This document shows, in pieces, positions 1 to 64,000 of a stretch of 64,000 nucleotides of DNA. A program made the translations under genes and the position numbers. Origin of the DNA: an uncultured Treponema sp. (lineage in GTDB: Bacteria > Spirochaetota > Spirochaetia > Treponematales > Treponemataceae); assembly GCA_947167745.1 (NCBI GenBank), contig CAMVJE010000007.1:1-64000 (forward strand), in the 5' to 3' direction. Each line of letters starts with the position of its first letter. Within the stretch, counting starts at the first letter, position 1. The notes below the pieces were generated by a model, which searched no databases, was not told the origin of the DNA, and was given only the letters and a program-made list of their open reading frames with translations.

Positions 1-2666
1 TTTGAGTTCTTTTTGAATGCTTCCCAGTCCGGGGCGAGTTCTTTTGAATATGGAACCTGAACGAGATAAATGTAGCTTCCGCTCTTTTTGAATGAGCCAG
101 ACTGAACATTTTTTGCCTCATCGTGAGCAACGGCGAATGAAACCAGAGTGTGAGGAACATTCAAATGCTCGAAAGTTCCGCTCATTGAGTCTTTTCCGCC
201 GATTGAAGCACAGCCCATTTCACGCTGGGCATCAACTGAACCCAAAAGGGCAGCGGCAGGATAGCCCCAGGTTTTTGCATCGACTGTGCGGCCGAAGAAT
301 TCCTGATAGCTCATGCGGCTTGTTGTTGCCTTGCCGCCGATACAGGTGATTTTTGCCAGAGAAGAAAGAATTGCTGTCTGAGCTCCGTGCCATGGAGACC
401 ACTGAGCCACGCGGGGGTCGTAGCCGTAAGACATAAGGCTGACAGTTGATGTTTCTCGTGGTGAGATGACAGGGATTTTTGCCGACATAGCACATTCCGG
501 AGTTCCCTGATATTTTCCGCCGAAGGGGAAGAGAACTGTGCTTGCACCGATTGAGCCGTCGAATCGTTCCTGAAGGCCACGCTGAGAACAACATGCCAAA
601 TCTTTGATATTTTCGATGAATGCGTCTTTAATCTGCTCTGCGCTTGGCTGCTCGCCGCCTGCCTCGCCGGTTGCGCTTGCACATTTTCCCAAAACTTTTG
701 CGACAGAATCAAGCGGCTTAACGAGCGGTGAATCATGCGGTTCTGCAGGAGATTCAATAGAAGCTTTTGCAACATGAACGGCACCAGCCGAATCAAGGAA
801 TGAGCGGTCAAGGTCAACGATTGTCTTTCCGCGCCATTTCATTGTGAGCTTGTTTTTGTCGGTTACGGTCGCAACAACGACAGCATTCAAGTTCTCGTCA
901 TTACAATATTTGATGAATTTATCTACATCGCCTTTGCGGACAACTACAGCCATTCGTTCCTGTGATTCAGAAATTGCAAGCTCTGTTCCGTTCAAGCCTT
1001 CGTATTTTTTGGGAACTGCGTCAAGATTGATGTCAAGTCCAGGGGCAAGCTCGCCAACGGCTACAGAAACACCGCCTGCACCAAAGTCGTTTGATCGGCG
1101 AATCATGTGGCTTACTTCAGGATTACGGAAAAGACGCTGGATTTTTCTCTCTTCAACGGCATTTCCCTTCTGAACTTCGGCAGCCGCCGTGGTCACTGAT
1201 TTTTCCGTGTGGACTTTTGAAGAGCCTGTAGCTCCACCGATACCGTCACGGCCAGTTCCGCCGCCAAGAAGAATGATGATGTCGCCTTCTTCGGGAGTCT
1301 CGCGCATTACGGTCTTGTAAGGAGAAGCCGCGATTACCGCACCTAATTCCATTCGTTTTGCAACAAAGCCAGGATGATAAACTTCTGTGACCTGGCCGGT
1401 AGTCAAGCCAATCTGGTTTCCGTAAGAAGAAAATCCCTGAGCTGCCTCACGACAAATCTTCATCTGAGGGAGTTTACCGTGCAAAGTCTCGCTCAAAGGA
1501 ACTGTTGGATCGGCCGCACCAGTTACGCGCATTGACTGATAAACCCAGCTTCGTCCTGAAAGAGGGTCACGGATTGCGCCACCGATACAAGTTGCAGCAC
1601 CACCGAAAGGCTCGATTTCTGTAGGGTGGTTGTGTGTTTCGTTTTTAAACTGAAGAAGCCACTGCTCGACTTCTTCTTTGCCTTCTGGAAGAGAATTTCC
1701 TTTTTCGTCAGTGGTGTAGTGAACATCGATGAAGATTGAGCAGGCGTTGTTTTCCTCGCTCACTTCCATGTCGTCCAGCATACCGTGCTTGCGCAGATAT
1801 TTTCCGCCGATTGTAGCCATATCCATGAGAGTGAGAGGCTTGTCCTTTCGTTTCGCATAGATGTCTGTGTGCATGGCCTCGTAATTTTTGAGGGATTCTT
1901 TGAAAAGTTTGGCGTAAGGGCCTTTTTCGATTTTGATGTCTTTAAGAACAGTGTTGAAAGTGGTGTGACGGCAGTGGTCGCTCCAGTAAGTGTCAAGAAC
2001 GCGGATTTCAGTTTCGGTCGGGTCGCGCTTGATAGACTTGAAATAATCCTGCAAGAACTGAATGTCGGCCAGGTCCATAGCAAGGCCCATCTTCTCGCGG
2101 TAAGCGTCAAGCTCTTTTTTGCCAAGAGAATTGAAACCTTCGACAGTCGGAATATCGGCAGGTACTTCAGTTTTCATTTCAAGGGTTTCAGGAATTTCAG
2201 CTTTTGCAAGGCGGGAATCGACAGGGTTAATAAGATACTTTTGAATTTTTGTGACTTCATCGGCAGAAACATTGCCGGAAAGGATGACCATTTTGGCACA
2301 TCGGACGCGCGGTGGCTCAGTTCCGACAGTGGCCGTGTTCTTCATAGACTCGCGAAGGAGCGAAAGACACTGTTCGGCACTATCCGCACGCTGGTCGTAC
2401 TGCCCTGGAAGATATTCCCAAATGATTACAGTGTCGCTAGGTTCGGTTTCAAGCGATGTGTAGACGACAGAATCGCTCTGAGGCTCAGAGAAGATTCGCA
2501 AAGCCGCCATCTTAGAGACATCTTCAGAAGTGTTCTCGATGTCATAGCGGTTAAAATAACGCACTCCCTTCACAGAAGAAATGCCCAAAAATCCATTGAT
2601 TTCACCCAAAATTGAGCTGGCCTCGCTCTGGAAGCCCGGCTTGCGCTCTACATAAATACGAAACAT
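1..2666 (-). CDS. purL: Phosphoribosylformylglycinamidine synthase, large form (partial, 3' end outside window)
   Basis: Catalyses the ATP- and glutamine-dependent conversion of FGAR to FGAM in de novo purine synthesis. About 888 residues are visible, starting at ATG 2664-2666 (MFRIYVERKPGF) and running off the left edge. The length and the motifs DTYWSDHCRHTTF, FKNETHNHPTEIEPFGGAATCIGG and FGAGGVSVAVGELAPG fit the large single-chain PurL of gram-negatives and many anaerobes; the C-terminal glutaminase domain would lie outside. No internal stop was seen. The 5' part recurs twice in this window as broken copies (7180-8204 and 18144-18654). Bases 1822-2513 look identical by eye to 7287-7978. 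A long open frame on the opposite strand (1785-2615) is a coding shadow. The product is near certain; the C-terminal architecture is inferred. Confidence 0.95.
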   Translation of the reverse strand, partial: MFRIYVERKPGFQSEASSILGEINGFLGISSVKGVRYFNRYDIENTSEDVSKMAALRIFSEPQSDSVVYTSLETEPSDTVIIWEYLPGQYDQRADSAEQCLSLLRESMKNTATVGTEPPRVRCAKMVILSGNVSADEVTKIQKYLINPVDSRLAKAEIPETLEMKTEVPADIPTVEGFNSLGKKELDAYREKMGLAMDLADIQFLQDYFKSIKRDPTETEIRVLDTYWSDHCRHTTFNTVLKDIKIEKGPYAKLFKESLKNYEAMHTDIYAKRKDKPLTLMDMATIGGKYLRKHGMLDDMEVSEENNACSIFIDVHYTTDEKGNSLPEGKEEVEQWLLQFKNETHNHPTEIEPFGGAATCIGGAIRDPLSGRSWVYQSMRVTGAADPTVPLSETLHGKLPQMKICREAAQGFSSYGNQIGLTTGQVTEVYHPGFVAKRMELGAVIAASPYKTVMRETPEEGDIIILLGGGTGRDGIGGATGSSKVHTEKSVTTAAAEVQKGNAVEERKIQRLFRNPEVSHMIRRSNDFGAGGVSVAVGELAPGLDINLDAVPKKYEGLNGTELAISESQERMAVVVRKGDVDKFIKYCNDENLNAVVVATVTDKNKLTMKWRGKTIVDLDRSFLDSAGAVHVAKASIESPAEPHDSPLVKPLDSVAKVLGKCASATGEAGGEQPSAEQIKDAFIENIKDLACCSQRGLQERFDGSIGASTVLFPFGGKYQGTPECAMSAKIPVISPRETSTVSLMSYGYDPRVAQWSPWHGAQTAILSSLAKITCIGGKATTSRMSYQEFFGRTVDAKTWGYPAAALLGSVDAQREMGCASIGGKDSMSGTFEHLNVPHTLVSFAVAHDEAKNVQSGSFKKSGSYIYLVQVPYSKELAPDWEAFKKNS

Positions 2667-2726
2667 GGGAATATTATAACGATATGAAAGGAAAGTTGAA
2701 AGATGAAAAGTAAGAGCGATGATTTC

Positions 2727-3092
2727 TTAATATTGTTTATTTACATCTAATGCAAGTTTATGTATCATTTCAATAATCGTTTGTCTTGTCGAAAGAGATA
2801 AAGTTTCTAAGTCCTCGTAAACATTCCAATATTTTAATACAACAGATTCTTTTTTCATTGTTTTTGAGATTTCGGATAGTTCAGAGTTAGAAGAAAAATC
2901 TTCATCGAGTAAATTTTCAAGGGGAAAATTAAGGACTTTTGAAATGCGAAGCGCCGTGTTTGCCGCGGGAATTGAATCACGCTCTAGCCCCGCCCCTATC
3001 ACTGCATATTTTATTCCGGCTCGCTGTGCCAAATCTTTTCTTGTAAGCCCTAAATAAATTCTTCTGTCCTCAACATTCTTCCAAAATCCCAT
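2727..3092 (-). CDS. Xre-family helix-turn-helix transcriptional regulator
   Basis: 121 aa. Residues about 8-62 form an HTH_3/Cro-CI domain (DRRIYLGLTRKDLAQRAGI, then a recognition-helix-like stretch and LRISKVLNFPLENLL). The remaining half is acidic and helical with no recognised domain. It is divergent from the accessory genes that begin at 3241. The intergenic region carries three copies of a 9-bp motif, one over its own start codon, which suggests autoregulation and control of the neighbour. No clear Shine-Dalgarno sequence precedes ATG 3090-3092. It could be the repressor of accessory block A; its ligand or signal is unknown. Confidence 0.8.
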   Translation of the reverse strand: MGFWKNVEDRRIYLGLTRKDLAQRAGIKYAVIGAGLERDSIPAANTALRISKVLNFPLENLLDEDFSSNSELSEISKTMKKESVVLKYWNVYEDLETLSLSTRQTIIEMIHKLALDVNKQY

Positions 3093-3166
3093 ACTAATTT
3101 TTTACAACAATTAGTATATTTTGTTGTGTTTTTATAATTATTGGTATAATATATAGCAATTAGTAT
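3091..3166. promoter_or_regulatory. Divergent promoter with repeated AATTAGTAT operator candidates
   Basis: The motif AATTAGTAT occurs at 3109-3117 and 3158-3166, and in inverted form (ATACTAATT) at 3091-3099. The last two of these positions form a dyad over the start codon of the Xre gene (inverted copy plus 3109-3117). A weaker copy lies around 3137-3147. For the rightward genes, TTGTTG (3121-3126) and TATAAT (3145-3150), 18 bp apart, make a plausible sigma-70-type promoter lying between the motifs. Repressor binding there could silence both directions. Motifs are seen directly; function is inferred. Confidence 0.5.
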
Positions 3167-3240
3167 TTTGTGTGATTTTTGTAAAGAAAAATCTCGATAC
3201 AAAATGAATCAGCTTTCAGCGATATGAAGGATAATTTTTT

Positions 3241-4083
3241 ATGAAAAAGAAATTAACATCTATCATTATATTTCTTTTATTTTGCACGCTGTTCAATCTC
3301 TTTGCGGAAGAACCGCCAATCAAAAGCGGTAGCTGGCAGTGGAGTGATGGAATTACTCTAAATGGTAAAAAATTCTTTGATGTTGCAAAATCTTACAAAG
3401 AGCAAGACGGCTGGGCATATATTGAGGGTATGGGAAAACTTCATTATTGGCTTTATGACACATACGCATACCATAATGGGCACAAGGAAAAAATTGTAGA
3501 CAAATATGTACCTGCATGGATTGAATCAATGGGATATGTCATTGATTTTGACCACATGCGCAGAGTCAGTCCGAACAAAGATTTGGCATCTTCTGTAAAG
3601 GCTCTGATGAAACAGAGAGGTTGCGATGTGAGTGTGTTGTTTAGTACATCAAATCCTTCTACACCTTATGTCGTCATCAACGAGTATGACAAGGATAAAG
3701 ATTCGTATGGAACGGATATTATTCCGTTGTTCAAACAAAAAAAAGTCGAGCAAAAGAAACAAACGAAAAAAGTCACAACAAATCCTAAGTCAAACTCTGG
3801 AAACAGGACGAATTTTGCGCAAGAACTTTATAGATTAAGACACAAAACACATGAAATATCACGTATAGGAGGACACGGTGACATTAAAACTTTTAGGTGG
3901 AGATATATTTACCGGGATGACGGCAGAATGATAAACGAATATATTGTCGATTTGGACGGAAATATTAGAAGCAGTATTTCTCGGATAGGTAGGGACCACG
4001 ATTTTAATGAAATGTACCCGCTGGTTCAGTATTACTCCGTTCCAAAAGAAATTCGTGAACTTGCGATGAAATCTTTGGAATAG
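3241..4083 (+). CDS. Hypothetical exported protein
   Basis: 280 aa, not recognised. A clear Sec signal peptide (MKKKLTSIIIFLLFCTLFNLFAEE, cleavage near residue 22) predicts a periplasmic or surface location. The mature part is Trp/Tyr rich at first, with a lysine-rich linker near residues 165-185 (KQKKVEQKKQTKK) separating two halves, then a C-terminal half with alternating polar/aromatic residues suggestive of beta structure. An AAGGA-type ribosome site lies about 9 bases before the ATG. It is the first gene of a co-directional run (3241-5845) behind the putative Xre-controlled promoter. No function can be assigned. Confidence 0.75.
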   Translation: MKKKLTSIIIFLLFCTLFNLFAEEPPIKSGSWQWSDGITLNGKKFFDVAKSYKEQDGWAYIEGMGKLHYWLYDTYAYHNGHKEKIVDKYVPAWIESMGYVIDFDHMRRVSPNKDLASSVKALMKQRGCDVSVLFSTSNPSTPYVVINEYDKDKDSYGTDIIPLFKQKKVEQKKQTKKVTTNPKSNSGNRTNFAQELYRLRHKTHEISRIGGHGDIKTFRWRYIYRDDGRMINEYIVDLDGNIRSSISRIGRDHDFNEMYPLVQYYSVPKEIRELAMKSLE

Positions 4084-4112
4084 AATTATTTGTAACAAAC
4101 AATGAGGTTTAT

Positions 4113-4421
4113 ATGAAAACTGATTACAGAATTATGGACTTGCTAAATCGCTATCATTTGTATCTTTATACTCTTGGCTATTCAATAAAATCTGTAAAAG
4201 ATAACCATTGTTCAATTACAGACTATGTAAACGCTGTTGAAGAAATTGCAGGATTGGAAGACAAAACGGTAGAAGAACTTGCTTCTGATATAGATAAAAT
4301 TTTCCAACAATATGATAAAGGTGGTGAAAAAAATCATTTGATTTCACAGGATAACAACAACAGAACATTGAATGGACTGGAGCATTTCAAAGAATTTGTT
4401 TCAGCCTGTAATAAAATCTAA
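4113..4421 (+). CDS. Small protein resembling a stand-alone tyrosine-recombinase core-binding (SAM-like) domain
   Basis: 102 aa, preceded by an AGG-type ribosome site 29 bp after the previous gene. The pattern RYHLYLYTLGYSIKSVKDNH followed later by RTLNGLEHFKEFV resembles the N-terminal core-binding domain of phage-type integrases. There is no catalytic Arg/His/Tyr domain after it, so it cannot act as a recombinase alone. Its stop TAA (4419-4421) overlaps the Shine-Dalgarno sequence of the next gene. It could be an accessory DNA-binding protein or simply a helical hypothetical protein; the family resemblance is by eye and weak. Confidence 0.55.
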   Translation: MKTDYRIMDLLNRYHLYLYTLGYSIKSVKDNHCSITDYVNAVEEIAGLEDKTVEELASDIDKIFQQYDKGGEKNHLISQDNNNRTLNGLEHFKEFVSACNKI

Positions 4422-4431
4422 GGAGAACTTT

Positions 4432-4845
4432 ATAAAAAAGAGAATTATATTAATTGTAATTTTACTATGGACTGAAATGGTATTATCGGCTCTCTCTAGT
4501 TGGGATGAGATGAAATGGTACGGTTCAGGCTGGGCTCATGCCGACTATCTAGGAATGAAATATGAATTAATAAGCGGTAAGGAATGGAAAAAGAACGGCT
4601 ATAATTATTGGAAAAGTCATGGATATAAACTTAGCGATTGCCAAAAACTATCGAAGCAAGAGTCCTCACTAGTTTGGGCGGCTTTAGACGAATATGAACT
4701 AGAAGATGATGAAGTATACGCTGTATATGTTACATTAGAGCAAAATGTGACACATTTTTTAAATCTTTATGTTATCATTAAAAACAATGGCAATAATGTT
4801 GATTGGGAAGGGTTTTATATCGATATGGGGAGTCGTATAAAATGA
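4432..4845 (+). CDS. Hypothetical exported protein with apparent AUA start codon
   Basis: 137 aa if started at ATA 4432-4434. An in-frame ATG at 4372 would overlap the previous gene by 50 bp and put 20 unrelated residues before the signal peptide. The ATA is preceded by a good AAGGAG (4420-4425) at 6-nt spacing, and reading begins KKRIILIVILLWTEMVLSAL, a typical signal peptide. The mature part is acidic and Trp/Tyr rich. Its stop overlaps the next start (ATGA, 4842-4845), so the two are translationally coupled. Function unknown. The start is either a true AUA or a recently mutated ATG. Confidence 0.6.
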   Translation: MKKRIILIVILLWTEMVLSALSSWDEMKWYGSGWAHADYLGMKYELISGKEWKKNGYNYWKSHGYKLSDCQKLSKQESSLVWAALDEYELEDDEVYAVYVTLEQNVTHFLNLYVIIKNNGNNVDWEGFYIDMGSRIK

Positions 4846-5369
4846 AAAATATTAAAATCGTTATGATTGTGCTACTTGCACTTATATTGTCCGCTTCAAT
4901 TCATGCGCAAGATTTTTCATCAAAAACAATTTATCGAAGTAGTGTGTTCGGTCAGAGTTTTGAACTTGTGGAATACAGCGATGAAAACAAATGCCGACTC
5001 TTGCTTTGTATGGCAGATAATAAAAACACAAATAAATCCGGCGTAACATTCTATGATTCCTCTCTGCCTACGGTATATTTTATTTGGTCAAAATGGTTTA
5101 CAAATCCAAGCGAGTATTCAAAAGCAATAGAAGAAACTAAAGTGTTTTTTGATAAAAGTATGGTTTTGATTTACCTTGCGGACATAAAAGATATTTGCGA
5201 CATTGCGCCTTGTTGTACATCAATTCATTACGGAATATCAGAATCGCACAGCAAGGAAAAATATATTCACATAGAATATGATTGCTCTGACTTGGATTTG
5301 CTGTTTGAAATTGCAGGATTCTACAACAAAAACGGTCGTGATTATGTCTTGGAGCATTACGCTAAATAA
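4842..5369 (+). CDS. Hypothetical exported protein
   Basis: 175 aa with a signal peptide MKNIKIVMIVLLALILSASI ending in HAQ (cleavage near residue 23). The start ATG 4842 overlaps the preceding stop; an in-frame ATG at 4803 would precede the signal peptide with 13 extra residues and is less likely. The mature protein contains several cysteines (CRLLLC, CDIAPCCTS), unusual for an exported protein unless disulfide bonded. No domain recognised. It belongs to the same run of small exported unknowns in accessory block A. Confidence 0.65.
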   Translation: MKNIKIVMIVLLALILSASIHAQDFSSKTIYRSSVFGQSFELVEYSDENKCRLLLCMADNKNTNKSGVTFYDSSLPTVYFIWSKWFTNPSEYSKAIEETKVFFDKSMVLIYLADIKDICDIAPCCTSIHYGISESHSKEKYIHIEYDCSDLDLLFEIAGFYNKNGRDYVLEHYAK

Positions 5370-5392
5370 AATATTTTCACAGGGATAAAATA

Positions 5393-5845
5393 ATGAAACA
5401 AACATCACCAATCTTGCGTATTTTTCTAACCGTCGTCCTTCTCGCATTGGTTTTCGTAGGCATTGCGTTGACGGTCATCACGGCGGGCGGAAGGCTTGGG
5501 GCATTAATCGACTTGCCGACGACAGGCGGTTTTGTTCTTATCTGCGTTCCGATTCTTTTTCTTTCTGGTCGGGCATGGGATTTTGTTCGGGCAATTTGCA
5601 TAGCGTTCGGCTCGGAAGCAGACGATTCGGAGCGAAAAGCGGCGGAAAAATCATGCTCTTTTTTGTGTGCGGTCGTTTCGCTTTCTGCGGCTTTTATGTT
5701 TGTCATCAACATCATCGGTATGCTGAACAATCTGAGCGACACGGAATCAATCGGCGCGAACATCGCGGTCGCCCTGCTTCCCGTGTGCCATGCGCTTGTC
5801 ATTGATTTGTTATTGCTGACGATAAAAGCGCGGGTGAAAAAATAG
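5393..5845 (+). CDS. Small integral membrane protein, weakly MotA/TolQ-like at its N-terminus
   Basis: 150 aa with four likely membrane segments (about residues 8-30, 42-60, 92-112 and 120-142). The stretch GGRLGALIDLPTTGGFVLIC resembles the N-terminal membrane region of MotA-like stator proteins (GG..xxFIDxPSxxxV), but the cytoplasmic loop and channel helices are too short for a real MotA. Base composition is clearly more GC rich than in the AT-rich genes just upstream, suggesting a different origin. The start ATG 5393 lies 23 bp after the previous stop. Function unknown. Confidence 0.6.
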   Translation: MKQTSPILRIFLTVVLLALVFVGIALTVITAGGRLGALIDLPTTGGFVLICVPILFLSGRAWDFVRAICIAFGSEADDSERKAAEKSCSFLCAVVSLSAAFMFVINIIGMLNNLSDTESIGANIAVALLPVCHALVIDLLLLTIKARVKK

Positions 5846-5910
5846 CGACAAAATTTGTTGATTTGTCGGCATTTTTTGTCAAACGATTTCATCGGCTAGG
5901 GATAGGAGCA

Positions 5911-6062
5911 CCGCGCGAAGCGCGTTCTGGAGTGAGGGAGCGAAGCGACCGAACGGAAGAATGAAGCGCGGTTAGCGCGGAAGTCACGAGAACGGCAATG
6001 CCGTTCTCGGTACGAGTTTGCAATCGGCAAACTCGCGAAAGCCCGACCCCACGCCAGTGGGG
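5911..6062. repeat. Intergenic array of short palindromes
   Basis: Six or so hairpin-forming words follow each other: GCGC-GAA-GCGC (around 5914-5923), GCGAAGC (around 5940), a GCGCGG/CCGCGC-type dyad (5966-5980), GAGAACGGC/GCCGTTCTC (5988-5996 with 6000-6008), CGAGTTTGC/GCAAACTCG (6013-6021 with 6027-6035) and CCCCAC/GTGGGG (6047-6052 with 6057-6062). No open reading frame is supported. The same style of array occurs at 7060-7150, 22233-22311, 36505-36595 and 51410-51497. The gap 5846-5910 holds nothing else recognised. Confidence 0.75.
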
Positions 6063-6070
6063 AAGCCGCC

Positions 6071-6877
6071 TTATCTTTCCGCAAGCAGATTTCGTCCTTC
6101 CACATTTTCCAAAACACGCATCTGCTGTATCGCAATCTTGTTGAGTTTTTCAAGCCGCTCGCTTTGGGGCAAGCCGTCATTGATGAACACCGCATTCAGA
6201 TTTTCCATATTAGAAAGGCAAATCAGCTGGTTTATCGTGGCGTAGTCGCGGATATTTCCCTTTAAGTCAGGATTTGCTTCTCGCCATTCGTGTGCCGTCA
6301 TGCCGAACATAGCCGTGTTCAGCAAGTCTGCTTCGTCAGCGTAGACGAAAGATTTTTGCTGTGGCGTGAGTTCAGGCGGAATAAGGTTCTGCTTTATTGC
6401 GTCGGTGTGGATTCGGTAGTTGATTTTGGCAAGCTCCCGCTTTGCGCTCCAACCAAGTTGGGCTTGCTCGGCTTCTTTTAGCCGCTGATATTCCTTGACG
6501 AGCAGAAGTTGGAATCTTGGGCTAATCCACATTCCGAAGTGATAGGCGATGTCACGGTGGGCGTAAGTGCCGCCGTACCGCCCCGCCTTTGACACGATTC
6601 CGATTGCGGCAGTGCGCTCAATCCAAGTCTTGACCGAAAGCACGAAGTTGTTGCTTCCCGCCACATTTTTAATTGCACCGAATTCGGTACAATTAAAATC
6701 GGGATTGTAGAGCATTTCCCATTCGCCGAGATATTCAATCGTACTTTTAAGGCTGAGCCAGCGGAAAATGATATGCTCCTGTAACTGACTTCTCGCCATA
6801 TCCGTCAAGGAAATAAAATCGTCCTCGTTTTGATGAATTACCGTAATTTCCGTGTTTTCAACCGTGATTTTCGCCAT
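6071..6877 (-). CDS. KilA-N domain protein
   Basis: 268 aa. Residues about 10-115 match the KilA-N fold typical of phages and mobile elements (DFISLTDMARS near the start, then WERTAAIGIV-type core and the GRYGGTYAHRDIAYHFGMWI motif with FQLLLVKEYQRLKE). The C-terminal half (LGWSAKRELAKINYRIHTDA) is the helical extension often seen in chromosomal KilA-N proteins. The start ATG has a GGAG site upstream. It stands alone between two palindrome arrays at the end of accessory block A and supports a mobile or phage-derived origin for the block. The function is presumably DNA binding; the target is unknown. Confidence 0.85.
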   Translation of the reverse strand: MAKITVENTEITVIHQNEDDFISLTDMARSQLQEHIIFRWLSLKSTIEYLGEWEMLYNPDFNCTEFGAIKNVAGSNNFVLSVKTWIERTAAIGIVSKAGRYGGTYAHRDIAYHFGMWISPRFQLLLVKEYQRLKEAEQAQLGWSAKRELAKINYRIHTDAIKQNLIPPELTPQQKSFVYADEADLLNTAMFGMTAHEWREANPDLKGNIRDYATINQLICLSNMENLNAVFINDGLPQSERLEKLNKIAIQQMRVLENVEGRNLLAER

Positions 6878-7159
6878 TGCTCGCTCCGTAAGATTTGGTT
6901 TAGATACGATTTTAATATATTAAAAGTTTTTATTTTCGGAAAGATGATTTTTTGTTTGAGAGGAATTTCTAAGGAGTGGGCGGGCAAACAAAAAAAAATT
7001 GTTTTTAAGCGTTTAAAGCGTTTTGATTTGAACAAGATGCTTTATAAGCCAAGCGTTAAGGATTGTAGGGCGGCGTAGCCGTTGCCGTAGGCAATGGAGC
7101 GCGAGAGCGCGGAACCCCGAAAAGCCTGACCCGAACGAAGTGAGGGGAACGTCCTAAAA
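6878..7159. repeat. Gap with a palindrome array (7060-7150)
   Basis: AT-rich DNA with no supported gene at 6878-7055. It is followed by short dyads at about 7060-7150, including GCCGTTGCCGTAGGCAA, GCGCGAGAGCGC and GAACGAAGTGAGGGGAAC. This is the same class as the array at 5911-6062. The array abuts the left end of the second purL copy. Confidence 0.55.
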
Positions 7160-7179
7160 AATTTATGCAACTTTTGTCG

Positions 7180-8204
7180 TGTAGTGAACATCGATGAAAA
7201 TAGAGCAGGCGTTGTTTTCCTCGCTTACTTCCATGTCATCAAGCATACCGTGCTTGCGCAGATATTTTCCACCGATTGTAGCCATGTCCATGAGAGTGAG
7301 AGGCTTGTCCTTTCGTTTCGCATAGATGTCTGTGTGCATGGCCTCGTAATTTTTGAGGGATTCTTTGAAAAGTTTGGCGTAAGGGCCTTTTTCGATTTTG
7401 ATGTCTTTAAGAACAGTGTTGAAAGTGGTGTGACGGCAGTGGTCGCTCCAGTAAGTGTCAAGAACGCGGATTTCAGTTTCGGTCGGGTCGCGCTTGATAG
7501 ACTTGAAATAATCCTGCAAGAACTGAATGTCGGCCAGGTCCATAGCAAGGCCCATCTTCTCGCGGTAAGCGTCAAGCTCTTTTTTGCCAAGAGAATTGAA
7601 ACCTTCGACAGTCGGAATATCGGCAGGTACTTCAGTTTTCATTTCAAGGGTTTCAGGAATTTCAGCTTTTGCAAGGCGGGAATCGACAGGGTTAATAAGA
7701 TACTTTTGAATTTTTGTGACTTCATCGGCAGAAACATTGCCGGAAAGGATGACCATTTTGGCACATCGGACGCGCGGTGGCTCAGTTCCGACAGTGGCCG
7801 TGTTCTTCATAGACTCGCGAAGGAGCGAAAGACACTGTTCGGCACTATCCGCACGCTGGTCGTACTGCCCTGGAAGATATTCCCAAATGATTACAGTGTC
7901 GCTAGGTTCGGTTTCAAGCGATGTGTAGACGACAGAATCGCTCTGAGGCTCAGAGAAGATTCGCAAAGCCGCCATCTTCGACACATCTTCGCTCTCAAAA
8001 AAATGTCCTGCACGGAGGCAGGGTGAAAGCGAGGCGAGAATTTTTGCTCCTTGCTCTTCTCCTCCGTAAAATTCTCGTCAGAAACAAAAATTACAGGGAG
8101 GTAATTTTTGTTTCATAGATGCCCAAAAATCCATTGATTTCACCCAAAATTGAGCTGGCCTCGCTCTGGAAGCCCGGCTTGCGCTCTACATAAATACGAA
8201 ACAT
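7180..8204 (-). pseudogene. Truncated second copy of the purL 5' region
   Basis: Homologous to purL from its start codon (ATG 8202-8204) to the codons for FIDVHYTT, where similarity stops and an unrelated KVA-stop follows. Bases 7287-7978 look identical by eye to 1822-2513 of purL, and 8119-8204 look identical to 2581-2666. Between them 66 bp of purL are replaced by 140 bp carrying two palindromes. Reading from the native start meets a stop soon after FLGIYETKITS, so no PurL is made. The left 100 bp (7180-7286) carry several substitutions. Identity in the middle with divergence at the edge suggests gene conversion with the intact gene. Confidence 0.9.
7979..8118. mobile_element. Palindrome-rich insertion (MITE-like) inside purL copy 2
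   Basis: A 140-bp block replaces 66 bp of the purL sequence. It contains CGAGAATTTT (8035-8044) inverted at 8068-8077, and GAAACAAAAATTAC (8081-8094) perfectly inverted at 8101-8114 around a 6-nt loop. It encodes no protein. The right edge (TTCGACACATCTTCGCTCT, 7977-7995) recurs in purL copy 3 at 18599-18617, so part of this block predates the palindromes. No target-site duplication was identified, so the MITE label is tentative. Confidence 0.45.
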
Positions 8205-8283
8205 AAGGGTATTTTACTGTTTTTTACGGTTTATTGGAAGATAAGGAAGTTGAAAACGGAAAGTGGAAAGCTTTTCCCATCTC

Positions 8284-8952
8284 TTAGTACAAAAAATTCT
8301 TTCCGATTTTATAAGCTCCGTAGCTCACAACCGCGCTTACGATTTTGTCGGTCAGGTTGGTGAGAACGCCCGCGTAATATGTCGCGAAAGTCAGGTTCGG
8401 AACTACGATAAAAATTCCCTGCACACTGGAATCCACGTTAGGGCTTGTTGCGCTCGCAAATAAAAGACTCACCAAAACATTGCCCGAAATTGCATTCGTA
8501 ATCGCGCTCCAAAGCCCCGCCCATAAAAATGCATCGATTGAAAGATGCTGAAACGAGTTCTGCATTACTTTTTGGAAACTGTTATTCCGAGTTGTATTTG
8601 GAATCTGATACTTTCTAAAAACAATGTACGCGCAAACCGCCGTAAGAACATGGCAGAGCGTAAACGGAAGCGAAGTATGATAAAAAATCCAAAGAGCACC
8701 GTTTGAAAGAACCGCGCAAACAATTCCTGCCCAAAGTCCGCACAGAGCCGTTACCGCAAGGGTGAGGACAGAATCAAGGTAAAGCGGAAGCGTGATGTTC
8801 CGCGCCAGAACCGAGCCGAAGAAGTTTGCGATAACGGCAATGATTATGCAGAGAGCGGAAAACAACAGTGTCATGCCGAATTTATTTCGGCATCTCTTTG
8901 CGGAAAAATTTATGGATTCTGAAACAAGTTCAGAATGACTTTTAGTTTTCAA
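8284..8952 (-). CDS. Membrane protein resembling an ECF-transporter S-component-like sensor domain
   Basis: 222 aa with about six membrane segments. The motif ITLPLYLDSVLTLAVTAL and the overall helix pattern match the N-terminal membrane domain of the HD-GYP protein at 54464-57973 (FTLPLWLDSLGTVIAAYKLG), so both probably bind a small ligand inside the membrane. The likely start is TTG 8950-8952, overlapping the response-regulator stop with GGGGTG upstream. Then the first 26 residues come from an inserted palindromic repeat (8870-8939). ATG at 8872-8874 is the alternative. It is third in a kinase-regulator-membrane protein operon, suggesting a sensory partner or a regulated uptake protein. Confidence 0.7.
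   Translation of the reverse strand: MKTKSHSELVSESINFSAKRCRNKFGMTLLFSALCIIIAVIANFFGSVLARNITLPLYLDSVLTLAVTALCGLWAGIVCAVLSNGALWIFYHTSLPFTLCHVLTAVCAYIVFRKYQIPNTTRNNSFQKVMQNSFQHLSIDAFLWAGLWSAITNAISGNVLVSLLFASATSPNVDSSVQGIFIVVPNLTFATYYAGVLTNLTDKIVSAVVSYGAYKIGKNFLY
8870..8939. repeat. Interspersed palindromic repeat within the 5' end of a gene
   Basis: The left arm GTCATGCCGAATTTATTTCGG and the right arm, which ends CAAGTTCAGAATGAC, form a two-part palindromic element. Its translation (SHSELVSES ... RNKFGMT) is a word I recognise as recurring in many bacterial genomes, where it marks a REP-like repeat rather than a conserved protein. Here it lies at the beginning of the open frame of the membrane protein and either supplies its N-terminus or displaced its original start. 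Confidence 0.6.
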
Positions 8953-9635
8953 AACAACACCCCGATATTTTTTGCGAACTCAATAAGCTCAAGCCTGTCA
9001 TGAACATTCAGTTTCTGGTAAATTATCGAACGCTGATTTATGACAGTCTTTTCTTTTTTGTTCAGGATTTTTGAGATTTCGTAGGTTTCTTTTTTCTGTG
9101 CCAAAAGCGCGAAAACTTCCTGCTCAGATTTTGTGAGCGACTTGTAATCCATGTAAGAAAATTTTTCGTTCAGAACGCTATCCGGCGAAATAATCGACTG
9201 CATGATGCGGCTTGCCGCGCTGTTGAAGCATGTTTTTCCGCTCGCAACGGTCAGAATCGCGTTTTCAAGCTCTTCAATCTCCGCATTTTTTGTGATGTAG
9301 CCCTGAATGCCAGCCTTTAGCGACCGCTCAATGTGAATCGGGTCGGCGTACATAGTAAAAATAATTGCCTTTAAGTCAGACTTGATTTTTCGGAAAGCTT
9401 TTAGCGCTGAAAGTCCGTCTTTGCCTTCGTCCTCAAGGTTCAAATCGATTATTGCAAGCGAGATTTCGGAATTTTCGCGCAGGATTTTTTCGCCTTCCTC
9501 GCGGTTTGTCGCATATAAAAAGGAAAGATTTTCGTTTTTCTGAGAGAGAAGAAAGCCGATTCCGTCGCGAAGCCCCGCATGGTCATCAAGAAACAGGATT
9601 TTTAATAGAGATTGCAACTGTTGTTCCTCCGTCAT
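8949..9635 (-). CDS. LuxR/NarL-type response regulator
   Basis: 228 aa. Receiver domain at residues about 12-135 with acidic pair D17/D18, phospho-acceptor D64 (LAIIDLNLED), a Thr in the IIFTMYAD strand and the conserved Lys in GYITKNAE. C-terminal LuxR-type HTH at 165-225 (SLTKSEQEVFALLAQKKETYEISKIL). ATG 9635 has GGTGG upstream. It overlaps the 3' end of the kinase gene by 50 bp, so the pair is translationally coupled. It probably regulates its own operon or nearby genes; targets are unknown. Confidence 0.9.
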   Translation of the reverse strand: MTEEQQLQSLLKILFLDDHAGLRDGIGFLLSQKNENLSFLYATNREEGEKILRENSEISLAIIDLNLEDEGKDGLSALKAFRKIKSDLKAIIFTMYADPIHIERSLKAGIQGYITKNAEIEELENAILTVASGKTCFNSAASRIMQSIISPDSVLNEKFSYMDYKSLTKSEQEVFALLAQKKETYEISKILNKKEKTVINQRSIIYQKLNVHDRLELIEFAKNIGVLF

Positions 9636-10611
9636 TTATGAATTCCACCTTGCCATGCAGTTTTTGCACACGTTCGCGGATGTTGTTCAGTCCCCAGTGC
9701 TTGCGTTGCACGTCTTTTCCGCCTGTTTTTTGTGATTCAACAGCTTCTTCGGAAAATCCTGTGCCGTTGTCGCTGATGGAAAATCTCATTTCGTTTACAA
9801 CATCGGTGATTCTCACTTTTACCTCAGTGGCATTTGCGTGCCGTGCGACGTTGCTCAAGGCTTCCTGCAGAATATGAAGGATTTCAACCTGAGAAGAACT
9901 TTTGAGCTTTCCAAGAAAGTCCGATGTGATGATAGCTGTCGTTTTGATTTCGTGATTCGCTTCAAAAGCCGAAAGCATTTTTTTGATGAGTGATTCAAGA
10001 TCTTCGTTAAACTCAAGCCGTGATGAATCAATTAAATAACGGACTTCGCTCAGAGCACGGTCGGTGTAAAAAGCCGCTTTATCATCATCGCCTTTTTTAT
10101 GGTAGATTTTAATCGCCGCCAAATCCTGAGCCACGCCGTCGTGAAGGTTGCGGCTGAAATTTTTCTGCTCCTCGCTGATCGCTTCGCGTCGCTCAAATTC
10201 CGCCTTTTGGGAAATCTTTTTTGTGAGAATGACTCCGAGTGCAATCAAAAACAAAATCGCCGAAAAATATAAAAAACTGTCGTAGCCAAAAGAAATTCCT
10301 CGCTGACTTTTATGAATTTCGTTCTGAAACTGAGAGACTTCAATCGCAAACAAGTCGTCCGTGTCAGTCCAATTTTTTAAAGAAAGCGCTCTGAATTTCT
10401 TTTCAAGCTTTTTGTCAAAATAAGTGTATGGAACGCAATCTTTTTCAATCTCAGAAATATCCAGCTTCGATTTCTGAATCTCAATAAACTTACGGTCAAG
10501 GCTGTCAAATTTCTTCATCGCCTGTGACTTGAAAATTGCCGTGGAAGAAAAAGTTATCACTGCAATAAAAATGAGAATGTATTCAATGTGAAGCGGTCGG
10601 GAAAATCGCAT
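9586..10611 (-). CDS. Sensor histidine kinase, HisKA_3 (NarX/DegS-like) type
   Basis: 341 aa. Two membrane segments (about residues 9-28 and 118-136) flank a roughly 85-residue extracytoplasmic domain with no recognised fold. The phosphorylation motif NLHDGVAQDLAAIK lies near residue 155. HATPase motifs follow: an N-box like ILQEALSNVARHANAT, then ISDNGTGF and HWGLNNIRERVQKLHG. It is the first gene of the operon with the response regulator (8949) and the membrane protein (8284). The signal is unknown. Confidence 0.92.
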   Translation of the reverse strand: MRFSRPLHIEYILIFIAVITFSSTAIFKSQAMKKFDSLDRKFIEIQKSKLDISEIEKDCVPYTYFDKKLEKKFRALSLKNWTDTDDLFAIEVSQFQNEIHKSQRGISFGYDSFLYFSAILFLIALGVILTKKISQKAEFERREAISEEQKNFSRNLHDGVAQDLAAIKIYHKKGDDDKAAFYTDRALSEVRYLIDSSRLEFNEDLESLIKKMLSAFEANHEIKTTAIITSDFLGKLKSSSQVEILHILQEALSNVARHANATEVKVRITDVVNEMRFSISDNGTGFSEEAVESQKTGGKDVQRKHWGLNNIRERVQKLHGKVEFINDGGTTVAISIKNPVS

Positions 10612-10644
10612 GGAAGTGAGTATAGCACATCAGCAAAAATTGTG

Positions 10645-10663
10645 TTCGGGAAAAATTCCCGAA
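10645..10663. repeat. 18-bp palindrome, left copy flanking mobile mystery A/B
   Basis: TTCGGGAAAAATTCCCGA is a near-perfect palindrome, found again at 11872-11889. The two copies bracket the mobile mystery gene pair (10690-11721). They could be transcription terminators, operators or module borders. Confidence 0.55.
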
Positions 10664-10689
10664 TCTGGCTGCCCTCGAATATGAAGGTT

Positions 10690-11277
10690 TTATTTTTTTT
10701 GTGTAAATTCCATCAGAGCCGAATAATCTCCGGCATCAGCTTTTCGTAATGCTGCAATGTAAGCGCTGCGGACTTCTGAAACATTCACAAGATTTGTATT
10801 TCCCCAATAAAACTTTGTGCCTTCAAGCTTTTCAAGAACAAGGTCTGCCATAAGGCGTGAAATTCGTCCGTTGCCGTTCGGGAAAGGATGAATCTGTACC
10901 AGCTTGTGATGAAGCCTTACGGCAATTTCACGGTTTGAGTATGTCTTATTTTCTATCCAAAATTTTACGTCATCAAAAAGCTGCATAAGTTTTATCGGAA
11001 TTTGATAGGGAACAACACCAATATTTCTTTCAGAAGTCCTGTAAGTTCCAGCCCATTTCCATACGTCGCCAAACATCTTTTTATGAAGTTCTCGCAAAAA
11101 TGTGTCTGAACAGACATCTTTATTCTTATTTGATATAAGCCAGATTTGAGCCTGGGCAATATTGCGGGCTTCCGCTTCGTTCAGTTCTGAGCGCAGAGTT
11201 ATCCATTTTAATTTAAGACCGTCTTTTTCTTCTGCGGTAAGCGGTGTCGAATTATCATCTGCTTCAAAAATATCCAT
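10690..11277 (-). CDS. Fic-domain protein, mobile mystery protein B family
   Basis: 195 aa. The Fic active-site loop is intact: HPFPNGNGRISR (catalytic His, glycine-rich anion hole and Arg) at about residues 135-146. The upstream core is FGDVWKWAGTYRTSERNIG. The N-terminal TPLTAEEKDGLKLKWITLRSELNEAEARNI matches mobile mystery protein B. Fic proteins transfer AMP or other nucleotides to target proteins; whether this one is a toxin is not shown. It begins 3 nt after the stop of its regulator-like partner (mystery A), and the two appear together on many mobile regions. Confidence 0.9.
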   Translation of the reverse strand: MDIFEADDNSTPLTAEEKDGLKLKWITLRSELNEAEARNIAQAQIWLISNKNKDVCSDTFLRELHKKMFGDVWKWAGTYRTSERNIGVVPYQIPIKLMQLFDDVKFWIENKTYSNREIAVRLHHKLVQIHPFPNGNGRISRLMADLVLEKLEGTKFYWGNTNLVNVSEVRSAYIAALRKADAGDYSALMEFTQKK

Positions 11278-11280
11278 AGG

Positions 11281-11721
11281 CTAATCCCATATTCTTTTAG
11301 TGTTGCCGTTTATAAAATCTGCAGCCATATCGTTAACAGCTTCTTTGGTCTGAATATCCTGATTTTCCAAAGCCATATTCAGATTTACGCCAAGAAGAAT
11401 TTCTTCGGCTTTTTTCTTAGCCTGAATTTGAACAATATCCTGAAAAGTTGTTTTTGGCTTGAAGTAATATACAAAATCGCAGTTCATGGCTTGGGCGACT
11501 TTCTTCATTGTAGACAGCTTCAAGTTTTCTTCATTTATTTCCATTTTTGCAATTCGCGGCTGTGTAACGCCGAGCCGTTTTGCAAGCTGAACGGCGGTCA
11601 TCCCGATTGCCTCTCGGACGGTGTTTATCCAGCTGACGCCTTTGGGAACGATGTTTTTAGCATCTGACAGAGAGGAAGTTTTTTTGTCCAAAGCTCTAAT
11701 CTGCATTATTCTTGTGTTCAT
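11281..11721 (-). CDS. HTH protein, mobile mystery protein A family
   Basis: 146 aa. A central Xre-type HTH (GMTAVQLAKRLGVTQPRIAKME, about residues 37-58) is followed by a helical tail. The N-terminal ALDKKTSSLSDAKNIVPKGVSWINTVREA and the genetic pairing with the Fic protein fit mobile mystery protein A. It is likely the antidote or repressor of the pair, by analogy with HTH/Fic modules. The promoter region upstream carries a 15-bp inverted repeat (11725-11739 with 11823-11837). Confidence 0.88.
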   Translation of the reverse strand: MNTRIMQIRALDKKTSSLSDAKNIVPKGVSWINTVREAIGMTAVQLAKRLGVTQPRIAKMEINEENLKLSTMKKVAQAMNCDFVYYFKPKTTFQDIVQIQAKKKAEEILLGVNLNMALENQDIQTKEAVNDMAADFINGNTKRIWD

Positions 11722-11724
11722 ATT

Positions 11725-11837
11725 ATAACCTATAAGTAATTTATTTTATTAAATTATATAATGTTTTTATTATATTTGTAAAGTTATATATAATCTATAT
11801 ATTATATCGGAAAGTAAATTTATTACCTTTAGGTTAT
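11725..11837. promoter_or_regulatory. Divergent AT-rich region with inverted operator candidates
   Basis: ATAACCTATAAGTAA (11725-11739) is nearly the reverse complement of TTACCTTTAGGTTAT (11823-11837), with two mismatches. The very AT-rich DNA between them contains several TATAAT-like hexamers. It lies upstream of mystery protein A and before the rightward gene at 11984. It is a candidate binding site pair for the mystery A HTH protein. Confidence 0.4.
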
Positions 11838-11871
11838 GTTTGTTTTTTGTGTGTGATATGGATTTTATATT

Positions 11872-11889
11872 TTCGGGAAAAATTCCCGA
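11872..11889. repeat. 18-bp palindrome, right copy flanking mobile mystery A/B
   Basis: Second copy of TTCGGGAAAAATTCCCGA, identical over 18 bp to the one starting at 10645. It lies just beyond the promoter region of the mystery A/B operon. Confidence 0.55.
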
Positions 11890-11983
11890 CCTACTGCGGG
11901 AAAATTACTCATGACAGCTCAAAATGCGGGAAGTAAAATTGCTCAATAACACCGTATTGTACTTTTACTGCGAGGAGAAAATT

Positions 11984-12652
11984 GTGCCTGAAAATATTGA
12001 AAAAGAACAGAATTTACAAAGAATTTTCATTGATTTTACAATTTTGCTGAATGAACGCTTTTCTCAAATCGGCAAGAAGCTTGATTCCATTTCAGAAGAC
12101 ACAATACGCTATCTTTTCTTTTATGCTTGTACTCAAAACGGAATAAAACCTAACGAAATTACATTAGAAGAAAAAGGAAATTTCGATTGTGCAGGAAGTG
12201 AAGAACTAGAACTTGATATGCACATCGAAAAAAATGCGATAATTCCATCTATTGCCGCTGAATTCAAGTATCACAGACAAGAAGGCTCTACTCCAGAGAA
12301 ATTTGACTGGGCAGGAAATTTAATCAGAGATTTCAATCGCCTGAAAAAATCTAAACGTGGAGAAAAAAGACTTTCCATTTATATCGCAAGTCCTCAAATG
12401 CAAGCTAAATACAAAGAGAGGAAGGATTGGGGTTCATTTATGAATGAACTTATGTCTTTTCCAGAAGGAGAAAAAAGGAATTTCTCTTTGCCAGAAGGGG
12501 TAAGCACAACATTCAAGGAAAAGACCAAATTGGCTAAAAATTCGACAGAATATTTTACTGAAACAGATATTGTCTGTCGTTTTAGCAAAGAACTCGCCAG
12601 CGGTAACAATGACGAAGAAAAGTTCGCCTTGCGAATCTTTGAAATATTATAA
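11984..12652 (+). CDS. Hypothetical protein, possible PD-(D/E)XK nuclease-like fold
   Basis: 222 aa from GTG 11984, chosen because GAGGAG lies 6 nt upstream; an in-frame ATG at 11924 lacks a ribosome site. The segment ELELDMHI followed by PSIAAEFKYHR has the Asp ... Glu-x-Lys arrangement of PD-(D/E)XK nucleases, and the helical N-terminus (IFIDFTILLNERF) is compatible with that fold. Homology is not established. It precedes the zinc-finger/LRR gene by 38 bp on the same strand and may share its transcript. Alternative: a fold with no nuclease activity. Confidence 0.6.
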   Translation: MPENIEKEQNLQRIFIDFTILLNERFSQIGKKLDSISEDTIRYLFFYACTQNGIKPNEITLEEKGNFDCAGSEELELDMHIEKNAIIPSIAAEFKYHRQEGSTPEKFDWAGNLIRDFNRLKKSKRGEKRLSIYIASPQMQAKYKERKDWGSFMNELMSFPEGEKRNFSLPEGVSTTFKEKTKLAKNSTEYFTETDIVCRFSKELASGNNDEEKFALRIFEIL

Positions 12653-12690
12653 TAAATTTTTGGAAATAACCGAAAGAAGGAGAAAAATAT

Positions 12691-15630
12691 ATGGCAATTT
12701 TAGTATGCGAGAATTGTGGCAGAAGATTTTCTGATAGCACAAAATATTGGACAAGCAATGGTCGGGATTTTTGTTGTGAAGCTTGTGTTGATGAATTTAA
12801 TCATAAGCAGGAAATGAGAAAAGAGGAAATAAAAGCCTCTTGGCATACCTGTGCGTATTGTGGGGAAAAAATTGATCCAAACGACGGTTGGCTAGAAACC
12901 TTTCAAAATGGTAAATGGTATCACGGAAAATGCTGGGAAGATGTAAAAAACACATGTACTTGTAAAAACTGCGGAAAAAAATACATTCAAGATCCTGTAA
13001 ACGGTATTTTTGATGATTTCTGTAGCTCTGAATGTAGAAAAGAATACACAAAAAAACAGGAAGAAGAAGCTGCTGCAAAAGAGAAAGCCGAGGAAGAACG
13101 AAAAGCAAAAGAAGAGTTGGAAGCACGCCGAAAGAAGCGACAGAATGCAATGGCAAAATGTGTTGAAATTGATGGCGCATACTACAGTCCTGACAAAACA
13201 ACGCTTGTCGGTGTAAATGAAACTGTTCGCCGGTTTACAGTTTTAGACGGCGTTGTTGAAATTGCCGAAGACGCCTGTTTTGAATGTAAAGACTTAAAAT
13301 CAATTACACTGCCAAATACTCTTGAGGAAATTGGAGAACATGCATTTCAAGAGTGTACATCGCTTTCTTCTATCACCATTCCTAAAAGTATAAAAAAAAT
13401 TGGTAAAGGTGCTTTTTTTAAATGCGAATCCATTGAACAAGCTGTATTTGAAGAAGGTGTAGCGACAATTGGCGAACATGCATTTCAGGCGTGTACATCA
13501 CTTTCTTCCGTAAATATTCCAGGAAGTGTAAAAGAGATTGGAAAAGCTGCATTTGCAATATGTGAATCACTTGAGAAAGTTGTAATTGAAGATGGTGTAA
13601 AGGCAATCAGCGAATATGCTTTTCACGGCTGTAAGTCGTTAAAAGAAATTACCTTTCCAAAATCAGTAACAACACTCAAAAGCTATGCCCTTTCAAAAAC
13701 AGGATTTACTTCGTTTGAAATTCCAGACTCAATCACAGAACTTGGCGAATATGCCTTCTGGAAATGTGAAAATTTGAAATCTGTATCTATTCCTAACAGC
13801 ATAAAAACAGCAGGAGAATGCATTTTTGCTGAATGTAAAGCTTTGGAATCTGTTGATATAGCCGAAGGTGTAAGCGAACTTTGGGAACATATGTTCACAA
13901 AATGTACAGGATTAAAATCTATAAAAATTCCACAATCTGTTACTACGATTAAAGAATATGCACTTTCAAAAACAGGTTTTGACTCTTTTGAAATTCCTGA
14001 GACAATCACCGAACTTGGAAATGGTGTTTTCTGGAAATGCGAAAGTTTAAGTTCTGTGTCTATTCCTAACAGTATCAAAACTTTTGGTGAATCTGTTTTC
14101 TCTAAATGCCCGTCTTTGAAGAGTGTAAATATAGCCGAAGGGGTAAAATCTCTTGGAAAAGAGACATTCTCTGAATGTACCGCGTTGGAAACAATTAATT
14201 TACCGGAAGGAATAACAGAGCTTGCAGGAAAACTGTTTTATGAATGTAAGAAACTTAAATCAGTAAAGATCCCAAACTCAGTTACAAAAATCGGAGATGC
14301 ATTTGAATACTGCGAATCGATTACTTCTGTCGATGATATACTCTTAAAGATTGAGGAATTGGGAGAAAGAGCTTTCAATGGGACTGGAATCACAGAATTA
14401 ACAATCCCTGCAAACATTAAAAAAATCGGTGACCTTGCGTTCCAAAATTGTAAGTCATTGAAGAAAGTTTCCATCGCAGAAGGAATAACAGAATTAGGCA
14501 TACATTTTCTTTCGTGCTGTAACGCTCTTTCAGATGTTAAGCTTCCATCAAGCATAAAGGAACTTCAAAAAGGAACGTTTAACCGTTGTTACTCTTTGAC
14601 TTCTATAAATATTCCGCAGGGAGTAGCAAAAATCAATGAGGCATTCTGCGACTGTATTTCCTTAAAATCTATATCTTTGCCACAAAACATTAAAGAAATA
14701 AATAGCAGCTTTAACATGTGCTTTTCTTTGCAATCTGCAAGCGTTAGTGGAAAAACAGAAATAAAGAATTCATTTGGCGGCTGTTTTTCTTTACGAAAGA
14801 TTCCTGTTACCGGAGGCGGATATAAGGACAACTCTAAATACAATCCAGAAAAAGCAAAAGAAGCATTCAACAATGCGTTGGAATTTGCAGGAGATGATAA
14901 CTTAAAACTATCGTTCGGCAATAGTAAAGGTTCTTTTAATTTCTCTTCAGCTTCTTCCATCTTAGACAGAGGCTTTTGGGCAAATTGGAGCAATACGAAA
15001 AAGATTGGTTTCATAATTCTCAATCTCTTCACTTATTTTATTCCGCTTATTCTTGTGCTTATTTGCCGCAAAGTACCGTTCAAGGTTCTCTGGCAGAAAA
15101 AATGGTTCAAGATTGCAACAGCTGCAGTTGGGGCAGTTCTGGTAATCTGTATCGCGAACAATGCGATTCAAAATCATAAGTCACAGAAAGCCTATGAGCG
15201 AAGTTTTGAAAAATGGCGAATCTATGAAGGTGATAAAAAGCCGTTCACAAACGCTTACCGCAGATTCGCGCTTTCTGAAAATGAGCTTCGCCTTGTTAGA
15301 ATTGACGTGCTTTCTGACGAAAAGCTTAAAAGCGAAACAGATTCTCTTAAACGCTCCCATGACAGCACCCCAAGAAAATTTGTTCCGCTGAACAAAGAAA
15401 TAAAATCTTGGCTTATGGAAAATCTTGAAGGTCTTTTTCCTGCCGATTCAAAATCCATAGTAAAAATTCAGCTAGATGATTCTGAGGGTGAAATCAGCAA
15501 AGCTAAAGCAGAAAAAGAAAAAATCGCGAATCCAAGAGGTATCTTTACCATTACAACAACAAGCGACGGAAAGATAAAGGATATTGCGGATAAAACAGGC
15601 TTAGGTTTTTATGACTATAGAATAAAATAA
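12691..15630 (+). CDS. Zinc-finger, BspA-type leucine-rich repeat protein with C-terminal membrane anchor
   Basis: 979 aa, with no signal peptide. Three treble-clef-like cysteine clusters come first (C6/C9/C28-29/C32; C54/C57/H78/C81; C91/C94/C111/C115). A charged coiled coil (about 118-155) follows, then roughly 23 LRR_5 repeats of the Treponema TpLRR/BspA kind (residues about 170-715, pattern GxxAFxxCxSLxxVxIPxSV). Two membrane segments (about 785-810 and 822-845) precede a 120-residue C-terminal domain. Usual BspA proteins are exported; this one should display its repeats in the cytoplasm. About 273 bp are duplicated internally (around 13687 and 13960). A good AAGGAG precedes the start, and a terminator follows at 15647. 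Confidence 0.88.
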   Translation: MAILVCENCGRRFSDSTKYWTSNGRDFCCEACVDEFNHKQEMRKEEIKASWHTCAYCGEKIDPNDGWLETFQNGKWYHGKCWEDVKNTCTCKNCGKKYIQDPVNGIFDDFCSSECRKEYTKKQEEEAAAKEKAEEERKAKEELEARRKKRQNAMAKCVEIDGAYYSPDKTTLVGVNETVRRFTVLDGVVEIAEDACFECKDLKSITLPNTLEEIGEHAFQECTSLSSITIPKSIKKIGKGAFFKCESIEQAVFEEGVATIGEHAFQACTSLSSVNIPGSVKEIGKAAFAICESLEKVVIEDGVKAISEYAFHGCKSLKEITFPKSVTTLKSYALSKTGFTSFEIPDSITELGEYAFWKCENLKSVSIPNSIKTAGECIFAECKALESVDIAEGVSELWEHMFTKCTGLKSIKIPQSVTTIKEYALSKTGFDSFEIPETITELGNGVFWKCESLSSVSIPNSIKTFGESVFSKCPSLKSVNIAEGVKSLGKETFSECTALETINLPEGITELAGKLFYECKKLKSVKIPNSVTKIGDAFEYCESITSVDDILLKIEELGERAFNGTGITELTIPANIKKIGDLAFQNCKSLKKVSIAEGITELGIHFLSCCNALSDVKLPSSIKELQKGTFNRCYSLTSINIPQGVAKINEAFCDCISLKSISLPQNIKEINSSFNMCFSLQSASVSGKTEIKNSFGGCFSLRKIPVTGGGYKDNSKYNPEKAKEAFNNALEFAGDDNLKLSFGNSKGSFNFSSASSILDRGFWANWSNTKKIGFIILNLFTYFIPLILVLICRKVPFKVLWQKKWFKIATAAVGAVLVICIANNAIQNHKSQKAYERSFEKWRIYEGDKKPFTNAYRRFALSENELRLVRIDVLSDEKLKSETDSLKRSHDSTPRKFVPLNKEIKSWLMENLEGLFPADSKSIVKIQLDDSEGEISKAKAEKEKIANPRGIFTITTTSDGKIKDIADKTGLGFYDYRIK

Positions 15631-15646
15631 GACCAAGCATCACATT

Positions 15647-15691
15647 CGGCAGAATTTCCCATTTTCGGAAAATTCTGCCGTTATTTTTTTT
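15647..15691 (+). terminator. Rho-independent terminator after the LRR gene
   Basis: CGGCAGAATTT (15647-15657) pairs with AAATTCTGCCG (15670-15680) and is followed by a run of Ts to 15691. It separates the LRR gene from the zinc-ribbon/SPFH operon that starts at 15710, unless read-through occurs. Confidence 0.85.
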
Positions 15692-15709
15692 CAATAAAGG
15701 ATCAACAAT

Positions 15710-16600
15710 ATGCCAGAAACTCGTCAGCAAGAATTCGTCGGAAAAATCAAAAAATGCCCTAATTGTGGGCAACCTTTTCAGAGCTTTAAGATAAAATGTC
15801 CTTCATGCGGATTTGAGTTCTCTGGAATTGAAGCAGTAAAGTCAGTAAAAGATTTCTTTTATGTTTATCAAAGGGAAAATAACAAATGGCAGAGGCTTGA
15901 ACTCATAAAGAATTTTCCTGTTCCGAATTCAAAAGAAGATATTCTTGAATTCGCTATTCTCGCAAGTCAGCAGACAAAATCGCTCGCAAATTCTCAAAGC
16001 TCAAAACTGAACTTACAAAACTATATGATGAGCACATTGAATGAACAGGGCGGCATTCTTGGAGCATATAAGAATGTTTTTACAGGAAATCAAAATCAGA
16101 ATAAAGTAAGCCAGGAAGATTTTTACATCGCATGGAAAAATAAGCTTGAGCAGATTCGGTTAAAAGCGGAACTTGCATTCGCCAACGACAAGGAAGATTT
16201 TGAGCAGCTTTCAAAAATAATCTCCGAAGCATTTGAGTCGGTAAATAATCTTCAAAAAAAGCAGAAAGCTACAAAAAAGAAAATCATAATCATGTCCGTT
16301 ATTTCTTTGATTTTAATCGTCGCATTCGCTCTTGCACCTATTGTCTTTTTGAAAAAAACAGGCCAGTTGGATTTTACCCCACGAGAAACTGAAAATACCC
16401 GTCTTGAAAATCTTATGACAGAAATTCAGTCAGAAATAGAAGCGGGGGAATATGATTCAGCGGAACTAAAACTCATGGATTTACGCTGGAAAGAGGGGGC
16501 TTCTGACAATAAATATTACCAGACTGAAAGGGAAATATGGAATTCCAAGCGGGAATTACTTCAAAAACAGATAGACTCAAAACGAAGAGGTGGCAAATAA
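15710..16600 (+). CDS. Zinc-ribbon membrane protein next to SPFH protein (YdjG/YdjH-like role)
   Basis: 296 aa. N-terminal zinc ribbon (C16/C19/C30/C33: KCPNCGQPF, KCPSCGFEF), then a helical region rich in Gln/Asn, a single membrane segment at about 192-215 (IIIMSVISLILIVAFALAPIVF) and a C-terminal domain. No signal peptide, so the ribbon faces the cytoplasm. Its stop overlaps the SPFH start (TAATG). Zinc-ribbon membrane proteins beside an SPFH protein occur in the B. subtilis pspA-ydjGHI operon, which handles membrane stress; that analogy is inference, and no PspA is seen here. Confidence 0.75.
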   Translation: MPETRQQEFVGKIKKCPNCGQPFQSFKIKCPSCGFEFSGIEAVKSVKDFFYVYQRENNKWQRLELIKNFPVPNSKEDILEFAILASQQTKSLANSQSSKLNLQNYMMSTLNEQGGILGAYKNVFTGNQNQNKVSQEDFYIAWKNKLEQIRLKAELAFANDKEDFEQLSKIISEAFESVNNLQKKQKATKKKIIIMSVISLILIVAFALAPIVFLKKTGQLDFTPRETENTRLENLMTEIQSEIEAGEYDSAELKLMDLRWKEGASDNKYYQTEREIWNSKRELLQKQIDSKRRGGK

Positions 16601-17763
16601 TGGGAATCTTCAAAAATAAAAAAGAAGGCGGTTTGATGGATGTCATCCGCTGTGATGAAAAAGATTATTTGATTTGGAAATGGCGACCTGATGCTGACGG
16701 AGCGGAAAATCTTTCCAAAAAAGAAAATGCGATCCGCTACGGTTCCTCTTTACGCGTAAAAGATGGTGAGGTTGCTGTTTTCGTTTATGCACAAAAAGAC
16801 GGAAAAATGCAGGATTTTATTGAAGGCCCCTTTGACGATACGATTAAGACTGCGAATTTTCCGGTTCTTTCTTCGATTGTAGGTCTTGCTTTCGGCGGAT
16901 CATCCCCTTTTCAGGCAGAAATTTACTTCATCAACCTTGCAAAAATAAATCAAGTTCAGTTCGGAGTTCCGTACTTTGATGTGGCAGACCCGCGATTTAT
17001 GGATTTCGCAGTTCCTGTCGCAGTCCGAGGGGTGATTAACTTCAAGATTACCGATTACAAAGAATTTATAAAACTTCACAGGCTTGTTGAATTCAATCTT
17101 CAAGATTTTCAGACTCAGATTCGCTCCGCAGTCAAAAGATATGTAAAAGAACTTGTTACAAATATTCCGAGCGAAAAAGGGCTTCCTGTGATTCAGCTTG
17201 AACGAAAAATCCGCGAGATTAACGAAGGCGTAAACCAGCTTGTAAAACCACGGTTTCAAAATGATTTCGGAGTTAGCGTAACTGAAGTTGATATTTCAGA
17301 AATTGAGATTGATAAAACAAGCGACGGCTATCAAAAACTCATGACCGTTACACAAAACGTAACTATGCAGACCACTTTAGCTCAGGCAGCTGTAAACATC
17401 AAACAGATGCAGGACATGCAGAGAGTTCAAATCGAAGAAATGCAGCGCGCTCAGAGATTACAGACTGAAAGCGCAAATATTTCGGCTCATCAGCTTAATC
17501 AGCAGACAGCGGTTGGAATTGCAAATGCAGAAGCATTCGGCAAAATGGGCGCGAACGGTGGCGGACAAATAAATATCGCAGGAAACGGATTCAACCCAGC
17601 CGGAATGATGGTCGGACTTTCGCTCGGAACTGTAATCGGTCAGAATATGGCAGGAATGATGAGCGGAATTCTTGGAGGAGCAGCGGCAGAAAACAAAGTT
17701 CCGCAAAGTCAGCAGACACAGACTTCTGAACCACCAGTTAAACCTGAACAGCCGGAAAAATAA
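16600..17763 (+). CDS. SPFH/Band-7 domain protein (YdjI / virion-core-protein-like)
   Basis: 387 aa from ATG 16600, which overlaps the previous stop (TAATG). An upstream in-frame ATG at 16537 lies inside the preceding gene. Residues about 20-260 form the SPFH domain (GEVAVFVYAQKDGKMQDFIEGP, PVAVRGVINFKITDYKEF, FGVSVTEVDISEIEID). A Gln-rich helical region (MQDMQRVQIEEMQRAQR) and a Gly/Met-rich tail follow. This subgroup is annotated as virion core protein family. Such proteins oligomerise on membranes as scaffolds; here it likely assembles with the zinc-ribbon protein upstream and the small membrane protein downstream. Confidence 0.9.
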   Translation: MGIFKNKKEGGLMDVIRCDEKDYLIWKWRPDADGAENLSKKENAIRYGSSLRVKDGEVAVFVYAQKDGKMQDFIEGPFDDTIKTANFPVLSSIVGLAFGGSSPFQAEIYFINLAKINQVQFGVPYFDVADPRFMDFAVPVAVRGVINFKITDYKEFIKLHRLVEFNLQDFQTQIRSAVKRYVKELVTNIPSEKGLPVIQLERKIREINEGVNQLVKPRFQNDFGVSVTEVDISEIEIDKTSDGYQKLMTVTQNVTMQTTLAQAAVNIKQMQDMQRVQIEEMQRAQRLQTESANISAHQLNQQTAVGIANAEAFGKMGANGGGQINIAGNGFNPAGMMVGLSLGTVIGQNMAGMMSGILGGAAAENKVPQSQQTQTSEPPVKPEQPEK

Positions 17764-17783
17764 AACTTGTATAGAGGTGTCAG

Positions 17784-18107
17784 ATGAAAATCAACTATTT
17801 TTTACTTTTTATAGCATTTGCAATTTCAGCCCTGATCGGCTACGGCTTTTGGGCAGGAACAGAAAATCTTTATCTCGTAATTGGCTCAACTTTTGTGTCG
17901 TTTATAACGCTTTCTGGAATTCTTGCAGTTTCTTTCGGTCGGGGAAGCGGCAATCTAAAAGCTCTTTCAGTGTGCTTTTTTGCATTCAGTCTTATCGAAC
18001 ATCTGATTTTCGCATTTGCCGGATACCGACAAGCACCATATATAATCATCACAGGAATTTTGATTCTGGTGTACGCGATGATTTTTTACCTCGTCGCAAA
18101 AAATTAG
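17784..18107 (+). CDS. Small four-helix membrane protein of the SPFH operon
   Basis: 107 aa with four predicted membrane helices (about residues 4-24, 28-50, 58-80 and 85-104). AGAGGTG lies upstream of the start, 20 bp after the SPFH stop. Not recognised. Position and direction make it the third gene of the zinc-ribbon/SPFH operon. It ends 36 bp before the third purL fragment, so it closes accessory block B. Confidence 0.7.
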   Translation: MKINYFLLFIAFAISALIGYGFWAGTENLYLVIGSTFVSFITLSGILAVSFGRGSGNLKALSVCFFAFSLIEHLIFAFAGYRQAPYIIITGILILVYAMIFYLVAKN

Positions 18108-18143
18108 GATAAAGCCTGTTCCTAAAAAGTGGTCAGCCCCAGA

Positions 18144-18654
18144 TGCCACCGATACAAGTCGCCGCACCGCCGAAAGGCTCGATTTCTGTAGGATGATTGT
18201 GTGTTTCGTTTTTGAACTGCAAGAGCCACTGCTCGGTTTCTTCTTTGCCCTCTGGGAGAGGCTTGTCCTTTCGTTTCGCATAGATATCAGTGTGCATTGC
18301 CTTGTAATTTTTGAGGGATTCCTTAAACCTCAAATGGCAGTGGTCGCTCCAGTAAGTGTCGAGGACTCGGATTTCAGTCTCGGTCGGGTCGCGCCCCACT
18401 TACTTGAAGTAATCCTGCAAGAACTGAATGTCAGCTAAGTCCATCGCCAAGCCCATTTTCTCGCGGTAAGAGTCGAGTTCCTTTTTATTGAAGCCGATGA
18501 AACCAGTGACGGTCGGAATGTCAGCGGGGTCGGTTTCAAGCTCCGTGTAGACGACAGAATCGCTCTGCGGCTCAGAGAAAATCCGCGTAGCCGCCCCCTT
18601 CGACACATCTTCGCTCTGGAAGCCGTCTTTGCGCTCTACATAAATACGAAACAT
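18144..18654 (-). pseudogene. Third, internally deleted copy of the purL 5' region
   Basis: Starts at ATG 18652-18654 with MFRIYVERKDGFQSE and reads into purL codons as far as EIEPFGGAATCIGG. Compared with the intact gene it has lost about five internal pieces: after QSE, between ELETDP and ADIPTV, after SDHC, after KDKPL, plus a stop after LQDYFK with a frame change. Many base substitutions show that it is older than copy 2. It shares with copy 2 the junction TTCGACACATCTTCGCTCT and the upstream word TTTATTGGAAGATAA, which the intact gene lacks. It is not translatable as PurL. Confidence 0.9.
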
Positions 18655-18757
18655 TTTTATATTGCAGTGATTTGCAGACTTTATTGGAAGATAAAAATAT
18701 TTAGTGGAGTTTATTCAAATCTGTCTGTATAATACTTATATTTCGGGAGTTTTATTT

Positions 18758-21223
18758 ATGAAAAAGAACACTATTGCTTTTTTAACCCGTTCGCTTGTTG
18801 ATAACACGGGAAGATGTATGTGGCAGGGGCTTTTGTCTGCTTGCGAAAAAAAAGGCGTTCCAATCATTACTTTCCGGGGACCTCTTTTGAATTCCGGTGC
18901 CGGGTCGATAATATATCATCTTATCGATGACAATACTTTCAGCGGTTTAGTTTCCTGGGCTTCTTCGGATGTAACGGATGATGTAATAGATTTTTATAAA
19001 AAATTCAGTCAGACAAAACTTGTTTGTATGACTTTTAAGGTTCCTGCTAAGCCGGTTATATATGCTGACTGCAAAACGGGAATGATGGAACTTATGGATC
19101 ATCTTATAGAAGTTCATCATTTTGAAAAAATAGCCTTTGTCCGGGGACCAGTGGCACATAGTTACGCAAAGGAAAGATTCGAAGGTTATCAGGAGTCTCT
19201 TAAAAATCACAATATTAATATAGATGAAAAGTTGATTTCTGAGCCTGTTGGATGGGGGCTTGGGGACGGCGAAAAGGCTGTCAAAGCTTTCATGGATAAA
19301 GGTCTTAGAATCGGTCAGGACATTCAGGCTATTGTTTGCGTCGGAGATAATGTTGCCATCGGTGCTCAGGAATATATCATTCAGCAGGGGTATTCCGTTC
19401 CTTACGATGTTGCGGTCTGCGGTTTTAATGGAACCAATGATGCGGCCTGGTGTAATCCTCCAATCACTTCCGTCGAGATGCCATTTTTTGGAATTGGTGA
19501 AAGATCATTTGACACTCTTAATGCGATGCTGGAAGACCGGGAATTTCCTCTGGAATATCGTTACCAGACAAAGCTACGCCTGGGAGAGTCTTGTGGCTGC
19601 AAGTCAAATACTGTATTAAATGCCGTGGTAGAAGTTGCAGAAGAAGATGGAGGGCAATACGCTGCCAGGAAGTTATTTTTCAGAAAAAAGGAAAGTCCTT
19701 CAATTCGAGAGAAATCAAAGCAGAAAATTTCTGAAACGCTCTCTTCAAGGGAATGGCAGGATTCAAGCTGTCATAAAATTTTGGACTATGTAAAAAATGA
19801 AAGGGAAACAAACGCACAAATAATTGAATTTTTCAGTAAAAATCTTACCAGATTGATTTCTGCTTATACTGATTCACTGCTTGCCCTTCAAAGTCAAGAT
19901 TCTTCTTTTATTTTGGATTTTACGAAGACACTGAACGCTTTTCTTAAAATTTCAACTGAATTTTCTTTCTGGCAGAATTTTATTTCTATCCTGAAAAAGC
20001 AGGTAGGAGAAATCATTGCCAAGTCGTATTATAATCATATTTCTGAAAATTTGTTCCAGCAGTGCCGGGTTTTGATACATGAATATGATGTCCGGGGGCA
20101 GAAACAGCGCTCCCTCATGGAACTTCGTTATGAAACAGAACTTCGCAATACCAGTGCAGAACTTCTTTCCAGTTATGAAATCCCGGTTCTGATGAATATT
20201 CTGGAAAAATCCCTGAAAAAACTTAAAATTCCGGGAGTATATGTCATTCTTTACGAAGATTGCAAATTCACGCAGGAAAATCTTGAAATTCCTGAAAAAA
20301 GCCGGCTGATTATGGCTATGCATGATGAGAAGAGAATTAGCCTTGCAGAAGATGGAGTTCTGTTTAAAACAAAAGACATTATTCCTGACCACTATTTACC
20401 AGATTCGGCATATTATTCTCTGATTGTAGAGTCACTGCATTTTCAGGATAAATTCATCGGCTATATGGTATTTCAGGAAGGACCTCAAACAGGTGCTCCG
20501 TATGACGCCTTGCGCGATCAACTTTCAAGTTCTTTGTACGGGGCCATTATTTTAAAAGAGCGTAACAAAAGCAAGGAGCGGATTGAAAGTGTAATGCACA
20601 GTATGTCTGATAAGGCTGATTCCATTTCCTCTTCTTCAAAACAGATTTCTGACAATATTTCTTCCATTTCGAATTCCATGACTGGCTTTACTGGAAATAT
20701 TAAGAATATTTCAGAAAACATTGAGACCGTTGCAGAAACTGTAAACAAAGCTACCCAAATGATGGGAGAAGCAAAAGTCGCCATTGTAAATCTTGTGGAA
20801 AGCACTAGGGAAATTTCAGCTGCCATCGATTCAATCGGAAATATTGCTGAAACAACGAATGTTCTGGCATTAAACGCTTCAATTGAGGCAAGCCATGCAG
20901 GCGAAGCCGGAAAGGGATTCAGTGTTGTTGCTAAAGAAGTAAAGGGTCTTGCCGCTCAGACTGTAGACGCTACTGAGAAGATTCAGGAACTTATGCGCAT
21001 GAACAGCAATAATACAAACAACACGGATAAAATCATCAGTGCAACCGAAAATTCAATCAGGAGTATCAATGAATTATCCGAAAAAATCCGGGAATCAATA
21101 AACAATCAGGTTAACGCTTCTTCAGAAATTTCTTCCCAGATTTACAGTGCAAATTCTAGTGTTGCGGGCATATCGTCTGCTATAGAAGAACTTGCTGGTT
21201 TGGGAGACAGTTTTAAGGGATAA
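18758..21223 (+). CDS. Soluble methyl-accepting chemotaxis-type protein with LacI-like ligand-binding domain
   Basis: 821 aa from ATG 18758 (CGGGAG upstream; an earlier in-frame ATG at 18704 has none). Residues about 1-290 are a periplasmic-binding/LacI-type sugar-binding fold ([46 protein letters not shown]). A helical and GAF-like middle follows. Residues about 620-820 are an MCP signalling domain with a recognisable hairpin tip ([24 protein letters not shown]). There is no membrane segment, so it should sense a cytoplasmic ligand and signal to CheA/CheW. It starts beside purL copy 3. Ligand unknown. Confidence 0.88.
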
Positions 21224-21259
21224 AAACAATGCAGCAATATTTCGCAATCTGAAAAGGAT

Positions 21260-21288
21260 TTGTAAACCTGCATAAAATTTTGTATAAT
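21260..21288 (+). promoter_or_regulatory. Likely promoter of hisG
   Basis: TTGTAA (21260-21265) and TATAAT (21283-21288) are separated by 17 bp, about 35 bp before the hisG start, with AAAAGGACC as ribosome site. Confidence 0.6.
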
Positions 21289-21320
21289 CTTAAGAAAGAA
21301 TCTAAAAAGGACCTGTTTTT

Positions 21321-22193
21321 ATGGAAAAATTACGAATATTGTTGGCAAAAGGCCGAATTTACGAGTCTGTCTACGAACTTTTGAGCGATGTGGGCATTTC
21401 CCTTAAACTTGCTGACCGCACATACTTTCCTACAACCAATCAGGACGATTTGGCTTTTCAGGTTGTAAAACCACAGATTGCAAGCGCATTGCTCGCTTCA
21501 AACAAGGCTGACGTCGGCTTTTCCGGCAAAGACTGGGTTTACGAGAACGGCGTTCAGGATCAGGTTGAGGAAATCATGGACTTGGGCTTTGACCCGGTTC
21601 GTATTGTAGCTGCTATCCCGAACACTGTTGATTTTGACAAGCTTCTTAAAGGCAAAGTTACAATCGCAACTGAATATCAGACCTTGAGCAAAAAATGGGT
21701 CGAAGAAAAGAAAGTCGATGGTACGATTTTCCGCACATGGGGCACATCAGAAGGCTTCGTTCAGGACAACGAGGACTCACTTGCTCAGATTTTGATTGAC
21801 AACACTTCGACAGGTTCAAGCCTCCGCGCAAACAACCTCAAAATCGTCGATACTCTCATGACTTCTTCAACAAGAATGTACGCATCAAAAGAGGCTCTCA
21901 AAGATCCTGCCAAAAAGCAGAAAATCATGGAGCTTAAAATGCTCTTCGAGTCTGTTTTGAACGCCCGTGGCCGGGTAATGCTCGAAATGAATGTCGCAAA
22001 AGACAAGTTCGACAATCTTATCAAGGCTCTTCCGTCAATGAAAAGCCCCACAGTCAGCCCCCTCTTCGGTGACGACGGCTACGCAGTAAAAATCGCAGTC
22101 AAAAAAAGCGAAGTCCCAACCCTGCTTCCAAAATTGCAGTCTCTTGGTGCCACAGACATCCTGGAATACGCACTGCGTAAGGTTGTGAGATAA
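21321..22193 (+). CDS. hisG: ATP phosphoribosyltransferase (long form)
   Basis: First step of histidine synthesis: ATP + PRPP to phosphoribosyl-ATP. 290 aa, the long HisG type with its own C-terminal regulatory domain (about 215-290, SPTVSPLFGDDGYAVKIAV). The catalytic domain begins LRILLAKGRIYESVYELL, and the phosphate loop region (LAQILIDNTSTGSSLRANNL) is typical. It is followed by hisB after a 138-bp gap with palindromes; hisD lies 22 kb away, so the pathway genes are scattered. Confidence 0.92.
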   Translation: MEKLRILLAKGRIYESVYELLSDVGISLKLADRTYFPTTNQDDLAFQVVKPQIASALLASNKADVGFSGKDWVYENGVQDQVEEIMDLGFDPVRIVAAIPNTVDFDKLLKGKVTIATEYQTLSKKWVEEKKVDGTIFRTWGTSEGFVQDNEDSLAQILIDNTSTGSSLRANNLKIVDTLMTSSTRMYASKEALKDPAKKQKIMELKMLFESVLNARGRVMLEMNVAKDKFDNLIKALPSMKSPTVSPLFGDDGYAVKIAVKKSEVPTLLPKLQSLGATDILEYALRKVVR

Positions 22194-22232
22194 AAAACTG
22201 AAAACGGAAAGTTGAAGATTGAAAGTTAGGGT

Positions 22233-22311
22233 TGGGGGAAGTCTCCCCCTCGGCTGCAATGGCTCCGCCATTTCCGCCTACCCCCTCTGCGGGAGGTCCC
22301 GCAACGCCCCG
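22233..22311. repeat. Intergenic palindrome array between hisG and hisB
   Basis: Short dyads in series: GGGGGAAGTCTCCCC (22234-22248), AATGGCTCCGCCATT (22258-22272) and GCGGGAGGTCCCGC (22289-22302). Same class as 5911-6062. No gene supported here. Confidence 0.6.
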
Positions 22312-22331
22312 ATATGGCAGGAGAAATTTTT

Positions 22332-22949
22332 ATGGCACGAACGGCTACAATTGAACGAATTACTGGCGAGACTCAGATTTCGCTTACTCTTAATCTTGAC
22401 GGAAGCGGAAAGTGCGATGTGGAAAATCCTATCGGCTTTTTTGATCATTTGCTCCGCTCTTTCTGTAAGCACGGGCTTTTTGACCTTTCAGGCTCTATCA
22501 AGGGTGACTTGAATGTTGACCAGCACCACACAATCGAAGACACCGGCATTGTTCTGGGTATGTGCTTTGCCAAGGCTTTGGGCGATTGTGCCGGCATTTA
22601 CCGAAGCGGCTCTTTTCTTTATCCCATGGACGAAAGCCTGCTCCGTGCGGCGGTTGATTTTGGCGGCCGTCCTTTCCTTGTCTGCAATGCCGAACTAACT
22701 GGAATCCCGCTGGTGAGCGTTCAGAACGGCAAAGAGGGAACTTTCCAGACAGATTGCTTTGACGATTTCTGGAACGGCTTTGTTCAGGCGGCAAAATGTA
22801 ACCTTCATCTGGATACTATACGCGGCCGAAGCGACCACCACAAAATGGAAGGGCTTTTTAAAGCTGCTGCCCGCGCAATCCGAAGTGCAGTCGAAATTGA
22901 TCCCCGCCGCAACGGTGAAGTTCCCAGCACAAAAGGCGTAATTGTATAA
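22332..22949 (+). CDS. hisB: Imidazoleglycerol-phosphate dehydratase
   Basis: 205 aa, converting imidazole glycerol phosphate to imidazole acetol phosphate in histidine synthesis. Start ATG 22332 (MARTATIERITGETQI) has AGGAG 9 bases upstream; ATG 22314 lies before the ribosome site. Manganese-binding His motifs are intact: GFFDHLLRSFCKHG, DQHHTIEDTGI and the C-terminal RSDHHKMEGLFKAAARA. It is monofunctional, without the phosphatase domain found in enterobacterial HisB. Confidence 0.95.
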   Translation: MARTATIERITGETQISLTLNLDGSGKCDVENPIGFFDHLLRSFCKHGLFDLSGSIKGDLNVDQHHTIEDTGIVLGMCFAKALGDCAGIYRSGSFLYPMDESLLRAAVDFGGRPFLVCNAELTGIPLVSVQNGKEGTFQTDCFDDFWNGFVQAAKCNLHLDTIRGRSDHHKMEGLFKAAARAIRSAVEIDPRRNGEVPSTKGVIV

Positions 22950-22966
22950 AACTGAAGGAGATAATT

Positions 22967-23461
22967 ATGGACGGAAAGGAAGAGATTCTTGATTTATTGC
23001 GTGAAAATGCGCGTCTGGCAGTCGAAGACATTTCGGCAATGACAAAAAAATCAGCCGACGAAGTTAAAGCGATTATCAAGTCGCTTGAAGACGAAGGAAT
23101 TATCTTAAAATATGCCGCCATCGTTAACCCTGAAAAAGACATCAACACAAAAGACAAGGTTAGGGCAGAAATCGAAATTCAGTGCCAGCCTGAGCGAGAG
23201 CATGGTTTTGATGCACTTGCCGAGCGAATTTATCGTTTCCCGCAGGTTAAGTCGCTTTATCTGATGAGTGGCGGCTACGATTTAAAGGTCGTGATTGAGG
23301 GAGACGATTTGCGCGAAGTGGCCCTTTTTGTTGCTCAGAAACTTTCAACTCTGGAAGGTGTGCGCTCAACAAAGACTCACTTCCTGCTCAAAACCTACAA
23401 AGAAAACGATGTTCTCTATGTAGAAGACGAAAGTGACCGCCGCGAAGGAGTCATGGCATAA
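22967..23461 (+). CDS. Lrp/AsnC-family transcriptional regulator
   Basis: 164 aa. N-terminal winged HTH (EEILDLLRENARLAVEDISAM, KSLEDEGIILKYAAIVNPE), then a RAM/AsnC ligand-binding domain (FDALAERIYRFPQVKSLYLMSGGYDLKVVIEG). It abuts the aminotransferase gene: stop TAA 23459-23461 and ATG 23462 are adjacent. Pairing of an AsnC-type regulator with a PLP aminotransferase is common in anaerobes, and the regulator probably responds to an amino acid handled by that enzyme. AAGGAG precedes the start. Confidence 0.9.
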   Translation: MDGKEEILDLLRENARLAVEDISAMTKKSADEVKAIIKSLEDEGIILKYAAIVNPEKDINTKDKVRAEIEIQCQPEREHGFDALAERIYRFPQVKSLYLMSGGYDLKVVIEGDDLREVALFVAQKLSTLEGVRSTKTHFLLKTYKENDVLYVEDESDRREGVMA

Positions 23462-24631
23462 ATGAATACACGAGAAGACAGACTTTCAAAGTCAATGCAG
23501 AATATTCCGCCATCGGGCATCCGTAAGTTTTTTGAGATGCTGATTGGCCATGACGATGTTATTTCCCTTTCGGTTGGTGAGCCTGATTTCCCGACTCCAT
23601 GGGTAATCCGCGAGGAAGCCTACTATCATCTCGAAAAAGGCCACACTTCCTACACATCAAACTGGGGTTTAATCGAGCTTCGTGAAGAAATCGCCAAATA
23701 CATGGAGCGCTACCAGCTTTACTACAATCCCAAGAACGAGATTTTGATTACCGTGGGTGCCAGCGAGGGCGTTGACGCGGTTTTGCGGGCGATTTTGAAT
23801 CCCGGAGACGAAATCATCGTCGTTCAGCCATGTTATGTAAACTACACGCCTCTTGCCGAACTTACAGGAGCAAAAGTCGTTCCAATCGACACCAGCGTAA
23901 ACGGATTCTACCCCACGGCAGAGCAGATTGAAAAGGCAATCACTCCAAAAACAAAGTGCGTGATGATGTGTTCTCCGAATAACCCGACTGGCACAATGAT
24001 TCCAAAAGAAGAACTTGAAAAGATTGCAAAAGTCGTAGTCAAAAATCAAATCTGGTGTATTTCTGACGAAATTTACTGTGAGCTTGCTTACGACGGGGCA
24101 GAGCATGTCTCTGTGGGCTCTTTCCCAGAAATGAAGGACTATGCGATTATCCTCAACGGCTTCTCAAAATCATTCGCGATGACAGGCTGGCGAATCGGCT
24201 ACATCGCAGCTCCTAGTGAAGTTCTTGCCCAAATCGTAAAACTCCACGGCTACAACACAATCTGTGCCCCGATTTTCTCTCAGTATGCGGCTGTTGAGGG
24301 CTTGCGCCACGGCTGGAAGGATGTCGAAAAAATGCGCGTGAGCTACCAGCAGAGGCGAAACCTCATGTACAAGGCTTTCTGCGACATGGGACTTGAAGTT
24401 CCAGAGCCGACTGGAGCCTTCTACATGTTCCCCAGCATTAAAAATTTGGGAATCTCAAGCGAAGAATTTGCCACCCAGCTTTTCCAGAAGCACAATGTCG
24501 CTGTTGTTCCGGGCAGTGTCTTTGGTCTTGGGGGCGAAGGTCACATTCGCTGCTGTTATGCGACGGCCGTAGACAAAATGAAGGTTGCACTGGACAGAAT
24601 CAGCGAGTTTGTTGAAGAACTAAAAAAATAA
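23462..24631 (+). CDS. Pyridoxal-phosphate-dependent class I/II aminotransferase
   Basis: 389 aa, fold type I aminotransferase. The PLP lysine sits in NGFSKSFAMTGWRIGY (about residue 238). Other hallmarks are VTVGASEGVDAVLRAI, CSPNNPTGTMIPKEEL and ISDEIYCELAYDG. It is closest in look to aspartate/aromatic aminotransferases encoded with Lrp-type regulators; the exact substrate cannot be read from sequence. It could serve the histidinol-phosphate step, given hisG/hisB upstream, but the usual HisC signature is not obvious. Confidence 0.9.
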   Translation: MNTREDRLSKSMQNIPPSGIRKFFEMLIGHDDVISLSVGEPDFPTPWVIREEAYYHLEKGHTSYTSNWGLIELREEIAKYMERYQLYYNPKNEILITVGASEGVDAVLRAILNPGDEIIVVQPCYVNYTPLAELTGAKVVPIDTSVNGFYPTAEQIEKAITPKTKCVMMCSPNNPTGTMIPKEELEKIAKVVVKNQIWCISDEIYCELAYDGAEHVSVGSFPEMKDYAIILNGFSKSFAMTGWRIGYIAAPSEVLAQIVKLHGYNTICAPIFSQYAAVEGLRHGWKDVEKMRVSYQQRRNLMYKAFCDMGLEVPEPTGAFYMFPSIKNLGISSEEFATQLFQKHNVAVVPGSVFGLGGEGHIRCCYATAVDKMKVALDRISEFVEELKK

Positions 24632-24658
24632 ACATAATATGCCGATAATAGACACAGT

Positions 24659-25990
24659 ATGCAAATTTTAATAGCTGTAGTAATAATTGTAGCATTTGGT
24701 GCAATCATCGTTTCTTTTGCCACCCAAAAAAAGTCTGGGAAACATGGCAGGCAGAAGAGTCGTGCACAGATAATAAAAGAGTCTAGCAGAAAGTTAGCAC
24801 AGGATCCCCACAATGCAGATGCACTTCTTGCTTTGGGAGATTTGTACTATAACGAACGGGCATGGGATAAAGCTTTTCCGATTTATGAAACTCAGATGGG
24901 AATTGCACCTGCTCATCGTGAAATTGATGTTTTTAAGGCTTCATTACGGCAGGGAATTTGTGCAGTAAAGCTGGACAAGATTCAAGAAGCTTTTAAAGGT
25001 TTAAGTGCAGCTGTTCAGATTAATCCTAACGATTTTGAGGTAAATTATTATCTTGGAATTGCCTTCTATAAAAACAACGAATTTGAAAAAGCAGTTCCAA
25101 GGTTTAAGAAAGTTGTTATTGTGAAGCCGGATGCAACAGGAATCAGTTCGCCGCTCGGTCTTTCACTTTATAAAGCAAAGCATTACAAAGAGTCACTCCC
25201 GTATTTAAAGCGTGCTCTTGATGAAAATCCTGAGAATAAAGAAGCACTTTTCGCGATGGCAGATAGCATGAACGAAAGTGGCTACGGCGAAAAGGCAATT
25301 AAAGTCTTTATGCATTTGCGCCCCGATCCAGAATTTGGCGCAAAAGCTTGTCTCGCAGCAGGAATTTTCCACTTGAAAATCGGTGAGGCAGACAAGGCTA
25401 TTCAGGATTTTGAAATCGGCCTCAAGCATCAGAATGCAGCTCCAGAAGTTTCAATCGAGACCCGTTATCGCCTTTCTCTGGCTTATTTCGCCCAGAAAGC
25501 GATTGGAAAGGGAATCACTTTGCTTCAGGACATTATGGCGGTTAATCCTCAATATAAAGATGTTCCTCAGCTGCTTGCCCGATATACAGAATTGAATCAG
25601 AACAAAAACCTGCAGACATATCTGATGGCAAGTTCTAGCGATTTTGTTTCTCTTTGCCGTCGAATCGTTATGAAGTATTATCAGCGCGCACTTGCAAAAA
25701 TTGTTGATATTTCCGTAACGCCCGAAAATGTTGAAATCCTCATGAATATTGAATTTGTTCGCTCTGAAGAAACACATTTGTTCCGTTTCTATCGAACAAC
25801 GGGTGCGGTTGCTGATTTGTATGTCCGTGAATTCCATTCTAAAGTAAGCGAAGTGAAAGCTGACCGCGGAATCTGTATTACGGCAGGCCTGTATAGTGAA
25901 GAAGGCCGCAAATATGCAGAAGGCCGACCCATCGACTTAGTCGACAAGACCGGCCTTATTAAAATATTGAAGAAAGTTGACAGTAACTAA
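24659..25990 (+). CDS. Membrane-anchored TPR-repeat protein
   Basis: 443 aa. An N-terminal membrane segment (ILIAVVIIVAFGAIIVSFA) is followed by a basic stretch. Then come about six tetratricopeptide repeats (residues about 50-320: ADALLALGDLYYNERAWDKA, FEVNYYLGIAFYKNNEFEKA, YKESLPYLKRALDENPENKE). The C-terminal 110 residues form an alpha/beta domain without recognised homology. No ribosome site is evident before ATG 24659. It is likely a scaffold at the inner membrane; function unknown. Confidence 0.85.
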   Translation: MQILIAVVIIVAFGAIIVSFATQKKSGKHGRQKSRAQIIKESSRKLAQDPHNADALLALGDLYYNERAWDKAFPIYETQMGIAPAHREIDVFKASLRQGICAVKLDKIQEAFKGLSAAVQINPNDFEVNYYLGIAFYKNNEFEKAVPRFKKVVIVKPDATGISSPLGLSLYKAKHYKESLPYLKRALDENPENKEALFAMADSMNESGYGEKAIKVFMHLRPDPEFGAKACLAAGIFHLKIGEADKAIQDFEIGLKHQNAAPEVSIETRYRLSLAYFAQKAIGKGITLLQDIMAVNPQYKDVPQLLARYTELNQNKNLQTYLMASSSDFVSLCRRIVMKYYQRALAKIVDISVTPENVEILMNIEFVRSEETHLFRFYRTTGAVADLYVREFHSKVSEVKADRGICITAGLYSEEGRKYAEGRPIDLVDKTGLIKILKKVDSN

Positions 25991-25993
25991 ATT

Positions 25994-26890
25994 TTAGCGC
26001 AGTTTTTCGATTTTTTCGTGCTGTTCGTCAAAAATCTCCATAATGTGATCGATGACTTTCTGTTTGGGATCAGCTTCGTCAGCGGGAAGTGATGCCAGAT
26101 ATTCTTTTCGGAATGACTTACAGTCAATCACCGGACTTGCTCCAAAAATTTGGACGGCTGGTTCTATCAAGTCTGCAAGCATATCATCTGGATTGTTCAT
26201 ATCGATAGTGAGCGCGCTTCCGTTAATTGTAACTAGAATCATCACATCAAACATTCTAAGGTAAGAGTCGATTTCACGAAGTCCTCGTTTTGTCTCCGGG
26301 TGACCAGGTCTGTAGCGAGTTCCACTTGGGAAGACCAGAATTACTTCGCCGTCGCGCTTACATTTGTCCATGGCGCGCATTGCAGCCAGGTTAATCGTGC
26401 GTGCCCGCTTTTCTTCTTCGAGTTTTTCTTCTTCAGACTGAGCATTTGCTTCAGCTTTTGTGAGAGAGCGGGTAGGGTAAATGACAACGCGGGTAAAACT
26501 TTCTGCAAAGGCTCGGACTAGTGGATTTTCCTCGTTAAGTTTCATTCCTGCGATTGCGACGATTCGTTTTGAAAGGTCTTTGCCTTCTTCACCCAAATCA
26601 TGCTCTAAAAGATAGCAGAGGGCTGGAAGATCAGTGTTTGAATAGTGTTCCATGAGGATAAGACCATGTTTGCCGGATTTGACAGCATCCAAAAAGGTGC
26701 GGAAATTTTCCTTGCCTTCCAAACGGCTTCCTTCAGCCATATTTTCCTCAACGAGCTTGTCCATAAATTTGCGCGTCTGGGGATTTTCTTTTTGATAAAC
26801 ATTAGTCTCATCGATTTTTGCCGCTGCAACCGAAAGATTTGACAGTGACTTGAACATGTCAGCGTATTTTTCGCGAATTGAAAGTGCCAT
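25994..26890 (-). CDS. PlsC-like glycerolipid acyltransferase
   Basis: 298 aa from ATG 26888-26890, chosen because AGAGGA lies 7 nt upstream; an open frame extends 19 codons further. The acyltransferase block I H-x4-D is present as EHYSNTDLP, and block III appears as VFPSGTRYRPGHPETKRG in place of the usual FPEGTRS. It probably transfers an acyl group to glycerol-3-phosphate or lysophosphatidate in phospholipid synthesis, at the cytoplasmic membrane face. No membrane segment is evident. It converges on the TPR gene with 3 bp between stops. Confidence 0.75.
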   Translation of the reverse strand: MALSIREKYADMFKSLSNLSVAAAKIDETNVYQKENPQTRKFMDKLVEENMAEGSRLEGKENFRTFLDAVKSGKHGLILMEHYSNTDLPALCYLLEHDLGEEGKDLSKRIVAIAGMKLNEENPLVRAFAESFTRVVIYPTRSLTKAEANAQSEEEKLEEEKRARTINLAAMRAMDKCKRDGEVILVFPSGTRYRPGHPETKRGLREIDSYLRMFDVMILVTINGSALTIDMNNPDDMLADLIEPAVQIFGASPVIDCKSFRKEYLASLPADEADPKQKVIDHIMEIFDEQHEKIEKLR

Positions 26891-27056
26891 AGCATCCTCT
26901 ATAAGTGTAGTAACTTCTATTTTAAGTCCTTGAAGAGAATTTGGCAAGTTGTGATAAGAATTTGTATCAGAATCATTAAATCAGGATTTAGGTTGCGTGA
27001 CGCACAAAGGAAGGATATTATTCTAATTAAAGAATAAAATATTTGTGAGGAATGTT

Positions 27057-27575
27057 GTGGTTAATGATATTCTTGAAGCTGTCTTCAACGATGATTTTTC
27101 AGCGGAGGATGCAAAAATTTTCATTTCAGTTGTTGGAATCTGTCTGCTTTGTCTCCTTATCCTTATTTCTGTAATCGCGTATTTCTGGCATTTAAAGGAT
27201 ATTCATGACGGCCGTCAATTTACCGTAACTCGCGAGGGGTTAGGGGAACAGAGCGGAAAAATAAAGGAAATCTTGTTGGAGCATAATGTAAGCCGAACCG
27301 AGGTGAATTCAGACCTGCTGCTTTTGGAAGAAATCATTATGCGTCTTCAGGAACATGCTGTAAGTGCCGTTACGGTCAGACTGATGAACCGGTTTGGTCA
27401 TTTTAAGTTGCAACTTTCGGTTCGTGCCAAACGCTTTAATCCTCTTGCGGAAGACGAAGATTTAGATGACAATGGCGAGAATTTTCTCCGGGGGCTGATT
27501 TTGCAGGCAAATCAGGCAAATCTTTCTTATGCGCGTCGATTTGGAAAAAACATCGTCATAATCAGGTATTCTTAA
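27057..27575 (+). CDS. Membrane protein with degenerate GHKL (RsbW-like) ATPase domain
   Basis: 172 aa from GTG 27057 (GAGGA at 27047-27051; GTG 27045 is also in frame). One membrane helix lies at about residues 24-44. The cytoplasmic part follows the layout of anti-sigma-factor-type HATPases (DLLLLEEIIMRLQEHAVSAV, then RFNPLAED, then YARRFGKNIVIIRYS). However, the N-box Asn is replaced by Arg and the D-x-G of the G1 box is replaced by RAKR, so it should not bind ATP normally. It may be a pseudokinase that binds a partner, or an unrelated protein with similar strand order. Confidence 0.6.
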   Translation: MVNDILEAVFNDDFSAEDAKIFISVVGICLLCLLILISVIAYFWHLKDIHDGRQFTVTREGLGEQSGKIKEILLEHNVSRTEVNSDLLLLEEIIMRLQEHAVSAVTVRLMNRFGHFKLQLSVRAKRFNPLAEDEDLDDNGENFLRGLILQANQANLSYARRFGKNIVIIRYS

Positions 27576-27649
27576 GTTTTTAGCACAGATAATGACTGCC
27601 AGCCAAAACTTGAATTTCTAAGGATTTTTCGATAGTATTATCTTGATTT

Positions 27650-27722
27650 GGGGGCGTAGCTCATCTGGTAGAGCATTTGGTTCGCAATCAAAGGGTGGCC
27701 GGTTCGAGTCCGGTCGTCTCCA
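27650..27722 (+). tRNA. tRNA-Ala (anticodon CGC)
   Basis: Full cloverleaf by eye: acceptor GGGGGCG/CGTCTCC with the G3-T70 wobble that marks alanine tRNAs, D stem GCTC/GAGC, anticodon stem TTTGG/TCAAA with loop TTCGCAA (anticodon CGC, 27683-27685), T arm GCCGG-TTCGAGT-CCGGT, discriminator A at 27722. CCA is not encoded. A terminator follows directly. Confidence 0.95.
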
Positions 27723-27753
27723 AAAATCCTGTTCAGAACGAGCAGGATTTTTT
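27723..27753 (+). terminator. Terminator of tRNA-Ala
   Basis: AAAATCCTG (27723-27731) pairs with CAGGATTTTT (27743-27752), and Ts follow. It also lies just past the stop of nrdG on the other strand and may serve both. Confidence 0.8.
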
Positions 27754-27757
27754 GTTT

Positions 27758-28264
27758 TTAAAGCTTTAAGAGGCAGTTATGTTCCAGATCGATAATACGC
27801 TGGTTTCGGCTACCACGGAAATTCAATGTGAGGTCCCTCTGACTTTCAATATAGGGGCCATCAATCAGTACATTTATACATGAGAGCATTCGGTTGGTAA
27901 ATGCCGTGTGCTTGCGTCCGTCTGCAGGGAGCAAATCTTTATCGTAGAGATAGCCCGTATAGCACCAGATATTCTTGTTGGGGAGTTCTTTTTTTACCCG
28001 TTCCAAAAAGGGTGCGAGAACTTCCTGATTTTCTTCTTCAAATGGCTCCCCGCCAAGCACTGTGAGACCTGCGATGTGAGCTGGTTTTAAGGCTTCAATG
28101 ATTTCGTCTTCCGTTTCTTTTGTGAAAGGCTTTCCGAAGTTAAAATCCCAGGTAATTTGATTATGGCAGCCTTTGCAGTGATTGCGACAGCCTGAGACAA
28201 AAAGTGAAACACGAACGCCTAAGCCATCCGCAATGTCAATTTTTTTGATTGTTCCGTAATTCAT
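27758..28264 (-). CDS. nrdG: Anaerobic ribonucleotide reductase activating protein (radical SAM)
   Basis: 168 aa from ATG 28262-28264 (MNYGTIKKIDIADGLG), the usual NrdG beginning; a GTG 8 codons earlier lies inside a terminator-like hairpin. The radical-SAM cluster motif is CRNHCKGCHN near residue 26. GGEPFEEENQEVLAP is the SAM-binding glycine motif. It installs the glycyl radical on NrdD. It lies downstream of nrdD with 70 bp between, and no Shine-Dalgarno sequence is visible. Confidence 0.92.
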   Translation of the reverse strand: MNYGTIKKIDIADGLGVRVSLFVSGCRNHCKGCHNQITWDFNFGKPFTKETEDEIIEALKPAHIAGLTVLGGEPFEEENQEVLAPFLERVKKELPNKNIWCYTGYLYDKDLLPADGRKHTAFTNRMLSCINVLIDGPYIESQRDLTLNFRGSRNQRIIDLEHNCLLKL

Positions 28265-28277
28265 GACAAAAAAAATG

Positions 28278-28316
28278 CCGTGCCGCACTTAGACTTTGCT
28301 TAGTGACCGCACGGCA
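28278..28316 (-). terminator. Terminator-like hairpin between nrdD and nrdG
   Basis: On the minus strand GCCGTGC (28310-28316) pairs with GCACGGC (28278-28284), with a second paired part CACT/AGTG. The hairpin is followed by A and eight Ts. It would stop most nrdD transcripts before nrdG, setting a high NrdD to NrdG ratio. Confidence 0.7.
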
Positions 28317-28334
28317 ATCTCCTGTTTTAATGTT

Positions 28335-30512
28335 TTACAAGTGCAAGACTCGTTCTTTTATTTCCTGCGTGCGGCCCTGGTTCCAGTATTGTGTGCCGAT
28401 GTATCCGCATGTTCGGCGGGCTACATTCATTGTGGCCTGGTCCTTGTTTCCGCAGTTGGGGCACTGCCAGATAAGCTTGTTGTCGCTGTCGGTTACAATC
28501 TGGATTTCGCCTGTGTAACCGCATTTCTGACAGCAGTCAGATTTTGTGTTGAGCTCGGCGTACATGATATTCTCATATATGTGCTTGAGAAGGGTCATAA
28601 CAGCCGGGATATTGTTTTCCATGTTTGGAACCTCAACATAGCTTACGGCACCGCCTGGAGAAAGTTCCTGAAACTGACTTTCGAATGTGAGCTTTGTGAA
28701 TGCATCAACCGGCTCCGTAACATGAACATGGTAGCTGTTTGTGATGTAGTTTTTGTCGGTAACGCCCTTGATTTCACCAAATCGTTTTTTGAGGCATTTT
28801 GCAAATTTGTATGTAGTTGATTCAAGCGGTGTGCCGTAGAGAGAGAATGCGATGTTTGAAGCAGCCTTCCACTCTGCACATTTTGCGTTGAGGTGTTTCA
28901 TGATTTCGATTGCAAAGGGCGTTGCGTCAGGGTCAGTGTGGGGCTTTCCTGTCATGTAGCGAACGCACTCACACAAGCCTGCATAGCCCAAAGAAATCGT
29001 TGAGTAACCGCCAAAGAGCAATTTATCGATTGTCTCACCTTTTTCGAGGCGGGCAAGGGCTCCGTGCTGCCAGAGAATTGGAGCCACATCGCTTGGAGTG
29101 CCCAAAAGCCGCTGGTGACGGCGCATAAGTGCTTTATGACAGAGTTCAAGACGCTGGTCAAAGATTTCCCAGAAGACCTTGTAGTCGCCACCTGAAGAGC
29201 AGGCTACATCGACCAAGTTGATTGTGACGACGCCCTGATTGAACCGGCCGTAATATTTTGGTTTGCCATGCTCGTCGAGATATGGTGTGAGGAATGAGCG
29301 GCAGCCCATGCAAGGATAACAGTTTCCTTTGCCGTTTGCATCGACTTTGAGTTCGAGCATCTTCTTTTCGGAAATGTAATCCGGAACAAGGCGGCGTGCC
29401 GTACATTTTGCGGCAAGTTCCGTGAGTGAATAATATTTTGAGCCCGGCTCGATGTTGTCCGGTTCGAGAACATAAATGAGTTTCGGGAATGCCGGTGTGA
29501 CCCAGAAGCCCTTTTCGTTTTTAACGCCCTGATAACGCTGTTTGAGCATTTCTTCGATAATCATGGCCAGGTCGGCCTTTTCCTGCTCGTTCTTGGCCTC
29601 GTTGAGATACATGAAGACCGTGATGAAAGGAGACTGACCGTTCGTTGTCATGAGAGTGACGACCTGATACTGGATTGTCTGAACGCCTCGTTTGATTTCG
29701 TCCTTGAGCCGCATTTCGACGATTTTGTTGAACTGGTCATCGCTGAATTTTACGCCGGTCTGCTCTTCGATTTTTTCAGTTTCGCGCATAATTTTGCGTC
29801 GGCTTACTTCAACGAAGGGGGCGAGATGCGTGAGGGAGATCGACTGACCGCCGTACTGGCTAGAAGCTACCTGAGCGATAATCTGTGTGGCGATGTTACA
29901 TGCCGTTGAGAAAGAGTGAGGCGTATCGATTTTTGTGCCTGAAATGACAGTGCCGTTCTGCAGCATGTCTTCGAGGTTGACCAAATCGCAATTGTGCATG
30001 TGCTGGGCGAAATAGTCTGCATCGTGGAAGTGAATGATTCCCTCTTCGTGAGCCTTTACGATATCTTCATCCAGCAAGAATCGTTTGGTGATGTCTTTTG
30101 AAACTTCACCTGCCATATAATCGCGCTGAACCGAAACGACGGTTGAGTTTTTGTTGGAATTTTCTTGTTTAACTTCCTCGTTGTTACATTCGAGAAGAGA
30201 AAGAATCTGTGAGTCAGTTGAGTTTGCCCGGCGCATGAGCTGATGCTGGTAGCGGTAAGTGATGTATTTTTTTGCAATGTCGAATGCGCTTGCTTTCATG
30301 ATGGCCTTTTCGACCAAATCCTGAATAGCTTCGACATTCATTTCGTGATTTTCAGCAGCACACTGTTTTTCGATTGATTCTGCAATGCTAGTGATTGTTG
30401 CAGAACTCATCTGTTCCGACGGTGGAACCTCTTTGTTCGCTTTTGAAATAGCCGTAATGATCTTGTTGATGTCAAATACGACTTCTTCACCGTTGCGTTT
30501 GATAATTTTCAT
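28335..30512 (-). CDS. nrdD: Anaerobic ribonucleoside-triphosphate reductase
   Basis: 725 aa. Makes deoxynucleotides under anoxia by glycyl-radical chemistry. N-terminal ATP-cone (IKRNGEEVVFDINKIITAIS, residues 1-90) for allosteric control. The catalytic barrel contains FHDADYFAQHMHNCDL. The C-terminal zinc site is CCQKCGYTGE ... CPNCGNKD. The glycyl radical loop RRTCGYIGTQYWNQGR is near the end. Upstream lies a candidate NrdR box (30614-30629). Confidence 0.97.
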   Translation of the reverse strand: MKIIKRNGEEVVFDINKIITAISKANKEVPPSEQMSSATITSIAESIEKQCAAENHEMNVEAIQDLVEKAIMKASAFDIAKKYITYRYQHQLMRRANSTDSQILSLLECNNEEVKQENSNKNSTVVSVQRDYMAGEVSKDITKRFLLDEDIVKAHEEGIIHFHDADYFAQHMHNCDLVNLEDMLQNGTVISGTKIDTPHSFSTACNIATQIIAQVASSQYGGQSISLTHLAPFVEVSRRKIMRETEKIEEQTGVKFSDDQFNKIVEMRLKDEIKRGVQTIQYQVVTLMTTNGQSPFITVFMYLNEAKNEQEKADLAMIIEEMLKQRYQGVKNEKGFWVTPAFPKLIYVLEPDNIEPGSKYYSLTELAAKCTARRLVPDYISEKKMLELKVDANGKGNCYPCMGCRSFLTPYLDEHGKPKYYGRFNQGVVTINLVDVACSSGGDYKVFWEIFDQRLELCHKALMRRHQRLLGTPSDVAPILWQHGALARLEKGETIDKLLFGGYSTISLGYAGLCECVRYMTGKPHTDPDATPFAIEIMKHLNAKCAEWKAASNIAFSLYGTPLESTTYKFAKCLKKRFGEIKGVTDKNYITNSYHVHVTEPVDAFTKLTFESQFQELSPGGAVSYVEVPNMENNIPAVMTLLKHIYENIMYAELNTKSDCCQKCGYTGEIQIVTDSDNKLIWQCPNCGNKDQATMNVARRTCGYIGTQYWNQGRTQEIKERVLHL

Positions 30513-30570
30513 TTCTGGACCCCTCCAACCATTTTTTTAAAATTTTTTGCAAATACTACTTGACTTTTTA

Positions 30571-30629
30571 GAGATTTTAATAGTGTTTGCTGAAGTAATT
30601 ATCGGTAAAAAAGACACTACCTGTAGCGT
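30571..30629 (-). promoter_or_regulatory. Candidate NrdR boxes upstream of nrdD
   Basis: ACACTACCTGTAGCGT (30614-30629) matches 12 of 16 positions of the NrdR consensus ACACWATATATWGTGT as I recall it. A weaker site GAGATTTTAATAGTGT lies at 30571-30586, 43 bp away on centre. NrdR is the known repressor of ribonucleotide reductase genes. The first site is fair, the second weak. Confidence 0.4.
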
Positions 30630-30770
30630 TTTCTTTCTTAACTTTGAAAATGATAAATTCACAAGGCTTTTATGTCAATCTGTTTTTTGCAGAAAGTCAG
30701 TAAAATCAAAATGATGTCTGTTTTGTCTAATCAAGAGGAAAAGCGGGAAAAAATGAAATTGTTTAATAAA

Positions 30771-30841
30771 GTTAGCATTTGACAACAATAGTTAGATTCT
30801 ATAATATTTATAAGGGTGTAACAAATATTAGATAAGGCTAA
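30771..30841 (+). promoter_or_regulatory. Flavodoxin promoter with DtxR-type operator
   Basis: TTGACA (30779-30784) and TAATAT (30802-30807) at 17-bp spacing form the promoter. TTAGATAAGGCTAAC (30828-30842) follows the start point and matches the operator layout at 50073-50090 and 49597-49614. A GTTAGC half site (30771-30776) abuts the -35. This implies repression by the DtxR-family protein encoded at 49634 when metal is plentiful. Confidence 0.5.
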
Positions 30842-30859
30842 CGGTATAAAATTGTACAA

Positions 30860-30883
30860 TTCATGCAGCGAAACCTGCATGAA
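30860..30883 (+). promoter_or_regulatory. Hairpin in the flavodoxin leader
   Basis: TTCATGCAG (30860-30868) pairs perfectly with CTGCATGAA (30875-30883) around a CGAAAC loop. It lies in a leader of about 140 nt. No poly-T follows, so it is not a terminator; it may stabilise the messenger or bind a regulator. Confidence 0.45.
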
Positions 30884-30956
30884 ATGGCTCGATGAAGGAC
30901 TGTCAGTTCTAGTCGTTGCCAAAAAATATTCAAATCAAAAAAAAGGAGCGTAAAAT

Positions 30957-31349
30957 ATGGTAGCTATCGTATACGCATCAACAACAGGAAACACGGAGGC
31001 TCTTGCAAATGCCGCAAAAGAAGCAGCAGGCGCAGACGCATATTTCTCAACGGCAGATTCTGCTGACAGCGCGGAAGTTCTCAAGGCAGATTTGATTGCT
31101 TTGGGAAGCCCTGCAATGGGAGCAGAGCAACTTGAGGATTCAATGGAATCATTCTATTCATCAATCGAGGGAAGTTTGAGCGGAAAAACAGTCGTTCTCT
31201 TCGGTTCTTATGACTGGGGCGACGGTGCTTTCCTTGAAGACTGGAAAGGCCGCCTTGAAGGAGCAGGCGCAACTGTGAAAGCTGTCGTTAAAGCCCAGCT
31301 TACTCCAGATGACGCCGCTCTTTCAGAAATGAAAGCTGCAATCGCGTAA
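30957..31349 (+). CDS. Flavodoxin (short chain)
   Basis: 130 aa. An FMN-binding electron carrier that replaces ferredoxin when iron is scarce. The phosphate-binding loop is ASTTGNTEALA at residues 7-17. Further FMN-loop sequence GSPAMGAEQLE and the FGSYDWGDGAFLEDW segment are typical of clostridial-type flavodoxins. AAGGAG precedes the start. The leader carries a DtxR-like operator, in line with iron control. Stop TAA ends 1 bp before the stop of the convergent hutH gene, with no terminator between. Confidence 0.93.
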   Translation: MVAIVYASTTGNTEALANAAKEAAGADAYFSTADSADSAEVLKADLIALGSPAMGAEQLEDSMESFYSSIEGSLSGKTVVLFGSYDWGDGAFLEDWKGRLEGAGATVKAVVKAQLTPDDAALSEMKAAIA

Positions 31350-31350
31350 G

Positions 31351-32925
31351 TTACGCAAATAAATCTGTTTTTTTAAGCCATTCTGCGACGGCCGTTGCCT
31401 CTTTATCCAGAGGGCGGTCGTCCTCAACGAATGCACTCATCTTTCGAACTTCCTCATGCACTTTCTGCGTGAATGGGGCGAAATCTTCTTTTCCAGCCAA
31501 ATCCACTGCCTGCATTGCGGCCAATAAGTGCGTTGCAAACTGTAAGAAAACAAGCTCAATCTGCTCGGCAAATTTTCGTGCGGAAATTGTTCCCATTGAA
31601 ACTTTGTCCTGATTGAGGGCTTCTGTAGGAGCCGATGTAAGTGAAACCGGGAAACAGTAGGTGGCAACTTCACCACGAATTGCGCTGATTGTAATCTGAG
31701 CGGCCTTAAAGCCAAGACGAAGGCCTGCTCGCGGGTGATCAGCCGGAGTGTATGGGATAAGGTTTTCGGTAAGCCCGTTGAATTTTCCATCGATGATGAT
31801 TTCTGCCTGCTTGTCGCTCAAATCGGCGATGTTGGCAAGAGCCGTCCTCATGTAATCACAGGCCGCGCAAATGTGACCTCCATAGAAATTTCCGGTATTG
31901 AAAAGCTGCTCCGTATCAAGGTCAACCAAAGGATTGTCATTGGCAGAGTTCAGCTCTTCCGTAATCATGTCCCTGGCAAATCTGAGAGTATCGCGGTAAA
32001 CGCCGTTAATCTGGGGAGCGCAGCGGATTGAATATCTGTCCTGAATTTTATTGTGCTGGGCAACGAAACTCTTTCCGTCAAGCTTCACGATCTGCTTGTC
32101 CAGAAAGTCCTCGTACTTCCATACCCGGTTTGATTTAATGATTATGTTGTGTACATAAACTCCTGATTCAATCTGCCCGCGGTGATTTTTAACCTGACTT
32201 ACTTTAGTGATGAAAGGCGTGTCTTTTCCACGGGTGATTTCAGCCGTAACAGCCGTAAGGAAGTCGCTTATATTAGCCAGCCGCTGGGCTTTTTTCCATG
32301 CAAGACAGGCTACGGCCGTCATTACGGAAGTGCCGTTCATAAGGGCGAGACCTTCCTTTGCTTCGATTTGAAGAGGCTTGATGCCCTCTGCCTTTAACGC
32401 TTCTGCGGCCGGAACAATCTTTCCTTTGTAGTAAACATCGCGCTGCCCCATGATGACAGCGGCAAGGTAAGAAAGCGGTGTCAAATCTCCCGAGGCACCG
32501 ACTGAGCCAAGCTGGGGAATTACCGGGATGATGTCTTTGTTCAAAAGAGTGACCATCATTTTTGCAAGTTCAGGGCGGATAGCCGAGTGACCGCCTTTAA
32601 CATTTCCGTTCAGGCGGGCAAGAACGACGGCACGGCCGGTCTCATGGTCAAATTTTGGCCCAAGACCGATTCCGTGGTAGGCACAAATGACCCTCTGCAA
32701 CTCTCCGGCCTTTTCTACGCTAATCTGATTGTGGCAGGAATCGCCGAAATCAGTGGTAACGCCATAGGTCGGAACGCCGGTGGCAATATAATCTTCAAGG
32801 AATTTTCGTGATTTTTTTAGTGTATCCCAGAATTTTTCATCTTGTGGAAGTGCGACCTCTTCATTTTTGTAAGCAACATCGCACACATCTTCAATAGTAA
32901 GCTCGTTTCCGTTGATTGTTTTCAT
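31351..32925 (-). CDS. hutH: Histidine ammonia-lyase
   Basis: 524 aa. Removes ammonia from histidine to give urocanate. The autocatalytic MIO triad Ala-Ser-Gly is in GSVGASGDLTPLSYLAAVIMG (about residues 143-145). Other family signs are TDFGDS near residue 60 and YCFPVSLTSAPTEALNQDKVSMGT. No other hut gene is adjacent. The reductase at 51498 could in principle use urocanate as electron acceptor. No ribosome site is obvious before the start. Confidence 0.95.
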   Translation of the reverse strand: MKTINGNELTIEDVCDVAYKNEEVALPQDEKFWDTLKKSRKFLEDYIATGVPTYGVTTDFGDSCHNQISVEKAGELQRVICAYHGIGLGPKFDHETGRAVVLARLNGNVKGGHSAIRPELAKMMVTLLNKDIIPVIPQLGSVGASGDLTPLSYLAAVIMGQRDVYYKGKIVPAAEALKAEGIKPLQIEAKEGLALMNGTSVMTAVACLAWKKAQRLANISDFLTAVTAEITRGKDTPFITKVSQVKNHRGQIESGVYVHNIIIKSNRVWKYEDFLDKQIVKLDGKSFVAQHNKIQDRYSIRCAPQINGVYRDTLRFARDMITEELNSANDNPLVDLDTEQLFNTGNFYGGHICAACDYMRTALANIADLSDKQAEIIIDGKFNGLTENLIPYTPADHPRAGLRLGFKAAQITISAIRGEVATYCFPVSLTSAPTEALNQDKVSMGTISARKFAEQIELVFLQFATHLLAAMQAVDLAGKEDFAPFTQKVHEEVRKMSAFVEDDRPLDKEATAVAEWLKKTDLFA

Positions 32926-33059
32926 AATAGATAAAGTTTAGAACTTTTTTTCAATAAGGTAAACAAGAGGACGCTCCCTTTGGGGCGGGTTTCCAATCCC
33001 TAGCGCGTCTATATTTTTTGTGTTATAATTTTTAAATCTCTTTTAAAATGGAGTCTCAA

Positions 33060-33368
33060 ATGAAAAAAACAATTTTAATTTTGGCATCAGCCCTTATGAT
33101 TTCGGCTCTTCCTGTTTTTGCAAATGGAAAATCCGATACAGAGCAGAAGGTCGAAAAATCAGCAAAATCGACTGGCAAGGCAACAGAAGAAGCAGTTGAT
33201 AATAACAAAGAGTCTTTAGAAAATGCCGGAAAAGCTGTAGGCGAAGCTGGCAGAGAAGTTGGAAATGCTGCAAAGGAGGCCGGTAAAGAAATCGGTTCTG
33301 CCGCAAAAGCATTTGGAAAAGGCTTCAAAGAAGCATTCTCATCAGATTCTGATTCAAAAAAAGACTAA
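33060..33368 (+). CDS. Small exported Ala/Lys-rich helical protein
   Basis: 102 aa from ATG 33060 (MKKTILILASALMISALPVFA signal peptide; GGAG upstream). The mature chain is a run of imperfect 11-residue amphipathic repeats (KAVGEAGREVGNAAKEAGKE, IGSAAKAFGKGFKEAF), as in LEA-like or apolipoprotein-like periplasmic proteins. A TTATAAT-like -10 lies around 33021. It is followed 17 bp later by kduI, which may be coincidental read-through. Function unknown; it may bind membrane surfaces or the cell envelope. Confidence 0.75.
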   Translation: MKKTILILASALMISALPVFANGKSDTEQKVEKSAKSTGKATEEAVDNNKESLENAGKAVGEAGREVGNAAKEAGKEIGSAAKAFGKGFKEAFSSDSDSKKD

Positions 33369-33385
33369 AATTTTAGGAGTATAAC

Positions 33386-34228
33386 ATGGATATTCGTTAT
33401 TCAACAGGAAAAGAGCCGTTCAAAAGAATGACTACAGAAGAAATGAGGGAAGAATTCCTCATTCAGAACATCTTCATCAAAAATGATGTTACAGCAGTTT
33501 ACAGCCACATTGACCGAATCGTTACTTTGGGTGCAATGCCGGCAGATGAAACAATCCGTCTTGATAAAAACATCGATGCAATGAAAGATTTCGGCGTAGA
33601 CTTCTTCCTGCAGCGACGAGAACTTGGCATGATTAACATTGGTGGTGACGGCCTTGTTGTTGCAGACGGCAAAACTTACGAAATCAAGCACTACGACGCA
33701 CTTTACTTGGGAGCAGGCACAAAAGATGTTACATTGGCCTCAAAAGATGCAAAAAATCCGGCTAAGTTCTACATGAACTCAACTCCGGCTCACTGCACTT
33801 ACCCAAGCCGAATCATCACTTACGAGCAGGCAAATCATATTCACATGGGTTCAGCCGCTGAATCTAACGACCGCACAATCAACCAGTACATTCACCCGTC
33901 AGTTCTCGACACCTGCCAGCTTTCAATGGGTATGACTCACTTGGAGACAGGCTCTGTCTGGAACACAATGCCGGCTCACACTCACGAGCGACGCATGGAA
34001 GTCTACTTCTACTTCGACTTCCCAGAAGATCAGGTTGTCTTCCACATTATGGGCGAACCCCAGCAGACCCGCCACCTCGTAATGCACAACAACGAGGCCG
34101 TAATCAACCCAAGCTGGAGCATCCACTCAGGCTGTGGCACAAGCAACTACACCTTCATCTGGAGCATGGGCGGCGAAAACCGCACCTACACCGACCAAGA
34201 CTGGATCCGCACTCCTGATTTACGATAG
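33386..34228 (+). CDS. kduI: 5-dehydro-4-deoxy-D-glucuronate isomerase
   Basis: 280 aa. Isomerises 4-deoxy-L-threo-5-hexosulose uronate in pectin and glycosaminoglycan breakdown; cytoplasmic. Cupin metal ligands appear in the PAHTHERRMEVYFYFDFPED motif (about residues 193-212), and SGCGTSNYTFIWSMGGEN is near the C-terminus. AGGAG upstream of ATG 33386. No other pectin gene lies next to it. A hairpin (34212-34239) overlaps the stop, and a terminator follows at 34331. Confidence 0.96.
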   Translation: MDIRYSTGKEPFKRMTTEEMREEFLIQNIFIKNDVTAVYSHIDRIVTLGAMPADETIRLDKNIDAMKDFGVDFFLQRRELGMINIGGDGLVVADGKTYEIKHYDALYLGAGTKDVTLASKDAKNPAKFYMNSTPAHCTYPSRIITYEQANHIHMGSAAESNDRTINQYIHPSVLDTCQLSMGMTHLETGSVWNTMPAHTHERRMEVYFYFDFPEDQVVFHIMGEPQQTRHLVMHNNEAVINPSWSIHSGCGTSNYTFIWSMGGENRTYTDQDWIRTPDLR

Positions 34229-34304
34229 TAAATCAGGAGAAGTTAAATAACTTCCTTGCAGGACGAGGCGGCTTGTCCGCCTCATACGCACTCCTGATTT
34301 ATGC
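34209..34304. repeat. Hairpin and repeated CTCCTGATTTA words after kduI
   Basis: CTCCTGATTTAC (34212-34223) pairs perfectly with GTAAATCAGGAG (34228-34239) over the kduI stop codon. The word CGCACTCCTGATTTA recurs at 34288-34302, and GAGGCGG/CCGCCTC (34265-34271 with 34277-34283) makes another small hairpin. Confidence 0.55.
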
Positions 34305-34330
34305 TAGTTTTAGTATAATGTTTTACGAGT

Positions 34331-34366
34331 ATCCGCAGATTTTGTCGAATCTGCGGATTTTTTTTG
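34331..34366 (+). terminator. Rho-independent terminator downstream of kduI
   Basis: ATCCGCAGATT (34331-34341) pairs with AATCTGCGGAT (34348-34358), followed by eight or more Ts. Confidence 0.9.
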
Positions 34367-34420
34367 TAATTTCGACAAGAAATATCATGTTTTCTGTCGA
34401 AACAGCCTTAAGATATCCTC

Positions 34421-35408
34421 GTGGAAGAAAAAAAACTTATCGGCCGACATCGCGAATGTAAAAGCCTTCAAAAATGCCTCAAATCGAATTCTGCAGAACT
34501 TGTGGTTGTTTATGGCCGAAGGCGAGTAGGAAAAACTTTTCTCATTAATCAATTTTTCAAGGGACGATTTGATTTTAAAGTCACGGGGCTATACAACGAA
34601 CCGAAAGAAGCCCAAATCAAAGCGTTTATGACGGAGTTGAATTCCCAGAGCCAAAAAAGAAAGCCCTTAACCCGAAGACTGGCAGGATGTATTCATACTT
34701 CTAAAAAATTATCTGTCAAATCTAGAATCAGATGAAAAACATGTTGTCTTTTTTGACGAACTTCCGTGGTTTGACACGGCAAAATCGGATTTCGTTGCAG
34801 CATTTGAGTGGTTCTGGAATTCATGGGGAGCTTCACAAGACAATTTGATTGTTATAGTCTGCGGTTCTGCAACGGCATGGATGGTTGACAACATCGATAA
34901 AAACAAGGAAAGGCTTTTTAACCGGCAGACTTGCAGACTCTATTTGGAGCCTTTCACTCTAAAAGAAACGGAAGAATATCTAAAATCTCGGAATTTTGAA
35001 TGGGAACGCTATGATATTGCCGAGTGTTATATGATAATGGGCGGAATTCCGTTCTATCTAAGTCAGCTTGATAATGATCTCACTTATTCTCAGAACATCG
35101 ACAATTTGTTTTTTAGGAAGCGCGCTGTTCTATGGGATGAGTTTGACCATCTGTACAAAACCCTTTTTTCGAACAGTGATTCATACATAAAAGTCGTCGA
35201 GGCGTTGAGTACAAAGAGAATCGGGCTCACAAAATCTGAAATTCTTGAAAAAACGAAACTCGCAAACAACGGACTTTTTGGCAAAATTCTTGAAAATCTT
35301 GTCAGTTCAGGCTTTGTCCGAGTCTATCCGTTTTACGGCAAGCAAAATCGGAAAGATTTTTTGCATCATCTTCGTTTTTGGTCTGCCATTATCGGGATTG
35401 GTTGTTGA
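34421..35408 (+). pseudogene. AAA-type ATPase (archaeal ATPase/DUF234-like), frameshifted and truncated
   Basis: Starts GTG 34421 with IGRHRECKSL and a Walker A VVYGRRRVGKTFLINQF. The frame shifts near 34665-34680 and continues in another frame (EDWQDVFILLKNYLSNL), through Walker B HVVFFDELPWFD and VIVCGSATAWMVDNI, to a winged-helix-like part (LTKSEILEKTKLANNGLFGKIL). Similarity ends near 35345, before the C-terminal nuclease-like domain that such proteins carry. The sequence after that is antisense to the remnant of a transporter gene. Two defects make this a pseudogene. Confidence 0.85.
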
Positions 35409-36437
35409 GCGTAGTCGAAACAGGCCCGGTAATCTTTTAAAAATTTCAGCCCCTTTTTTTTGGGGCATTTTTATCATCGGGTAAATGGCGATTACCGAAA
35501 GATAAGATGCCGCAAGCCCGAAAAACAGAAAAACGCTCACTTGCTTTAAAATTGGGAAGGGGCTTAAGAAAAGGGCGGCAAAACAAATTTCCGTTGAGGC
35601 GAAACCGAGCGTCACCCCGCGAAAAATGTGCTTACGGACAGAAAGACCTGTGTCACACAAAAGATTTCCTTTCCAGTTGACGAAGTAGGGAATCGAATAA
35701 TCAAGGCAAGTTCCGATTAATGTCGTTCCGAAAACAAGAGTGAGGATATGAATTCCGCGGAAAAACAAAAGGACGGAAACAAAACCAAAACCACAGGAAA
35801 ATGAGACGGCAAGGGCAGAGACAATGGCGGGAACAGGCGAGCGGAAAATCAGGAGAAAGACGGTGATTATCAAGATGAGCGCCACCGTGGAGATGATTGA
35901 AATCTGATTTTGCGCGGAAGTAGAATTTTCGTAAGAATGAAATGGCACCCCAGAAAAGATAAATTGAACCGGATTTGCTTCAAGTCCGTCATTCTGAGGG
36001 GCAGTGCCCCGAAGAATCTCATCTGCGGTGTCATAAATGCTCTTTACCGCGTTTTTGTCGCTTGCCATAGCAGAGCCTTTTTCGGAAACCGTTCCCCGAA
36101 TCAGCACATACCATTCATCATCTTTTTGGCACGCAAGCACATCATCTTTGAGACTCATATTCGTCGATGAAATCGCCCCGCCTTCAAGAAGTTTTTTAAG
36201 ACTCCGTTCGCTGAGCAAAAAAGGGTCTTCCTCAAGATAAGACAAATCTGAAATCGAAAATGCCCCGTAAACACTCGAAAGCGCGTCGTTCGCAATATCT
36301 TCGTCATTCCCATTTTCAAGGAGATTTATATCAGCATCTGAAAGAAGAAAAAAACGATTTTTATGCAGCCAGCCGGTAATTTCCGAAATTGAAGAGGAAT
36401 CAACATAAAGCGAAAGGGATTCAAAAAATCCCCGGAC
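35307..36437 (-). pseudogene. Fragment of an MMPL/RND-family membrane protein
   Basis: An open frame from about 36434 to 35307 encodes an extracytoplasmic loop (ESLSLYVDSSSISEITGWLH), then five or six membrane helices (ISIISTVALILIITVFLLIF, VFGTTLIGTCLDYSIPYFVNW, FASTEICFAALFLSPFPI). It is the internal to late part of an RND-like exporter with GTCLDYS in place of the GxxxDY-type motif. It lacks the N-terminal half and a start codon (a stop lies just upstream), and its end runs into repeat sequence at 35400-35422. It converges on the broken ATPase gene. Confidence 0.75.
35400..35422. repeat. Short dispersed repeat word
   Basis: GTTGTTGAGCGTAGTCGAAAC (translated VVERSRN in one frame) is a word I recognise as dispersed in many bacterial genomes. 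Here it lies at the junction of the two gene remnants, which fits a recombination scar. Confidence 0.4.
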
Positions 36438-36625
36438 TCAGATAATACAATATTTTAAGATTGAAGTGTCAAGACAAGGGTTCAGTGTCGCGCTAAGGAT
36501 AGTAGCAGCGGCGAAAGCCGTTCTCCGCCTGAAGGCGGAGAACGGAGCGGATAGCGGAACTGCGGATAGCCTGCCCCCGCTTTGCGGGGGAGCGCCCTTT
36601 TTAAAGACTGATGTTTTTTTTCTTG
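36438..36625. repeat. Intergenic palindrome array
   Basis: Contains TTCTCCGCC/GGCGGAGAA (36521-36529 with 36534-36542) and GCCCCCGC/GCGGGGG (36573-36580 with 36584-36590), plus GGCGAAAGCC (36510-36519). No gene is supported in this gap. The last hairpin lies about 35 bp after the stop of the leftward lipoprotein gene and could assist termination. Confidence 0.6.
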
Positions 36626-39115
36626 TTACTCATCCTCCTCCCAGCCCCAGTCCCAGTGGAACTCTATCTCACCATCATTGGTGTTATGCAGTTCCCAATG
36701 GAGGCCGTCATCTTTACCGCCGTTATCTTTGCCAGTGCGCTCTCCTGCCCTAATGGTAGAGCTGCCGCTTGCACCACAAGTACTGCTCCACTCGCAAGTC
36801 CAGGTGTCCGTCGCGGGCGTATATGTGAATGTTGCCTTTACTTCCCCCAGATAGTCGTCATATTCACCGAAAGCGAACTTTTTACGATAACCATAATCAT
36901 CAATTTCATACGCTTTCCATTTTTGTTCAAAAACAAAAGGTTGGGTTCTGTCTACAAGTGTAGTAACTTTCTTAGTACAACTAGAGAATTTACGTGGCCA
37001 ATTGGTTACGCCATCATCTTCGCTTTCGTGAACTTTTGCTTCACCAAAACAATAAGTATTCTCTTCGTCATCATCCATTTCTACACCAACAAAGTGATTC
37101 CAAGAGCCTTGTATCCTAGTATCCACTGCATTAGTCATATTGAAAGCCTCAAAACCAAGACAACACTGAGTTGTCTTAAAATAAGATTTCTCAGCTTTGA
37201 GATATTCCCATTGTTGAGTAATTACTTTCTCTGATGTCATAGACCCAAAGTACCACATATAGTTCGGATCGTAGATACTGTCGTGGTCTTTTTTATCATA
37301 TATGTAGTGTCCGTAGATGTTTAATTTTCCGTACCGACTGGCTTTAGTCTTGGCTTTCAACCGACCTATCTCCTTTATGTCGAGCTTAGTGGGGTCATCT
37401 TCTCTGGTTCCTGCATAAGCAAACAGAATGAGCACACAATCCGTTTTTGGGGGGGGATTAAGTATCACAGCGTAGCCACTGTTCAGAATCTGAGTTGTCA
37501 GTTTTTTACAGAAATACCCTTTGCTTCCCATGTCATTTTCAATATAGTCGCTGTCTGTTCTTATCTCATCTGCTGACACAAGAGGTGTCGTTGTATAATC
37601 ATAGAGACTTTTTGCGACAAATATAAAATATCCTCCGTTTTCACCCGCCGCTTCTACACGCGAATCACCGCCATAGGAGTTCCATTTAATGTCTAAACCA
37701 CCCAAATATGCTGATGCGTCAAGTCCTGTCACTTGGTTGTATGATGCAGAAATCTTCAGTTTATATTCTGTTTCAGCTTCAGCTAGTTTAATACATATGT
37801 CATGCGAGCCTAAACTGAGCGGAATTGCTTCCGTCGGGACAATGTCTTTGTACTCGCCGTTGTCGAGTTTATACTTAACGACAGTACTTCCACTTGACGA
37901 CCTTGCTTTTAAATATATTTTCTCACCAGCAGTTAATGCACACTCGCCCTCATCATTGAATTTGAATTGAGTAAATTCACCGTATGCACTTGTCGCATAG
38001 CTGTATTCTACTGTTTCAAAATTTGCAACAAGCACGGTGTCCGAGGTAATCGGAGTGCTGAAGTCAAACGCAGTATCACAGATCGTATTACCGCCGTCCT
38101 CCGAAACATACCAGCCTGAAAAAAAATCGTCATCCCCATTAAAATAAATATTTTCTGGATTATCATCACTTGAAGGACGGCTATCCGGCTCTGGGTCTTG
38201 AGGCCTTTCAACGGTGTCGCCATACAGCACTGATACTTCTTTGATGTAGGCTGAATTATAGCCGCCACCGTAATTGTTACGGTTTTGGGTGATCATAGAC
38301 CTGAAAGTGACGGTATGTATGCTGGAAAGGTCTTTAATCACTGGATGCGATTCGCTTGTCTCCCCACTTGAAACTTGTGCGTATTCGCGCCATTCGCCAA
38401 GCTTCAGTGTTTTGCCTTCGTCTCCCCAGAGCGTAAACACAACGACATAACTGCCTGCAGGAACAAGGCGGTTACTGAAGGTTGCCATGGTTGGATATTG
38501 TGAACTATAAACATTTTCACCCTGCATGATAATCTGTGATTCATCAAGATTTTTGAGGACTGCATCTGCGGCTTTGACCGTCTCCGGAACGGTGAGCTGG
38601 ACAAACAATTCACCATAAGATTCTGACGAAAGACTGTTCAGTTCTAGCGTAAAGCTGAGGGAATTTGTTCCTGACATAATTGTCTTTCCTACTGTACCCT
38701 GCCAGCTATTGTTCCCATGTCGGGCAGTGAGCGTAAACATGTAAGTTGCTCCCGCTGTAACATTGATGCTTGCCCCTTCCATCTTGGTGACAGCATATGT
38801 ATATTTAAGACCAACCTTCTCAGTTTCCCATGTCTTTTCTACTGGTACGGCGGCTACGGCATTTTCCGTCACAGGCGTGCCTTTGAGCGTAATGCTGTCG
38901 AATGGGTAGCACTTTGTTCCGGATGTGGACCAATTTTCTCCCTGTTTATCTATCGTAGGAAAGGCCGTACGGCTCGCTTCGCTCAAAGAAATTGTGATGC
39001 AGGCTGAAGAGCCGTCTGTATGTTTGTCCTGTTGCTCTGCCGTATCAAAATCCGCGCAGGAAGCGAAAATCAGGACACAAAGCACCGCAAATGCTGACAG
39101 TATCTTTCGTTTCAT
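36626..39115 (-). CDS. Large surface lipoprotein
   Basis: 829 aa from ATG 39113-39115 (AAGGAGG upstream; a longer open frame lacks a ribosome site). Signal peptide MKRKILSAFAVLCVLIFASC with lipobox ending at Cys20. It contains a region like an InlB/Flg_new repeat (FFSGWYVSEDGGNT, residues about 330-365). The C-terminal 250 residues are Trp/Tyr/Asp rich, ending HWDWGWEEDE. Not recognised overall. A run of eight Cs in the coding strand (37449-37456, codons for PPPK) is a possible slippage site. It starts 10 bp after the stop of the upstream lipoprotein gene. Confidence 0.8.
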   Translation of the reverse strand: MKRKILSAFAVLCVLIFASCADFDTAEQQDKHTDGSSACITISLSEASRTAFPTIDKQGENWSTSGTKCYPFDSITLKGTPVTENAVAAVPVEKTWETEKVGLKYTYAVTKMEGASINVTAGATYMFTLTARHGNNSWQGTVGKTIMSGTNSLSFTLELNSLSSESYGELFVQLTVPETVKAADAVLKNLDESQIIMQGENVYSSQYPTMATFSNRLVPAGSYVVVFTLWGDEGKTLKLGEWREYAQVSSGETSESHPVIKDLSSIHTVTFRSMITQNRNNYGGGYNSAYIKEVSVLYGDTVERPQDPEPDSRPSSDDNPENIYFNGDDDFFSGWYVSEDGGNTICDTAFDFSTPITSDTVLVANFETVEYSYATSAYGEFTQFKFNDEGECALTAGEKIYLKARSSSGSTVVKYKLDNGEYKDIVPTEAIPLSLGSHDICIKLAEAETEYKLKISASYNQVTGLDASAYLGGLDIKWNSYGGDSRVEAAGENGGYFIFVAKSLYDYTTTPLVSADEIRTDSDYIENDMGSKGYFCKKLTTQILNSGYAVILNPPPKTDCVLILFAYAGTREDDPTKLDIKEIGRLKAKTKASRYGKLNIYGHYIYDKKDHDSIYDPNYMWYFGSMTSEKVITQQWEYLKAEKSYFKTTQCCLGFEAFNMTNAVDTRIQGSWNHFVGVEMDDDEENTYCFGEAKVHESEDDGVTNWPRKFSSCTKKVTTLVDRTQPFVFEQKWKAYEIDDYGYRKKFAFGEYDDYLGEVKATFTYTPATDTWTCEWSSTCGASGSSTIRAGERTGKDNGGKDDGLHWELHNTNDGEIEFHWDWGWEEDE

Positions 39116-39125
39116 ATTTTCCTCC

Positions 39126-40457
39126 TTATTCCTTAATTGCCGTAATTGAAATCTGTGTTCCACAAACTACATCAGTATTGTTCGTTGTATTCCTTTTCAT
39201 TGCGAACAGTGAAACCTGATAGAATTTTCTCTGCATGAGTTTTATCTTTTGAATGGAAAGAACAGCACCATCCTCACTGACTGTCGCTCCCTCAAAAGAA
39301 GATGCCAGCACGCCGTCAATGCGCCATGTGTAGCCGCTGAAGCCATTAGCTGCAACAAGCGTGATTGTGTTGTAATCCTCTACCTGTTCTATGGTTATTT
39401 CTGGATTCTGTGTGAATTCAATGGTAACGGCGATTTCGGAATGAACCCATATAGCGGTGAGCGACATATTGCCAGCCGTGCCTTGTGGGATTACTTCCAT
39501 TTCCGATTCGTCGTCTGCGTTCTTCCAGCCTTTGAAAGTGTAGTCGCCCTCTTTTGTAGCAATGGGAAGCATTATTTCGCTTTCGATGGTGTAGGATGTC
39601 GCATAATCCTCGCTTACGAATGTGCCTCCGTCAAGGTTGTAGGTGATGGTATAGGTGATTGGAGTCCAATGCGCATAAACTGTTTTTGCACCTATACTTT
39701 CCTTTTCTATTTTCTCCACCTTGTTTCCGCCAGTTTCTGAGTCAAACCAGCCTTCGAAGGTGTAGTAGTCTTTACTTGCCTCTATAAAAATTACATCTTT
39801 TTCGCCTGTGTAGACTTCGGGATTCGGATTCTGTGCTCCCGTTGTGTTCTCATAGGTTATTTTGTAGCCCCATGCAACGTAAAGCGTTGTGTCCTCCGCT
39901 ATATTCCATGCCGTACAGCCCTTGCCGTCCGCGCCGATGAACTTTGTTCCCTTTGCATACTGCTGTGTGTAGTAGCCGCCGAAGGAATCACTTCCCGTGG
40001 CAACTGGCAGGCTTTCAAGGTCGGGAAGCACTTCGTCGTAGGTGGCGGTGATTGTGCTTGTAGTTCCGTTGCCGTTGAACAGCGTGACCGTGTATGTGTT
40101 CGGGGCGAAAGTTGCATTCACCGTTACATTTACCGCCGACATAACAAATGTGAACTCCTTAACGGTAACAGTTTCATCGCCTTTCTTTACCGTAACAGTT
40201 TCATCGCCTTTCTTTACCGTAAAAGTATCAAAATGATAGCCTTCATGTGCCGTTGCAGTGAGCGTGATTGTCTCGCCTTCTTTTGCACTTGCCTTACTCA
40301 CACTTACAGTGCCGTTCTCAATGTCATCCGCAACTGTTACACTGTATGTTGCTGAATCCGGGACAGGCGTGCTCCCAGAATCCTCTGTATTGCATCCAGA
40401 GAATGCTGCTGCAGCAAAGATAAAGCCAAGTACCGCAAGATGTTTTAACAATTTCAT
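39126..40457 (-). CDS. Lipoprotein with InlB-type (Listeria-Bacteroides) repeats
   Basis: 443 aa from ATG 40455-40457 (AAGGAGG 9 nt upstream; ATG 40463 is too close to it). Lipobox AAAAFSGC near residue 22. A bacterial Ig-like segment (YSVTVADDIENGTVSVSKAS) and three or four Flg_new/InlB B repeats follow (YYTFEGWFDSETGGNKVE, YTFKGWKNADDES, each about 70 residues). A last beta domain has GFSGYTWRIDGV. A 27-bp tandem repeat at 40165-40218 adds nine residues (VKKGDETVT). It is probably a surface adhesin or carbohydrate-contact protein, in an operon with the larger lipoprotein downstream. Confidence 0.85.
   Translation of the reverse strand: MKLLKHLAVLGFIFAAAAFSGCNTEDSGSTPVPDSATYSVTVADDIENGTVSVSKASAKEGETITLTATAHEGYHFDTFTVKKGDETVTVKKGDETVTVKEFTFVMSAVNVTVNATFAPNTYTVTLFNGNGTTSTITATYDEVLPDLESLPVATGSDSFGGYYTQQYAKGTKFIGADGKGCTAWNIAEDTTLYVAWGYKITYENTTGAQNPNPEVYTGEKDVIFIEASKDYYTFEGWFDSETGGNKVEKIEKESIGAKTVYAHWTPITYTITYNLDGGTFVSEDYATSYTIESEIMLPIATKEGDYTFKGWKNADDESEMEVIPQGTAGNMSLTAIWVHSEIAVTIEFTQNPEITIEQVEDYNTITLVAANGFSGYTWRIDGVLASSFEGATVSEDGAVLSIQKIKLMQRKFYQVSLFAMKRNTTNNTDVVCGTQISITAIKE
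40165..40218 (-). repeat. In-frame 27-bp tandem repeat in the InlB-repeat lipoprotein
   Basis: Two identical 27-bp units (40165-40191 and 40192-40218) encode VTVKKGDET twice. The unit length keeps the reading frame, so copy number could vary without loss of the protein. Confidence 0.85.
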
Positions 40458-40500
40458 TTGCATAAGCCTCCTTTTGAAACGAAATTTAAAATAAATTCGT

Positions 40501-40530
40501 CCGAGGTTTGCCGCACACAGCAAACCTCGG
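40501..40530 (-). promoter_or_regulatory. Stable hairpin in the leader of the lipoprotein operon
   Basis: CCGAGGTTTGC (40501-40511) pairs perfectly with GCAAACCTCGG (40520-40530) around 8 nt. It lies between the 25-aa leader ORF and the lipoprotein start on the minus strand. It is not followed by a T run, so it is more likely an mRNA-stability or attenuation element than a terminator. Confidence 0.55.
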
Positions 40531-40539
40531 ACGATATCT

Positions 40540-40617
40540 TCAAAGAGAAAAAAGATTTAAAACAGTTTTATCTGTAAAGAAGTCCGCTCCAATGGAGATT
40601 GTCTTTTCAAGATTCAT
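40540..40617 (-). CDS. Probable 25-aa small protein or leader peptide
   Basis: ATG 40615-40617 is preceded by AAAGAGGAG at good spacing and reads MNLEKTISIGADFFTDKTVL followed by five more residues (NLFSL) and TGA. It ends 10 bp before a strong hairpin and 83 bp before the InlB-repeat lipoprotein start. The strong ribosome site makes translation likely. It could be a regulatory leader peptide or a small protein in its own right. It is not recognised as a named family. Confidence 0.5.
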   Translation of the reverse strand: MNLEKTISIGADFFTDKTVLNLFSL

Positions 40618-40782
40618 AACAGGCTTCTCCTCTTTAACAAGATAAGAATATTATAATTCAATTCAAGAGTTTCTCAAGAAAAAAATAAGAAAAATATAAG
40701 AACCTTTACCGGCAGAACCTATAGTCAAAATCAGATTTTTCCGATAATATTGTTAGGCTGTTTTTGCTTGTGGGGCAAAAGC

Positions 40783-40936
40783 GGTTCTCTGGAGAGTCCT
40801 CACGATGGGGTGAGGCGCCGAAGGGTTAAGATTATTACAATCGATATCTCAGGCACAAAGGACAGGGCGAAAGAAGTTCCAATCCTACTCTTTGGAGAGT
40901 TTGTTTCGATTTTCGGGGCAAACTCTATTTTCTTTT
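40783..40936 (+). promoter_or_regulatory. Glycine riboswitch with terminator platform
   Basis: The hallmark core words are present in order: TCTCTGGAGAG (40786-40796), GCGCCGAAGG (40815-40824) and CTCAGG ... AAAGGACAGGG (40848-40866). A second complete aptamer is not seen, so it looks like a singlet. AGAGTTTG (40896-40903) pairs with CAAACTCT (40919-40926), followed by a T-rich tail, giving a terminator just before the symporter gene. Bound glycine probably sets termination of the transporter mRNA. The stretch 40618-40782 holds only AT-rich promoter-like DNA. Confidence 0.88.
40896..40936 (+). terminator. Regulated terminator of the glycine riboswitch
   Basis: Eight-base-pair stem AGAGTTTG/CAAACTCT with a T-rich 3' tail (ATTTTCTTTT). 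Its 5' side overlaps a GGAGAG word that might pair alternatively with the aptamer. Confidence 0.75.
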
Positions 40937-40952
40937 AAATGGGGATTTAAAA

Positions 40953-42431
40953 ATGTTTGACCAAATCCTTAACTCAATCGACGATGTTGTCTGGGGAATT
41001 CCGACCATCGTCCTCATTCTTGCAACCGGCCTTGTTCTTACGATTCGGGCAAGAGGCTTGCAGTTCACAAAACTTGGACGAGCATTCCGCTCAATTTTCA
41101 AAGAAAATGAAGGTCGCGGAGAGCTTTCGGGATTTTCTGCTCTTTGTACAGCACTTTCTGCAACAATCGGAACTGGTAACATCGTTGGTGTCGCGACGGC
41201 TATCGCCGCAGGAGGCCCCGGAGCCCTTTTCTGGATGTGGGTTGCGGCAATTCTTGGAACAGCAACAAAATTCGCTGAGTGTATGCTTGCAATCAAATAC
41301 CGTGAAGTAAAAGAAGACGGTCATGTTTTGGGCGGCCCATTCTACACAATCGAAAAAGGTATGGGAAAAAGCTGGAAGTGGCTTGCAATCCTTTTCGCAA
41401 TTTTCGGAGTTCTTGCAGGTCTTCTGGGAATTGGTACAATGACCCAAATCAACGGTATCACTTCTGCCGTAAACATGGCATTTGACCCGAACAATACGAA
41501 CATCGCTTTCACAATCGGCGAAAATTCATACACCTGGGCAACTGTAATCGGCGGCGCAGTTGTCACAATCTGTGCGGCTCTGGTAATCCTGGGCGGTCTC
41601 AAACGAATCTCAAAAGTCGCAGAAAAAGTCGTTCCGGCAATGGCTGTCATTTACATTTTCATGGGCATCGCAGTTTTAATCATGAACGCAACAAAAGTTC
41701 CTGCAGCTTTTGCCTTGATTTTCAAATCAGCATTTGGTTCCTCTGCTGTAACCGCCGGTGTTTCAGGCTACATCATCAAGATGGTTCTGGATTCAATGCA
41801 GAAAGGTATTGCCCGGGGAATTTTCTCAAACGAGGCTGGCCTTGGTTCTGCTCCAATCGCAGCTGCTCCAGTTCAGACAAATGAACCTGTTGAGCAGGGC
41901 CTGGTCAACATGACGGGAACTGTAATCGACACTCTCATCGTCTGTACAATGACCGGCCTTGCAATCGTAATCGCTTTTTACGGAGATATTATTGCGCCAG
42001 GCGGAATCGTTTTTGAAACAGTCGAAGGTAAACTTGCCATGATTTCTACCTGGAATAAGGGACTTGAAGGTGCAAATCTTACGGCAGCTGCTTTCTCCCG
42101 TGTTCTTGGCGGCGACGGCGTTTCGGTTCAGTTCCTGCTTATGCTCTGTTTGGCATTCTTCGCATTCACCACGATTTTGGGCTGGGACTACTACTCAGAA
42201 AAGTGCTTGGAATATCTCACCAATGGCCGCATGAAGCTGGTCTTCATCTATCGCCTGGTTTACATCGCCGCAATCGCAATCGGCCCCTACTTCACAGTTA
42301 ACGCTGTATTCACCATCGCTGACATCACCAATGGTCTCATGGCAATTCCAAACTGTATCTCGCTGATTGTTTTGAGCGGAGTCGTTGCAGAAGAAACAAA
42401 AAAATACTTTGCAAAATATCCGACACTTTAA
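40953..42431 (+). CDS. Sodium:alanine/glycine symporter (AGCS family)
   Basis: 492 aa with about eleven membrane helices. Family motifs include SGFSALCTALSATIGTGNIVGVATAI and GPGALFWMWVAAILGTATKFAECMLAIKYR, and later RGIFSNEAGLGSAPIAAAPVQT. It imports alanine or glycine with Na+. The glycine riboswitch directly upstream argues that glycine is a physiological substrate. The start ATG 40953 follows the riboswitch terminator by 17 bp with GGGGA as ribosome site. A terminator follows at 42483. Confidence 0.95.
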   Translation: MFDQILNSIDDVVWGIPTIVLILATGLVLTIRARGLQFTKLGRAFRSIFKENEGRGELSGFSALCTALSATIGTGNIVGVATAIAAGGPGALFWMWVAAILGTATKFAECMLAIKYREVKEDGHVLGGPFYTIEKGMGKSWKWLAILFAIFGVLAGLLGIGTMTQINGITSAVNMAFDPNNTNIAFTIGENSYTWATVIGGAVVTICAALVILGGLKRISKVAEKVVPAMAVIYIFMGIAVLIMNATKVPAAFALIFKSAFGSSAVTAGVSGYIIKMVLDSMQKGIARGIFSNEAGLGSAPIAAAPVQTNEPVEQGLVNMTGTVIDTLIVCTMTGLAIVIAFYGDIIAPGGIVFETVEGKLAMISTWNKGLEGANLTAAAFSRVLGGDGVSVQFLLMLCLAFFAFTTILGWDYYSEKCLEYLTNGRMKLVFIYRLVYIAAIAIGPYFTVNAVFTIADITNGLMAIPNCISLIVLSGVVAEETKKYFAKYPTL

Positions 42432-42467
42432 TTAATGCAGAATTTATAATGCATAATTCATAATTTT
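42431..42467. repeat. AT-rich dyad repeat (ATGCATAATT words)
   Basis: Contains AATTTATAATGCATAATTCATAA, a set of overlapping short palindromes. A close relative lies at 58529-58562 between zur and znuA. Confidence 0.5.
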
Positions 42468-42482
42468 GCAGTGGAAAATTGG

Positions 42483-42517
42483 CACCGGACGGGCACATGG
42501 CTTGTCCGGTGTTTTTT
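42483..42517. terminator. Terminator after the symporter gene
   Basis: CACCGGAC (42483-42490) pairs with GTCCGGTG (42504-42511), followed by TTTTTT. It lies between convergent genes. Confidence 0.85.
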
Positions 42518-42527
42518 ATGAGAGGAA

Positions 42528-43271
42528 TTAATGGAAAGTGTATCTGTAGCCGGCTGACATTAAGAAAACTTTTCTTGTGCCGACTTTATCGCCGTCAGAT
42601 TTCAGCTCGCCTAAGTCAATCATGTAGCGGGCATTCAATACGAGGGCAGATTTTTTGCTGAAATTAAAGGCGAAATCTGCTCCGAATGCAGTTCCAAAGA
42701 TGAAGGCATTGTCTAAATCATCACTTCTTTCGCTTGAATTTTCGATAACTGTTACGCCGTTTAACTTTCCCTTTGCATCTATCTCCTGCTTTATTTTACT
42801 TATGGGGAATGAGAGATAAATGCCGGCCTGAGGAGTGAATTCAAAGAATCCGCCTTTGTTTACCGTAAAAGTTACGAGGAATGGAAGTTCCATTGTTGTG
42901 TAGGTGACTTTATCTTTAGCCTCTATTTTTGTCGTGCCAGATTTTGTTTCTACAGTAAGTTCCGTTCCGTTGTTGAACAAAAATCCTAATTCAGTCTGCA
43001 AACCGAGGGCTGGAATCTTCTCAAAGCTGTAGTTGCCCCAAAGTGCAAAACCGCCGCACAAAATCGTTTTGTTATCGACATCTGTTGAAGAATACGGAAA
43101 ACCTTTAGCTATCATTATTGCATTAAGTTCATTTCCTAATTTTTTTTTCGTTTCATCTGCAATAGTCATGTCGCTGACACCCAGTGAACCACGGACACCG
43201 AAAGAGAGTTGTGCGAAAGAGCTTGAAAGAAGTAGTGCTCCCACAACTAAAGTCGTAATCAATTTTTTCAT
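42528..43271 (-). CDS. Outer-membrane beta-barrel protein
   Basis: 247 aa from ATG 43269-43271 (AAGGAG upstream). Signal peptide MKKLITTLVVGALLLSSSFAQ. The mature chain alternates aromatic/hydrophobic and polar residues in about eight strands (LSFGVRGSLGVSD, GFALWGNYSFEKIPALGLQTELGF, FFEFTPQAGIYLSFPI) and ends in SAGYRYTFH, a terminal strand with C-terminal aromatic close to the end. It matches the OMP_b-brl/PorT-like barrel found in spirochaetes. Function unknown: pore or adhesin. Confidence 0.85.
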   Translation of the reverse strand: MKKLITTLVVGALLLSSSFAQLSFGVRGSLGVSDMTIADETKKKLGNELNAIMIAKGFPYSSTDVDNKTILCGGFALWGNYSFEKIPALGLQTELGFLFNNGTELTVETKSGTTKIEAKDKVTYTTMELPFLVTFTVNKGGFFEFTPQAGIYLSFPISKIKQEIDAKGKLNGVTVIENSSERSDDLDNAFIFGTAFGADFAFNFSKKSALVLNARYMIDLGELKSDGDKVGTRKVFLMSAGYRYTFH

Positions 43272-43403
43272 ATAAAGCTCCTTTTCGTTATAATTTGCGT
43301 AATAACTTTGAATATTACTTAAATATAACAATCTGTTATAAGGGTAGCACACATTTAACAATCATTCAATCAGAAATTACGCACTTTAGCGTATTATGAA
43401 AAC

Positions 43404-43745
43404 ATGAGTTTTAGAGAGAATCTAAAATCTGAATTAGTTTTCCGCGGTATTCTGGTAAAAGAGCTTTCTGCCAAAACAGGAATAAATAAAAGGACTCTGG
43501 ACAATTATCTGCGGGAAAAAAGCAGTACTCCTCCCGCTGACATAGCCGTAAAAATCGCCGATGCTTTGGGCGTTTCCGTGGAATTTTTAGTTACAGGCAC
43601 GGATAAAAAGTCTTCGCTCAGCCCGGAAGAACGCTATTCAGCAGATGTGCGAATTCTCGCCAAAAAACTTTCAGCAATGACCGAAAACGAGAAAAAATTA
43701 GTCACTGCCCTTGTCGAAGAAATTGAACGGCAGAGAATTTGCTAG
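43404..43745 (+). CDS. Xre-family regulator
   Basis: 113 aa. N-terminal Cro/CI HTH (VKELSAKTGINKRTLDNYLREKSSTPPADIAVKIADALGVSVEFLVTG, about residues 17-65), and a C-terminal helix pair (EKKLVTALVEEIERQ). It is divergent from the beta-barrel gene, with 132 bp between, so it may control that gene. No ribosome site is evident before ATG 43404. Target unproven. Confidence 0.85.
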   Translation: MSFRENLKSELVFRGILVKELSAKTGINKRTLDNYLREKSSTPPADIAVKIADALGVSVEFLVTGTDKKSSLSPEERYSADVRILAKKLSAMTENEKKLVTALVEEIERQRIC

Positions 43746-43828
43746 TAATCTCCGCTAAAATTCGCTATATTAAACTCGCGGGTTTTATTAGCTTTTTAAT
43801 GACGCACATCCATGTGCTAGGTGGAATA

Positions 43829-45190
43829 ATGATAAAAATACAGTCCTACGCTGAAATTGAGCAAGATTTTTTTGATGGTCGTGATTTTGGCGCTTCTATT
43901 GATATTGTAAAAGATGTGCTTTCCGATGTTAAGAATCGGGGAGATGCGGCTTTGGCTGAGTACGGCGCAAAATTCGATGTGTCGGCGCCTTCTTCCCTTG
44001 AAATCCCACAGTCTGAGCTAAAGGCTGCTGCTGAGAAAATGCAGAGGGAAAATCCTGAGCTTTACAAGGCGATTGAATATTCTCACGACCTGGCCCTTCG
44101 CTTTGCAAAAAAACAGCGTGAGTCTTTTGATGATTTTGAAGTTGAGCTTACTGAAGGCGTTTTTACGGGGCAGAAAAATATTCCTGTTGACCGGGTCGGC
44201 GTTTATGTTCCTGCCGGTCGTTTTCCGCTTGTTTCAACCGTTGTGATGACCATTACTCCAGCGGTGGCGGCAGGCGTTAAGGAAGTGATTTTGTGTACTC
44301 CTCCCCGCGTTCACCCGGAGGATAAGGCTGCGGCTGAAAAAGCCGGCACTGGAATTCCAGGAAAGCCTTTCATTGGCGGAAAGCCTTATGCTGACGAAAA
44401 CATTATGGCGGCGGCTTACATTTGCGGCGTAACAAAAGCTTTTGCTTGCGGTGGAGCTCAGGCAATCGGAGCCATGGCTTTTGGCACTCAGTCTGTTCCC
44501 CGAACGGATGTAATCGTAGGCCCCGGCAATAAATTCGTCGCAGAGGCAAAAAAGCTGGTTTACGGCACTGTTGGCATCGACATGGTGGCAGGCCCCACAG
44601 AAGTTTTCATCATTGCGGACAAATCAGCGAATCCTTCTTGGGTTGCCGCTGACCTTTTGGCTCAGGCAGAGCACGACATTGTAGCCCAGCCGGTCATGGC
44701 CACTGATTCAGAAGCATTGGCAAAGGCCGTGGCAGAAGAAATCGAAAAACAGCTTAGCACGCTTCCCACAAAGGCAACGGCAGAGCAGAGCATAAAAAAT
44801 TGCGGAAGAATCATCATCTGCAAGAATCTTGAAGAAGCGGCTGAATGTGCCAACAAAAAAGCCCCTGAGCATCTGGAGCTTGCCATGGAAGAGGGAGCGG
44901 CGCGGGATAAAATCGCTTCCCTCGTCCACAATTACGGCTCGCTTTTCATCGGTCACGGAAGCGCGGAAGTCTTCGGCGACTATGCGGCCGGCCTCAATCA
45001 CACTTTGCCAACCAGCGGAAGTGCGAGATTCACCGGCGGTTTGAGCGTCAGAGTCTTCTTGAAGACTGTCACAACTTTGCGCACAATCCCCGGCTCAAAG
45101 GGCGCGATTGCTTCGGCAGAGGCTTCAGGCGTTCTTGGAGATGCGGAAGGACTGGCCGGTCACGCGCGGGCGGCACGAATCAGATTGTAA
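43829..45190 (+). CDS. hisD: Histidinol dehydrogenase
   Basis: 453 aa from ATG 43829 (AGGTGG upstream); a longer open frame begins at 43739 but lacks support. Oxidises L-histidinol to histidine with NAD. Signatures: RVGVYVPAGRFPLVSTVVMT, GPGNKFVAEAKKLVYG, ADLLAQAEHDIVAQP, and the zinc/catalytic HLELAMEE, NHTLPTSGSARFTGGLSV. It separates from hisG/hisB by 21 kb. It is followed by def and fmt on the same strand. Confidence 0.96.
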   Translation: MIKIQSYAEIEQDFFDGRDFGASIDIVKDVLSDVKNRGDAALAEYGAKFDVSAPSSLEIPQSELKAAAEKMQRENPELYKAIEYSHDLALRFAKKQRESFDDFEVELTEGVFTGQKNIPVDRVGVYVPAGRFPLVSTVVMTITPAVAAGVKEVILCTPPRVHPEDKAAAEKAGTGIPGKPFIGGKPYADENIMAAAYICGVTKAFACGGAQAIGAMAFGTQSVPRTDVIVGPGNKFVAEAKKLVYGTVGIDMVAGPTEVFIIADKSANPSWVAADLLAQAEHDIVAQPVMATDSEALAKAVAEEIEKQLSTLPTKATAEQSIKNCGRIIICKNLEEAAECANKKAPEHLELAMEEGAARDKIASLVHNYGSLFIGHGSAEVFGDYAAGLNHTLPTSGSARFTGGLSVRVFLKTVTTLRTIPGSKGAIASAEASGVLGDAEGLAGHARAARIRL

Positions 45191-45218
45191 GATTCAGAAA
45201 GAGGAATTGGAGAATATT

Positions 45219-45797
45219 ATGAAAATTTACAAATTAGGCGAAGAAGTTTTAAGAAAAAAGGCTCTTCCAGTTAAGGAAGAAGAAATCAATGATTCTCTCC
45301 GCGAGACATTCAACGAAATGTTTGAGACTATGCTGGAGGCAGACGGCGTTGGTTTGGCCGCTCCTCAAATCGGAGATTCCCGCCGTTATTTCGTAATCAT
45401 TTCTGACGATGAAGTGCGTCGTGTTTTCGTAAATCCTCAGATTGTCGCCACAAGCAATGATTTGTGCGATTATGACGAAGGCTGCCTTTCTTTGCCAGGT
45501 TTTAACGAAACGATTAAACGCCCGTCAAAAGTTACGGTTCAGGCTCTCAACGAAAACGGAAAGCCCTTCACCCTTGAAGCAGATGGACTTTTGGCTCGAA
45601 TCATACAGCACGAGTACGACCATCTTGAAGGAATCGTTTACATCGACCGCGGAGACCCGAATTTTGCGGCTGAAGTAACCGAAAAAATGAAAAAACGCCT
45701 GGAGCGTTCCGCTAAAAAAGAAGCTGAAAAAGCTAAAAAAGCCGCAAAAATCGCTGCTAAAATTGCCGCAAAAGAAGCGAAAAAGGCTTCAAAATAA
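45219..45797 (+). CDS. def: Peptide deformylase with Lys/Ala-rich tail
   Basis: 192 aa from ATG 45219. All three metal/active-site motifs are present: GVGLAAPQIG (about 44-53), EGCLSLPG (about 87-94) and QHEYDHLEG (about 130-138). It removes the formyl group from nascent proteins. The last 27 or so residues are an almost pure Lys/Ala/Glu helix (KKEAEKAKKAAKIAAKIAAK), an unusual extension that could contact the ribosome. fmt starts 6 bp later, the classic def-fmt pair. Confidence 0.96.
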   Translation: MKIYKLGEEVLRKKALPVKEEEINDSLRETFNEMFETMLEADGVGLAAPQIGDSRRYFVIISDDEVRRVFVNPQIVATSNDLCDYDEGCLSLPGFNETIKRPSKVTVQALNENGKPFTLEADGLLARIIQHEYDHLEGIVYIDRGDPNFAAEVTEKMKKRLERSAKKEAEKAKKAAKIAAKIAAKEAKKASK

Positions 45798-45803
45798 AAG
45801 CCC

Positions 45804-46778
45804 ATGCAAAGTTTAAAAATCATTTACGCAGGCTCACCCCTGGCTTCAAGTATCGTTCTTAAAAATCTCATCGCCGCTCAAAAAGAATGCGGATTTCAGA
45901 TTGCGGGAGTCCTTACAAATCCTCCTGCAAGCCGGGGCCGACACTCTGAGCTGATTCCCACGGAAGTCGCTGTGGTGGCGCGGGAAAATAATATTCCTGT
46001 CTTTGAATTTGACCACCTTATGAGCGAGGCCAGGGATTCAATTTCTCCATTGGGCGCGGATTTGCTCGTCTCTTTTGATTACGGCCGCATTTTCGGGCCA
46101 AAATTTCTCGCTCTTTTCCCGCTTGGCGGAATCAACCTGCATCCAAGTGCCCTTCCAAAATATCGAGGCTGTACTCCGGTTCCAGCGGCTATCCTCAATG
46201 GCGATAAAAGTCTTGGAGTCACGGTACAAAAGCTGGCTCTGGCAACTGACGAAGGCGACATTCTCGCACAAACAGAAATTCCTTTGGACGGCAGCGAAAC
46301 AACTCTTTCTCTGATGGACGGCGATGGCAAGTCAAGCGCAGTCACGGACGCGGGAGTTAAACTCCTCAAAAAAGTCCTTAAAGAAATTTCCAATTCTGAT
46401 TCAGAAATTCTTGGAAAAAAGCAATCTGGCGAAACCAGCTACACGGAATTCCTCAAAAAAGATGACGGAAAAATCGACTGGAATGAAAGTGCTTCCGTCA
46501 TTGAAAGAAAAATCCGGGCATTCACGCCCTATCCACTTTGTTTTTCTTCCTTTAACGACATTCGGGTCACAATTCTTAAGGCCAAAGTGGGGGAAGGGAG
46601 CTCTTCCGAAAAGGCCGGCACTGTTCTTCCATATCGAAAATCTGTCGGCATCGAAATTGCATGTGGTGACGGTTCAATTCTTGTCGTAAGTGAATTACAG
46701 CAGGAGAAAAAAAAGGCCATGGACTATAAGTCTTTTCTAAATGGTGCTAGAAATTTTGTTGGTTCTATATTAGAGTAG
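45804..46778 (+). CDS. fmt: Methionyl-tRNA formyltransferase
   Basis: 324 aa. Formylates initiator Met-tRNA. The formyl-transfer core GGINLHPSALPKYRGCTPV carries the catalytic Asn and His. SFDYGRIFGPKFLALFP precedes it, and DEGDILAQTEIPLDG follows. A C-terminal OB-like tRNA-binding domain spans about 210-320. It forms an operon with def. Confidence 0.95.
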   Translation: MQSLKIIYAGSPLASSIVLKNLIAAQKECGFQIAGVLTNPPASRGRHSELIPTEVAVVARENNIPVFEFDHLMSEARDSISPLGADLLVSFDYGRIFGPKFLALFPLGGINLHPSALPKYRGCTPVPAAILNGDKSLGVTVQKLALATDEGDILAQTEIPLDGSETTLSLMDGDGKSSAVTDAGVKLLKKVLKEISNSDSEILGKKQSGETSYTEFLKKDDGKIDWNESASVIERKIRAFTPYPLCFSSFNDIRVTILKAKVGEGSSSEKAGTVLPYRKSVGIEIACGDGSILVVSELQQEKKKAMDYKSFLNGARNFVGSILE

Positions 46779-46834
46779 AAGAACTCTTATTCCGAGAATT
46801 TTTCGGAGTTTTAATCAAAAGACGGACTAAATAA

Positions 46835-47881
46835 ATGAAAATTAAGAATCTTAAGAATCTTAAGCCCAAAGAACTAGCGGAAAATCTTAAAAATGAAGGA
46901 ATTAAAACTATTTCCGCAATCAATGAGAATAAAAAACCATTTTTGCTTGTGGTGATTCTTGGTCTGGTGCTTATGTTTGCAATCTGCTGGATTACATTTT
47001 TTGCAACTGTACGAGGCCCTGAGCAGGTTATGGTTCCCAATCTTGAAGGAAAGGAACTCACTACGGCACTCCAGGAAATGCAGGTTAAAGAGTTGTATCC
47101 CAAAATTCAGCTCAAGTATACAGATAATCCTGATGATGCCGGTAAAATCCTCGCTCAAAATCCAGAGAGCGGCTCAATCGTAAAAGCTGGCCGAAGAATT
47201 ACCCTTACTGTTAGCCGGGGAACAATTCTTGATCATGTAGAAAATTACATTGGTCAGAATTTCGATGAGGTAAAAATTAATCTTCAGACAATGTTTACAG
47301 GTTCAACACGCCCGCTTATCGTGCTTGCAGAACCAAGTTACAAGGCTGACCAGAGTGCAGCCGGTACCATTCTTGCTCAGGATCCTCCAGAAGGCACGAT
47401 AATTTCAAATCCTGTTACAGTTAAATTGATTGTCAGTCGTGGTCCCGAATACGAAAACACACGTGTTCCCAAAATTACAGGTCTTGATGTGGCACAACTG
47501 CTGCCGATTATGGCCTCTTCAAAAGTAGTCTTTGATTTTACATCGCATATTGCAGCCAATAATGAAAAGGAAGGCACTGTTACAAGTCAGCAGGAACTTT
47601 CAAATCAGTATGTTCCAAACTATGCACGTGTAACGGCAGAAATTGCCCTGCCCAAAAAACAAAATGATAACGAGTGTATTGGTCTATTTAGTGCAAACCT
47701 TCCAAATTATCCCTATGCTGTTGAGATGACGCTTGAATATTCAAAAGATGGTGTGCGAACACAAATCATTACAATAAAACATACGGGCGGCTCGGTCACA
47801 ATACCTTATATTGCACAAAAAGACAGTGAATTGATTCTTTCGATTGCTGGAAGAACGGTTGCGCGTCAGATGGTCGAGTAG
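46835..47881 (+). CDS. Membrane protein with three PASTA domains
   Basis: 348 aa. Cytoplasmic N-terminus of about 33 residues, one membrane helix (PFLLVVILGLVLMFAICWITFF) and three extracytoplasmic PASTA domains (VMVPNLEGKELTTALQEMQV, then ILAQDPPEGTIIS, then VPKITGLDVAQLLPIM), then a beta-rich C-terminal domain. PASTA domains bind peptidoglycan stem peptides or muropeptides. There is no kinase or transpeptidase domain, unlike PknB or PBP2x. It follows fmt and precedes the Na/Pi transporter by 12 bp. Confidence 0.92.
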   Translation: MKIKNLKNLKPKELAENLKNEGIKTISAINENKKPFLLVVILGLVLMFAICWITFFATVRGPEQVMVPNLEGKELTTALQEMQVKELYPKIQLKYTDNPDDAGKILAQNPESGSIVKAGRRITLTVSRGTILDHVENYIGQNFDEVKINLQTMFTGSTRPLIVLAEPSYKADQSAAGTILAQDPPEGTIISNPVTVKLIVSRGPEYENTRVPKITGLDVAQLLPIMASSKVVFDFTSHIAANNEKEGTVTSQQELSNQYVPNYARVTAEIALPKKQNDNECIGLFSANLPNYPYAVEMTLEYSKDGVRTQIITIKHTGGSVTIPYIAQKDSELILSIAGRTVARQMVE

Positions 47882-47893
47882 CGGAGCAAAGAG

Positions 47894-49573
47894 ATGATAC
47901 TGAACCTAATCAATTTTGCCGGTAGTTTGTGTTTCCTGCTTTACGGCATGAAACTTATGAGTGACGGAATCCAAAAGAGCGCGGGTCAAAAATTACAGGC
48001 TGCCCTCGCTTTTATGACTGGGAATCGTTTTGTCGGGCTTTTGACAGGCTGTATTCTCACAATGATTATTCAGTCTTCCGGTGCAACTACGGTTATGCTG
48101 GTCAGCTTCGTAAATGCGGGCCTTGTTTCGGTCACTCAGGCAATTGGTGTTATCTTCGGTGCAAACATCGGTACTACGGTCACGGGCTGGATTGTTGCTC
48201 TGGGTTCAAGTTTTGAAATCAAAGACTATGCTGTTCCAATTTTCGGCTTAGGTTATCTTCTTTACATACTCAAACGCTTAAAATCAAGAGAAGGCTTATG
48301 GCTCGCTATTATGGGCTTCGGTCTTCTCTTTTTTGGTCTCGGCGGACTCTCGGACTTTTTCGCCGTTCCAGATGTAAAATCCTTCGTCATCCACTTTATC
48401 GATGCCGTGAACGGTTTTGGCGTAATCAGCTATGTCATCGGCCTTTTTATAGGAATTATCCTTACTGCCCTTATTCACTCTTCTTCTGCAATGTCGGCAA
48501 TCGTTATCGGTATGGCAGTGGCAATGTCAAAAGAAGGAAATGCCAGCATCGAGGAGCTCAACGAATTCTGGCGTTTCGGTGCCGTTATGATTATCGGAAG
48601 CTCGGTCGGCTCAACTGTGGACGCGATTCTTGCGGCTATCGGTGCCAACGCAAATGCAAAACGCACGGCGGCTGTTCATGTTCTTTTCAATGTTGCTACA
48701 GTTATCATTGCGCTTATTTTCTTCAATCCTTTTATGGCTTTCGTTGAATTTGTTTCACCGGGTCACAATATTGTTTTCAGAATCGCCATGCTCAATACGG
48801 CCTTTAAGCTCATGGGTACGGTGATTTTTATTCCTTTCGTCAATCAGATTTCAAAATTTGTCGGCATTCTTATTAAAGACGATAAAATTCCTGAAGGCAC
48901 GGTTTACAAGCTTGAATTCAGCGAGCGTATGGCTATTGAGTCACCGGAAGGCTGTGTTTTCCGTGCTCAGAGCGAAGTTAAGCTTTTCTCAGACAAGGTT
49001 GCCCAGATGTTTGATGAATTGCAGACGGGCTTTGCAAATTTCAATTCTGATTTTGTCACTGGCGGCTACGAGGAAATCGTCAAAACCGAAGATTATTGCG
49101 ACCAGATGAACGAGCAGCTTACCCAGTATCTTGTCCGTTGTACTCACCTGCATCTTTCCGACGAGGCAAAAGACAATGCCGCTCTTATGATGCAGCTTAT
49201 CTCCGAAATGGAAGCTATGGCCGATGGTTGTCTCAATATCGCTTACCAGCTTAAAAAGGCAATCGAAAAAGAAATGAAGTTCAACAAAGAAGATTTTGAT
49301 CGCTTGCTCCCTTACTTTGAGCTTGCCCGACAGCTTATGTTCTTCATCTACAAGAATGTTTCAAAGATTCAGCGTCTTACCCCGGATCAGTTCCAGTTTG
49401 CCAGCGAGCTTGAGCAGCAGATTGACGATGAGAGAATCGCCCTTCGTAAACTTGCCCGAAGCCGTCTTGAAAGCGGTGGTGATGTCCGCTCAGAGCTTTT
49501 GTACATGGACATTATCCGCCAAATCGAGAAAATCGGTGACCGCTGTTTCGACGCAGCCGGCGATTTGAGATAA
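47894..49573 (+). CDS. Na/Pi-cotransporter family protein with PhoU-like C-terminus
   Basis: 559 aa. Two inverted membrane repeats carry the family motifs IIQSSGATTVMLVSFVNAGL and LIHSSSAMSAIVIGMAVAMS. The C-terminal 220 residues (EMEAMADGCLNIAYQLKKAI, DIIRQIEKIGDRCFDAAGDL) form PhoU-like helical bundles. It is probably a sodium-dependent phosphate transporter of the YjbB/NptA kind. A hairpin/promoter region and the dtxR-type gene follow. Confidence 0.93.
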   Translation: MILNLINFAGSLCFLLYGMKLMSDGIQKSAGQKLQAALAFMTGNRFVGLLTGCILTMIIQSSGATTVMLVSFVNAGLVSVTQAIGVIFGANIGTTVTGWIVALGSSFEIKDYAVPIFGLGYLLYILKRLKSREGLWLAIMGFGLLFFGLGGLSDFFAVPDVKSFVIHFIDAVNGFGVISYVIGLFIGIILTALIHSSSAMSAIVIGMAVAMSKEGNASIEELNEFWRFGAVMIIGSSVGSTVDAILAAIGANANAKRTAAVHVLFNVATVIIALIFFNPFMAFVEFVSPGHNIVFRIAMLNTAFKLMGTVIFIPFVNQISKFVGILIKDDKIPEGTVYKLEFSERMAIESPEGCVFRAQSEVKLFSDKVAQMFDELQTGFANFNSDFVTGGYEEIVKTEDYCDQMNEQLTQYLVRCTHLHLSDEAKDNAALMMQLISEMEAMADGCLNIAYQLKKAIEKEMKFNKEDFDRLLPYFELARQLMFFIYKNVSKIQRLTPDQFQFASELEQQIDDERIALRKLARSRLESGGDVRSELLYMDIIRQIEKIGDRCFDAAGDLR

Positions 49574-49576
49574 AGT

Positions 49577-49614
49577 TTGCACGAAAACAGATTCTCGGTT
49601 ATAATAAGCTAACC
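49577..49614 (+). promoter_or_regulatory. Promoter and operator of the DtxR-type gene
   Basis: TTGCAC (49577-49582) and TATAAT (49600-49605) at 17-bp spacing. The -10 lies inside GGTTATAATAAGCTAACC (49597-49614), an inverted repeat of the same design as those at 50073 and 30828. This predicts autorepression. The dyad followed by eight Ts (to 49623) could also act as a weak terminator for the upstream transporter gene. Confidence 0.55.
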
Positions 49615-49633
49615 GTTTTTTTTGGAGGATAGA

Positions 49634-49996
49634 ATGTACGAGTCGGGCGAAGATTACCTCGAAGCAATATTAAGATTACAGTTAGAAAACGGATTTGTTC
49701 GCTCCGTAGATGTGGCAAATAAACTCGCTGTTTCGCGCCCAAGTGTCAGTCGGGCAATGGGCCTGCTCGAAAAAGACGGCTATGTTGAATTTGGTATGGG
49801 GAACATGCTTAAACTTACCGACAAGGGCCGGTCTAAAGCTGAAGATATTTACAATCGTCATAAATTGTTAACAGTCTTCTTGCAGAAAATTACTGGTCTT
49901 CCGGAAGATCAGTGTGAAGAAAATGCCTGTCGTGTTGAACATCAAATCGATGCAGATGTAGTCAAAGGAATTCAGAACTGGGTCGATAAAAATTAA
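49634..49996 (+). CDS. Short DtxR-family metal-dependent regulator, probably iron-type
   Basis: 120 aa from ATG 49634 (GGAGG at 49624-49628). Winged HTH with recognition region KLAVSRPSVSRAMGLLEKDG, then a dimerisation/metal domain; the SH3-like third domain of DtxR is absent, as in MntR. Aligning by eye with MntR, metal-site residues correspond to D7, E10, H76, C99, E102 and H103. The Cys at 99 (NACRVEHQ) matches DtxR/IdeR (ACRWEH), which are iron-responsive, rather than the Glu of manganese-responsive MntR. It probably represses its own promoter, the adjacent sRNA and flavodoxin. Confidence 0.88.
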   Translation: MYESGEDYLEAILRLQLENGFVRSVDVANKLAVSRPSVSRAMGLLEKDGYVEFGMGNMLKLTDKGRSKAEDIYNRHKLLTVFLQKITGLPEDQCEENACRVEHQIDADVVKGIQNWVDKN

Positions 49997-50019
49997 ATTC
50001 CCTTCCTATTGTTACATTT

Positions 50020-50090
50020 GGCTAACAAAAGTTGTTGACAAAAAATCAGAAAAATGGTTTAATGAATATGAAAGTTAGCTATACCTAACT
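50020..50090 (+). promoter_or_regulatory. Strong promoter with DtxR-type operator
   Basis: TTGACA (50035-50040) and TTTAAT (50058-50063) at 17-bp spacing. AGTTAGCTATACCTAACT (50073-50090), an inverted repeat, starts right at the expected transcription start. A half site GGCTAAC (50020-50026) lies upstream of the -35. It drives a transcript ending at 50236. Confidence 0.65.
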
Positions 50091-50236
50091 ATTTTAGTAC
50101 CTCTTTAAGAAATTGCTTTTTAAGTGATTTCAGCGGAGTGAGTTTATCGGGTGCTGTAGGTAGAGATGCAGCATCCAATGAATACCGGGGTCTTGAAATT
50201 TTGACTGTTTCTTCAAGATACCCGGTATTTTTTTTG
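50070..50236 (+). ncRNA. Candidate metal-regulated small RNA (about 165 nt)
   Basis: A stand-alone unit: promoter at 50035-50063, operator at the start, no convincing open reading frame, an internal hairpin (GGTGCTG/CAGCATCC, 50150-50175), and a long Rho-independent terminator ending about 50236. The following gene (50282) has its own promoter. Placed next to an iron-type DtxR regulator and sharing its operator with flavodoxin, it could be an iron-sparing sRNA similar in role to RyhB. An attenuated leader for the hydrolase gene is the alternative. Confidence 0.5.
50181..50236 (+). terminator. Terminator of the candidate sRNA
   Basis: AATACCGGG (50181-50189) pairs with CCCGGTATT (50221-50229), and inside it TCTTGAA (50191-50197) pairs with TTCAAGA (50212-50218). 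Seven or more Ts follow. Confidence 0.9.
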
Positions 50237-50245
50237 ATTTTTATC

Positions 50246-50275
50246 TTGTCTTCAGTTAATTTTTTCTATTATATT
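50246..50275 (+). promoter_or_regulatory. Promoter of the metallo-hydrolase gene, leaderless arrangement
   Basis: TTGTCT (50246-50251) and TATATT (50270-50275) at 18-bp spacing put the transcription start at or within a base or two of ATG 50282. No Shine-Dalgarno sequence precedes that ATG. This suggests a leaderless mRNA. Confidence 0.45.
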
Positions 50276-50281
50276 TAGCCT

Positions 50282-51409
50282 ATGAAAAAATTACTTCATT
50301 TTCTTGCAGTTATTGGAATTGCCCTTGTTGGAATTATTGCAGTCCTCTCACTTTTTGCCTTTGTTTTTCTAAAAGTATGGAAGCCGTTTGGCGGTAAAGC
50401 CAGCAAGGCTGACCGAAAGAATTACGCCGAGCGAGCCGCCAATTTTGACGGAAAAAAATTCCACAATGAAGAAGATTTTTCTGCAGTCATTGATAAAAAT
50501 GCCGCTCCAGACCCCCTTACTTTCTCAAAACGGCAGCCACGCCCTGATTTTGAATTTCCTGTAAAGATGCCTGACTATCTGTCTGAGCCAGAAAGCCGCC
50601 TGCCAGTTGAAGATTTTCGGGTTACCTGGTTCGGTCATTCATCTCTCCTTTTGCAAATGCATGGCATGAATATTTTGATTGACCCGGTTTTCTCAGAGAT
50701 GATTTCGCCGGTAAGTTGGGTTGGAAGCAAAAGATTTTCACATTCTCCGGTAAGCGTTGCCCAATTGCCTGAAATTGACATTCTTATTCTTTCCCATGAT
50801 CATTATGACCACCTGGATTACGATGTGATTCGTGAAATCGATCCGAAAGTCAAACAGTATATCGTGCCCTTAGGCGTTGAAAATCACCTCAAACGCTGGA
50901 AAGTAAAGGCCGAAAAAATCACGAACATGGCATGGTGGGAAGAAACAGAAATCAACGGGCTTACGATTGCCTGTACGCCAGCCCAGCATTTTTCTGGCCG
51001 CAAACTCGTTGACAACATGACGACCCTTTGGTGCAGCTGGGTTTTAAAAGACGATTATCACAAGATTTTTGAAAACGGAGATTCAGGATTTGCCCCGCAT
51101 TTTGAAAAAATTCACGAAAAGTACGGAGATTTTGATTTTGCCCTTATGGAATGCGGTCAGTACGATGTTCAGTGGCCGAAAGTGCACATGTTCCCGGAGC
51201 AGTCGGCTCATGCCGCAAAACTTTTGGGAGCGAAAGTCGTACAGCCAATTCACTGGGGAGCGATTGTTCTTTCCCGACACGGTTGGGACGACCCTGTTGA
51301 GCGCTTTTTGCTTGCCGCAGAAAAAGAAAATCTCACAGTAATCACGCCCTACATAGGCCAGACCGCAAGATTGGAAACTCCGTCCTTGTTCATGGAAAGA
51401 TGGTGGTAG
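50282..51409 (+). CDS. MBL-fold metallo-hydrolase (UlaG/NAPE-PLD-like), membrane anchored
   Basis: 375 aa. N-terminal membrane helix (LLHFLAVIGIALVGIIAVLSLFAFVFL). The beta-lactamase-fold metal motif is ILSHDHYDHLD (about 179-189), preceded by TWFGHSSLLLQMHGMNILIDPVFSE, and other ligands lie in CTPAQHFSGRK and QPIHWGAIVLSRHGWDDP. The fold resembles NAPE-hydrolysing phospholipase D and UlaG lactonase. The substrate could be a membrane lipid, inferred from the anchor and family. It starts just downstream of the sRNA terminator and looks leaderless. Confidence 0.9.
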   Translation: MKKLLHFLAVIGIALVGIIAVLSLFAFVFLKVWKPFGGKASKADRKNYAERAANFDGKKFHNEEDFSAVIDKNAAPDPLTFSKRQPRPDFEFPVKMPDYLSEPESRLPVEDFRVTWFGHSSLLLQMHGMNILIDPVFSEMISPVSWVGSKRFSHSPVSVAQLPEIDILILSHDHYDHLDYDVIREIDPKVKQYIVPLGVENHLKRWKVKAEKITNMAWWEETEINGLTIACTPAQHFSGRKLVDNMTTLWCSWVLKDDYHKIFENGDSGFAPHFEKIHEKYGDFDFALMECGQYDVQWPKVHMFPEQSAHAAKLLGAKVVQPIHWGAIVLSRHGWDDPVERFLLAAEKENLTVITPYIGQTARLETPSLFMERWW

Positions 51410-51497
51410 GGAGCCGTTCGCATGGCGAAAAAACTCACAAGGTGAGTTTTTAGGCGAGTCTCGGCGAAGGCTATGCATGAGCCGCGGGGTTCTAACG
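51410..51497. repeat. Intergenic palindromes between convergent genes
   Basis: Contains AAAAACTCA/TGAGTTTTT (around 51428-51452) and TTCGCATGGCGAA (51417-51429). It may terminate the hydrolase and the leftward reductase gene. Same general class as the other arrays. Confidence 0.5.
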
Positions 51498-53225
51498 CTA
51501 TTGCGCTGATTTTACATATTCGATTGCGCTATCAGCGGCGATTTTGCCGAAAATACAGTAATCTGCAACGGCATTTCCTCCCAAACGGTTTGCTCCGTGC
51601 ACACCACCGGTGACTTCACCAGCCGCAAAAAGACCTGGAATTGGCTTTCCGCTTTTGTTTATGACCTCTGCTTTCGTGTTGATTTTGAGGCCACCCATTG
51701 TGTGATGGACTGCAGGTTCAATTTCAATTGCGTAGTATGGTCCTTCAGCAAGTGATTTTTCCATGCTGGCAGGATTACGCTTAAAGTCCGGATCAATTTT
51801 TTTTACAACATAGTCATTATATTTTTTTATTGTGTCCTCAAGAATCGTTGGATTAACTTCTATTTTTTTTGCAAGTTCAGAAATTGTTTGTGCTGAAATC
51901 ATTACAGTCGTATATTCTTCGATTGCCTTTAGGGATTCCCGAATATTTTGATTAAATATGATGAATGCAGTGTGTCCATCTGATTTTAGAATGGCATTAG
52001 ATACAATATCTCTATTTTCCATTTCATTTACAAAGCGTTTTCCTAAATGATTCACTAGAATTGCACCATTGCCACGAACGGCTTCAGTAATCATTATTCC
52101 TGTATGTACGACAACAGTAGGGTGGGTCTGAATCTGTTCCATTTGCACGAGAGCGGCATTAAATTTTTCGACCATGGAGAACGCGTCGCCGGTTGCCCCA
52201 GGATGGTTTGTTGTGGCGAATTTTGCCAGTGTCGGCTGATAAGTGGTAATCAAATCCGGGTTAGCACCAAATCCGCCTGAGGCGATAATTACCGCATTTG
52301 CATTGACATTGTATTCGCCTTCGCCAGTACTTATTCGTAATCCAGATGCTTTGCCTTCATCAGAAGTGATATCTACAACTTTGTGTTTAAGACGGATTTC
52401 TGCTCCCTGGGCTAATGCTGCTTTCTTTAGAAGTGGAACAAGGTGTTCTCCGATAGCACCTCCTCCCTTTGGACGATGGATTCGTTTATTTGTTGCGCCG
52501 CCAAACATGCCCACATCACTTAAATCTGCTCCAATAAGAGGAGACTGAAGCCATTCAACTATTGAAGCTGACTGATTAACGAGAGTGTGAACTAAATCAG
52601 GGTCATTTAAGAATTTTCCACCAATCATCGTATCATTGAAAAAAACTTCCGTTGAATCCTTAATACCCAGGCGCTGCTGTTCTTTTGTATAAGCGGCATT
52701 GATTCCGCCTGTGGAGAAATTTGAATTTCCGCCAACTATTGAAAGTTTCTCAAATACAATTACTTTTGCGCCCTTTGAAGCAGCTTCTGTTGCGGCAGTA
52801 AGGCCGGCTCCTCCTGCTCCAATAATTGCAATATCGCAGTCTACGTCATTTAATTTTGGCTGGGGGATTTTAGTTCCTTTTGCCTGAGCGACGGCCGCAT
52901 CAAGAGCGTCCAATAGACCGTCTGAAGTGATTGTTGCGCCACTAACGATGTCAATATTGCCGGTTTCGCCGTCTTCAATGAATCTTCTTAAAATATGCTC
53001 TTTAGCCTTGCCTGAAATTTCTGGAGTTTCTTTATCACTGATTATTTTTGCATCAGTAATCATTCCGTCAGTAATGGTAATTGAGACTTTGATTTCATCA
53101 TTTCGGCCGACTCCTACTCCGGTAAAAGTTCCGTCATGCATAACAGATTCCTTTTCTCGACAAGCATTTAAAGAAAAAAATACGAAAAAGAGTAAAACAG
53201 AATAAAGAAATTTTTTAAGTATCAT
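51498..53225 (-). CDS. FAD/FMN-binding fumarate-reductase-like lipoprotein
   Basis: 575 aa. Signal peptide with lipobox FFSLNAC (Cys near 22). The FMN-binding domain (about 30-115) carries VSGATITSDGLLDAL, where the Thr is the site of covalent FMN attachment by ApbE-type transferases. The FAD domain starts DCDIAIIGAGGAGLTAATEA. Catalytic-site words are QTHPTVVVHTG, GKRFVNEMENRD and the C-terminal GEVTGGVHGANRLGGNA. It reduces an enoate such as fumarate, urocanate or methacrylate outside the cytoplasmic membrane as an anaerobic electron sink. It lies last in the operon with the BMP protein and the HD-GYP sensor. Confidence 0.93.
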   Translation of the reverse strand: MILKKFLYSVLLFFVFFSLNACREKESVMHDGTFTGVGVGRNDEIKVSITITDGMITDAKIISDKETPEISGKAKEHILRRFIEDGETGNIDIVSGATITSDGLLDALDAAVAQAKGTKIPQPKLNDVDCDIAIIGAGGAGLTAATEAASKGAKVIVFEKLSIVGGNSNFSTGGINAAYTKEQQRLGIKDSTEVFFNDTMIGGKFLNDPDLVHTLVNQSASIVEWLQSPLIGADLSDVGMFGGATNKRIHRPKGGGAIGEHLVPLLKKAALAQGAEIRLKHKVVDITSDEGKASGLRISTGEGEYNVNANAVIIASGGFGANPDLITTYQPTLAKFATTNHPGATGDAFSMVEKFNAALVQMEQIQTHPTVVVHTGIMITEAVRGNGAILVNHLGKRFVNEMENRDIVSNAILKSDGHTAFIIFNQNIRESLKAIEEYTTVMISAQTISELAKKIEVNPTILEDTIKKYNDYVVKKIDPDFKRNPASMEKSLAEGPYYAIEIEPAVHHTMGGLKINTKAEVINKSGKPIPGLFAAGEVTGGVHGANRLGGNAVADYCIFGKIAADSAIEYVKSAQ

Positions 53226-53252
53226 TTAAGGTCTCCCATGAAGCATATATTT

Positions 53253-54464
53253 TTATTGAAAAAGAATTTCTTCGTCAATGGTTATGATGTCTTTGAGAAT
53301 GTAATTAAAAGTTGGACTTGAGGAAGTCTTGTTTTCATGATATTCCTTTTTGAGATTGTATGTGTCGTTTTCATCGTAAGGATTTATTCCAATATAATCC
53401 CCGTGGAAAACACTTATTTTACCCTTTTTGAATCCCTGAATCGTTTTTTCAATCAAATCTTCCGTTCCTGGGGCTGAAATAAAAGAATTTAGTTCAAGCA
53501 TCTGAACCCAGTTTTTATCGAAGCCGGCCCATGTATCGGTTCCTATGGATTTTCCTTTTACGACATTTTCGATTTTTTTATTTTTAACCATAGCTTCTAC
53601 TGCTCCAAGAATATAGGGAGTCCAGTTGATTCGTGTGCTGATTAAGGAGGTCTGAGGTGCAACATCTGTCATGCTTTGATTGTAGCCGATGTGAAAAAGA
53701 TTTTTTTTGGCTGCCTGCTCACATGCAATTGCCGGGCCGATTGAATTTGTATGTTGTGCAATTATTATGCAGTTTTCATTTATCAAATGCTCGGCACAGG
53801 CTTTTTCTTCTGAGAAACTACCCCAGGTATATGAGTAAACAACGGTCATTGTGGCCTCAGGAACGATTGCCCTTACTCCCAAAAGAAATGCTGTGTAACC
53901 AGAAATAATTTCGGGGTATGGATATGCGCCTATATAGCCGACTTTTGCCTCCGAAGCTTTTATCTGATGATTATCAATAAGCTGTTTCAGTTTTAACCCT
54001 GCCACAAGACCTGAAATATATCGCCCCTGATATATCTCGCCCATGAAAGTATGATAATTTTTTACGACAGGCTCTTCCTGTGCATTATCTCCGAAGGCCT
54101 GGCAAAACTGAACATCAGGATATTTTCGTGCGGCTTCTTTTGTAGGAATTGAATGAGTATAATTTGTAGTGAAAATCAGCGAACAGCCTTCTGCGACAAA
54201 ATCATCCAGGGTTTGTTCGATTTTATCAGGAATGACATTACTTCGGCATATTACTTCAATTTTATTGCCGAATTGTTCTTCAAGAATATGCTGACTGCGG
54301 ATAAAATTATTCGTTCCGGGAATTCCTTCATCTCCCTCATAAACAAAGCCTACTTTTATTTTGTCTGAAGTCTGTTCGTGGGAAAAAAAGAAAAAATCAA
54401 TGGCAAAGGTTATGCAGATAACGAATAAGGAAGTACAGGCCGTGACTATTATATTGCGTTTCAT
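53253..54464 (-). CDS. BMP-family ABC transporter substrate-binding protein
   Basis: 403 aa. N-terminal signal anchor (IIVTACTSLFVICITFAIDFFFF) without a lipobox. The BMP/PnrA fold is seen in KIKVGFVYEGDEGIPGTNNF, IFTTNYTHSIPTKEAARKYP, QGRYISGLVAGLKLK and SIGTDTWAGFDKNW. Such proteins bind purine nucleosides in Treponema pallidum (PnrA/TmpC), though no permease or ATPase gene is adjacent, so it may present a ligand to the neighbouring sensor instead. ATG 54464 overlaps the stop of the sensor gene (TAATG), so the two are coupled. Confidence 0.9.
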   Translation of the reverse strand: MKRNIIVTACTSLFVICITFAIDFFFFSHEQTSDKIKVGFVYEGDEGIPGTNNFIRSQHILEEQFGNKIEVICRSNVIPDKIEQTLDDFVAEGCSLIFTTNYTHSIPTKEAARKYPDVQFCQAFGDNAQEEPVVKNYHTFMGEIYQGRYISGLVAGLKLKQLIDNHQIKASEAKVGYIGAYPYPEIISGYTAFLLGVRAIVPEATMTVVYSYTWGSFSEEKACAEHLINENCIIIAQHTNSIGPAIACEQAAKKNLFHIGYNQSMTDVAPQTSLISTRINWTPYILGAVEAMVKNKKIENVVKGKSIGTDTWAGFDKNWVQMLELNSFISAPGTEDLIEKTIQGFKKGKISVFHGDYIGINPYDENDTYNLKKEYHENKTSSSPTFNYILKDIITIDEEILFQ

Positions 54465-57400
54465 TATTTAGAGCCTCCATTAGAGCGAGAATCCTTATAA
54501 AGTTCCTCCACATTAATTTTTTTCGTTTCGATAAGATGAAGCATTATGTCAGCAATTTTCGGGTCAAATTGGCTTCCCCGGCATCGCTTAAGTTCGCTGA
54601 TAACATAATCAAAATCAAGCTTTTTTCGATAGACACGGTTTGCAGTCATTGCATCGAAAGCATCTGCAACACCGATTATTCTTCCATAAATAGGAATATC
54701 CTCACCCTTGAGACCTTTACAGTAACCACTTCCATCGTATTTTTCATGATGATAGAGAACTCCATCACTTACATGCTCAATTACCGTAAAGTCTTTTAAA
54801 ATTTCGGCACCTCTTGTAACATGGGATTTCATAATTTCATATTCTTCATCATCAAGTCTTCCCGGCTTATTGAGTATCCGATCAGGAATTCCGATTTTTC
54901 CGATGTCGTGGAGAAGGGCTGCCTTTCGGATATTTTCACATTCACTTTTGCTCCAGCCAAGTTCTTTTGCAATCATGGCTGAATATTCTGAAACGCGCAT
55001 GGAGTGCTGGCTTGTATTTTCGTCTTTTGCATCTACTGTTTTTGCTATTGCGAGAATCGTAGAGTTTCCGATGTTAATCTGCTCTTTTGCGAATTTAAGT
55101 TCCTTGTTTTTAAGGTCAAGCCTGTGTTGAAGATTGACGTGAACTGAAAGCCAGGTGAGCCAGGCAACGGCAATAATGGCGACACAAACCATGTAAACTT
55201 TAAAGAAAGCATTGTCGTAGAATTCTTTTGTCTTAATAAAAGAGTATTTTGTTTCTTCTATTACATTTAAATCCTTCCCATAAACTGCAAGATGGAAGGT
55301 ATATTTACCGGTTGGAAGATTAGTATAATCAATTGTCGAAAGATTTCGCTGTCTAATCTTGGTCTGCGTATTTTCGTAACCTTCCAGCCAGTATCCGACA
55401 ATTGGATCGTTAACCGTAAAATTGATGACTTCCGGGCAAATTTGGATCCTGTTTATATTTCGATTGACGGTAAGAACTTCATCGCGATCAACATTTACCG
55501 GCACGGAGTCCAGTATGATTGATGAAATCAAAATCCGATATGAATAGTCTGCAAAGGAATAATTTTTAAGATTCAGTTTGTACACGCCGGTTCCACATGA
55601 AATGTAAAGATTTTCATTGTCATCGCAATAATTCCATGCGTTTGGCGTGATTTGTGAATCCAGACCGCTTTTTATGTCGAGGAGATCATATTGAACTTCT
55701 TTATTTTGAAGAATAAGGCTATTTGCATTAACGACAAAAATTCCCGAGCTTCCCAATACAAACAGATTTCCGTCTTTTGAAAGCTGAATATCATAATTGT
55801 TAAAATAAGGAAATTTTTCAAAAACCCTGATATTGAAATCATTGTCCATATAGCAAAGGCTGTTGCTTGTTACGATATATGAGACCTTGTAGTTCGGATC
55901 ATAAACTGTCCGTAAAATTACATTGCTGGTCAAGCCGTCATTCTGAGTAAAGATTTTTATGACCTTCTGATTTTTAATCAGGGCAAGTCCGTCTCCATCC
56001 GTTCCTGCTAAAATCGTACCGTCTGGAAGTTCCATAAGTGAAAGAATTTTTGCATTTGTCAGACCGTCGCCATAGCGTATTATATTGTAGATTTTTTTAT
56101 CTTTGATGAATGATATGCCCTGGTCTCCGGCAACGGCAATGCTACCGTCCTGAAGTTCAATTGAGACCCTAATCCACTTTCCGATAGCCCCATTTTTGCC
56201 GTCGTAGACAGTGATTTTGTTGTTTTCTTCGACTTCAATAAGACCTTTTCCGTAAGTGCTGATCCAGAGATGATTTTTTGAGTCTTTGTTGATGCAGCGG
56301 ACTCGGGTGTTTCCGATTGTTTGTGAAATAATATTTTCGGTCTTTCGATTGTTTTGTATGATATCAAGACCTTTGTCTGTTCCTACATAGAAAGCGCCGT
56401 TCCATTCTGAAACCGTATTGACCATTGCAGGGGGAAGACTAAAAAAATTGTAAAGATTTGTGAATGCTGAAGATGAAAGTCGTAAAAGTCCCTGTCGTGA
56501 TGAAGTAAACCAATAATTTCCCTGGTAATCCACGCACATATTATCGATAGAATTATTGAATTGCCCCGTGCTTACACTTGTGAATTTGAAATCTTCATCG
56601 AAGTAGCCGATTCCGTTATCTGCGCAAATGAAAATCCTGTTTTTATCAAAGAAAATGGATTTCAGATAGTGGATATTTTCACTTGAATGTCTGCTGAGAA
56701 ATTCGCTTTCTTCCTGGGTAACAGAATAGCGGTGAATGTTATTTTTGGAAGTGCCTGCATATAAGATTCCCTTTTTGTCAAAAGCGCAGCAGGTATAAAG
56801 TTCGCTTTCTGAATCAAGTTTTATTGAGTAACGAACTTCACTTTCATTGAGAATAAAGAGTTCACCTTTTGCGTTTACAGCTGAAACAAGACCTGAATTG
56901 TCTGCACTCAAACTGATTGTATAGCCCGCGTCTTTTATGATGTTGCAGATTCGAAGGCCACTGTTCAACTCAAGAACAAGAATACCAACTGAAGTTCCAA
57001 TATAGTAATATCCGTCTGCTCCTTTAACGATTTTTCGCACGGAATTTGACGGAATTCCTTTTGAACTGTCCAAAGTGTTTACGATTTTATCGTTGATGCA
57101 GATAGACAGACCGTTATCGTTTGTTCCGATCCAAAGCCGACCTTCGTCGTCCACATAAAGACAGTTGATGCTTCTGACTGAGTTAAAATTTGTCATGCAT
57201 TTAAACTCAGTACCGTTATAGCGGTATAGCCCTGCGTAAGTGCCTATCCAAAGAATACCATTTGGAGTTTGTGCGACATCATTAGCTTCACCACATGGAA
57301 TTCCGTTGTTATTGGAATAAACTGTCTGGACATAAGATTTTAAATCAACATTTTCAGCACTTAATTTTGAATGATTTGAAAAAAGACTGAATGCTAAGAA

Positions 57401-57973
57401 AACTAGAAGCAGCGAAAGGGGCTTTTTAGAAAACTTTTTCCGATTGCGCCAGATAATAAGGGTCAGATAGAGACAGAGCATTGTGATTACTTTATCAAGA
57501 AAGTCAATGTAGAACTGACCGATTATCGCGCTTGGAAGCTCTGCAAGTCCCTGTTCTTCAAAATAGTGGATGACGCTGTCTCCCCAGATATTGTTTGTCA
57601 TGCCTTCTGCGGCAAACCAGCTGATAGAAACGGAAACGGTAACGGAACAGAGAGTTACAAGAACGCTTGCATTCATGGTTCCGAGAAGGGAGTTGAACCA
57701 TTTTCGTTTTGCAGAAAAGCCGACAATTATGGCGATGGCGATACTGGTAAAACTATAGAGAAATGAAATTGGACTTTTTATGCTGTAGAGTATATTCATG
57801 GTAACGCCGACAATTGCGCCCGGAATTGTGCCGAGTTTATACGCAGCGATTACTGTTCCCAAGGAATCAAGCCAGAGCGGAAGTGTAAAATGACCTGCAA
57901 AAAGTCTGCCACTCAAATTTACAAGGATACAGGATAAGACTAAACATATAATTTTAAAATTTCGCTTCAGCAT
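54464..57973 (-). CDS. Membrane-ligand sensor with two-component-type propeller and HD-GYP output
   Basis: 1169 aa. Residues 1-190: about six membrane helices resembling an ECF S-component (FTLPLWLDSLGTVIAAYKLG). Residues about 205-770: two seven-bladed Reg_prop propellers (NGILWIGTYAGLYRYNGTEF, EGRLWIGTNDNGLSICIND). Y_Y_Y domain near 775-890, membrane helix near 905-925. The rest is HD-GYP, with HSMRVSEYSAMIAKELGW, LLHDIGKIGIPDRIL and HHEKYDGSGYCKGLKGEDIP. The third letter of the GYP motif is Cys instead of Pro. It should degrade cyclic di-GMP in response to an external cue, possibly via the BMP protein downstream. Confidence 0.92.
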   Translation of the reverse strand: MLKRNFKIICLVLSCILVNLSGRLFAGHFTLPLWLDSLGTVIAAYKLGTIPGAIVGVTMNILYSIKSPISFLYSFTSIAIAIIVGFSAKRKWFNSLLGTMNASVLVTLCSVTVSVSISWFAAEGMTNNIWGDSVIHYFEEQGLAELPSAIIGQFYIDFLDKVITMLCLYLTLIIWRNRKKFSKKPLSLLLVFLAFSLFSNHSKLSAENVDLKSYVQTVYSNNNGIPCGEANDVAQTPNGILWIGTYAGLYRYNGTEFKCMTNFNSVRSINCLYVDDEGRLWIGTNDNGLSICINDKIVNTLDSSKGIPSNSVRKIVKGADGYYYIGTSVGILVLELNSGLRICNIIKDAGYTISLSADNSGLVSAVNAKGELFILNESEVRYSIKLDSESELYTCCAFDKKGILYAGTSKNNIHRYSVTQEESEFLSRHSSENIHYLKSIFFDKNRIFICADNGIGYFDEDFKFTSVSTGQFNNSIDNMCVDYQGNYWFTSSRQGLLRLSSSAFTNLYNFFSLPPAMVNTVSEWNGAFYVGTDKGLDIIQNNRKTENIISQTIGNTRVRCINKDSKNHLWISTYGKGLIEVEENNKITVYDGKNGAIGKWIRVSIELQDGSIAVAGDQGISFIKDKKIYNIIRYGDGLTNAKILSLMELPDGTILAGTDGDGLALIKNQKVIKIFTQNDGLTSNVILRTVYDPNYKVSYIVTSNSLCYMDNDFNIRVFEKFPYFNNYDIQLSKDGNLFVLGSSGIFVVNANSLILQNKEVQYDLLDIKSGLDSQITPNAWNYCDDNENLYISCGTGVYKLNLKNYSFADYSYRILISSIILDSVPVNVDRDEVLTVNRNINRIQICPEVINFTVNDPIVGYWLEGYENTQTKIRQRNLSTIDYTNLPTGKYTFHLAVYGKDLNVIEETKYSFIKTKEFYDNAFFKVYMVCVAIIAVAWLTWLSVHVNLQHRLDLKNKELKFAKEQINIGNSTILAIAKTVDAKDENTSQHSMRVSEYSAMIAKELGWSKSECENIRKAALLHDIGKIGIPDRILNKPGRLDDEEYEIMKSHVTRGAEILKDFTVIEHVSDGVLYHHEKYDGSGYCKGLKGEDIPIYGRIIGVADAFDAMTANRVYRKKLDFDYVISELKRCRGSQFDPKIADIMLHLIETKKINVEELYKDSRSNGGSK

Positions 57974-58051
57974 AGTAGATAAAATTATAACACAAATTCT
58001 TCAATAAGGAAAAAAATTCAAGCGTATGACAATTTGAGACTGATTCCCATA

Positions 58052-58079
58052 TTGACACTTTTCAGGCAATCTGTATAAT
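58052..58079 (+). promoter_or_regulatory. Promoter of the zur-znu operon
   Basis: TTGACA (58052-58057) and TATAAT (58074-58079), 16 bp apart, both consensus. TTCCCA (58044-58049) and TGGGAA (58081-58086) form an inverted repeat around it, a possible operator. The upstream gap 57974-58051 holds nothing else. Confidence 0.75.
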
Positions 58080-58127
58080 TTGGGAACAATTCTTAAATTG
58101 CAAAGAATTTTGCGAGAGGAATTTAAA

Positions 58128-58526
58128 ATGACTTACAACACCGAGCAGCGAACGGCTCTGCTTTCATTCCTTACAGAAAATCCCGATAAAACTTTTTCCG
58201 CAAAGCAAATTGCTGAGGCCCTGGCGGGCAAAAATATCAGCAAAAGTTCCGTCTACCGTAATATAGCCGAACTTGAGGCTGAGCAGAAAATCAAGCGGGT
58301 TACAAAAGTGGGGAGTCACGAGTCTTTTTACCAGTTTTGCGATAATTCTTCCTGCAAAAATCACATTCATCTTTCCTGCACCAAATGCGGCAAAATCTTC
58401 CACATGGAACACGCGCAAACCGAGCGCCTGGTAAACGAGCTGGAATCCAGCGACGGCTTTGAGGTGAGCGTAGGGGAGACAACCCTTTACGGAGTTTGTA
58501 AAGAATGCATAATCCAGAATGCATGA
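58128..58526 (+). CDS. zur: Fur-family regulator, probably the zinc regulator Zur
   Basis: 132 aa from ATG 58128 (GAGAGGA upstream; an earlier in-frame start at 58080 falls at the promoter). DNA-binding wing and recognition helix KTFSAKQIAEALAGKNISKSSVYRNIAELEAE. Metal domain with HIHLSCTKCGKIFHME and the second Cys pair GVCKECI. It heads an operon with znuA, znuC and znuB, so zinc is the most likely signal. Zinc-loaded Zur would repress the shared promoter. A Fur or PerR assignment is less likely given the context. Confidence 0.9.
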   Translation: MTYNTEQRTALLSFLTENPDKTFSAKQIAEALAGKNISKSSVYRNIAELEAEQKIKRVTKVGSHESFYQFCDNSSCKNHIHLSCTKCGKIFHMEHAQTERLVNELESSDGFEVSVGETTLYGVCKECIIQNA

Positions 58527-58528
58527 TT

Positions 58529-58562
58529 TAATGCATAATTTATAATTCATAATGCATAATTT
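58529..58562. repeat. AT-rich dyad repeat between zur and znuA
   Basis: TTAATGCATAATTTATAATTCATAATGCATAATT-like sequence of overlapping palindromes, of which ATGCATAATT occurs twice. Related to 42431-42467. Confidence 0.5.
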
Positions 58563-58575
58563 GGAGTTTTATTTT

Positions 58576-59547
58576 ATGAAAAAATTATTTTTATTTCTTA
58601 TTAATTTGTGTAGCCTTAGCCTGATTTTTACCTTCACTTCCTGTCGTGAAAAATCGGCTTCGGCAAATTCTCCAAAAGCGGCAAAAATCACTGTTCTTGC
58701 TACAGTTTTTCCGCTTTATGACTGGGCAAAAAATCTTGCAGCGGGCAGCGATAATGTCTCTGTTGAGTTGCTTTTAAAAGAAGGCGTTGACCTACATTCC
58801 TATCAGCCGTCTGCAAAGGACATTGTTAAAATCTCCACGGCTGACATTTTCATTTATGTCGGTGGCGAGTCTGACGAGTGGGTTTCAAAGGCTCTGGAGA
58901 ACGCGTCAAATGAAAAACAGTGTGTCATCAATCTTATGGAAGTGCTTAAAGGCTTTGTCAAAGAAGAAGAAGTCGTGGCTGGAATGCAGGAAGAACACGA
59001 AAATGAGCACGATCATGATCATGAAGAAGCTGAATTGGATGAGCATGTATGGCTTTCCCTTAACAATGCAATTGCATCTTCAAACGAAATTGCCCGTGCC
59101 CTCATGGAAAGAGACGAGGCAAACGCTCAAATCTACATGGCAAATCTCGTAAGCTATGTTCAGGCACTTTCTTCCCTAAAAGAAGCCTATTCTAATGAAT
59201 TCGCAGGCAAGACAATCATCGTCTGTGACCGCTTCCCCTTCCGCTATCTCACCGATGAATTCGCCATCAACTATTATGCGGCTTTTGCCGGTTGTTCTGC
59301 CGAAACTGAAGCTAGTTTTGAAACAATCGCTTTTCTGGCAAAGAAATGTCAGGAACTTGGCGCAAAGGCTGTCTTCGTCACCGAAAGCACTGACAAAAAA
59401 ATTGCAAGGACGGTAATTTCAAGCGCAAAAATGGAAGACGCTCCAATCATCACTCTGGATTCCATGCAGTCTGTCACGCTGAAACAAGCCAAAAAAGGCG
59501 CCAACTACCTGGACATCATGCGCGCCAATCTTGAAGCATTAAAATAG
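58576..59547 (+). CDS. znuA: Zinc ABC transporter, substrate-binding lipoprotein
   Basis: 323 aa from ATG 58576 (TTGGAG upstream). Signal peptide with lipobox FTFTSC (Cys near 19). Cluster A-I metal-binding fold: VLATVFPLYDWAKNLAAG, KEGVDLHSYQPSAKDIVKI, IFIYVGGESDEWV. A His/Asp/Glu-rich loop (EEHENEHDHDHEEAELDEH, about 138-156) is typical of ZnuA and absent from manganese-type proteins. It captures Zn2+ outside the membrane for ZnuBC. Confidence 0.93.
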   Translation: MKKLFLFLINLCSLSLIFTFTSCREKSASANSPKAAKITVLATVFPLYDWAKNLAAGSDNVSVELLLKEGVDLHSYQPSAKDIVKISTADIFIYVGGESDEWVSKALENASNEKQCVINLMEVLKGFVKEEEVVAGMQEEHENEHDHDHEEAELDEHVWLSLNNAIASSNEIARALMERDEANAQIYMANLVSYVQALSSLKEAYSNEFAGKTIIVCDRFPFRYLTDEFAINYYAAFAGCSAETEASFETIAFLAKKCQELGAKAVFVTESTDKKIARTVISSAKMEDAPIITLDSMQSVTLKQAKKGANYLDIMRANLEALK

Positions 59548-59550
59548 TTC

Positions 59551-59667
59551 CCTCACAGAGGGCACGGAGAGCACAGAGGAATTTTCCTGATAAGAAATCT
59601 CTCTGTGAACTCCATGCCTACGCAACACAGTTGCTTCGGAGAATCGCTAAAATTGCTTTGCAATTTT
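59551..59667. repeat. Palindromic repeat between znuA and znuC
   Basis: CTCACAGAGGGCACGGAGAG and CACAGAGGAATTTT (59553-59584) are opposite CTCTCTGTGAACTCC (59600-59613). This is a word pair I recognise as dispersed across many bacterial genomes. A second dyad AAAATTGC-TTT-GCAATTTT lies at 59649-59667. No gene is supported in 59548-59705. Confidence 0.55.
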
Positions 59668-59705
59668 TTAACGCTCCCTATCTGTGAGGAATTTAAGGAA
59701 ATTCT

Positions 59706-60449
59706 ATGTCACAGTTGACTTGTGAAAATCTTACCTTGGGCTATGACTCTAAGGTTATTGTTAAAAATCTCTCTTTTTCGGTGAATGCAGGCGATTATCT
59801 CTGCATTTTGGGTGAAAATGGCTCTGGAAAATCCACTCTCATGAAGACTATTCTTCACCTGATTAAGCCTCTGGACGGAAAAATCACCACGGGCGACGGA
59901 CTCCTTGCGGACGAAATTGGCTATCTGCCCCAGCAGACCATGATTCAAAAAGATTTTCCTGCCAGCGTGCGTGAAATCGTGCTTTCCGGCTGCCAGTCCC
60001 GCTGTGGTAAGAGGCCTTTCTATATCAAAAGCGAACGGCTCCTTGCCGCCCGTGCCATGGCAAAAATGGGAATCACCGATCTTGCAAAAAAATGCTACCG
60101 GGAACTTTCAGGCGGTCAGCAGCAGCGGGTTTTACTGGCCAGAGCCTTGTGCGCCACACAGAAAATGCTTTTTTTAGACGAGCCTGTCTCAGCCCTTGAC
60201 CCCGCTGCCCAGGAAGAAATGTACTCCCTTATCGAGAGCCTTAACAATGAGGGAATCACAATAATTATGATTAGCCATGATGTAGAAGCTGCCCTCCGCT
60301 ACGCGACCCATGTCCTTCACATCGGTGAGAGTATTTTCTTCGGAACAAAGGCCGAGTTCATTCACAAAACCACCTGCCCGGACTGCAACGGCCAAATCAA
60401 AAAAATTATCGGAAGAGCGCCGGCATCATTGTCGGGCTTGCCCCGCTAA
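59706..60449 (+). CDS. znuC: Zinc ABC transporter, ATP-binding protein
   Basis: 247 aa. Walker A GENGSGKST (about 37-45), Q loop YLPQQTM, signature ELSGGQQQRVLLARAL, Walker B KMLFLDEPVSALDP and switch His in IMISHDVEAAL. It powers the ZnuB permease. The C-terminus has a CPDC pair (HKTTCPDCNGQIKK, about residue 224), which may bind zinc; this is not universal in ZnuC. It is followed after 13 bp by znuB. Confidence 0.94.
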   Translation: MSQLTCENLTLGYDSKVIVKNLSFSVNAGDYLCILGENGSGKSTLMKTILHLIKPLDGKITTGDGLLADEIGYLPQQTMIQKDFPASVREIVLSGCQSRCGKRPFYIKSERLLAARAMAKMGITDLAKKCYRELSGGQQQRVLLARALCATQKMLFLDEPVSALDPAAQEEMYSLIESLNNEGITIIMISHDVEAALRYATHVLHIGESIFFGTKAEFIHKTTCPDCNGQIKKIIGRAPASLSGLPR

Positions 60450-60462
60450 TCTCGGAGGATGC

Positions 60463-61302
60463 ATGTTACAAGATTTCATTACTTTCTTTCACTTCAATTT
60501 TCCCTTCGTGCAGAGGGCTTTTATCGTCGGTATTCTGGTGGCTCTCTGCTCTTCTTTGCTAGGCGTTACCCTTGTTCTCAAACGATTCAGCTTTATCGGC
60601 GACGGATTGAGTCATGTGGCTTTCGGAGCTATGTCTATTGCCGCCGTCGTAAATCTTTCAAACAATATGTATCTCGTGCTTCCGGTCACTGTGATTGCGG
60701 CCATTCTGCTTCTTCGCACGGGTAAAAATACCAAAATTCAGGGAGATGCCGCCGTGGCAATGATTTCCGTGGCTTCGCTTGCCCTTGGCTACCTGATAAT
60801 GAACATTTTCAAGCCATCGAATAATCTCTCTGGGGATGTCTGTTCAACACTTTTCGGCTCGTATTCAATTCTCACGCTTACGAAAGGCGAAGTCTGGCTC
60901 TGTGCGGGTCTTTCACTAGCCGTAATCGCCGCATTCATCATCTTTTATAATAAAATTTTTGCCGTTACTTTTGACGAATCTTTTGCCCAGGCCGTGGGAA
61001 CTCATGCCTCTGTCTACAATCTTGTTATCGCTATCATAATCGCCGTGATTATCGTCCTTGCAATGAACTTGGTTGGCTCACTTTTGATTTCAGCCCTGGT
61101 GATTTTTCCGGCTCTTTCGGCAATGCGGGTCTTCAAAAGTTTCAAGAGCGTAACAATTTGCTCTGTCATCATCAGCGTTACATGCGCTCTTACGGGGCTT
61201 TTGATTTCCGTACCCGCAGGCACCCCGGTCGGCTCAACAATAGTGGCCGCAGATTTGCTGGCCTTCATCATATTCTACATCGTGGGAAAAGTAAGGAGTT
61301 AG
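60463..61302 (+). CDS. znuB: Zinc ABC transporter, permease
   Basis: 279 aa from ATG 60463 (GGAGG 60454-60458); the open frame extends further upstream but inside znuC. ABC-3 family with about eight membrane helices: VQRAFIVGILVALCSSLLGVTLVLKR, FSFIGDGLSHVAFGAMS, VISVTCALTGLLISVPAGTPVGSTIV. It moves zinc through the inner membrane. Confidence 0.94.
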   Translation: MLQDFITFFHFNFPFVQRAFIVGILVALCSSLLGVTLVLKRFSFIGDGLSHVAFGAMSIAAVVNLSNNMYLVLPVTVIAAILLLRTGKNTKIQGDAAVAMISVASLALGYLIMNIFKPSNNLSGDVCSTLFGSYSILTLTKGEVWLCAGLSLAVIAAFIIFYNKIFAVTFDESFAQAVGTHASVYNLVIAIIIAVIIVLAMNLVGSLLISALVIFPALSAMRVFKSFKSVTICSVIISVTCALTGLLISVPAGTPVGSTIVAADLLAFIIFYIVGKVRS

Positions 61303-61305
61303 AAA

Positions 61306-61848
61306 ATGAAAACGATAATTCGTGTTAATTTGTGTAATTCGTATCTTTTATTTCTTCTCATCTGTCTTGGATCTATCTCCTGCAAAGAAAAATCTCCTGT
61401 CGCGACCAGCTTTGCCATTCCTGAAAATGCACTTCCTGCCGAAGAAGCCGCTGTCGCCGCCAACAATGCAACTTCTGCCAGTGCCGCCACATCTTCTGGC
61501 GGCACAAAAATCGACTACGACCTTTCTTCAATGAACGCAAACATGGTTTATGCAGAGGTCTTTAACATGATGGCTGAACCTGAAATTTATGACGAAAAAA
61601 CCGTCAGAATGAAAGGAAAATTTGCTGCGTATCCGAATTCACCCACTGCAAATGGTGGCACGGCTTATGCGGTAATAATTACGGATGCACTTGCCTGCTG
61701 CCAAACCGGAATCGAATTCAAATACGATTTTGGAGGAAAACTCCCGAAAGAAGGCGATGAAATCACCGTTACGGGAAGGTATGTCACTGCCTTTCTCTCT
61801 GGAGATATTGCCTACAATTATGTAAAAGCCGATTCTGTGGAAATGTAG
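61306..61848 (+). CDS. Lipoprotein with a DUF1980/TIGR03943-C-like domain, last gene of the zinc operon
   Basis: 180 aa. Signal peptide with lipobox LGSISC (Cys near 26), then an Ala/Ser/Thr-rich linker. The folded part (about 75-180) reads EPEIYDEKTVRMKGKF, ITDALACCQTGIEF and GDEITVTGRYV. That layout recalls the OB-like C-terminal domain of the YcgQ/DUF1980 family, whose members are often under Zur control and carry a CC motif. The match is by eye. ATG lies 3 nt after the znuB stop, so it belongs to the operon and may handle zinc in the periplasm. Confidence 0.65.
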   Translation: MKTIIRVNLCNSYLLFLLICLGSISCKEKSPVATSFAIPENALPAEEAAVAANNATSASAATSSGGTKIDYDLSSMNANMVYAEVFNMMAEPEIYDEKTVRMKGKFAAYPNSPTANGGTAYAVIITDALACCQTGIEFKYDFGGKLPKEGDEITVTGRYVTAFLSGDIAYNYVKADSVEM

Positions 61849-61872
61849 GAATTTTCTGCCGATAATCATAGC

Positions 61873-63390
61873 ATGAAGAAATTTGCCCTTATTATCGGAA
61901 TAATCTCGCTTTTTCAGACAATTGCTTTTTCTCAGTCAAAAAACACAAAAATCACCTATTCTGGCGATTCAAGCTATAAAATGGTAGAAAGAACCAATCT
62001 GCGCCGTTATGTGAACGGTAAATATTCTGGTCTTACTAGCCGAGAAGTTCGTTCTTTTATTAGCCGGAGCGATGCACCTGTTGGAATCCGCTCTTCAAAA
62101 GCAGACCGCTGGTATGACGGCAATTTCTTTGTCATTGAAGAGACACTCCGTAATTCCCAGTCAACGATGGCCGGCATTCATGACGCTATTCCTTCTGTTT
62201 TTAAAATCTCTGCTGACGGAAAAATGACCATGATTTCCGATAACGGCTATCCCACATTCCGAAGTTTTCCTTCTTACACCACCGAGCAGCTAAAACCGGG
62301 CGATTCATGGAAAGGAGAAGGCGAGCGGGCTGTTGACCCCATGAACAAAGGCATTTTTACTCGTATTCCACTTTTGGTCCTTTACACTTTTGAAGGAGCT
62401 GAAGTCTACAAAGGTGAGAATGTATATAGAATAAAAGCGATTTGGCAGACGAATTACGGGTTTTCAAATTTTGACCGTGACCCAAAGGGAGATGAATCGC
62501 TCAGGCAGGCAAGAGGCGGTCACAAAGCGGACATAATCGTGCGGCAAAGCACTGGCGAAGCAATTCTTATCAGCGACAATGTTGACGAGACTTTCACCTA
62601 CACCGACGGAACTAAAGTTAATCTCAAAGGAACGATTACCATGTTTACCGAATATCCGCCTGCAATCGACCGCGACAAGCTGATTTTTGCTCTTAACCGA
62701 ATCGCAAAAGCCGATGACAAGCCGAAAGCAGGAAAAGACACGACAAGCACAAGTGGCACAGGTCTCGCCGGAGGAAATGGCTCTGGAAGCGGAACTTTCG
62801 GCTCATCAGGAAGCGGAGCGGCCGTCGCAAGCGCGAAAGGCACTTCTTCTGGTAAGGGTACGACGGGCACAGGCGGAAAATCGTCCGGCTCGACAAGCTC
62901 AAATAGCACAATTTCTGGATTTGGTGGCACTGGCTCAGGCACAGGCGGAAAATCTTCCCTCTCGGAAAAAATCGCCTCTTCAAAAGACAGAGGCACAAGC
63001 TCTAGTGGAAATTCTAAAAACAATATGGTCTTTGAGGAAACGCCCGCCGGTCTGCGTCTTTCCGTGCGTGACATAAAATTCAAGGCGGACAGCGATGAAG
63101 TTCTCGCCACGGAAAAATCCCGCCTTGATGAAATAGCAGAAGTCTTAAAACTGGCGCCAAATTCCCAGTTCTTGATTGAAGGACATACGGCGGCCGTGGG
63201 AAAACCCCAGGGCGAGCAGACACTTTCTGTTCAGCGCGCCCGCCGAATCGCCGCGGAATTGTCAAATCGGGGAATCGCCGCCGACCGCTTTATCTGCAAA
63301 GGTCACGGCGGCACAAAACCTGTTGCAAGCAACTCCACCGACGAAGGCCGCGCCCAGAACCGCCGCGTAGAAATTACGATTCTAGAGTAG
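61873..63390 (+). CDS. OmpA-family peptidoglycan-associated protein
   Basis: 505 aa. Signal peptide KFALIIGIISLFQTIAFSQ. The N-terminal 270 residues are a beta-rich domain (NLRRYVNGKYSGLTSREVRSF, EGAEVYKGENVYRIKAIWQTN). A Gly/Ser/Thr-rich linker (about 285-380) follows, then the OmpA C-terminal domain (about 395-505: IKFKADSDEVLATEKSRLDEIA, FLIEGHTAAVG, RARRIAAELSNRGIAADRF, GRAQNRRVEI), which binds peptidoglycan. In spirochaetes such proteins link the outer membrane region to the wall. It starts 24 bp after the zinc lipoprotein gene. Confidence 0.93.
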   Translation: MKKFALIIGIISLFQTIAFSQSKNTKITYSGDSSYKMVERTNLRRYVNGKYSGLTSREVRSFISRSDAPVGIRSSKADRWYDGNFFVIEETLRNSQSTMAGIHDAIPSVFKISADGKMTMISDNGYPTFRSFPSYTTEQLKPGDSWKGEGERAVDPMNKGIFTRIPLLVLYTFEGAEVYKGENVYRIKAIWQTNYGFSNFDRDPKGDESLRQARGGHKADIIVRQSTGEAILISDNVDETFTYTDGTKVNLKGTITMFTEYPPAIDRDKLIFALNRIAKADDKPKAGKDTTSTSGTGLAGGNGSGSGTFGSSGSGAAVASAKGTSSGKGTTGTGGKSSGSTSSNSTISGFGGTGSGTGGKSSLSEKIASSKDRGTSSSGNSKNNMVFEETPAGLRLSVRDIKFKADSDEVLATEKSRLDEIAEVLKLAPNSQFLIEGHTAAVGKPQGEQTLSVQRARRIAAELSNRGIAADRFICKGHGGTKPVASNSTDEGRAQNRRVEITILE

Positions 63391-63401
63391 CCCGACAATG
63401 C

Positions 63402-63529
63402 AAAAAAAAGACGGTCTCCCGTCGGCAACCTGCCCCAAACATCGCAGTGAGCAAAGCTCAGGCGATTTTGTGTCAGAACCCAAACGAGCACAACAACGCA
63501 AGTGCTCGCGACTCCGACCGTCTTTTTTT
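63402..63529. terminator. Long two-way terminator or structured RNA between convergent genes
   Basis: AAAAAAAAGACGGTC (63402-63416) pairs with GACCGTCTTTTTTT (63516-63529), closing about 100 nt that hold further hairpins: GAGC-AAA-GCTC (63452-63462) and GAGCAC/GTGCTC (63485-63490 with 63502-63507). It has A and T runs at both ends, so it can stop both the OmpA-family gene and guaB. The size of the enclosed domain is unusual for a plain terminator. Confidence 0.7.
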
Positions 63530-63545
63530 GTTTTATCCGTCTATT

Positions 63546-64000
63546 CTAGCTCTGCATACTTGTATTCTTAACAATAACATCATGGGCACCGCCTTCTGTG
63601 ATTGAAACAGAAGAAACCAACGTGAGCTTGGCCTTTTCCTGCAATTCAGGAATTGAAAGGGCGCCACAGTTACACATTGTGTGAGTAACCTTGCGGAGGG
63701 TCATGCCAACGCCGTCGTGCAAGTGGCCGGCATAAGGAACATAAGAATCAACGCCTTCTTCAAAAGCCATTGATTTTTTGCCGCCGAGGTCATAGCGCTG
63801 CCAGTTGCGAGCCCTGTTGCTTCCTTCGCCCCAGTACTCTTTGACATAGTTGCCGTTTACGACCAGTTTGTTTGAAGGTGACTCATCGAAGCGGGCAAAG
63901 TAGCGGCCCAACATAACGAAGTCTGCTCCCATTGCAAGGGCAAGTGTGATGTGGTAGTCGTGAACGATGCCGCCGTCTGAACAGATTGGAATGTAAATGC
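63546..64000 (-). CDS. guaB: Inosine-5'-monophosphate dehydrogenase (C-terminal part, 5' end outside window)
   Basis: About 151 residues are visible, entering at the right edge. [20 protein letters not shown] is the Asp-Gly-Gly loop that binds the IMP phosphate, and [17 protein letters not shown] is the second phosphate motif. The active-site flap region appears as [17 protein letters not shown], a variant of the usual [25 protein letters not shown] and [17 protein letters not shown] complete the family pattern. It makes XMP for guanine nucleotides. The catalytic Cys loop lies outside the window. Confidence 0.88.

What the first reader, a model, noticed from the sequence alone, without database searches (positions are those of the whole stretch)
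1..18654. purL 5' region present three times, separating two accessory gene blocks
Seen: an intact purL start region (1-2666) and two broken copies (7180-8204, 18144-18654). All are in the same orientation, all begin at the same MFRIYVERK start codon, and they have different 3' ends. Unrelated accessory genes (Xre/secreted unknowns/KilA-N; two-component system/Fic pair/LRR-SPFH cluster) fill the two gaps. Inference: the 5' end of purL has been used repeatedly as a recombination target, each gain of DNA leaving a ghost. Single-crossover insertion of circles carrying purL pieces, or recombination with purL-flanked donor DNA, would give this pattern. Short integrase att sites would not give copies of 0.5-1 kb.
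Basis: partly seen in the sequence, partly recalled or inferred. Interest (0 to 1): 0.78.

Follow-up and report, generated by a model that had tools for sequence, protein, structure and literature searches.

The report
Core-gene fragments bracketing accessory gene blocks
In gut and rumen Treponema, blocks of accessory genes pile up beside a few long housekeeping genes (purL here, nifJ and a metH-like gene in relatives), each block leaving a broken piece of that gene behind it, often next to a small folded DNA element, which points to gene gain by recombination without an integrase.

Summary
purL (- strand, 1-2666, open to the window edge) is followed upstream by two truncated 5' copies (7176-8204, 18145-18654) with unrelated accessory genes between. 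Relatives show the empty site (chemoreceptor next to purL: L011, L037, L041) and a mirror image: G011 has intact purL, cargo, a 1.5-kb purL 3' ghost, cargo, a smaller 3' ghost, cargo, then the ancestral neighbour. The cargo behind ghost 1 is 94-99.6% identical in G004, whose flanking core genes are 69-84% identical; the purL fragment itself is 92%. The pattern is not purL-only: nifJ 3' ghosts (G002, G004, G011) and metH-like 3' ghosts (G005, G006) look alike; G004 nifJ has four, more decayed with distance. A gltB control has none. At many broken edges lies E2, a ~100-bp repeat whose inner stem covaries. Six nifJ cassettes in two species share one nifJ breakpoint beside E2 and an insertion absent from three intact genes. 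Best reading: DNA with a gene fragment, cargo and often E2 integrates by homologous recombination, rebuilds the gene and pushes older copies outward. DNA entry, circles and any active role of E2 are inferred.

The parts
1..2666 (-). purL 5' two thirds (888 codons open; runs off the window edge)
2667..7044 (.). cargo block 1: Xre 2727-3092, secreted/unknown ORFs 3241-5369, membrane ORF 5393-5845, KilA-N 6071-6877
   Evidence: KilA-N matches PADLOC PDC-S22, 1.4e-128
5893..6069 (+). E2-like palindromic repeat beside the KilA-N gene (weak copy; HMM match 6030-6069, E 0.0043; start set by eye)
7053..7153 (+). E2 element; its GGGGAACG end lies 22 bp from the broken edge of ghost 2
   Evidence: HMM E 5.3e-9
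7176..8204 (-). purL 5' ghost 2 (nt 1-956)
7991..8118 (-). 128-bp palindrome-rich replacement inside ghost 2; a similar element lies inside the G006 5' ghost
8205..8249 (-). purL promoter-type sequence kept upstream of ghost 2 (45 of 45 bases as in G03)
8284..18107 (.). cargo block 2: membrane ORF, response regulator, histidine kinase, Fic, Xre, unknown, LRR_5 protein, zinc-ribbon-like, SPFH, unknown
   Evidence: Fic resembles PADLOC PDC-S04
18145..18654 (-). purL 5' ghost 3 (nt 1-1089 with internal deletions), next to the ancestral neighbour; read as the oldest
18655..18699 (-). purL promoter-type sequence upstream of ghost 3 (42 of 45 bases as in empty-site genome G15)
18704..21223 (+). chemoreceptor gene (Peripla_BP + MCPsignal), ancestral neighbour of purL

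Best explanation
Accessory genes arrive on DNA that also carries a fragment of a long, conserved housekeeping gene (purL, nifJ or a metH-like gene) and, at many junctions, an E2 element at the fragment's broken end. A homologous crossover inside the shared fragment inserts the cargo next to the resident gene, leaves one complete gene, and places a truncated copy on the far side of the cargo. The truncated copy keeps its natural 5' end (window) or natural 3' end (G011, G004). Repetition stacks blocks: the newest lies next to the intact gene, older ghosts are pushed outward and decay. Shown: ghost arrays on both sides of purL, the empty site, cross-species sharing of cargo colinear with the gene end, decay with distance, one nifJ breakpoint beside E2 reused by six cassettes, mosaic purL. 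Inferred: single crossover (circle or sister-chromatid form), RecA, entry by natural transformation, and E2 as a recurrent end of the unit.
For: Empty sites L011, L037, L041. Mirror array in G011. Cargo B behind G011 ghost 1 is colinear with G004 downstream of purL at 99.6% (first 1065 bp), then 94-96%, while core flanks are 77-84% (hisG side) and 69-76% (Trx/CorC side). 4-fold-site identity: G14 against nine genomes (window and eight others) hisG 24-35%, purL 72-78%; pair G06-G11 hisG 86%, purL 50%; nearest purL neighbour changes along the gene. Upstream 45 bp of ghost 3 as in the empty-site genome. nifJ: four ghosts in G004 of falling integrity with distance; extra partial copies in G002, G004, G011, G019. 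Six cassettes (3 in G004, 3 in G002) share the nifJ breakpoint beside E2 and an 18-bp net insertion absent from the three intact nifJ compared, so the E2-side part of those ghosts comes from the incoming unit. metH-like ghost with E2 in G005, another partial copy in G006. gltB control: no ghost in 19 genomes with a match (one gene of G008 is split over two contig ends that overlap by 476 bp). ComEC family in 18 of 21 genomes.
Against: At the purL stop of G011 ghost 1 the identity to G004 falls from 99.6% (cargo) to 92.3% (fragment; own purL 89.1%), so fragment and cargo did not stay together unchanged; a later exchange in purL must be assumed. All ghost-bearing relatives are MAGs; the isolate T. 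berlinense (G009) shows no purL or nifJ ghost. Not every ghost edge has E2 (window ghost 3, both G006 purL ghosts). Of 17 strict E2 copies fetched by E2 position alone, 4 run into a recognised ghost and 13 do not. The G014 3' copy runs to a contig end. G014 and G016 purL could be misbinned contigs. In the close pair G04-G17 purL is not more alike than hisG or aspC. hisG neighbours also differ between genomes, so gene order is fluid in general.
Confidence: 0.57

Rival explanations
1. One-off homology-facilitated illegitimate recombination of linear foreign DNA: one end anchored in the core gene, the other joined at random or at a break-prone palindrome. No reusable cassette; E2 only marks fragile spots.
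For: Same anatomy is proposed for Vibrio cholerae T6SS immunity arrays (PMC5361080, passages seen). purL breakpoints differ (nt 956, 1089, about 905, 2495, about 3727). Fragment and cargo of G011 ghost 1 differ in identity to G004.
Against: The same nifJ breakpoint beside E2 plus shared insertions in six cassettes of two species and the shared purL breakpoint beside E2 in G011 and G004 show that junctions are reused or inherited.
Confidence: 0.24
2. Site-specific integration: E2 is an attachment site for a recombinase coded elsewhere, and the element carries a replacement gene end.
For: Constant polarity: the GGGGAACGCC end faces the ghost at the junctions read; conserved pairing in E2.
Against: No recombinase among the cargo proteins scanned. 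Integron integrase above cut-off only in G003, G016, G017, G019, not in G002, G004, G005, G011, where the E2-flanked ghosts were found. Y1_Tnp transposase absent from G004, G005, G011, though present in G002. With a crossover at the border the newest ghost should match the resident gene; six nifJ ghosts instead carry an insertion that the three intact genes compared lack.
Confidence: 0.12
3. Local tandem duplication of purL followed by unrelated insertions, or an assembly artefact.
For: Ghost 2 and the visible purL are identical over about 690 bp; the relatives are MAGs.
Against: Ghost 3 groups with G06 alleles, not with the window's own gene; arrays recur in several separate assemblies; cargo is shared across species beside purL.
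Confidence: 0.06

Closest known systems
Vibrio cholerae T6SS effector/immunity arrays (PMC5361080; passages seen), which also cite Rhs orphan arrays
   Same: A conserved gene part anchors incoming DNA; old parts are displaced outward; successive events build arrays; arrays then spread by homologous recombination.
   Different: There the anchor belongs to a toxin system and the displaced parts keep a use (immunity). Here the anchors are metabolic enzymes, ghosts look useless, cargo is unrelated, and 5' as well as 3' ghosts occur.
Transformation-born merodiploids in Streptococcus pneumoniae (PMC3784515; passages seen)
   Same: DNA made of a repeat plus its flank recombines at a second place and yields an intact and an altered gene copy.
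   Different: Those are large tandem duplications without new cargo.
Islands that integrate at gene ends by an integrase (recalled: icd, tRNA genes, rlmH)
   Same: The gene stays complete and the old end is displaced.
   Different: Repeats here are 0.5-1.5 kb and no integrase was found in the cargo scanned.
Integron cassette arrays
   Same: Serial accessory genes and a folded element at unit ends.
   Different: E2 looks unlike the integron-type sequence next to intI in G003 (by eye); intI is not above cut-off in G002, G004, G005, G011.
Rickettsia palindromic elements (recalled)
   Same: E2-like DNA lies in frame in a linker of an intact metH-like gene in seven of twelve genomes compared.
   Different: No sequence relation was tested.

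Membership tests
Integrase-borne genomic island / ICE / prophage | recombinase gene in the island | tested here: not met
   Pfam on 17 window cargo proteins and the chemoreceptor and on 20 cargo proteins of G011 and L040: none; several ORFs of the G011 blocks were not scanned
Integrase-borne genomic island / ICE / prophage | short direct repeats at both ends | tested here: not met
   repeats of 0.5-1.5 kb, truncated on one side
Integron cassette array | integron integrase in the genome | tested here: not met
   TIGR02249 above cut-off in 4 of 21, not in G002, G004, G005, G011; the window's genome is not held
Integron cassette array | attC between cassettes | tested here: inconclusive
   E2 is folded and polar but by eye unlike the sequence beside intI in G003
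REP/RAYT palindromes | Y1_Tnp transposase present | tested here: not met
   found in 7 of 21, absent in G004, G005, G011; present in G002 and G006
Homology-facilitated displacement arrays (T6SS/Rhs type) | one gene kept whole, truncated homologous ends displaced outward in series | tested here: met
   (in the window the whole gene is visible only in part)
Homology-facilitated displacement arrays (T6SS/Rhs type) | non-homologous join at the other end | tested here: inconclusive
   E2 at many joins; no undisturbed donor to read microhomology
Rfam structured RNA family for E2 | match above gathering score | tested here: not met
   window 5840-7200: best TD-2, 24 bits against 48.7, at the weak E2 copy; no match over the E2 of L003, L237, L252; other copies not searched

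The most novel reading that the evidence does not exclude
A previously undescribed class of integrase-free mobile cassettes in gut Treponema: each unit is a fragment of a core enzyme gene used as an address label, defence or toxin-antitoxin-like cargo, and a covarying folded element (E2) that defines the unit's end and takes part in forming or integrating it. The labels purL, nifJ and metH-like give separate insertion arrays, each a time-ordered record of gains.
Probability: 0.33. Interest if true: 0.88.

Novelty: new variant of a known kind. Interest (0 to 1): 0.73.

Why it matters
It offers a readable, time-layered record of gene gain in mostly uncultured gut bacteria, suggests how defence and toxin-antitoxin-like genes can spread between species with no integrase, and would explain why a housekeeping gene is shared between species far more closely than its neighbours. 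Long reads and a simple recombination assay can test it.

Tried and rejected
purL as a gene that itself jumps: its neighbours differ on both sides in many genomes, but hisG neighbours differ too, so general gene-order fluidity explains this as well. Own-genome search: none held. Cargo block 1 on plasmids: no match. E2 as integron attC: the sequence beside intI in G003 looks different. E2 as RAYT/REP: transposase lacking in three genomes with E2-flanked ghosts. E2 as a phage feature: 5 contigs in the IMG/VR scan, context not studied. E2 as an Rfam family: no match above gathering in the copies searched. DNA folding energy of six E2 copies: z -4.1 and -2.9 for two, -0.8 to +0.5 for the other four, so energy alone is weak. 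First E2 structure script had a faulty pattern and was replaced; one search picked the best of 40 offsets for the inner stem, so recounted at one fixed offset with a shuffle control. Papers: none holding Treponema, purL and genomic island together; one listing each, and listings from 196 and 11 papers, of which only two papers were opened (passages); E2 words occur in three papers, one on Pedobacter, not opened; searches gave nothing used; the paper recalled as describing TD-2 RNA is not held. No claim is made that E2 or these arrays are absent from print beyond these searches.
Full report
Check of the observation. The window carries purL on the - strand from its ATG at 2666 to the window edge (888 codons, no stop). 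BLAST finds two more copies of its 5' part. Ghost 2 (7176-8204) holds nt 1-86 and nt 142-956; 805 of 815 bases of the longer piece are identical and about 690 bp have no mismatch. Between the pieces 128 bp of palindrome-rich DNA replace 55 bp. Ghost 3 (18145-18654) reaches nt 1089, has four internal deletions and is 83.7% identical to the visible gene over 510 aligned bases. All copies begin at the same ATG in the same orientation. The 45 bp upstream of ghost 2 equal those of G03 purL (45 of 45), those of ghost 3 nearly equal those of G15 (42 of 45), and the visible gene matches seven relatives at 22-28 of 45.

The locus in relatives. One scan of species genomes returned 75 purL loci; the full-length purL protein of L001 is phosphoribosylformylglycinamidine synthase (TIGR01857). 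In L041, L011 and L037 purL starts next to the chemoreceptor gene and hisG that lie beyond ghost 3 in the window: the empty site. In L041 purL is followed directly by a thioredoxin-like gene and two CorC-like genes (thioredoxin-like by Pfam on the G011 homologue; CorC named by eye), which suggests the ancestral order hisG - chemoreceptor - purL - Trx - CorC - CorC. In L069 3.3 kb of other DNA separates chemoreceptor and purL; in L004 another gene stands there.

The mirror image. On one 283-kb contig of G011 (Treponema sp. RGIG4806) the order is chemoreceptor, intact purL, cargo A, purL 3' ghost 1 (from about codon 832 to the end), cargo B, purL 3' ghost 2 (two pieces of the last ~100 codons), cargo C, Trx, CorC, CorC. 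Cargo B is shared with G004, where it follows the intact purL directly: 99.6% over the first 1065 bp, then 94% and 96%, while the shared core flanks are 77-84% (hisG side) and 69-76% (Trx/CorC side) identical. The cargo therefore moved between species recently. The purL fragment in front of it is 92.3% identical to G004 purL and 89.1% to G011's own purL; it is colinear in both genomes, but the step from 99.6% to 92.3% at the purL stop means that purL was exchanged again later in one of them, or that the fragment has another source. Among 21 genomes searched, a 5' ghost was found in one (G006; 20 and 19 of 21 had any match) and extra 3' copies in four (G004, only 28 residues; G006; G011, two; G014, running to a contig end; 18 of 21 had any match).

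purL itself is shared across species. At fourfold-degenerate sites G14 compared with nine genomes (window, G01-G05, G11, G15, G17) is 24-35% identical at hisG but 72-78% at purL; G16 behaves alike; the close pair G06-G11 is 86% at hisG but 50% at purL. In other pairs, such as G04-G17 (hisG 74%, aspC 85%, purL 69%), purL is not more alike. Nearest neighbours change along the gene. Misbinned contigs could explain G14 and G16, but not the G06-G11 case or the mosaic. In the tree of 5' parts ghost 2 is sister to the window's own gene and ghost 3 groups with the two G06 sequences (support values not inspected): ghost 3 looks like a remnant of an older resident purL.

Other genes. Self-comparison of three contigs (283, 220 and 210 kb) listed, apart from purL, several near-tandem or 66-67% identical repeats, one 123-bp repeat between lipoprotein-like ORFs, and one further case of the same design: a nifJ 3' piece in G011 with restriction-modification-like genes (named by eye) between it and nifJ. 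nifJ of G004 is pyruvate:ferredoxin oxidoreductase (TIGR02176). It lies at the end of contig C50; nifJ 3' ghosts lie on C29, whose start shares a tandem repeat with the end of C50 (join inferred). With distance the ghosts run from about 680 bp nearly whole, through an interrupted and a fragmented copy, to 53 bp beside a purD-like gene. A search with nifJ's C-terminal 399 residues gave extra partial copies in G002, G004, G011 and G019 (12 of 21 genomes had any match). A metH-like gene (homocysteine methyltransferase, pterin and B12 domains by Pfam, below the NCBIfam metH cut-off) has a 92.4% identical 3' ghost in G005, with PIN and Xre genes between, and another partial copy in G006 (18 of 21 had a match at 1e-60). 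Control: the C-terminal 499 residues of gltB gave no ghost in the 19 genomes with a match; the extra rows are pieces of one gene or contig ends, and in G008 two contig ends overlap by 476 bp at 97.5%.

E2. At many broken edges a folded repeat recurs. A strict pattern finds 65 copies in 14 of 21 genomes, and none for the reversed control. The three HMM matches on the 283-kb G011 contig all end within 30 bp of a ghost: purL twice, nifJ once. The 24 copies whose right flank was compared with all fetched DNA include ones fetched because of purL; 8 of 24 run into a purL, nifJ or metH-like ghost, the window copy at 7123 among them. Among the 17 strict copies fetched by E2 position alone, 4 do (three nifJ, one metH-like); for the other 13 no ghost was recognised, though a few flanks match other fetched DNA. 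In G002 three more copies run straight into nifJ fragments; two others do not, and five were fetched but not examined. A copy with a slightly different end abuts the small purL ghost of G004. At the junctions read, the same end, GGGGAACGCC, faces the ghost. Of 34 distinct elements with both ends (31 cellular, 3 viral; the search pattern itself fixes parts of the outer stems), an inner 4-bp stem not fixed by the pattern forms four Watson-Crick pairs at one fixed offset in 29 of 31 cellular elements, in eight different matched types; dealing the right halves anew gave a mean of 7.7 and at most 16 in 2000 shuffles. None of the 3 viral elements has it. Near-copies in the set are related, so the shuffle is a guide, not a probability. 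E2-like DNA also sits in frame in a linker of the intact metH-like gene in seven of twelve genomes compared, is absent in four, and G017 has another insert there.

Mechanism. Six nifJ cassettes, three in G004 and three in G002, have the same nifJ breakpoint just after E2 (with small differences in two) and the same 18-bp net insertion, which the three intact nifJ genes compared (G002, G004, G011) lack. The ghost DNA next to E2 thus belongs to the incoming unit, as expected when the crossover falls further inside the shared fragment, and not as expected if a recombinase cut at the E2 border. The last ~100 aligned bases of one G002 ghost and its downstream DNA are nearly identical to those of the intact G004 gene, again the exchange expected from a crossover inside the fragment. 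The best reading is homologous integration of DNA made of gene fragment, cargo and often E2; the newest block lies next to the intact gene. How DNA enters is open; a ComEC-family protein is found in 18 of 21 genomes.

Limits. The ghost-bearing relatives are MAGs and the window's own genome is not held. Not all ghost edges bear E2 (window ghost 3; the G006 purL ghosts). Circles were not seen. Independent E2 junctions are few (about five by my count), because array units copy one junction. Cargo function is read from family matches only. All ORF lists in scripts are mechanical.

Relation to the known. The closest described process is the displacement of T6SS effector genes in V. cholerae, with truncated ends kept in series (PMC5361080, passages seen). 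The design here is alike in logic but uses metabolic core genes as anchors, on both gene ends, with unrelated cargo and a folded element at many joins.

Noticed in passing
window 7991-8118; L195 about 17520-17660; alignment: Ghost copies of purL and nifJ carry short palindromic insertions that the intact genes compared lack, some shared between cassettes; they may lower recombination between ghost and gene.
   Followed up: partly
L287-L293: The intact metH-like gene of seven genomes carries an in-frame E2-like insertion in a linker (absent in G012, G014, G018, G021).
   Followed up: partly
G003:C59, G016:C82, G017:C10, G019:C371: Integron integrases (TIGR02249 above cut-off) near contig ends in four relatives, with integron-like sequence after intI in G003.
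   Followed up: partly
L072, L073, L074: Three contigs end about 135 bp inside purL, at the same point after the start codon, as if the assembly branched at the purL start.
   Followed up: no
L040 15049-16277, L194, L007, L008, L243: A small-gene module (DUF7723, DUF4160, in part with Xre) recurs downstream of purL, a purL ghost or beside Trx in several species; 97% identical over 882 bp between G14 and G17.
   Followed up: partly
L237 12626-12743: drum RNA (RF02958, 60.5 bits, gathering 43) in the CorC locus of G002.
   Followed up: no
window 40779-40875: Glycine riboswitch upstream of an amino-acid symporter-like gene (40953-42431, named by eye).
   Followed up: no
window 8284-10611 and L149 6367-8470: Both purL arrays hold a membrane ORF, a histidine kinase and a response regulator, only distantly alike.
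   Followed up: no
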